Below are positions 1-20,994 of a stretch of 20,994 nucleotides of DNA, piece by piece. The position numbers and the translations under genes were made by a program. The DNA is from a virus. The DNA lies in IMG/VR virus record IMGVR_UViG_3300013103_000074, positions 1 to 20,994 of that record; one strand, written 5' to 3'. The notes beneath the pieces were generated by a model that worked only from the letters and a program-made list of their open reading frames with translations, had not been told where the DNA came from and searched no databases. Position 1 is the first letter of the stretch; each line of letters begins with the position of its first letter.

Positions 1-135
1 CATAAATACAATTGAATTGAAATGCGGATTATCTTTTATAGAGTAAGTTCCGGTTAGAACTTTTGAACCGATCTGCCTGTGTGCAGAACAGACCCGTCCG
101 CAGTAACTTAACCCTTTTTTAATGACAATCCGCAT
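1..135 (-). CDS. Unknown small phage protein, 5' part only (runs off the window)
   Basis: An ATG at base 135 opens a frame that stays open for 45 codons to the edge of the window. The start lies one base after the TGA of the preceding gene, and the mRNA has an AGAGGA Shine-Dalgarno about eight bases upstream, so this is very probably a real gene of the same operon. The visible peptide begins MRIVIKKGLSYCGRVC and holds a C-x3-C pair. It has no signal peptide or membrane segment. I do not recognise it. Its start codon lies in one arm of a 14-base inverted repeat whose other arm is about 100 bases further into the same gene, so translation may be controlled by mRNA folding. Confidence 0.6.
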   Translation of the reverse strand, partial: MRIVIKKGLSYCGRVCSAHRQIGSKVLTGTYSIKDNPHFNSIVFM

Positions 136-140
136 TTCAA
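17..140 (-). repeat. 14-base inverted repeat spanning the start codon of the terminal partial gene
   Basis: Bases 17-30 (TTGAAATGCGGATT) and 127-140 (AATCCGCATTTCAA) are perfect reverse complements separated by 96 bases. On the minus-strand mRNA the first arm contains the ATG at 135 and the stop of the previous gene. The second arm is inside the coding region. Pairing would bury the start codon next to the Shine-Dalgarno. The repeat is seen directly; the regulatory role is inference. Confidence 0.5.
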
Positions 141-490
141 GATCCTCTACTAATTATACGCAAATTCTGTATTTCACCATTACCTAAAACAACTGTTGTT
201 TGTTCTACTGAATAGTCAGACTCAAACCCTTCAGTATCAAATGCTGTTGCCACCCAAAAGTATTCTCCAGCTGGAACACCAGCATCTGTACATTCAGAAC
301 AAGTGATATCATTTGGCCCACATGGTATTTCTAAAATCATCACATAACCTTGGCCGCTCTGTGTGCTACGATATAAACGATATCCTGCAAGATCAGGTTC
401 TACATTTGGATCCCATATAAAGTTAATATTATCTGCAAACAACAAAGATGGGACAATATTTACAAGCAGAATTATGAATAGGGTCCTCAT
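137..490 (-). CDS. Secreted single-domain fibronectin type III-like protein
   Basis: The 117-residue product starts with a signal peptide (MRTLFIILLVNIVPSLLFA, probable cleavage after LFA at about residue 19). One Fn3-like domain follows: a WDPNVEPDLAGYRLYRS strand pair at about 26-42 and a YFWVATAFDTEGFESDYS segment at about 77-94. Both are typical of Fn3 domains in secreted bacterial proteins. Cysteines near 57, 64 and 67 could form a disulfide after export. It overlaps the gene before it by ATGA and has only a weak Shine-Dalgarno, so coupled translation is likely. The domain resembles the C-terminal half of that upstream neighbour. Its role is unknown; adhesion, envelope binding or superinfection effects are possible. 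Domain call fairly sure, function unsure. Confidence 0.75.
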   Translation of the reverse strand: MRTLFIILLVNIVPSLLFADNINFIWDPNVEPDLAGYRLYRSTQSGQGYVMILEIPCGPNDITCSECTDAGVPAGEYFWVATAFDTEGFESDYSVEQTTVVLGNGEIQNLRIISRGS

Positions 491-1218
491 TGTATTTCCA
501 TATCTTCATCTTTAACGAACATGCAATCCCAACCTGTGTGTCCATCATCAGTTGGCCCAAAAGGAAAGTCAGACTCATTTCCTGCATAATCTACAGCGGT
601 TGCCACTACACAATAATATATATCAGCAGGGATATCAGGGGTTGTAAATTCTTGTTCTTCATCTGGAAGAGACATTGTTTTTGTAACCTTCCATTTATAC
701 CCTGTTTCCCATGTCTGGTCCATCCGTCTGCAATACATCCAAAAGTAATCAACTTGGGATGGATAAGAATGCTTGAATCCAATAGTAATTCTCCATGTAT
801 TGGGAACAAAGTTCATGTCATTTGACAAAATGATGGTTGTTATTTTAGACCCATCTTCTCTGGGCCTTACTGATATAGAATGGGTACCTACTGAAAAGTT
901 AAATATAATAGGATCCGCCCCGTCTCTCTCATTTGCTACATCCCAATCAAACTTGTCAGGTTCTGTTCTTTTAAGGTCCCATATTCGATCAAGCGTATCA
1001 CCATCCACCATGATAAATAAGGAATCACTACTGCCATCTGGGGCTTGCACTCTGCCCCAGATGACATAGTTTCCAGCTACTGTAACCGTAAAAGGATAAA
1101 ACGTTTCACCCTCTATAATTGGGAATTGAATCTCCTCTGATTGACAATCAGGTATAAAAGCAATTCCAACAAGAGTGAGTAAAATCCAGATAAAAGCTAT
1201 AGTAATCTTATAAAGCAT
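487..1218 (-). CDS. Secreted carbohydrate-binding-like plus Fn3-like protein
   Basis: The 243-residue product has a signal peptide or membrane anchor at residues 4-23. Residues about 30-132 look like a carbohydrate-binding-module-type jelly roll: GNYVIWGRVQAPDG, then a D-x-I-W-D element, then SVGTHSISVRPREDGSK near 110-126. This pattern is common in bacterial secreted polysaccharide-binding proteins. Residues about 140-225 form an Fn3-like domain with YYCVVATAVDYAGNESDFP, close in style to the single domain of the next gene. The start at 1218 follows two GGAGG elements, one held in a hairpin. I infer export to the host periplasm or surface late in infection. No catalytic motif is visible, so I propose binding rather than enzyme activity. 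It could also be a small tail decoration, but a signal peptide argues against that. Confidence 0.7.
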   Translation of the reverse strand: MLYKITIAFIWILLTLVGIAFIPDCQSEEIQFPIIEGETFYPFTVTVAGNYVIWGRVQAPDGSSDSLFIMVDGDTLDRIWDLKRTEPDKFDWDVANERDGADPIIFNFSVGTHSISVRPREDGSKITTIILSNDMNFVPNTWRITIGFKHSYPSQVDYFWMYCRRMDQTWETGYKWKVTKTMSLPDEEQEFTTPDIPADIYYCVVATAVDYAGNESDFPFGPTDDGHTGWDCMFVKDEDMEIQ

Positions 1219-1226
1219 GGGCCTCC

Positions 1227-1245
1227 ACCTCCATTGTCAGGAGGT
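1227..1245 (-). promoter_or_regulatory. Hairpin holding the Shine-Dalgarno of the secreted CBM/Fn3 gene
   Basis: On the mRNA, ACCTCC, a seven-base loop TGACAAT and GGAGGT form a perfect 6-bp hairpin in the gap between two genes. The 3' arm GGAGGT is the best-spaced Shine-Dalgarno (eight bases) for the ATG at 1218. The TAG stop of the upstream gene (1247-1249) lies just 5' of the hairpin, so a terminating ribosome would cover the 5' arm and free the site. This predicts translational coupling. A second GGAGG lies only three bases before the ATG. Confidence 0.5.
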
Positions 1246-1246
1246 T

Positions 1247-1801
1247 CTACGGGACAATTATCAAACCAGTCGCAGTCGGAGGCTTTACTGCTGAGAAAGG
1301 GTCCGACCAATCAGCTGGCCAACCTCCTTGACCAATAGGTTTTACTTTGAACGTATGAGTTCCAGCAGGTAATAGATCGACATCATATTTCAAACTACCG
1401 TCTGCTTCAGCGGCAACCCCCTGCACAACGGCTCCATCAACATCAACATCATAAGTAGCTACTCCCGCCATTGGGGCTGTTACAAGGTCTGCTGCCATAA
1501 CCTGAGGGCTCATCAATAAAAGGGGCAAAAACAAAGTGAAAAAGACTAAGGTAACTAATTTGTCTTTGACGGCATCGATTGCTTTTGATACGGCTGCTTT
1601 TGTACTGTCACTTCGAACCAGGTTATAAACTGCATAGACCAAAGGACCAAGTCCCAAAATGATAACTTGCATCATTTCAGCATTGACCCACCTCGCTCCC
1701 CCATATCCAAGAATAGTAGCCAGTGCTATAATTCCTCGGATGGTAGAACTTTCTTTTATCCATTCGTACCAGTTAAAGGGTGTTTTCATTTCCTCTGCCA
1801 T
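1247..1801 (-). CDS. Holin-like membrane domain joined to a signal-peptide-like segment and an exported beta domain
   Basis: The 184-residue product has three parts. Residues about 20-61 hold two hydrophobic segments (IRGIIALATILGYGGARW and MQVIILGLGPLVYAVYNLV), resembling small phage holins. Residues 82-103 are a signal-peptide-like core (LVTLVFFTLFLPLLLMSPQ) followed by VMA-AD, a plausible signal peptidase site. Residues 105-184 are an Ig/Fn3-like domain containing LPAGTHTFKVKP and WPADWSDPFSAVKPP. It starts TAATG on the previous stop, behind a strong AAAGGAGGT site. No good internal start separates the parts, so I read it as one fused protein whose C-terminal domain may be released by cleavage. 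Membrane nature is sure; holin function and cleavage are inference. Confidence 0.65.
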   Translation of the reverse strand: MAEEMKTPFNWYEWIKESSTIRGIIALATILGYGGARWVNAEMMQVIILGLGPLVYAVYNLVRSDSTKAAVSKAIDAVKDKLVTLVFFTLFLPLLLMSPQVMAADLVTAPMAGVATYDVDVDGAVVQGVAAEADGSLKYDVDLLPAGTHTFKVKPIGQGGWPADWSDPFSAVKPPTATGLIIVP

Positions 1802-2097
1802 TATGAACCTCCTTTTAGTTGTTGTCGGAGCACTCTTATTTGGTGCTCTATTTGCATTATAAATCTTTTGTCAGTTGGTGTAAGAGGAATACGAAGTTTT
1901 TGTGCATTCATCCTAATGTCAAATATCTGTCTCTCAAGGGCAAATATTTGATCATTAAGGATCTTCTGGTCAATCCTCATAGCTACCAAATCCACATATG
2001 CTTTATCAGCTTTTCTAAGATCATAGGCATAAAGACCACCTATGATAGTAAAGAAAGCAACGATTATTCCTATCCATACAGACACCTTGTTTGTCAT
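1801..2097 (-). CDS. Single-pass membrane protein with coiled-coil tail, lysis region
   Basis: The 98-residue product has one N-terminal membrane segment (about 6-25, VSVWIGIIVAFFTIIGGLYAY). A charged, mostly helical region rich in heptad-like Leu/Ile follows (about 30-92, including MRIDQKILNDQIFALERQIF). This shape resembles inner-membrane spanins and other small lysis accessory proteins. There is no obvious outer-membrane spanin lipoprotein in the window, though one could be embedded elsewhere. It overlaps the GTA-type holin gene by ATGA. Membrane topology is clear; spanin identity is a guess from shape and position. Confidence 0.65.
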   Translation of the reverse strand: MTNKVSVWIGIIVAFFTIIGGLYAYDLRKADKAYVDLVAMRIDQKILNDQIFALERQIFDIRMNAQKLRIPLTPTDKRFIMQIEHQIRVLRQQLKGGS

Positions 2098-2510
2098 CGT
2101 TTAAACTCCTTCATTATTTTCTCTCCAGATCGTCCAACTACATATCCACCAAGACCAATCTTGATCAAGGCCCACAGATCAGGTGGTGTTTCAAGCAACG
2201 GTGCTGCTTCCCACAGTAGGCTTAGATACGGATAGAGAACATAATTGTTAAAGATGATAAAACCAAATAGTATCATCAACCCGGGTCTCCAGTTTCTTTG
2301 AAGTGGTGTGCCCTGTGCTTCAGCAACAATAATATCACGTTGAGCCTTTAGCTGTTCCGTGAACTTGGTCATGTCTATCTTTTGCCATTCTATAAGCAGG
2401 TTGGCTTTGATCTTATTAGCTTCATCTTTATCCTCAACAGCTTTATCGATGAGGCCTATACCAGCTTTGATAACATCACCTACAATTGGTATTGCTTCCC
2501 ATAAGGCCAT
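2094..2510 (-). CDS. GTA-type holin of three membrane helices (GTA_holin_3TM-like)
   Basis: The 138-residue product matches the family pattern known as 'holin of 3TMs, for gene-transfer release'. It has a short N-terminal hydrophobic segment (IPIVGDVIKAGIGLI), then an amphipathic region ending QRDIIVAEAQGTPLQRNWRP at about 58-77. A membrane helix follows (LMILFGFIIFNNYVLYPYL), then the signature IKIGLGGYVVGRSGEKIMK at 117-135. Holins of this family form inner-membrane lesions that let the endolysin out. The endolysin candidate lies three genes upstream. TAATG overlap with the previous gene. Family assignment is confident from the NWRP and GGYVVGRSGEK motifs. Confidence 0.85.
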   Translation of the reverse strand: MALWEAIPIVGDVIKAGIGLIDKAVEDKDEANKIKANLLIEWQKIDMTKFTEQLKAQRDIIVAEAQGTPLQRNWRPGLMILFGFIIFNNYVLYPYLSLLWEAAPLLETPPDLWALIKIGLGGYVVGRSGEKIMKEFKR

Positions 2511-2821
2511 TACTTCCTCCTTATCTTGAAAAACTTATGAATTACTAATGGAACCATAACCAACACAGTCAAATAAACAGGAGGTACATATTTTGTCCTT
2601 ACTAATAAGAACATAAACTGATCATAGTCAAGGTACATAAATAATCGTGCAACCCACAAGTAACTGTAATTAGAAGCAAGGGCTAAGAACAGAACAGCCA
2701 TATAAGCATCTTCCACATGACCATTCATACCTTTCCTAATGCCCCAGGAATACAAAATAGCAGCTACAAGAAATAATACAGATGCAATAAGTGTTCCCCA
2801 AAAAACAATATCTGTTTTCAT
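2510..2821 (-). CDS. Small membrane protein with about three hydrophobic helices, lysis region
   Basis: The 103-residue product has hydrophobic stretches at about 6-27 (VFWGTLIASVLFLVAAILYS), 38-62 (AYMAVLFLALASNYSYLW) and 78-97 (VPPVYLTVLVMVPLVIHKF). It has a basic C-terminus (KIRRK). The size and topology fit a class of phage holins or antiholins, and it sits directly beside the GTA-type holin and the endolysin candidate. No family motif is recognised. ATGA and TAATG overlaps join it to its neighbours. It may be a second holin, an antiholin, or a membrane protein of other use. Confidence 0.7.
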   Translation of the reverse strand: MKTDIVFWGTLIASVLFLVAAILYSWGIRKGMNGHVEDAYMAVLFLALASNYSYLWVARLFMYLDYDQFMFLLVRTKYVPPVYLTVLVMVPLVIHKFFKIRRK

Positions 2822-3261
2822 TCGTAAGGTTTCCCGTTATTCTTAACGTTGTTGTGCATTAGCTTTAAAAGAGCACTTCTAAAATGTACATGCTCTGCAT
2901 TAAATATAACTAACTTTTCATTGATCGATTTTATTTCAGACTCAACCACAATAAGCCCTTTCTCAACTTGATGATTCGATTCAAGTATCCGATTCATTGT
3001 CTCATAATTTGCTGTTGTTGCAGCCTTTGAGGTATAGTAATTAATCCCGCTTACTATGGTAATCAAACTCATTATAATACCTATGCCCCATTTAAAGTTC
3101 CCGTAAGACACCCTGCTATCTAATGCTTTCCACATATCTCCTTGCTCCGCCGTAGTAGTATCGCTATGTTTCTCCAAAGTAGAAATCGCTTTAGAGTGTT
3201 CCCTATGAGATACACAATCATGGCAATCACGCCGTCTTTCTTCCGTTGATTTATCATTCAT
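2818..3261 (-). CDS. Membrane protein with N-terminal Cys/His cluster, one helix and coiled coil
   Basis: The 147-residue product begins with a charged cytosolic-type segment carrying C13, C16, H19 and H22 (CHDCVSHREH), a possible small metal site. A single membrane helix follows at about 57-76 (FKWGIGIIMSLITIVSGINYY). Residues about 85-147 are helical and coiled-coil-like. Many phages place a similar one-helix protein, sometimes called XhlA-like or holin-associated, beside the endolysin. It overlaps the endolysin stop by ATGA. The name is tentative; topology and the Cys/His cluster are visible directly. Confidence 0.65.
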   Translation of the reverse strand: MNDKSTEERRRDCHDCVSHREHSKAISTLEKHSDTTTAEQGDMWKALDSRVSYGNFKWGIGIIMSLITIVSGINYYTSKAATTANYETMNRILESNHQVEKGLIVVESEIKSINEKLVIFNAEHVHFRSALLKLMHNNVKNNGKPYE

Positions 3262-3737
3262 GGTTTCACCCTTTTGATTCCTTTGTTTAACTTATCCCAA
3301 TTCCTATAATCAAGATGTAGCCAATCGACATCAACCTCTATACATTTGATGTACTTAAAATCCTCATGAAAAGGATCATTCATTATATCTTTTCTAATCT
3401 CTTTCACAGAAACACCACTCACTGGGACACTATCTTGGGCTCGGCCAAATCTGTGTTGAGATATATTTCCAAAAGTTGAATTAGGGTTCTTTACATAAGG
3501 AGAATGTTCATCTCTATAACCTCTCCATTGGTGAACACCGTACATATCCATCATGCTATTACTAAACCAAGTGTTCATTATGAAAGGAGTATCATATCGT
3601 TCCCTTAATCTAACAGAAGTTATCAAAGCCCTGTAATCAATTACGGACCAAAGCAGATCGCCATAAATTGGAAACATTGCCTTGAAATACGAAGGTGGAA
3701 ACCATTCTTGCAATTTGAAGTGTTTGGGTTTGTACAT
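3258..3737 (-). CDS. Peptidase M15-like endolysin (D-Ala-D-Ala carboxypeptidase / L,D-endopeptidase type)
   Basis: The 159-residue product carries the M15 zinc-peptidase pattern. H95 and D102 lie in SQHRFGRAQD, and H141 lies in DWLHLDYRNW with E134 seven residues before it. These match the known H-x6-D ... E-x6-H arrangement in which two His and one Asp bind zinc and the Glu acts as base. Such enzymes cut peptide stems of peptidoglycan. There is no signal peptide, so release through the nearby holin is expected. The N-terminal region (FKLQEWFPP) resembles the helix found at the start of M15_3-type phage proteins. It starts TAATG on the stop of the fibre gene. A virion-associated role cannot be excluded. 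Confidence 0.8.
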   Translation of the reverse strand: MYKPKHFKLQEWFPPSYFKAMFPIYGDLLWSVIDYRALITSVRLRERYDTPFIMNTWFSNSMMDMYGVHQWRGYRDEHSPYVKNPNSTFGNISQHRFGRAQDSVPVSGVSVKEIRKDIMNDPFHEDFKYIKCIEVDVDWLHLDYRNWDKLNKGIKRVKP

Positions 3738-5011
3738 TATGAAGATTCTCCTTGTATATAAACATCCAAAGAACCTGACGAACTTTGACTCATTACCAAG
3801 TCTGTTGAAAAAGGTGGATCACTTGTATTATATCCAGCGTAGCCTGATGAAAGTCTTCCAGGTATTAATCCTTCTGTATTAGTAGAATGAGTATAGAAAA
3901 TAAGCCCGGTGGATGCAGTCACAGCAAATGGTGTGAAGTCTATTCCTGATGTCAAAGTGATCCACCCAGTTGATAAGCCGCCCACATCAATAACTTCAGT
4001 ATAGCTATCAAAAGTAAAAGTTGTCCCTGAGAATGTCCCTTTCCAAATTCTAAGCCTGCCACCTGCTGTATTGTTGTATATTTGTATTTGATGGACAGTA
4101 CCAGCAGCAGAAAACAATTCAGGAGTACTGGATCCTGAATAAGCTGTGTAAATATACCCACTTGGTGTTTGACTGTTATTGCTTCCATTACCTGATGCAT
4201 AATCCATATCTAATACGGGCGGGCTTGTCGTTGTAGTGGTGCTGAAAGTACTTGTCGATGTCGATGTGGAACTCAGCGTTGAACTACTTGATGTGGTCGA
4301 ACTAAAAGTTGATGTGGTACTGAATGTACTTGTCGAACTCATTGTACTTGAAGTTGTACTGAACGTACTTGTGGTACTGAACGTACTGGTTGAACTCATT
4401 GTACTTGATGTTGTACTAAAAGTACTGGTTGAACTCATTGTACTGGTAGAACTCGTACTGGTAGAACTCGTACTAAACGTACTTGTAGTACTAAACGTAC
4501 TTGTAGTACTTGCTGTACTTGAGGTCGTTGTGCTTGAACTGGTTGTTGTAGTAGACGAAGTGGAATAGCTCGAACTATCACGAACAGATATATGGAGATC
4601 AATGGTATCTGTATCAGTAGCATATCCAATCGGCTGATAAAACCAATTGGGTTTAGTTTGAGTAAAAGTACCTGCAACACTATCAGATAACCAAACAACT
4701 TTTCTTGGTGTCAAGGACCAACTGGCTACAGTAATAATCCCTTTCCTACGAACTCTAATTTCATCATCTAAAATACCCCCTTCAGTAGCAACACCTAAAC
4801 AAGGTTGCTGTGTCCCATCTGCTAATGCTTTATACCACTTAGAATCACTATCGATATAAAGACCATCTCCTTCAACAACAGTCTCACCAAGAGTTGCTAA
4901 CATGACAGATTGTATAATATCATCCAGGAATTCAATGTTTTCTTTCAGTTTACGGTTCCACCCTGTGGTTCCATAATCAACATGTATTAACTCGTAGATA
5001 GAAGTTGGCAT
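3737..5011 (-). CDS. Fibre or decoration protein with long Thr/Ser linker and extra C-terminal beta domain
   Basis: The 424-residue product has three parts. Residues 1-146 are clearly paralogous to the upstream 169-residue protein: both share DY-x3-GWN, LATLGE-like, YKALAD, PCLG, VWLSD and TQTKP blocks. Residues 147-263 are almost all Ser and Thr with occasional Phe and Met, in repeats such as STFSTTSTFSTTSSTMSS. Residues 264-424 form a beta-rich domain, with GRLRIWKGTFSGTTFTFDSY in the middle, that looks like a carbohydrate-binding sandwich but is not assigned. It starts two bases after the previous stop without a Shine-Dalgarno (TAATTATG), so coupled reinitiation is likely. Position after the tail tip suggests a surface fibre or adhesin. 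The first domain resembles small phage decoration proteins. Confidence 0.75.
   Translation of the reverse strand: MPTSIYELIHVDYGTTGWNRKLKENIEFLDDIIQSVMLATLGETVVEGDGLYIDSDSKWYKALADGTQQPCLGVATEGGILDDEIRVRRKGIITVASWSLTPRKVVWLSDSVAGTFTQTKPNWFYQPIGYATDTDTIDLHISVRDSSSYSTSSTTTTSSSTTTSSTASTTSTFSTTSTFSTSSTSTSSTSTMSSTSTFSTTSSTMSSTSTFSTTSTFSTTSSTMSSTSTFSTTSTFSSTTSSSSTLSSTSTSTSTFSTTTTTSPPVLDMDYASGNGSNNSQTPSGYIYTAYSGSSTPELFSAAGTVHQIQIYNNTAGGRLRIWKGTFSGTTFTFDSYTEVIDVGGLSTGWITLTSGIDFTPFAVTASTGLIFYTHSTNTEGLIPGRLSSGYAGYNTSDPPFSTDLVMSQSSSGSLDVYIQGESS
4223..4573 (-). repeat. Thr/Ser linker repeat tract inside the second fibre gene
   Basis: These bases encode residues about 147-263 of the fibre protein, nearly all Ser/Thr. 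The + strand word GAACTCATTGTACT recurs at 4335, 4392 and 4431. The spacings of 57 and 39 bases are multiples of three, so the array can lengthen or shorten in frame. Smaller units built on GTACT and GAACTCGTACTGGTA lie between. The tract also carries ACTGGTTGTTGTAGT at 4538-4552, which is repeated in two other genes. Confidence 0.85.
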
Positions 5012-5013
5012 AA

Positions 5014-5523
5014 TTATACCGTTGTGGTTGTTGTAGTAGTTGTTGTTGAACTGGTTGTTGTAGTTGATGTCGTTGTTCCATACGAAGCAATATTACCTAT
5101 TTGTATTCTTATATCTAAAGTATCTGGTCCTATAGCAATTCCTATCAATTGCTCTGTACTTGGTTTAGTTTGAGTCAAAGCCCCTCGGGTAATATCTGAT
5201 AACCAAACACCAGTTCCTGAAGTAAAAGACCACCCTGTGACTTGCATAACCCCGTCTCTTTGCATTCGGATAACTTCTCCAGAATTACCGTCTTCAATTG
5301 CAAGTCCTAAACAAGGCATCCTCCTATTGTCAGCTAAAGCTTTATAGTAAAAACCATCAGTTTGAAGGTAAAGGGCTTCTCCTTCATCTACATCCTCTCC
5401 TAAAGTGACTAATGCCCAAGTGTCTACCACTTCATCAAGAACTTCCATTGCAGATTTATATATGGCGTTCCACCCTGCTGCGGTGTAGTCAGCCGTTTCC
5501 ATATCGTATTTTGGTGTAGCCAT
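5014..5523 (-). CDS. Fibre or decoration protein with terminal Thr/Ser tail
   Basis: The 169-residue product consists of one domain (residues 1-149) and a 20-residue Thr/Ser tail. The domain has the pattern LVTLGEDVDEGEALYLQ, FYYKALADN, MPCLGLAIED, GVWLSD and ALTQTKPS. It resembles small beta-rich phage head or tail decoration modules that read 'G-x-A-L-Y ... KA-x-A-D ... G-x-A'. The next gene is a paralogue with an added C-terminal domain, so a tandem duplication is probable. It starts three bases after the stop of the hub C-half gene behind AAAGGGG. The exact place on the particle is not determined by sequence alone. Structural role likely, specific name uncertain. Confidence 0.75.
   Translation of the reverse strand: MATPKYDMETADYTAAGWNAIYKSAMEVLDEVVDTWALVTLGEDVDEGEALYLQTDGFYYKALADNRRMPCLGLAIEDGNSGEVIRMQRDGVMQVTGWSFTSGTGVWLSDITRGALTQTKPSTEQLIGIAIGPDTLDIRIQIGNIASYGTTTSTTTTSSTTTTTTTTTV
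5017..5076 (-). repeat. Thr/Ser tail tract of the first fibre gene
   Basis: Twenty codons, almost all Thr or Ser, end the gene. The + strand word ACTGGTTGTTGTAGT lies at 5050-5064, identical to words in the second fibre gene and the head closure gene. The mRNA ends ACAACGGTATAATTATG, spanning the stop and the next start. Confidence 0.8.
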
Positions 5524-5526
5524 ATT

Positions 5527-6939
5527 TTACCCCTTTGTTACAAGAATGATTCTGGAAATAGACTCATATTCAATTGAACCATCTGTTCTATAATTTGTCA
5601 CAGCAAAAGTCAGAAATGGAGACAGGCTCCCATTATCAGCCGTGTTCATGGTAGAATCATAAGTCCAAGTATAGGTTGTTAAACCACTGGTTGTTCTTAC
5701 TAAAGTTTGTGTTCCAGTTTTTGTGGTATGTGCATAAACCCGTACCCGAAAGAAACCTTCATGTGTAGGAGAAGCATCTGTAACTGAAGTTGGAATACCC
5801 ATCCCAGCCCCAATTCCACGGTATCTTGGTGCCCATGTAAGAACATTATCCCCCGTATATTTTGAATACAAATTACTATCATTTGATCTAAAATCATGGA
5901 CAGGGTAAGGTTTTCTTGCAAACCCAGTAAATGTGTAAGTCACAGGATTATCGACAAGGGCTATATCCAAAGTAGCTCCAGAAGAAATAGGCAAGAACTT
6001 ATATAAACGAGTGGCTCCTGTAGGTTCATCACCAAAAGTAATAAGTTGTCGGAAGTTGTCACCTACAAAGAAGAAAGTAGTACCTGGGGGATGGTATGTT
6101 TTCTCAGTACCAGCAAAACCTCTGTGAACTCCTTCTAATTTATAAGTTGTATCACTAACAAGGGATATTGTCTGAAAAGTTATCCATTCTGTTTCTCCCA
6201 ATATTGCCATATTGAGTGTGCCAAACAATTCAGACATAGTTATATTACCAATCACACCTTCATCACCTGACGTAAAATAAACAGTGAGACCTACCCTTTT
6301 ATCTATATCTGGGGTTACATCATAAGAGTTCAGTAACACACCAAAAGGGTTGAAAGCTGTAACCGTGTCTATTTTACTGTAAGAGGTACCACTATCTATG
6401 CTTTGATAAACCTCATACCCTACTTCTCCTCCAGTTCTCATTGCAGCGAGAGGTAGCATTTTTACATAGTCTCCACCAGCTATAAGGTACGGTGGTTCAA
6501 CAACAGTTAAGGCAGTTAAATCTCCCAGAGAATCAGTTGGTGTGTCCCATTGAGAAGTAGGTGGTGTTATCTCAGAGGTAGCTATCGTACTGGAAATATA
6601 ATCCACATCCTCAAGGGCAACTACATCAATTTCCTCAGACCCTAACTCCTTCTCGGAAATCTTGACAACCCGACAGATCATATTAGTGATGCCCCAATTG
6701 GTATAACTGAAATTGAACAAATCTCCTGCCTGCAACTTAAACAACTTTCTATTCGTTACAAATTGAAATTGTGCGAGAGGATAAGAAGCTGTCTTTAACA
6801 ACCTATCTGATTTCCAAAAAGCAGTCTCTGGTCGAGTGAACAAATTCAAATTAACACTCTTAGACGCAGTATATCCCTGGATCCTTTTGTTTGCAGGATC
6901 ATAAACAATTAAATTAGCTTCGATTAAATCTACTGGCAT
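5527..6939 (-). CDS. Tail-tip hub protein, C-terminal half (split gpJ-like megatron)
   Basis: The 470-residue product looks like the second half of a J-like tail-tip protein rather than a complete protein. Residues 8-115 carry a block typical of the middle of such proteins: VYDPANKRIQGY, SDRLLKTASYPLAQFQF, TNRKLFKLQAGDLFNFSY, VALEDVDY. Residues 262-295 carry YKLEGVHRGFAGTEK and the following HPPGT, the 'RG-x-x-GT-x ... H-x-x-G-T' motif near the C-terminal part of GTA/J-type tip proteins. The gene starts TAATG on the stop of the gene encoding the N-half, with a GGAGG seven bases upstream that overlaps the last Gly codons of that gene. I infer that the two products assemble as one hub. Tail protein identity is sure; the split is a strong inference from architecture. 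Confidence 0.8.
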   Translation of the reverse strand: MPVDLIEANLIVYDPANKRIQGYTASKSVNLNLFTRPETAFWKSDRLLKTASYPLAQFQFVTNRKLFKLQAGDLFNFSYTNWGITNMICRVVKISEKELGSEEIDVVALEDVDYISSTIATSEITPPTSQWDTPTDSLGDLTALTVVEPPYLIAGGDYVKMLPLAAMRTGGEVGYEVYQSIDSGTSYSKIDTVTAFNPFGVLLNSYDVTPDIDKRVGLTVYFTSGDEGVIGNITMSELFGTLNMAILGETEWITFQTISLVSDTTYKLEGVHRGFAGTEKTYHPPGTTFFFVGDNFRQLITFGDEPTGATRLYKFLPISSGATLDIALVDNPVTYTFTGFARKPYPVHDFRSNDSNLYSKYTGDNVLTWAPRYRGIGAGMGIPTSVTDASPTHEGFFRVRVYAHTTKTGTQTLVRTTSGLTTYTWTYDSTMNTADNGSLSPFLTFAVTNYRTDGSIEYESISRIILVTKG

Positions 6940-9920
6940 TAGGTTCCTCCACCATCATCAATATCCCACCCTTTACCTATTAAAGTGGCACGTGCTGCGG
7001 CTGCTGCTCCACCTGAGGTATATACTGAGTTGTTCATTTCAAGGGTAACACCAGATTGAACACTTTGAGGCGCCCATCCAATAAGAAGGGCATCATAATT
7101 TACAGTTGTCATGTTATTAGATTCAAAGAAGTTGTTCGCAGAGGTGACATTTGATACATCCCAACCACTTATATCTTGTTCAAAAGCGGAAGCTCCTTGG
7201 AACATACCACCAATGCTTTGCATATTCGTAGTTGTCCAACCACCTATATCTTGATTAAAAGCCTGATTCCAATAGAACATGTAGACAAAGGCTGCTATAT
7301 TTGAAACATCCCAAGTAGTTATGCTCGCATGGTTGAAGCCGCTTTGCCTAAACATACTATGTAGACTGGTCAAACTAGGATGCCAAGTCCAACCAGCTAC
7401 ACTTCCATTAAAGTCACGGGCTTCACGAAACATTTGATAGAAATTAAGACTTGACGAAACATCCCATTGATCCAAATCCTGGTTGAATGATTGGGCACCA
7501 CGGAACATCTCCTCCATACTTTCTACTTTTGAAACATCCCAACCACCAATATCTTGGTTAAATTGATTGGCTGAGTAAAACATACGATACATATTAGTAC
7601 AGCTTGAAGTAACCCAACTTGAACAATCTCCATTGAAACTACCAGCTTGTGCGAACATGGAATTCATATTAGTAACATTTGAAACATCCCAACTATTCAA
7701 ACTGTATGCACCTGGGTTTGCACCATTAAACATAGCCTGCATTAGTATAGCACTTGAGACATCCCAACTACTACAGTTCGGAGACCAAGGAGTAACAACG
7801 GATGTGTTATAAAACATAAAAGAAAAGTCTTCTACGTTTCCTGTTTCCCATCCACTTACATCTTGATCAAAACGGTAGGTCTGATAGAACATAGATGCCA
7901 TATTAGTAACACTTGAAACATCCCAACCACTTAAATCTTGATTAAAATCATAAGCTTGCATAAACATACCAGCCATATTAGTGACATTTGAAACATCCCA
8001 ACCACTTATATCCGAATCAAAAACCTCTGCTCCATAAAACATTTGAAACATAGATGTAATCCGACTGGTATCCCAATAACCAATATTAGGAACACCTGTC
8101 AAAGCATCGCAACCTAAGAACATTCCTGCAAACGAGGTTGTCTTACCAAGGTCAGGGGTATCGGTGGCAGTTATTTGTAGGTTCTCACATTTGTAAAAGG
8201 TGTAATTAAAGGAGCCTAAACTCAAACAACCCCACTGCGTGACATCATCTATCAGATTTCTATCTGGATGCTCTCCTGGGCCATAGAAACTGAATCCATC
8301 TATTATTCCTTTAATAGTTATATTGTAAGATCCTACAGCACCATAAACATGTGTAGCCGCACCATCATTATAAGCTGTGATAGTGCTTTCTGCTGTATTA
8401 TCCCCCCAATTTACAATAAAATTGTAAGTTCCCCCATCTTTCAAAGGTAAAGCAAACGTCAAATTATAAGAAAGTGTGGTAATCGAAAATTGAAAAGGAG
8501 GATACTCAATATAACCTGACACTTCATAATGCTTGGCTTTTATTTCATTATGAGTTTCAAGCCATGTGGGCCTTGTTAAGGTTGGCTCAACCAACAAATT
8601 ACCTTCGTTTATAGTAGGTAAATTTGAGGTATCTTCTGTCCCTCGCAACAACTTGAAATGAAACTTAGGATTACCACTTGCGTCTGTTTTGTAAGTCATG
8701 GTAGCATCGATATGTTGTAAAATGCTTTCTACATAACTAAAAACCTTAGTACCGCCCTCCATCAAAAACGAAACTCCCATATCTTCTATATATAAATCAT
8801 CTGCCAAAGTATTGAGAGAAGGGACATCAATAAAATCAGTGGACATTTTACCTGGAACTGTCAACATATAGTATAAAGCATGTGCTGGATTATAATCATC
8901 AAACACCTGAATATTGGTATTTGTAAATGTACTGAATGTTGGGTACTTTGCCACTATAAAACTCATTGTAGGAACACTGGTTCCACCTAAATAACAATGC
9001 TGGAAAGATGCCCAACACAAGCCCCTCATATTTGCCGTTGGTCTACCACTACCACTACCTGTGTCTACTTGGTCATCAGTACCAAAATAGAAGATCACAT
9101 CCCCCATTTGGTCCCCTTCAGTACTTGTCTCCTTAAACGATTCAACATAGGTTAACCAAATGAATAAATCCTTTTTGCCGTATTCATCATTAAATGAGCA
9201 ATTATCAGGCCATGTGTCAAAGGTAATTAAAGTGTATTCCTCAAGGGTAGGTCCATTCCAAAAGGATAAAAACTCAATGTCAGTCATGGTTGAGCGATCC
9301 ACCCCGCCCCTACACATAGCCTCTGCTGTAACAATACTACGCGGTGATATAGTATAATTCTTAAAAGCCCACCCTTTTATTCGAACTTTACCATCTTGTT
9401 CCCTCCACCCCTTCGAAGAATTGTTCTTAGAATCATATTCAAATCTTACGGTATCTATCTTTTCATTGGTTCCTGTAATACCATCCCCCATAGACAACAC
9501 AACCTTACCTGAGGGGTTGTCAGATAAGCTTTCATATCCCTGCCATACAGTTTCACCATTTCTATAAACACCAAGAATAGCATCCACGGGTCCTTTACAA
9601 ATACCTAACCACCAGGTAAGCTGGTAGGTATATTCATCATCATCCTTATCTCTGTCTTTATCTCCATACCATAATATGTTCCCACCTATTTTAGAAATAC
9701 CAAGCAAATCAGTTACTTCCATACCTTTGCTTGCTTCATTTAAAGACCAAGCAGGAGGTGCCCCAGTATCATTATCTGGGTCAAGGGGGTCAATCATAGA
9801 GCCAATGCCATACCCAATAGTGAATCCTACATAGGCTGTGTACAAATTAAAACCAGGACCGCCCATAAATCCACCAATAACAAAACCAACAACCCCGCCT
9901 AATATTGATCCACCACTCAT
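6939..9920 (-). CDS. Tail-tip hub protein, N-terminal half, fused to PKD and BspA-like repeat arm
   Basis: The 993-residue product has four regions. Residues 1-45 are Gly-rich and hydrophobic (SILGGVVGFVIGGFMGGPGF) and end in IDPLDP, as at the start of many J-like tip proteins. Residues about 65-465 are the tip body, with LLGISKIGGNILWYGDKD and, at the end, TWLETHNEIKAKHYEV. Residues about 475-545 resemble a PKD domain (NFIVNWGDNTAES, then THVYGAVGSYNITI). Residues 616-940 are about 13 BspA-like (DUF285) repeats, and 941-989 form their usual cap (YDALLIGWAP ... LIGKGWDIDDGG). J-type proteins normally continue from the tip body into the block now found in the next gene. The repeat arm is probably a receptor-binding module acquired from a bacterial surface protein. 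It overlaps the peptidase gene by ATGA. Confidence 0.85.
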   Translation of the reverse strand: MSGGSILGGVVGFVIGGFMGGPGFNLYTAYVGFTIGYGIGSMIDPLDPDNDTGAPPAWSLNEASKGMEVTDLLGISKIGGNILWYGDKDRDKDDDEYTYQLTWWLGICKGPVDAILGVYRNGETVWQGYESLSDNPSGKVVLSMGDGITGTNEKIDTVRFEYDSKNNSSKGWREQDGKVRIKGWAFKNYTISPRSIVTAEAMCRGGVDRSTMTDIEFLSFWNGPTLEEYTLITFDTWPDNCSFNDEYGKKDLFIWLTYVESFKETSTEGDQMGDVIFYFGTDDQVDTGSGSGRPTANMRGLCWASFQHCYLGGTSVPTMSFIVAKYPTFSTFTNTNIQVFDDYNPAHALYYMLTVPGKMSTDFIDVPSLNTLADDLYIEDMGVSFLMEGGTKVFSYVESILQHIDATMTYKTDASGNPKFHFKLLRGTEDTSNLPTINEGNLLVEPTLTRPTWLETHNEIKAKHYEVSGYIEYPPFQFSITTLSYNLTFALPLKDGGTYNFIVNWGDNTAESTITAYNDGAATHVYGAVGSYNITIKGIIDGFSFYGPGEHPDRNLIDDVTQWGCLSLGSFNYTFYKCENLQITATDTPDLGKTTSFAGMFLGCDALTGVPNIGYWDTSRITSMFQMFYGAEVFDSDISGWDVSNVTNMAGMFMQAYDFNQDLSGWDVSSVTNMASMFYQTYRFDQDVSGWETGNVEDFSFMFYNTSVVTPWSPNCSSWDVSSAILMQAMFNGANPGAYSLNSWDVSNVTNMNSMFAQAGSFNGDCSSWVTSSCTNMYRMFYSANQFNQDIGGWDVSKVESMEEMFRGAQSFNQDLDQWDVSSSLNFYQMFREARDFNGSVAGWTWHPSLTSLHSMFRQSGFNHASITTWDVSNIAAFVYMFYWNQAFNQDIGGWTTTNMQSIGGMFQGASAFEQDISGWDVSNVTSANNFFESNNMTTVNYDALLIGWAPQSVQSGVTLEMNNSVYTSGGAAAAARATLIGKGWDIDDGGGT
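7101..8075 (-). repeat. BspA-like (DUF285) repeat array in the tail-tip gene
   Basis: About 13 units averaging 25 residues follow the pattern W-D-V-S-N-V-T-N-M-x2-M-F-x6-F-N-Q-D-I-S-G. Examples start at residues 641, 666, 744, 794, 869 and 920. Some units are divergent (for example at 691 and 844), so the array is old enough to have drifted. At DNA level the + strand word ACATCCCAACCACTTA recurs near the unit junctions. The fold is a leucine-rich-repeat-like solenoid used by bacteria for adhesion. Confidence 0.85.
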
Positions 9921-10363
9921 GATCTATCCTTTAATCTAAAGACAAACCTTTTTCGCTTTTGCCACTTTCTATTTAACCAGGGCATATCAGTAACCCCCAT
10001 TCCATACAAAGAATGATGCACTGTTCCCTTTAGATATATTCCTGTATGTGCAATTGATTTACCAACTTTATACATTATAATATCACCATCTTTAGGGTTG
10101 TTGAAATCCCCATTCTCAACACCAAGATTTATGGTACCATCAACTAATACATCATCTTTGGTATGTAGGAAATACCAATCTGAATGGGCTGGAATCAAAA
10201 TTCTATTCCTCGCTCCACTATCTACCAACACCCCTGCCACATAATTTGAACAATCAGCTCCTCGGTGCTTAATACGGGCATTAAGCATCCAGGGGGTTCC
10301 TTGCCAACCTTTAATAGCTTGGGACAGTTTATCTATATTTTCTGGTTTATCGAAATAGAACAT
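9917..10363 (-). CDS. NlpC/P60 family tail-tip peptidase (gpK-like)
   Basis: From the ATG at 10363 the product has 148 residues. The catalytic cysteine is C38 in RGADCSNYV and the histidine is H106 in KSIAHTGIYL; H117 (TVHHSLYG) may be the third residue. PKDGDIIMY before the His is the usual NlpC/P60 strand. These enzymes cut peptidoglycan peptides during DNA entry. The place between the gpL-like and gpJ-like genes matches lambda gpK and GTA synteny. A GTG nine bases upstream (10372) is in frame, but I prefer the ATG because it forms TAATG with the previous stop and sits at proper distance from AAGGGTG. The lambda gpK JAMM domain is absent. Confidence 0.88.
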   Translation of the reverse strand: MFYFDKPENIDKLSQAIKGWQGTPWMLNARIKHRGADCSNYVAGVLVDSGARNRILIPAHSDWYFLHTKDDVLVDGTINLGVENGDFNNPKDGDIIMYKVGKSIAHTGIYLKGTVHHSLYGMGVTDMPWLNRKWQKRKRFVFRLKDRS

Positions 10364-11193
10364 TACTGCCACACCCTTACTCTTGTTGGGTTTATCTCTG
10401 GTATATACGGAAACCCCAAAAAGTTGTCTTCGTTACTAAACTTATCAGTACAGGTAGAAAGATCACCATCACAACCTGGGTACAAATATACTGTTCCAGA
10501 AGGAGATGTATTGAATTTATACCGAACACTAATTGAATCTCCAATATTACTGACAATCATTCTATAATCTACTGTGGCCCCTGAGCCCACTCTTATAAAA
10601 CCTAAAGTGAAATAACTATCAGCCTCAGTCAACGACACAAAATCAATGGTCAGTCCATCCGAGCTTACAGAACTTATCGATTTAGCTATCCCATAATCAT
10701 CTTCTAAAAGACCACAGCCTTCATCAAATAGATTATGATTGCATTGATTTTGGTATCTAAGGATACAAGCAGGTCTGTTCAGATAAACTTCAAATCCAAC
10801 TACCGTTGCTTCTGCTTTGGTCCCAGACAATGTGATGGTGCTTATTTGTCCAACGAAAATGACATCAACTTCATATGGGGTCTGATCTGAAAACAACTTC
10901 AAAACTTGAACCCAGGTTTGCTGAGTAGGACTTTGTGCTATAAACTGGGAAACAGCTGGATTTAAATAATCAGTAGTTACCACCATCTTACTTATTTCCA
11001 ATTCTGCATTATACTCAATAGGACCACGAGTTACAGTAGCTGGCTCATAAGTGTTGCCGCCATAACTAATAGCTATATCAGAACTGCAAAAGCGTTGATC
11101 AAGGGTTAGATCATCATAGAAATGGAAAAGCTCAATGGGTTTGCGTATCTTGGCTTCTTCTTTACCTGCATATTCATCTGATGGAGTTTTCAT
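10363..11193 (-). CDS. Tail-tip hub protein with four conserved cysteines (phage BR0599 / DUF2163 type, gpL-like)
   Basis: The 276-residue product matches the BR0599/DUF2163 family. It has an N-terminal half with IELFHFYDDLTLDQRFCSSD and GGNTYEPATVTRGPIEY, and a C-terminal part with CNHNLFDEGCG and YPGCDGDLSTCTDKFSN followed by NFLGFPYIPEINP. C151, C160, C241 and C248 are well placed to bind an iron-sulfur cluster, as shown for lambda gpL and reported for the gene transfer agent hub. The protein should connect the distal tail ring to the tip. It starts two bases after the previous stop, with no Shine-Dalgarno because the upstream bases encode a Thr tail. The following peptidase and tip genes confirm the order. 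Family call is firm; the cluster is inferred. Confidence 0.88.
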   Translation of the reverse strand: MKTPSDEYAGKEEAKIRKPIELFHFYDDLTLDQRFCSSDIAISYGGNTYEPATVTRGPIEYNAELEISKMVVTTDYLNPAVSQFIAQSPTQQTWVQVLKLFSDQTPYEVDVIFVGQISTITLSGTKAEATVVGFEVYLNRPACILRYQNQCNHNLFDEGCGLLEDDYGIAKSISSVSSDGLTIDFVSLTEADSYFTLGFIRVGSGATVDYRMIVSNIGDSISVRYKFNTSPSGTVYLYPGCDGDLSTCTDKFSNEDNFLGFPYIPEINPTRVRVWQ

Positions 11194-11195
11194 AA

Positions 11196-11834
11196 TTATG
11201 CCGTTGTCGTTGTAGTGGAAGTATATTCGTTTGGTAACTCAACAAAATACAACTTTGTAGATGCTACCTCTGGAGAAGAATACATCCATTCAATTGTTTC
11301 TAAATCTAATCTTCCCATATACAAAAAGCTGATGAACTTTACCTGAGATTTAGGTATATTCCTCCCTAAAGCACTATCAATATTAATTTTGGTTGCTGTG
11401 TACCCTGTTAATCTACGAGCAAACCATATGCTATCATTTACATAAATAAACAAGTATCTACCAGTACCTCTCCCTGGTGGATAAAAAACACTGTAATTTT
11501 CAGTTGTCAGAACATCAATGGTAGTATCTGTAGAAGCAATATCCCCATTTATCTTGAAATCAGCGATCCAACTTGGGAACCATATATTCTCAATTCTTCC
11601 TTTGAGTGAATCAAACAGGCCATTAACCACTGAAATATCTTCTTTACCAACAAAATTGTATATGAAATTTGTACTGTAGTTTGGGAAGTTAGACAAAGGT
11701 TCGGAGTAAGTGTATCCAAAAGTAGTACCAATTATATCAGTCCTGTTCCTACTTAGTTTACCTGGGGATTCTTCCCAAATAGGACCAACATGAAAAACAG
11801 GTTTGTATCTATAGTCAGTAAAAGAAAGGGTCAT
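11196..11834 (-). CDS. Distal-tail-like minor tail protein with short Thr tail
   Basis: The 212-residue product is predicted beta-rich and carries LFDSLKGRIENIWFPSWIADF at about 73-93, a pattern seen in distal tail and DUF2460-like proteins ('F-x-x-G-R-x-x-x-F-W-x-P-S-W'). It ends ASTKLYFVELPNEYTS followed by TTTTTA. The upstream gene has a comparable layout, so the two may be paralogues forming adjacent rings at the tail end. Position between the tape measure and the hub fits a distal tail role. The short Thr tail matches longer ones on other virion proteins. ATGA overlap with the previous gene. Structural role is likely; exact ring position is not known. Confidence 0.75.
   Translation of the reverse strand: MTLSFTDYRYKPVFHVGPIWEESPGKLSRNRTDIIGTTFGYTYSEPLSNFPNYSTNFIYNFVGKEDISVVNGLFDSLKGRIENIWFPSWIADFKINGDIASTDTTIDVLTTENYSVFYPPGRGTGRYLFIYVNDSIWFARRLTGYTATKINIDSALGRNIPKSQVKFISFLYMGRLDLETIEWMYSSPEVASTKLYFVELPNEYTSTTTTTA
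11199..11222 (-). repeat. Short Thr tail of the distal-tail-like gene
   Basis: Eight codons read TSTTTTTA before the stop. The mRNA end ACAACGGCATAATTATG differs at one base from the end of the first fibre gene (ACAACGGTATAATTATG), including the stop and the next start. Confidence 0.7.
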
Positions 11835-12409
11835 GTGTAACTGTATCCTCTAAATGATTCAATAAAGTGCATCTTAATTGCAAACACTTCGGGCACCTTT
11901 GCTCCAAACTCTTGGGCAGCCGAAAGATTAGCTCTCAAAACAGGGTACACTTTAGTACCTATTCCCCAACTGCTTGTTAAGTTGGTTACAGTTGTTATTT
12001 GACTCGTTGTAAAGCTCTGTACCTGTATCACTTCGTAAGTTTGATAGTCTGTGTACAAAAGAACATAAGATAGCGCGGAAAGCTCTCTCCATTGCGTAGA
12101 ACCTACGTTTAGAGTAGAAGCACCTATGCTTGCTGCTTGTGTTAGTGTCATACCATACACCCAAATAGGAACACCCCATGTTTTATGAAGGTAAGCTTTC
12201 AAATACTTCTTTATATGGTATGTTTCTATTTGGTTTCTGGTAATAACATCATAAATAATTTCCCTTCTAGGATAATGGTGTAATAAAGACCTTTGTTCCA
12301 CTCCAACTAATGCCGTTGTTATTGAACTCATATAGGATCTTCCGTAATTAAAACCAGAACCCCAGTAAACAGGGTGTACAAAATATGCAGTTGGTTGTTC
12401 GAGATCCAT
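11831..12409 (-). CDS. Minor tail protein following the tape measure (distal-tail or gpM-like position)
   Basis: The 192-residue product begins MDLEQPTAYFVHPVYWG and has a central KKYLKAYLHKTWGVPIWVYG at about 67-86. An ASTLNVGSTQW beta segment and a VYPVLRANLSAAQEF motif near 155-169 follow. The layout parallels the next gene (an F/W-x-P-x-W element, then a 'T-L-N-V' strand, then a turn to the C-terminus). I infer a ring or adaptor protein at the tail end. It overlaps the tape measure stop by TAATG with AAAAGGA upstream. No enzyme motif is seen. The family is not named with certainty. Confidence 0.75.
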   Translation of the reverse strand: MDLEQPTAYFVHPVYWGSGFNYGRSYMSSITTALVGVEQRSLLHHYPRREIIYDVITRNQIETYHIKKYLKAYLHKTWGVPIWVYGMTLTQAASIGASTLNVGSTQWRELSALSYVLLYTDYQTYEVIQVQSFTTSQITTVTNLTSSWGIGTKVYPVLRANLSAAQEFGAKVPEVFAIKMHFIESFRGYSYT

Positions 12410-15400
12410 TATCGAAGCATCCTTTTAACTGTTGATGGGTTGGAGCCTATCACATTTAATATTGATTGCTTGCCCCGAGGTGTAGCAATGTATGAATCTA
12501 TCAGTTTAGTGTCCGTAATATTCACAATATTGATTTCTTGATTTCCCAAAGCTGCCATTTGCTCAGGAGTGAATATCCCTTCACCTTTGTGTGCTATAAT
12601 AGGAACTTCATCTTTTCCTGCTATACCACCCCCACCGTATTTAGGAGCGTTTGAAAATACAGCAGGGTTTACTACTCTTACAGGGGAAGCACCGCTTCCA
12701 GCTATACCACCTTGATGGTCTACACCAGCCCACATACCGCCCATTACAGCAGGCATTCCAGATTGGCCACTGCCCATACCACCCATCAGACCCTGCAAAG
12801 CATTTAGAATTGTTTGCCTGATGATTATTTTAGCAAGCCACTGTACAGTATCTCGGGCAAAATCTGCGAAAGCTTCTTTTGCAGATTTAGTACCATCTAT
12901 AAAATCCCAAAGAGCATCGGTCATACCAGTTGCTAACTTATCATTTAGTTCTGAACCAATACGCAACATAGTTTCTTTCCAATTATCAGCATCTATAGCA
13001 GCTTTTTCGAGCCCTATCTTGAAAGCTTCTCCCCAAGAAGCATCATTGAGTTTTTTGGTGTCGATATATTGGGCATAACTAATTTGCCCTCGTTTATATG
13101 CTTCCTCAAAAAGAGCCATCCATTCTTCAGTATACCGCTCTGTGGTATCCAATTGGTATTTCAGTTGTTCATTATAGTCCTTTATTTCTTGCTTCTTTAA
13201 AAGTTTACCTCTGTCATAATAAAGCTCGGAAAGGGCATACCGGGCTTCCCAAAGTTTAGTATCAATCTCTAAAAACTCCTTCGTTGATACTTTTTCATCA
13301 GTTAGCATTTCCTCCTGGCGGGCTTTTAGATTAGATACCTTCTTCTCGGCTATATTAATATCTTGCTCTAATTCCAGTTTACGGAAATGCTTATTCTCTG
13401 TTGCCCATGCTACATTGGTAGCTTTCATTGCTGAAAGTCTTGCTTTCGCCCTTATATCTTCCCGTTTCAAATCAGCCATAGCATCATCAAACTGAATTGC
13501 AGATATAGATTGAACGTACTTTCTCTCGGCAGCAAGAATTAATTCCGCTTTCTGCCTCTTTAATTTAGCCACAAGTACTTCATGTTTTTCCAGCTTTTTA
13601 ATCTTGTCATCATACTGTTCATCAAGGTCCTTCAATTCCTTGTTAAGAATTGCTTTGGCCTTTTTAGCTGCATCTGTTTCATAACGAGCCAATAGGGTGT
13701 AATATAATTTATCGTATTCAAGTTTGGTTTGTTTAACTTCTATAGCTTCCAGATCAAGAGCTTTTTGTCTCGCCTTTTCTCTGTTCACTTTTACTAATTC
13801 AACCACTACTTGTGCAAAGGCCCATTTTTCCTCCATTGTTATTTCTTTAAACTGAACAACTTCGAAAGCAAGATGTTTGATGGCTTCGGCAGACATATCA
13901 TGCCTCATACCAAATTCAGCTATTTCGAGCTGGGTAAGTTTTAATGATGTCCTATAATCACTTAATAGTCCCTTCATTTCCTTTATACGATCTTCTTCAC
14001 TCTGATATAACCAAGGTAGCCAGGATTTATTCAACCAACCATCCCTTACTTCATCTACCCTCGCCATAATATCAGTAAGCTCCTCCATTTGAGCAGTCCA
14101 CTTAGGAACTTTGTTCATCTCCCTATCAAAAGCTATTACTTCAGCACGAACCTCTTCAAAACTCATTTTGGTTATGTCAAGCCTATCTGCTAATCCTTCA
14201 TGGGTAGTAAGCATCCTCCTAAGAAAATGTATATACTCTCTGTTTGTTTTTGTTCCCTCCTTATGTTTATCATGGAGAGCATCTAAACCACCAATAAGAG
14301 CATCAAACTCCGTACTTAATCTGCCTACATCCACAATCATCTTTCGGGTAGTAGCTAAAGACTTCTTCGCCCTGTTTTCCCATTTATACCAGGCTAATAA
14401 AACAACACCTATCCCAGTAGCTACAGCACTTAGTACTGTGACAAATGATACAAATACCGTCCATAACTTCTTAACAACTGCAACAAGGTAATAAAAAGTC
14501 CTTGATAGTAACCCAATATATTTAGGAACCCCCATTCCAACAAAGTTAATCATAAGCATGGTGAAAGCAGCAGCTAAAGCCCTTAATGCTGTAGTTGTAA
14601 GGAGGATAGTAGCAGTCAAAGCTCCAAATTGCAGTATAGCTTTACCTAAGGGGTCTTTTACAAGAATCTCAAATCCTGTAATTATCTTCGCCAGGATATC
14701 AACCAGTCCTTTCATAACAGTAATAAGACCAGCCTCACCAAGAGCAATAGCTAAATTCTTTGCCCTGTCTGCTAAGTTCTTCAGCTTGAAAGCAAGACCC
14801 TCTGCCTGGGTTTGTGCCATTCGTGAAGCTGCTCCTAACTCATATACAGCCTCATGCATTTCTTCCCAACTGCCTTTACCTACCAAAGTAAATGATTTGC
14901 CTAAAATAGCAGCAGCTTGGGCACCTCTTAATCCAAACAAAGTATATGCTTTTGACATATCAATGACACCTTTCTCAGTGTCATATATAGCAGGTAATAG
15001 ATTTTCCATTACCTCTGCAAAGGTGTTGTATTTGGGATTTACGGAATCAAGTTCAATTCCATGTAATTTAAATTCATCTCGGAGTTTTCTACTCGGGGCC
15101 ATGAGGCGGGCAAGCACCTGTCGCAAACCAGTACCAATTGTGCTTGCTCGTATACCAGCATTAGCAAGAACCATCATGGATGCGGCTGTTTCTTCAAGAG
15201 AAAGCCCTGTTTGAGCGGCAGCAGCACCAACAAAGTTGAATGCTACTCTCAATTTATCAACGTTGAGTTTAGACCTATTGATCGCATTCGCCATAACATC
15301 TGCTATTCTGCTTGTTTGCGAAGCATCAATATTGAATGCACGAATTGTGGTAGTTACCAGGTCAGCAACAGTTCTGAAGTCAGAAAGAGTGCCTGAAGCA

Positions 15401-15933
15401 AGATCAGCGGTGGCACCAACAGCAGCAATTGATTCCTCAGCGGTCAAACCTGCTTGACCTAATAGAACCATACCTTCAGCTATTTCAGATGCCGAGAACT
15501 TAGTTCTTCTGGCAACATCTGTAATAACCTCTCCCATTGCTTGTATTTCTGCTTCAGTAGCATTGGTAATAGCTTTCAAGTTAAACAAAGCCTGGTCATA
15601 ATCAACTATAGCAGCTATGCCTTGTCGAAAAGCGTTTGTAACTGCAAATATAGCTGAGGCAGCTATACCATATGAAGCGGTAACTCGCATGGCACCATAA
15701 ATACGATTTAAGGCGCCCGACATACCACTTAATTGTTTATTCAAAGGGGTAAAAGACTTCGTAAACTTCTTGTTTACGTCTGCCATCCTATTAGCATTAG
15801 CAGAGAAGGTCTTTAGGCTTTTGTTAAGCCCTACAAGAGAGCGATTAAGAGTCTTATCCAAGTTGCGTATAACACTATTTACTTGCCCCTTAAATAAGAT
15901 TCCTAAAGTAAGGTCTTTATCACCTACGGCCAT
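12409..15933 (-). CDS. Tail tape measure protein (TP901-1 type)
   Basis: The 1174-residue product sets tail length and is ejected with DNA. Residues about 90-400 match the TP901-type core: DYDQALFNLKAITNATEAEI, then FSASEIAEGMVLLGQAGLTA, then FVGAAAAQTGLSLEETAASM and FGLRGAQAAAIL. Residues 431-515 contain hydrophobic segments that could cross the inner membrane (LTATILLTTTALRALAAAF, VFVSFVTVLSAVATGIGVVL). Residues about 525-1010 are charged and helical, probably coiled coil. The C-terminus is Gly-rich (HQGGIAGSG, APKYGGGGIAGKDEVP, IAHKGEGIF), as usual for these proteins. At about 0.15 nm per residue the length predicts a tail near 175 nm. It starts three bases after the stop of the gpT-like frame, behind GGAAGGTG. 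It lacks a Thr tail, as expected for an internal protein. Confidence 0.95.
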   Translation of the reverse strand: MAVGDKDLTLGILFKGQVNSVIRNLDKTLNRSLVGLNKSLKTFSANANRMADVNKKFTKSFTPLNKQLSGMSGALNRIYGAMRVTASYGIAASAIFAVTNAFRQGIAAIVDYDQALFNLKAITNATEAEIQAMGEVITDVARRTKFSASEIAEGMVLLGQAGLTAEESIAAVGATADLASGTLSDFRTVADLVTTTIRAFNIDASQTSRIADVMANAINRSKLNVDKLRVAFNFVGAAAAQTGLSLEETAASMMVLANAGIRASTIGTGLRQVLARLMAPSRKLRDEFKLHGIELDSVNPKYNTFAEVMENLLPAIYDTEKGVIDMSKAYTLFGLRGAQAAAILGKSFTLVGKGSWEEMHEAVYELGAASRMAQTQAEGLAFKLKNLADRAKNLAIALGEAGLITVMKGLVDILAKIITGFEILVKDPLGKAILQFGALTATILLTTTALRALAAAFTMLMINFVGMGVPKYIGLLSRTFYYLVAVVKKLWTVFVSFVTVLSAVATGIGVVLLAWYKWENRAKKSLATTRKMIVDVGRLSTEFDALIGGLDALHDKHKEGTKTNREYIHFLRRMLTTHEGLADRLDITKMSFEEVRAEVIAFDREMNKVPKWTAQMEELTDIMARVDEVRDGWLNKSWLPWLYQSEEDRIKEMKGLLSDYRTSLKLTQLEIAEFGMRHDMSAEAIKHLAFEVVQFKEITMEEKWAFAQVVVELVKVNREKARQKALDLEAIEVKQTKLEYDKLYYTLLARYETDAAKKAKAILNKELKDLDEQYDDKIKKLEKHEVLVAKLKRQKAELILAAERKYVQSISAIQFDDAMADLKREDIRAKARLSAMKATNVAWATENKHFRKLELEQDINIAEKKVSNLKARQEEMLTDEKVSTKEFLEIDTKLWEARYALSELYYDRGKLLKKQEIKDYNEQLKYQLDTTERYTEEWMALFEEAYKRGQISYAQYIDTKKLNDASWGEAFKIGLEKAAIDADNWKETMLRIGSELNDKLATGMTDALWDFIDGTKSAKEAFADFARDTVQWLAKIIIRQTILNALQGLMGGMGSGQSGMPAVMGGMWAGVDHQGGIAGSGASPVRVVNPAVFSNAPKYGGGGIAGKDEVPIIAHKGEGIFTPEQMAALGNQEINIVNITDTKLIDSYIATPRGKQSILNVIGSNPSTVKRMLR

Positions 15934-15936
15934 ATG

Positions 15937-16290
15937 TCACCTTCCAATCTCCTTTAAACCACCACCAACTTCTGATTTATGAAGGTCTTTCATCTTTTGA
16001 GTAAGTTCTTTTCGTTCCTCTTTTGACAGATGTTCATAATCACTTGGGTCACCAAACTTAGTTGGTGTGGGTGCTTCTTTTGTGGGAAGAACAGGGTCCG
16101 GTTTTGCTAACTTAGCACCATGTATGTTTGCTTGAAACCTTATTCGGAGTTCTTCCCTCTTTAGAGTGTACTCTAATAGGACAATTAACTGCCCTCTTGT
16201 AACTCCTCCTTCAATGAAGCTCTTTTGGTAGAAGTGTTCGAGTCTGTACCCTGGGTACTTTTCACAGACGATTGAGACGGCCTCCCCGAT
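15937..16290 (-). CDS. gpT-like extension of the tail assembly chaperone, reached by probable -1 frameshift
   Basis: This frame is -1 relative to the chaperone gene. It is open from 16341 to a TGA at 15937-15939 and has no useful start codon. From a shift at CTTAAAA it adds 117 residues beginning KIGEAVSIVCEKYPGYRLEH, with VTRGQLIVLLEYTLKREEL in the middle and a charged end (LSKEERKELTQKMKDL). The result is a 243-residue G-T fusion. In lambda and many siphophages the gene before the tape measure is expressed this way: a short G form and a minor GT form that binds the tape measure. The order here (tube, G/GT, tape measure) is the same. The frame is also clean through about 250 bases that would otherwise be non-coding. 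Coding status is strong; the exact slip site is less sure. Confidence 0.8.
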   Translation of the reverse strand: MGEAVSIVCEKYPGYRLEHFYQKSFIEGGVTRGQLIVLLEYTLKREELRIRFQANIHGAKLAKPDPVLPTKEAPTPTKFGDPSDYEHLSKEERKELTQKMKDLHKSEVGGGLKEIGR

Positions 16291-16667
16291 TTTAAGTCCT
16301 GAATCTTCTCGAAGAGGCCTTTCACTTTTATTGTTACAGTCTCAAAGTTTACCTCATAAATGATTTCTGCTATATCTAAAGCTTGGTCATTCGAAACTTC
16401 CGACAACTCTACATCTTCCGTTACCATCTCAAGGACATCCCCTAAGTTATTGATAATAACTTCCAATATAAAGTTGACGGTTGTTTCGTTGGAGACATCT
16501 CCTTTGCTACTTTCATAAAAGGAGATTAATCCATCTCCAATTATCTTCGACAGTTTAATTTCATCAGCTAATGATAGAGGATATACCTCTATTTCCCTCA
16601 GGGAACGTGTTCCTACTTCGAGCTTCCTAATTTGAGGGTTGAGTCGGCTTTCATCGATCTCCGGCAT
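16185..16667 (-). CDS. Tail assembly chaperone (gpG-like)
   Basis: The 160-residue product is acidic and helical, with YPLSLADEIKLSKIIGDGL and an ALDIAEIIYEVNFETVTIKV segment before residue 120. Position between the tail tube and the tape measure is diagnostic of lambda gpG-type chaperones, which coat the tape measure during tail assembly and are not in the mature virion. The last 34 or so residues are Ser/Thr/Lys-rich and overlap the start of the gpT-like frame. I chose the ATG at 16667 rather than the TTG at 16673 because GGAG is seven bases before the ATG. The protein has Ser and Thr near its end but not the pure Thr tail of the virion proteins. Confidence 0.85.
   Translation of the reverse strand: MPEIDESRLNPQIRKLEVGTRSLREIEVYPLSLADEIKLSKIIGDGLISFYESSKGDVSNETTVNFILEVIINNLGDVLEMVTEDVELSEVSNDQALDIAEIIYEVNFETVTIKVKGLFEKIQDLKSGRPSQSSVKSTQGTDSNTSTKRASLKEELQEGS
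16246..16296 (-). promoter_or_regulatory. Candidate -1 ribosomal frameshift region of the G/GT chaperone
   Basis: The mRNA reads C TTA AAA at 16296-16290 in the chaperone frame. A-site AAA re-pairs perfectly after a -1 slip, and P-site TTA would mismatch only at its first base, as tolerated in some viral sites. GGGGAGG at 16287-16281 is a weaker alternative. Downstream are the hairpin arms GTACCC (16258-16253) and GGGTAC (16251-16246), with outer arms GTCT (16269-16266) and AGAC. The spacing of about 20-30 bases is longer than usual. The exact site is not proven. Confidence 0.5.
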
Positions 16668-16678
16668 GATCAATCTCC

Positions 16679-17338
16679 TTATGACGTGGTTGTAGTAGTA
16701 GAGGTACTTGTGCTACCTGTACCATCATCCCATAGTACTCTTCCGAGCGGTTGGGCATCCCAAATAGTATGCCCATTTGTGGTTCCTCCTGCTTCATTAA
16801 TCCAGGAAGTTGCACCATCAGCCCTCTTTGACTCAAGGGTAATGGAAACAGCCGCGGGTTCCTCCGAAGCAAAGTCAAGCTCAAGACTTGCAACTACCTG
16901 GCACCTCGGAAACACAATAGTCATGGTATTTACACCATCTGGGTAAGTATAAATAGCTTCCATTCTGACAGACAACGGGGCAGCAATGGAACCCAACCCA
17001 ATATTACCTAAGTGCTCATCGGCATAACCACCTGCAGTAGGATCAAGTCCTCTTGCAAGGGCAAGGTTGTAAGGGGTTATTTCCTTGAATCCACACTCAA
17101 GGGAACATCCTTCTCTCAGTGGAAACACAGCATCCTCCAACATCGGGAAACCAGATTCCAGTTTGAAAACTTCTACGGTAGACATAAACTTGGTATCAGC
17201 CAAAGCACCAATTGATGCAGCCAAACCTAATATCGGTCGAATCTGACCAATATAAGTCTCACATGTACCAATTCGAATTTGAGCCAAACCAAGGGCTACA
17301 GTTGAACTATCTTTTGTAATAGGACCTGTTCTCGCCAT
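16679..17338 (-). CDS. Major tail tube protein with Thr/Ser tail
   Basis: The 219-residue product forms the tail tube. It begins MARTGPITKDSSTVALGLAQ and includes ASIGALADTKFMSTVEVFKLESGFP and REGCSLECGFKEITPYNLALARGLDP (residues about 41-100), the layout seen in tube proteins of long-tailed phages. A later beta-rich part (IVFPRCQVVASLELDFASEE) follows. The last 13 residues, TGSTSTSTTTTTS, form a Thr/Ser tail. It sits behind one of the strongest Shine-Dalgarno sites in the window and just before the chaperone pair, both expected for a tube gene. The C-terminus is expected on the outside of the tube by analogy with lambda gpV. Role confident, tail function unknown. Confidence 0.87.
   Translation of the reverse strand: MARTGPITKDSSTVALGLAQIRIGTCETYIGQIRPILGLAASIGALADTKFMSTVEVFKLESGFPMLEDAVFPLREGCSLECGFKEITPYNLALARGLDPTAGGYADEHLGNIGLGSIAAPLSVRMEAIYTYPDGVNTMTIVFPRCQVVASLELDFASEEPAAVSITLESKRADGATSWINEAGGTTNGHTIWDAQPLGRVLWDDGTGSTSTSTTTTTS
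16682..16720 (-). repeat. Thr/Ser tail tract of the tail tube gene
   Basis: Thirteen codons encode TGSTSTSTTTTTS. Unlike the fibre and distal-tail ends, the following gene has its own GGAG site overlapping the stop. Confidence 0.75.
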
Positions 17339-17340
17339 AG

Positions 17341-17354
17341 TATCACCTCCTTTA
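17341..17354 (-). promoter_or_regulatory. Extended Shine-Dalgarno of the tail tube gene
   Basis: The mRNA reads TAAAGGAGGTGATA, with AGGAGG eight bases before the ATG at 17338. AAAGGAGGTGAT matches the complement of the 16S rRNA 3' end over 12 consecutive bases. This fits the high copy number needed for a tube protein. Confidence 0.8.
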
Positions 17355-17642
17355 TTAAGTTACTGTTGACGCCGGGGTTTTCTGTCGATTGGATTTAGGA
17401 AAGTAATTGAACACTTGCCAGTGGCCACATTCTATCCTAAAACAGCGGATCTTCAAAGATCCATGAATATATATAAACACAGAATTCCAGTCCTGTGTTG
17501 TATTCGTATTTGGGTTTCTCTTTCTACCACGCCCATATTTGAACTTCCATAAACCATTCTGAAGTCTTTCAACCAGGGGCTGTCCGCACTTTTCACATTT
17601 GTACAGAACACCACGTGGTTCCTTTTTTGCATCATTCAACAT
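17355..17642 (-). CDS. Small zinc-ribbon protein (Com-like pattern)
   Basis: The 95-residue basic product has C16 and C19 in YKCEKCGQPL, then C67 and C72 in IRCFRIECGHW. This is a two-knuckle zinc ribbon resembling the small phage zinc proteins related to Mu Com, a translational activator that binds mRNA. The stretch between is basic (FKYGRGRKRN). It starts TAATG on the stop of the tail terminator and ends just before the tail tube Shine-Dalgarno. Its place inside the tail gene block is unusual for a regulator, so a structural or RNA-binding role is open. Zinc-site visible; function inferred. Confidence 0.65.
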   Translation of the reverse strand: MLNDAKKEPRGVLYKCEKCGQPLVERLQNGLWKFKYGRGRKRNPNTNTTQDWNSVFIYIHGSLKIRCFRIECGHWQVFNYFPKSNRQKTPASTVT

Positions 17643-18112
17643 TATATTATGCTCGCAAACCTTGATATGATAGTTAATATTTTGTATTTGGTTTCATCTT
17701 CAGCTAAAAACTGGGCACTTTCAATAATCTCCTGTACAACAATCCCACCTATCTTCTCCCAGGGAAGAGTTGAATGACTACGGTAAAAGGGAACTCTCAT
17801 AATACCATCTCCTGTATTATTTGATAAGTACCCCATCACAAGATCACCTAATTGAGCAATACGAAAACCCTCATTGTCCTGTCTCGTACAGCAGTATATC
17901 TCTACAAAACCCGTAGATAAGTGTCCCCTGCTTAACTCTCCAAAACGAACATTCACCCATCTTGTTGTCTCTTTATGCCCTGTTAAGTAAGGAGTAGCCA
18001 TTGTTCGATCAAAGGTAACTTGTACACCTGAAATGGTATATATGTTATCTACTAAGAACTTCTTCCAACTATCACGAAAGTTGGACTCCCGGGCTGTCGG
18101 GTCCAAGGTCAT
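17642..18112 (-). CDS. Tail terminator protein (gpU-like)
   Basis: The 156-residue product has TTRWVNVRFGELSRGHLSTG followed by VEIYCCTRQDNEGF at about 49-83, then RIAQLGDLVMGYL. This 'R-W-V-x-V-x-F-G ... V-x-I-x-C-x-T-R-x-D' layout is typical of siphophage tail terminators, which cap the tail tube and join it to the head. It starts behind GAGGAGGTC, a strong site, and overlaps the end of the small unknown gene by 41 bases. The overlap is probably real because the ribosome site is so strong. Position between gp10-like and tube genes agrees. Confidence 0.8.
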   Translation of the reverse strand: MTLDPTARESNFRDSWKKFLVDNIYTISGVQVTFDRTMATPYLTGHKETTRWVNVRFGELSRGHLSTGFVEIYCCTRQDNEGFRIAQLGDLVMGYLSNNTGDGIMRVPFYRSHSTLPWEKIGGIVVQEIIESAQFLAEDETKYKILTIISRFASII

Positions 18113-18314
18113 TTTTGACCTCCTCAGTTAATTTATCTAAAATCGGAAAGAACTCATCTTGGACAAACAATAAGGTCTTTTTGAATTCGGGTTCTTCTGC
18201 ACCATCAAATGTTACCTTTGCTCTTGATAAGAAATCAAGCAGCATGTTTATTTCCGTTAATGATACTTCAAAAGTGACATGGATATCTTTTGCCTGGACA
18301 TCTAAAATCTTCAT
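18072..18314 (-). CDS. Small acidic phage protein of unknown function
   Basis: The 80-residue product begins MKILDVQAKDIHVTFEVSLT and continues as an acidic, mainly helical protein with LLDFLSRAKVTFDGAEEPE. I do not recognise it. Two starts are close: an ATG at 18320 and one at 18314. I choose 18314 because it forms ATGA with the previous stop and has a better spacing from AGAGGT. It lies between the HK97 gp10-like gene and the tail terminator, where siphophages often carry a short gene of no known role. It overlaps the terminator gene by 41 bases. Confidence 0.6.
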   Translation of the reverse strand: MKILDVQAKDIHVTFEVSLTEINMLLDFLSRAKVTFDGAEEPEFKKTLLFVQDEFFPILDKLTEEVKNDLGPDSPGVQLS

Positions 18315-18859
18315 CGCCATTTACCTCTTATCCTTAATAGAGAGCGCATACCTTGTTTTGGAAGATATGCTTTCTTGTACTGCAAAGCAGTTGGTCTGAA
18401 CAATGGTCTGGCAGGTACTTTGCTATTACCATATTCATTGACACGGGCATATAAAGCTATTTGAGTAGGAGCACCCGAACCTGACCAATTTTTACCACCT
18501 GAGTCATAAATACCACCGGGAACTCCCGCCATCCAAGAAACCCCACCTTTTCTCCCACTGGGGTCCATGCTTGTAAGAGCGGCTGACTTTCTAAAGAATC
18601 TGATATTATTAGCAAGGTCTCCTCTTAATCTCCAATATATCAAAGGGTAGCCCATCTTAATTTTCCATTTACGATAGGCCTTACTATAAGATTGATATAG
18701 AAAAGACTGCTTGTTTATATTTCCAATAAGAAGGTTCCGTGCTTCAATGGCACAACTGCGGGGAAGGTTATTTTGCTGGCGGAATATCTCTTTTACGGTA
18801 CGAGATATTGCCATCCTAACCTTTCTGAGGTCACTACCATCAATTACAGCATAAATCAT
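18311..18859 (-). CDS. HK97 gp10-like head-tail joining / tail completion protein
   Basis: The 182-residue basic product ends with the family motif VNEYGNSKVPARPLFRPT at about 139-156, then a helix. HK97 gp10-like proteins share 'E-[FY]-G-x3-x-P-A-R-P-F' near the C-terminus. The protein has a Gly/Ser-rich stretch before it (YDSGGKNWSGSGAP). Place between head closure and tail terminator is as in HK97. It starts ATGA on the stop of the head closure gene with no Shine-Dalgarno, because the bases before it encode a Thr tail. Coupled translation is likely. Confidence 0.82.
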   Translation of the reverse strand: MIYAVIDGSDLRKVRMAISRTVKEIFRQQNNLPRSCAIEARNLLIGNINKQSFLYQSYSKAYRKWKIKMGYPLIYWRLRGDLANNIRFFRKSAALTSMDPSGRKGGVSWMAGVPGGIYDSGGKNWSGSGAPTQIALYARVNEYGNSKVPARPLFRPTALQYKKAYLPKQGMRSLLRIRGKWR

Positions 18860-19611
18860 ATCGTTGTAGTTGTAGTGGTAGTTGATGAACTTGTGGAGGT
18901 CGAGTTGGTTGAACTGGTTGAAGCCGTTGTACTACTGGTTGTCGTTGTACTGGTTGTTGTAGTAGTACTGGTTGTTGTAGTAGTAGAGAATGAAGCCCTG
19001 TTATCTTCTCCTAACTCAAGGACATCCATTCCATCATAACGTCTAGGTTTGACAGTTTCTACACGATAATAAACAGATTCAGAAAGGACGATTCTATCAA
19101 GGGGCTGTACTCCCCAAGAAGTGGGAACATACATCTCATGCATTTCCAAGCCCAATAAAGCTAATTCCTCATCTGTTTCAAGAGAGTGCCCATATAAAGG
19201 TGCTGTTATTAATGCTCTGGCACTTTCTTTGATATAACTCCACGTGGTAGCCCTATGATAATTTTGAGGATCATAATTAGGGTTCGTAGGCCGCCTAATA
19301 TCACAAACTACATTGGTTTTATAAAGAACAGCTTGGTATCTCCATATTTCATTCTCAAGCATATCCGGAGACTTATTCATCACAAAATGATAAGATCCGG
19401 GAACTACTAATAAAATGGTATCACCAACAACTGCTACAGAATCATAAGATAACCAACATTCAGTAAAAAACTCACGGATAAAAGGCTTTGTAACCTGAGC
19501 GTTACTGGCATACAAGGTGTTCTCTCCAGTAACGTTTCCTGCATCTCGTATTATCGTATAGGCCTGCCCTACTTCGGCAAGAACTTCTTTTATATCAAGA
19601 CCTATTGACAT
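18856..19611 (-). CDS. Head closure / neck protein with long Thr/Ser tail
   Basis: The 251-residue product has a body of about 208 residues ending with PLDRIVLSESVYYRVETVKP and YDGMDVLELGE. The pattern 'D-R-I ... Y-Y-R-V' with a basic turn is typical of head closure proteins. The last 43 residues are almost all Thr and Ser with no matching domain, starting SFSTTTTTSTTTTT. It lies between connector and gp10-like genes, the neck position of siphophages. The tail is the longest terminal tail of the window and may cover the neck surface. Structural call fair; closure identity inferred from position and motif. Confidence 0.72.
   Translation of the reverse strand: MSIGLDIKEVLAEVGQAYTIIRDAGNVTGENTLYASNAQVTKPFIREFFTECWLSYDSVAVVGDTILLVVPGSYHFVMNKSPDMLENEIWRYQAVLYKTNVVCDIRRPTNPNYDPQNYHRATTWSYIKESARALITAPLYGHSLETDEELALLGLEMHEMYVPTSWGVQPLDRIVLSESVYYRVETVKPRRYDGMDVLELGEDNRASFSTTTTTSTTTTTSTTTTSSTTASTSSTNSTSTSSSTTTTTTTI
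18859..18987 (-). repeat. Thr/Ser tail tract of the head closure gene
   Basis: The + strand carries ACTGGTTGTTGTAGTAGT twice in tandem at 18949-18966 and 18967-18984. The 15-base core ACTGGTTGTTGTAGT is also at 5050-5064 and 4538-4552 in the two fibre genes. A looser unit precedes the tandem pair. Confidence 0.85.
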
Positions 19612-20066
19612 TATGTATTCTCATTTGGTCCGAAATCAACCTTGTTTGCCTCCAGGTAAGTCTCATCCCTACCCGTTAATGAACCATACGAAAAGCCCGC
19701 ATCGACTTTGGTTCCGAATAAATGGAAAGAATCTACACCAGCAAACATATCAGGTCTTGCATCTTGAATATCTACAAAAGCCTGATCCATTTGCTCTAAA
19801 ACTGAACCATAGTGCTTAAATTTGTGCTCCAAGTGTATTTGCTCAACTTGGAACTTGGCAGCACTTTCTGTCCAAAGATAATATATCAACCAGCGTTTAG
19901 ATCGATTCAAATACCATTGAATCTGAAAAGAATCGGTAACAGGTAAAGCCCATCCCGTATCTCTTGAAGCGGCAGCTTGGGCATTCTTGTAATCAGCACT
20001 CACAAGATAAGATGTCAGTCCTTTTACTTCCTGCTTCAAGAGAGCCGTACAAGCTGATGTATTCAT
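19611..20066 (-). CDS. Head-tail connector-like protein
   Basis: The 151-residue product is helical, with a central region YLNRSKRWLIYYLWTESAAK and KFKHYGSVLEQMDQAFVD (about 52-100). Its size, helical content and place after the capsid gene fit the connector proteins that line the portal opening (HK97 gp6 or SPP1 gp15 type). The C-terminal part (SLTGRDETYLEANKVDFG) is less regular. It starts ATGA on the stop of the previous small gene. No Thr tail. Family is not confirmed by a signature motif. Confidence 0.65.
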   Translation of the reverse strand: MNTSACTALLKQEVKGLTSYLVSADYKNAQAAASRDTGWALPVTDSFQIQWYLNRSKRWLIYYLWTESAAKFQVEQIHLEHKFKHYGSVLEQMDQAFVDIQDARPDMFAGVDSFHLFGTKVDAGFSYGSLTGRDETYLEANKVDFGPNENT

Positions 20067-20353
20067 AACTTCCGCCTCCTCAAAACTACTGGCTGTGATT
20101 TAATTTCAACATTGCTATTGGTAATGATGTTGCTAACTTTAGTGGGGTTCGAATTATCAACAACTATTTTGGGAATATCCCCTATCGAAATACCTTCACT
20201 TCTTTCTATGACTTCGACGGTACCTCTATTGAGGCGAACTTCTTCAAGAATATCGGAAGGGAAGGGACCATCCTTACGATCAAGAATAGTCCCCTCCTCC
20301 CATATATTCTTACCTGCTTTCAAAGTCTTCTTTATTTCTATTTTCTCAATCAT
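20063..20353 (-). CDS. Small head-region protein, unknown
   Basis: The 96-residue product begins MIEKIEIKKTLKAGKNIWEE and has a GTILDRKDGPFPSDILEEVR stretch at about 21-40, then a C-terminal Lys/Arg-rich end. Short proteins of this type often follow the capsid gene in siphophages. I do not assign a function. It starts 33 bases after the capsid stop behind GGGAG. The small gap between them holds no recognisable terminator. Confidence 0.6.
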   Translation of the reverse strand: MIEKIEIKKTLKAGKNIWEEGTILDRKDGPFPSDILEEVRLNRGTVEVIERSEGISIGDIPKIVVDNSNPTKVSNIITNSNVEIKSQPVVLRRRKL

Positions 20354-20386
20354 GGATTTTCACTCCCATTATTGACACAACCGCTA

Positions 20387-20994
20387 TTAAGCAGTAGTTG
20401 TGGTAGTAGTCGAAGACGAAGTTGTGGTTGTGGACGTTGCGGATGCTGCTGCTGTAGTAGCAACCTCGATAGAATAAATAGCATCACGATGATACAGAAT
20501 GGGCAGGCCCTTATCCCGTACTCGGATAAAGATACCTTCCGGGTCCCATTCTTCATGCTTGTCTGTTTGCAGACCATACTGACGGCCTAAACCAAACGGA
20601 GCTTGTTTGTACTCTGCGATTGCTTCACCGTCTATAGAAGTAGACATGAAAACAATCTTGTTATCCGGCACAAAGTATTTCCGCATGGCAACAGAATCGA
20701 GACCAGCTTTGTATGAATTGTCCGTCGGGTATTCAATCTGTAACTGGTTGGTAAATGTATCAACCGAGAGAATAACACGATCCTCATAGGCACCTGTGGT
20801 ATTGTTATGAATGCGAACAGTCTCAAAAGCTGTGAAATCAGAAGCATCCTGAACAGAAACCCAGGTACTCGAACCACCGGAAAGAGTACTGGTTATCCAG
20901 CTTTTAATTTCATACATCTCATCATAAACAGCTATATTGGGAATGTCGAGCAAACGAGCAATAACATTGGCATTGGCTTCAACGAAATCATTTC
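20387..20994 (-). CDS. Major capsid protein, C-terminal part (phage capsid E-type), with Thr/Ser tail; 5' end outside window
   Basis: The frame is open to the window edge, so the TTG at 20953 is not the start: upstream codons read NDFVEANANVIARLLDIPN in frame. The visible 201 residues match the C-terminal part of lambda gpE-type capsid proteins: N-x-I-A-R-L-L-D-I-P, VYDEMYEIKSWI, then YFVPDNKIVFMSTS, then WDPEGIFIRVRDKGLPILYH with a D-A-I-Y-S-I-E-V ending. Lambda-type capsids share 'V-P ... D-P ... L-P-x-L'. The last 24 residues are a Thr/Ser/Ala tail. Capsids are present in hundreds of copies, so the tail would dominate the head surface if exposed. Fold family fairly confident. Confidence 0.82.
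   Translation of the reverse strand, partial: NDFVEANANVIARLLDIPNIAVYDEMYEIKSWITSTLSGGSSTWVSVQDASDFTAFETVRIHNNTTGAYEDRVILSVDTFTNQLQIEYPTDNSYKAGLDSVAMRKYFVPDNKIVFMSTSIDGEAIAEYKQAPFGLGRQYGLQTDKHEEWDPEGIFIRVRDKGLPILYHRDAIYSIEVATTAAASATSTTTTSSSTTTTTTA
20390..20461 (-). repeat. Thr/Ser tail tract of the major capsid gene
   Basis: About 24 codons at the 3' end encode mostly Thr, Ser and Ala. The sequence is more mixed in codons than the other tails and lacks the ACTGGTTGTTGTAGT word, so it may have evolved apart or drifted. Confidence 0.75.

Follow-up and report, generated by a model that had tools for sequence, protein, structure and literature searches.

The threonine/serine (Thr/Ser) tracts of six proteins encoded in the window (the whole stretch of viral DNA analysed, 20,994 bases) are probably O-glycan acceptor tails, which would clothe the virion throughout in a mucin-like glycan coat. 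An earlier, sequence-only reading of this DNA had listed glycosylation among the possible uses of these tracts, and it is now the best-supported of them because a glycosyltransferase is present in tagged relatives of this phage and absent from untagged ones. Phage-encoded O-glycosylation is the reading that, as far as sequence analysis goes, best accounts for the composition of the tracts, their near restriction to virion proteins, their occurrence on unrelated folds and the presence of a partner enzyme. The glycosylation reaction, the identity of the sugar and its use, which may be shielding, adhesion or stability, we infer.

The genes of the window lie on the minus strand; they begin with the capsid gene, truncated at 20992, and continue down to the lysis genes. 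The six whose products carry Thr/Ser tracts are:

20387..20992, minus strand: major capsid protein (Phage_cap_E), truncated by the window edge; tag at 20393-20437, TSTTTTSSSTTTTTT followed by A
18856..19611, minus strand: head-closure-like protein; C-terminal Thr/Ser tract of 42 residues at 18862-18987
16679..17338, minus strand: tail tube protein; C-terminal tag STSTSTTTTTS at 16682-16714
11196..11834, minus strand: tail-tip protein (phrog_1082); TSTTTTT at 11202-11222, followed by A (TSTTTTTA, 11199-11222)
5014..5523, minus strand: 'fibre 1', cement/decoration-like; C-terminal tag of 19 residues at 5020-5076
3737..5011, minus strand: 'fibre 2'; internal Thr/Ser linker of 118 residues at 4223-4576

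All six tracts that the earlier reading had assigned to virion proteins are present and the other proteins lack them, as it had stated for several by name, the remaining 22 open reading frames having no Thr/Ser-only run of more than 3 residues. Five of the six tracts stop at most one residue from the C-terminus, and runs of 7 or more residues were observed in 6 proteins compared with 0.42 in shuffled proteins (maximum 3, 1000 trials). The protein names fared unevenly. That of the capsid protein was borne out, even though the window edge truncates its gene (PF03864, E 7.8e-33, and phrog_29, by profile match of a full copy in locus L002), while 'fibre 1' lies closer to cement/decoration-type families (phrog_673, and PF09956 below its cut-off) and the head-closure-like protein, which gave no profile match, takes its name from gene order alone. 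The structural model of the tail tube is of low confidence (pLDDT 59, good for fold recognition only) and its top structural matches are phage tail tubes. The tail-tip protein matches phrog_1082 with E 2.3e-28; its 7-residue tail is the weakest of the six tracts, and tagged homologues of it were found in L004, L103, L289 and others, as were tagged homologues of 'fibre 1' in other phages.

A scan with the window tail tube yielded 33 relatives. Within the window's own clade every capsid, head-closure and tail-tube orthologue that reaches its C-terminus is tagged, with the exception of L022, a short record whose tube is 52% identical and untagged. None of the capsid, head-closure and tube orthologues of a sister clade (tubes 44-53% identical, capsids 37-39%) is tagged, and a second scan, started from this untagged side, added 25 more loci, again with no tag. 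The tube alignment has a sharp boundary between core and tag: the core closes with PLGxI and W or F, and in the tagged proteins Thr/Ser is simply appended.

The larger tagged records have in common a glycosyltransferase, 57-64% identical between phages, and a smaller tagged record (G016) breaks off within a 96% identical fragment of it. The enzyme was assigned to family GT4 (PF00534 in 18 of 25 members) and the two glutamates of its EX7E motif (E300, E308) are invariant among the members. Its predicted structure (pLDDT 88.6) has a GT-B fold, with MshA and BshA as the best matches and with TarM and SdgB also matched; a PDB sequence search with the alignment gave no match. Further glycosyltransferases and methyltransferases follow downstream of the GT4 gene, together with a sulfotransferase in G013, whose GT4 gene occupies G013:14511-15719. 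We propose that the phage GT4, or an equivalent enzyme, would attach the first sugar to Thr or Ser of the flexible tails during infection and that the neighbouring glycosyltransferases, methyltransferases and sulfotransferase would lengthen and modify the sugar chain; since capsid, neck, tube, tip and fibre all have such tails, the assembled virion would then bear the mucin-like coat.

Tags and enzyme occur together. Among records of at least 50 kb found through their tube proteins, in both of the tube families studied, GT4 was present in 14 of 14 tagged and 0 of 5 untagged records (Fisher 8.6e-5, an optimistic value, as are the other p-values, since related records are not independent; two of the 14 matches are distant, with E about 1e-47 to 1e-49). 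Conversely, 20 of the 22 records of at least 20 kb found through the enzyme contain tracts, the two others (G051 and G057) having no recognised capsid or tube gene in their known part. Tracts lay within 10 kb of 53 out of 76 GT4 loci compared with 1 out of 80 viral loci drawn with an arbitrary 14-mer, and at those arbitrary loci the background rate was one gene with a tract in 899. A search with a Thr-tail DNA pattern likewise turned up relatives of the enzyme in several siphophage records. Many tagged fragments below 50 kb lack the gene, as is expected of fragments, and it is absent from one tagged record of 49.5 kb.

The second tube family (phrog_807) was collected with an alignment, a single-sequence scan having given only five near relatives, and 74 of its 80 members have a Thr tail (not an unbiased rate, since the seed sequences were themselves tagged). 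The six other tubes (L299, L316, L318, L330, L331 and L362) have Ser/Glu-rich tails instead, and no GT4 was found in the longer records among them. These six tubes, together with tagged phages that do not have this enzyme, would fit the idea that the tails, without modification, form a flexible hydrophilic brush, or a spacer, which separates particles or binds surfaces, the glycosyltransferase cluster being an independent trait that these phages also have. The composition of the tails by itself is compatible with this, but a brush has no need for such exclusive use of Thr and Ser, and it would leave the tight co-occurrence of tags and enzyme over unrelated virion modules to coincide, so we consider it unlikely, although it is the alternative that survives best.

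In the other GT4-bearing phages, the proteins with tails include head decoration, a head-tail adaptor and both major and minor tail proteins, and all 10 that were tested have matches in virion families. Across 13 GT4-bearing records of at least 45 kb, 58 of 1247 genes are tagged. The claim that the tag follows virion proteins, and the suggestion that related genomes be searched for tails limited to such genes, held up nearly throughout, in this phage and in its relatives. The one clear tagged non-virion case is a gene of the glycan cluster of G055 (G055:42369-43268; L098:15948-16847), methyltransferase-like by its resemblance to a gene of the G013 cluster, with a Thr/Ser tract near its C-terminus.

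A less probable alternative again is that the cluster acts on the host surface or on phage DNA, in superinfection exclusion or anti-restriction, and that its link to the tags reflects shared hosts or habitats. Among the known targets of phage glycosyltransferases are phage DNA and sugars of the host surface (PMC12619734), and one prophage (G468) has a related enzyme (47% identity) and no tag. Against this, the GT4 gene is often the immediate downstream neighbour of a tagged fibre or tip gene, nearly all of the longer GT4 records are tagged, as given above, and a role at the host surface does not account for capsid, tube and connector having tails that match. Another prophage, G340, might have been taken as a second case of the enzyme without a tag, but was dismissed as a counter-example because TTTTEEE tails, which a score for Thr/Ser alone misses, end two of its late-gene proteins, one of them decoration-like. 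This prophage (L561-L563; G340:C2, about 353000-380000) sits on a 390-kb bacterial contig. Some uncultured phages that look crAss-like by eye (L177, L197, L199, L200, L201, L238 and similar) have, in several proteins, Thr linkers broken by Pro (TTTTTTTxPPTTTTTTT) and no relative of the GT4.

A search of 84,980 prokaryote genomes gave one match to the enzyme, L289, on a phage-like contig that is part of a metagenome-assembled genome of the Deltaproteobacteria and may be mis-binned there. The order of the tail-tip genes in L289 is like that of the window, and a tagged homologue of 'fibre 1' lies immediately before the GT4 gene. The enzyme is found in 3 of 395 genomes of the phylum of L289 (its own included), two of these on contigs of about 400 kb. 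In the enzyme tree, the GT4s of phages with the window type of tube cluster, together with neighbours whose tube type is unknown, and those of phages with the second tube type are scattered, which fits horizontal spread. On our preferred account, phage-encoded O-glycosylation, this would extend to a portable coating: a single GT4 family may recognise a transferable poly-Thr/Ser tail, any protein that gained the tail would be glycosylated, and enzyme and tails would have spread among phages with unrelated capsids and tubes, the whole particle becoming mucin-coated; we would give this extension an even chance of being right.

The window's own phage fits the check on the rest of its genome, also suggested in the earlier reading, only in part: the glycosyltransferase was found in its tagged relatives, but not in the 35.8 kb fragment (G002) known of this phage, and a GT2 search of the window gave no match. 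For this phage we assume that the enzyme would be encoded in the remaining part of the genome or by the host. The missing gene, with the tagged phages without this GT4 already mentioned, could also mean that the tails are glycosylated by enzymes of the host instead of the phage and that the phage enzyme merely extends the glycan; this we consider very unlikely given that in both tube families the long tagged records consistently contain the GT4 gene. G002 breaks off within a protein of over 900 residues, made up almost entirely of Thr and Ser (L034; G002:1-2880, minus strand), and giant Thr/Ser proteins akin to it are found in G006, G035, G036, G039 and G056.

Codon use for Thr and Ser is near-even in the capsid tails, as it is in the capsid core, with all six Ser codons present, and this mixed use points to selection on the peptide. 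That the tracts are functionless expansions of DNA repeats is accordingly barely credible, and is refuted for the C-terminal tags: the 'fibre 2' linker does consist in part of repeated DNA units, but the codons of the tags are as mixed as those of the capsid core and capsid tails are retained among proteins only about 55% identical. Chance or a microsatellite origin of the tags was ruled out by the shuffles, the arbitrary-locus control and codon entropy.

The earlier reading had also supposed that the tag follows exposure on the particle surface, and support for this was obtained for the tube. In a cultured Klebsiella phage of the second tube family, PIN1, the tube core stops where the tag begins in the tagged proteins and about 105 residues follow, the protein being annotated with a C-terminal Ig-like domain. 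In YSD1 and T5 the C-terminal domain of the tube protein protrudes from the tube and has been proposed to contact carbohydrate (PMC8718954). The Ig-like extension of PIN1 at the tag position, together with this protruding site, supports exposure of the tube tail, and the tails of the other tagged proteins may well be exposed too. The tubes of YSD1, T5 and lambda thus have a C-terminal Ig-like add-on past the tube core in the place that the tag occupies, but theirs is a folded domain of the tube, whereas the tag is an unfolded Thr/Ser tail that recurs on other virion proteins.

The statement that no described system resembles this one did not stand. According to three papers (PMC12619734, PMC11600133, PMC12363180), the capsid and tail-tube proteins of the mycobacteriophages Che8, Corndog and Myrna bear C-terminal glycans (Freeman et al. 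2023, as cited there), and these glycans are made by phage-encoded glycosyltransferases with neighbouring methyltransferases. The phages studied here share candidate acceptor Thr/Ser residues at capsid and tube C-termini, throughout the window clade; a phage glycosyltransferase beside methyltransferases is present in tagged relatives and absent from the 35.8 kb fragment of the window's phage. Unlike theirs, the C-termini of the Che8 capsid and tube proteins have no poly-Thr/Ser tail, and the GT4 has no detectable sequence similarity to mycobacteriophage glycosyltransferases (two members gave no match by tblastn at 1e-5 in 50,697 phage records, Che8 included). Neck, tip, decoration and fibre proteins are tagged here as well, unlike in the mycobacteriophage case described there. 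Since C-terminal virion glycans are on record there, Che8 lacks the tails and the enzyme is unmatched in the phage collection, we regard the kind of system as already known and the variant, a different glycosyltransferase with portable poly-Thr tags, as new.

Ser/Thr-rich low-complexity polypeptides are also O-glycosylated in bacteria, in serine-rich repeat and SD-repeat adhesins, by GtfA/GtfB and SdgB (PMC6973325); the substrates of those enzymes are adhesins of the bacterial cell surface, whereas the candidates in the tagged phages are virion proteins. SdgB is among the structural matches of the phage enzyme with Z 13.8, compared with 16.3 for MshA, the best match, and this does not indicate a specific kinship. 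A literature search for mucin-like or threonine-rich phage proteins returned nothing specific.

The tagged phage is known only from environmental DNA, as are many relatives that are likewise tagged on unrelated surface proteins, and virion glycosylation has so far been demonstrated for a few mycobacteriophages. Should the proposal be correct, virion glycosylation could be read directly from sequence in large uncultured phage groups, and a candidate enzyme and a short, portable acceptor peptide would come with it. This would give testable handles on how phages shield their particles or make them stick, and might also provide a genetic tag by which sugars could be attached to protein nanoparticles.

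Two further features of the window were noted in passing. Overlapping open reading frames between tail tube and tape measure (16185-16673 and 15936-16223) resemble the usual pair of tail assembly chaperones made via a programmed frameshift. The C-terminal half of a tip protein (6939-9920) appears by eye to consist of repeats of the SxWDVSNVTNMxxMF type, comparable to those of BspA-like surface proteins, preceded by an apparent PKD-like domain.

Follow-up and report, generated by a model that had tools for sequence, protein, structure and literature searches.

The modular construction of phage fibres, with repeat linkers between the domains, is already known. The antireceptors of S. thermophilus phages are described as having collagen-like repeats between their domains (Duplessis and Moineau 2001, cited in PMC5601072). 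One of the two fibre proteins described here (fibre B), as well as many relatives, is like these adhesins in having a low-complexity repeat between its separate domains. However, the tract in this phage is Ser/Thr-rich and not a Gly-X-Y collagen-like one, and capsid and tail-tube proteins also bear tracts of the same type as tags at their C-termini. Another related protein is gp82, the neck fibre of Anabaena phage A-1(L) (PDB 8KEG), in which the residues matched by our fibre proteins form a flexible C-terminal domain (PMC10966104). The available portion of that source mentions no Thr/Ser tract for gp82, and gp82 is located at the neck whereas the fibre genes described here are placed after the tail-tip genes. 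Moreover, glycosylated capsids have been reported in the mycobacteriophages Che8 and Rita (PMC11256854, citing Freeman 2023). As in these phages, the capsid and tail proteins here offer candidate Ser/Thr acceptors, and some relatives have phage-encoded glycosyltransferases. Nothing relevant on phage structural proteins rich in Thr, and no description of long mucin-like phage stalks, was found in the literature searched. New in the present case are the Ser/Thr chemistry, the use of the tract as a tag across the virion and the nucleotide-level swaps at the tract edge.

The window, that is the whole stretch of DNA that was analysed, is an IMG/VR record of 20,994 bases. It holds, on the minus strand, the part of a siphophage-like genome that runs from the head to the tail genes. 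In it two adjoining fibre genes encode fibre A (5014-5523, minus strand, 169 aa) and fibre B (3737-5011, minus strand, 424 aa). The first 149 and 150 residues of the two proteins align with 44% identity, one gap and an E value of 4e-37, which confirms the paralogy over some 149 residues noticed in the preliminary description. In fibre A the N-terminal domain (residues 1-149, 5077-5523) is followed by a tract of about 20 Thr/Ser residues (residues 150-169, 5017-5076) that closes the protein with ...SYGTTTSTTTTSSTTTTTTTTTV*. In fibre B the aligned domain (residues 1-146, 4574-5011) leads into a tract of about 117 residues built of STFSTTSTFST-type units (approximately residues 147-263, 4223-4573), and beyond it lie 161 residues (264-424, 3740-4222) without counterpart in fibre A. 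The tract is thus an end in one paralogue and a hinge in the other, as had been described. The same pair is found in a sister contig of 35,777 bases (IMGVR_UViG_3300014914_000015, here G001), which is 99.9% identical over the whole length of the window with no gaps, so the arrangement is not an accident of a single assembly.

A profile of the common N-terminal domain matched residues 131-234 of gp82 (8KEG chain a) with an E value of 2.6e-8, and this supports the naming of A and B as fibre proteins. The match spans only positions 38-140 of the query and falls on the C-terminal part of gp82, the neck-attachment N-terminal domain of gp82 remaining unmatched. Phage_cement_2 (PF09956) gave a weak hit in fibre A, at 20.5 bits against a curated cut-off of 24, and the AlphaFold2 model of the domain had a pLDDT of 32. 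Further relatives of the N-terminal domain in viral contigs were limited to G001 and a distant match in L069. Of the fibre family only this phage and its near-identical sister are known; no relative with a third C-terminal state was found in the viral contigs.

The C-terminal domain of fibre B behaves as a mobile module, having relatives of 52-56% identity in two other viral contigs (L010 and L012). In L012 a Ser/Ala/Pro tract flanks it on either side and the borders of the domain coincide with the tract ends; in L010 it is N-terminal in its protein and has no tract. The fibre of L012 (4345-7171) has repeated SPSASIS-type linkers between its domains, a different chemistry around the same C-terminal domain. 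Searches against Pfam, PHROG and the PDB sequences gave no matches to the domain, and none was found in bacterial genomes or in cultured phages. Its earlier designation as a beta domain is weakly backed by an all-beta predicted model with a mean pLDDT of only 48, and a PDB fold search with that model returned nothing below an E value of 0.001.

The fibre tracts are not DNA microsatellites and are maintained as protein, their codons being a mixture in which each of the four Thr codons and the two Ser families occur. An exact word of 19 nt, ACTACAACAACCAGTTCAA, is common to both tracts and lies in the first part of the fibre B tract. This length was reached in none of 300 synonymous-codon shuffles, nor in any of 100 in a separate run, and the two tracts therefore probably descend from one tract. 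Exact internal repeats of 23-70 nt were found in six tracts (100 shuffles each). They exceed the largest shuffle value in five of the six, fibre B being equal to its shuffle maximum, and in two tracts they reach 61 and 70 nt against shuffle maxima of 31 and 28 nt. Repeats of this length beyond the synonymous shuffles show that the tracts lengthen and shorten by DNA duplication followed by drift. Words shared between the tracts of different genes of one phage were mostly within chance. For example, the longest word shared by fibre B and the tract of a 960-aa protein was 17 nt (null mean 17.2), and homologous recombination between these two tracts is hence not indicated. The motif PGATTHSTTT recurs with differing codons in the tracts of different genes and phages (L080 of G008, 1967-7074; L072 of G020, 8216-11548; L092, 39-2813; L089, 9368-9661).

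The alternation between end and hinge is also found in other tail and fibre proteins, and the distal domain varies between relatives in the families c6, c14 and c16. In the c14 tail protein a tract of 85 residues is the end of the protein in L129; in L140 and L160 an F5/8C domain and a second tract come past it. The genes of these two phages run colinearly at 74.8%, starting at nt 2 and reaching nt 3563 and 3494, respectively, through the first tract and the F5/8C domain and into the second tract, beyond which L140 has kelch repeats and L160 an unrelated domain of 233 residues that looks laminin-G-like from its sequence, with zero Pfam hits. The G020 homologue of this tail protein has no tract. 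The c6 family comprises the phrog_1082-like tail protein of the window (11196-11834, minus strand), which ends in the short tag TSTTTTTA (11199-11222), and proteins of L017, L102 and L117/L150 with longer tracts. The L017 protein, 46% identical to that of the window, has a tract of 79 residues and then 32 residues; L102 has a tract of 124 residues, a domain of 208 residues and a terminal tag; and in L117/L150 a tract of 74 residues stands at the end. Contig G008 resembles the window in having two adjoining fibre paralogues with a common N-terminal domain and different domains past the tracts, one of the two with an extra domain of 217 residues between tracts.

The closest view of an exchange is given by L117, L144 and L150, which are short contigs of near-identical phages. 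Between L117/L144 and L150 the left flank is 96.6% identical over 3.1 kb and the right flank 97.6-98.6%, and between the flanks 968 bp in one have given way to 1040 bp in the other. On the left the swap begins directly behind the MSWLT codons, near the start of the gene, where there is no tract; on the right it ends 13 nt before the tract, and from there onward only one mismatch is found in 333 nt, tract included. Both exchanged stretches carry DUF2341-type domains. The constant part past the tract is the C-terminal half of the baseplate hub of the BR0599/phiJL001 Gp84 family. This hub is whole in the window (10363-11193), whereas in L117 and L150 it is apparently split into two overlapping reading frames, the second of which consists of the swapped domain, the tract and the C-terminal half of the hub (L117, 2764-4823; L150, 3412-5543). 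The preceding frame of 104 aa looks like the N-terminal half.

The same domain on one side of a tract and different domains on the other, as anticipated in the preliminary description, are therefore seen in c14, in c6, in the G008 paralogues and in L117/L150. Its proposal that the tract is a joint is borne out in part: the tract is a position of domain gain and loss, in relatives and not at this locus, but the clearest breakpoint, in L117/L150, falls 13 nt outside it. Breakpoints within the tract were likewise predicted, and in c14 the homology does stop in or at the second tract. Exchange on the C-terminal side of the tract was also seen, but both sides of the tract are exchanged and not the C-terminal one alone.

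Terminal tags of the same kind are present in the window on the 219-aa probable major tail protein (16679-17338; tag 16682-16717; family c2), on a 251-aa head or connector protein (18856-19611; tag 18859-18990; family c1) and on the major capsid protein, the gene of which is cut by the window edge (tag 20390-20440; family c0), all on the minus strand. None of the 38 proteins sampled from the major capsid, connector and major tail protein families (17, 12 and 9, some of them near-copies) has a domain after the tag, and the suggestion that any gene with a tag might take up a new domain has accordingly to be abandoned for these families as sampled. A search with the major capsid protein gave 56 loci. 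In the tree of 38 distinct capsid proteins, a branch supported at 100/100 separates the 15 that are tagged from the remaining 23, which are bare. Among the tagged capsid loci sampled with their neighbours (L013-L068; window 16679-20953) the connector of about 225 aa is always tagged and the tail protein of about 215 aa mostly so; at the bare capsid loci no such C-terminal tag was seen on any virion gene. The tag is thus an old acquisition, retained jointly by several virion proteins, and stands for a single evolutionary event rather than many independent ones. Because the tagged proteins fall in a single clade, Fisher's test on tag co-occurrence does not count as independent evidence.

The tracts could instead be primarily O-glycosylation sites that coat the virion, the domain past the fibre B tract being incidental, an explanation that we take seriously but would not favour. 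The joint presence of tags on capsid, connector and tail protein of the tagged clade speaks for it, together with the glycosylated capsids of Che8 and Rita and a gene of the sister contig outside the window (L006, 1-2880 of G001) where a head of 72 residues is followed by at least 888 almost pure Ser/Thr residues in STSTSTFSTT units. This gene runs off the end of the contig. In G008 and G020, GT4-like genes close to those with tracts point in the same direction, but their hits are below the curated cut-off, and GT2-type glycosyltransferase genes are equally common in tag-free relatives, so that the presence of GT2 genes was rejected as a marker of tagged phages. Given the composition of the tracts and the GT4-like neighbours, glycosylation of the tracts is plausible, and it is compatible with a role as joint rather than an argument against it. 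A cluster of glycosyltransferase-like genes in G020 also encodes a methyltransferase-like protein (42369-43283) that contains a Thr/Ser tract internally and has a basic tail. Ordinary tail-fibre mosaicism, to which we give a little less than an even chance, would explain the joins by illegitimate recombination anywhere, the tracts being passive interdomain linkers that neither attract nor specially tolerate exchange. It is favoured by joins at which there is no tract. Besides the left edge of the L117/L150 swap and the fibre B C-terminal domain in L010, these include L069, where the N-terminal domain type stands at the C-terminus of a longer tail protein, and a fusion in the window itself, where no Ser/Thr tract is found at the join. 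The latter is in a 993-aa tail protein (6939-9920) with DUF285 repeats (E value 5e-100) fused to a phage tail domain. It follows from L010, L069 and the DUF285 fusion that the tract is a common and not a necessary join site. Against mosaicism at random positions, the pattern of end versus hinge, or of differing modules, recurs in at least four tail or fibre families of the tract-bearing phages.

Repetitive tracts might also lead to chimeric joins of unrelated genes during assembly. Several contigs do stop inside tracts (G001 and L089), and assemblies may for this reason shorten them. However, such an artefact is very improbable and for the window already largely refuted by the identical arrangement in a second contig; in addition, the L117 form recurs at 99.95% in the independent contig L144, L150 matches both flanks with SNPs of its own and the reading frames continue across all joins. 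Variation of the fibres by a diversity-generating retroelement or a site-specific invertase is hardly to be believed, as the differences are whole domains; neither reverse transcriptase (PF00078) nor serine recombinase (PF00239) was found in any of 15 records, most of them fragments.

We consider it likely that the Thr/Ser tract serves as an unfolded spacer, tolerant of exchange, which separates a domain attached to the virion from an exchangeable module that faces outward. Such modules would be F5/8-type-C, laminin-G-like, kelch or DUF2341 domains or the C-terminal domain of fibre B, and they would be gained, lost and swapped with boundaries at or beside the tract because the protein would still work after any junction that keeps the frame and falls within an unstructured tract or next to it. 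In proteins that lack a module the tract would stay as the end. The exchange may proceed by short-homology or illegitimate recombination followed by selection, presumably for host contact, which would retain new distal modules, and O-glycosylation may turn the tract into a stiff mucin-like stalk. The data bear on where the joins lie and not on a driving role of the tract DNA in recombination. For this clade of tailed phages we tentatively suggest, at somewhat less than an even chance, that a single Thr/Ser language serves both as C-terminal tag on the main virion proteins and, at the tail, as a mucin-like stalk acting as a genome-wide joint, the tail proteins that end in the tag being able to take up exchangeable adhesin domains and the head and tail-tube proteins keeping the bare tag.

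The spacer reading would provide a rule, visible in the sequence, for where the host-contact proteins of these phages change, namely on either side of a Thr/Ser tract, and metagenomes would thus offer many natural swap experiments. As tracts of the same type mark the capsid and tail proteins throughout one clade, they link the chemistry of the virion surface with the evolution of the fibres. Should the tracts prove to be glycosylated, long mucin-like stalks would be a feature of these phages.
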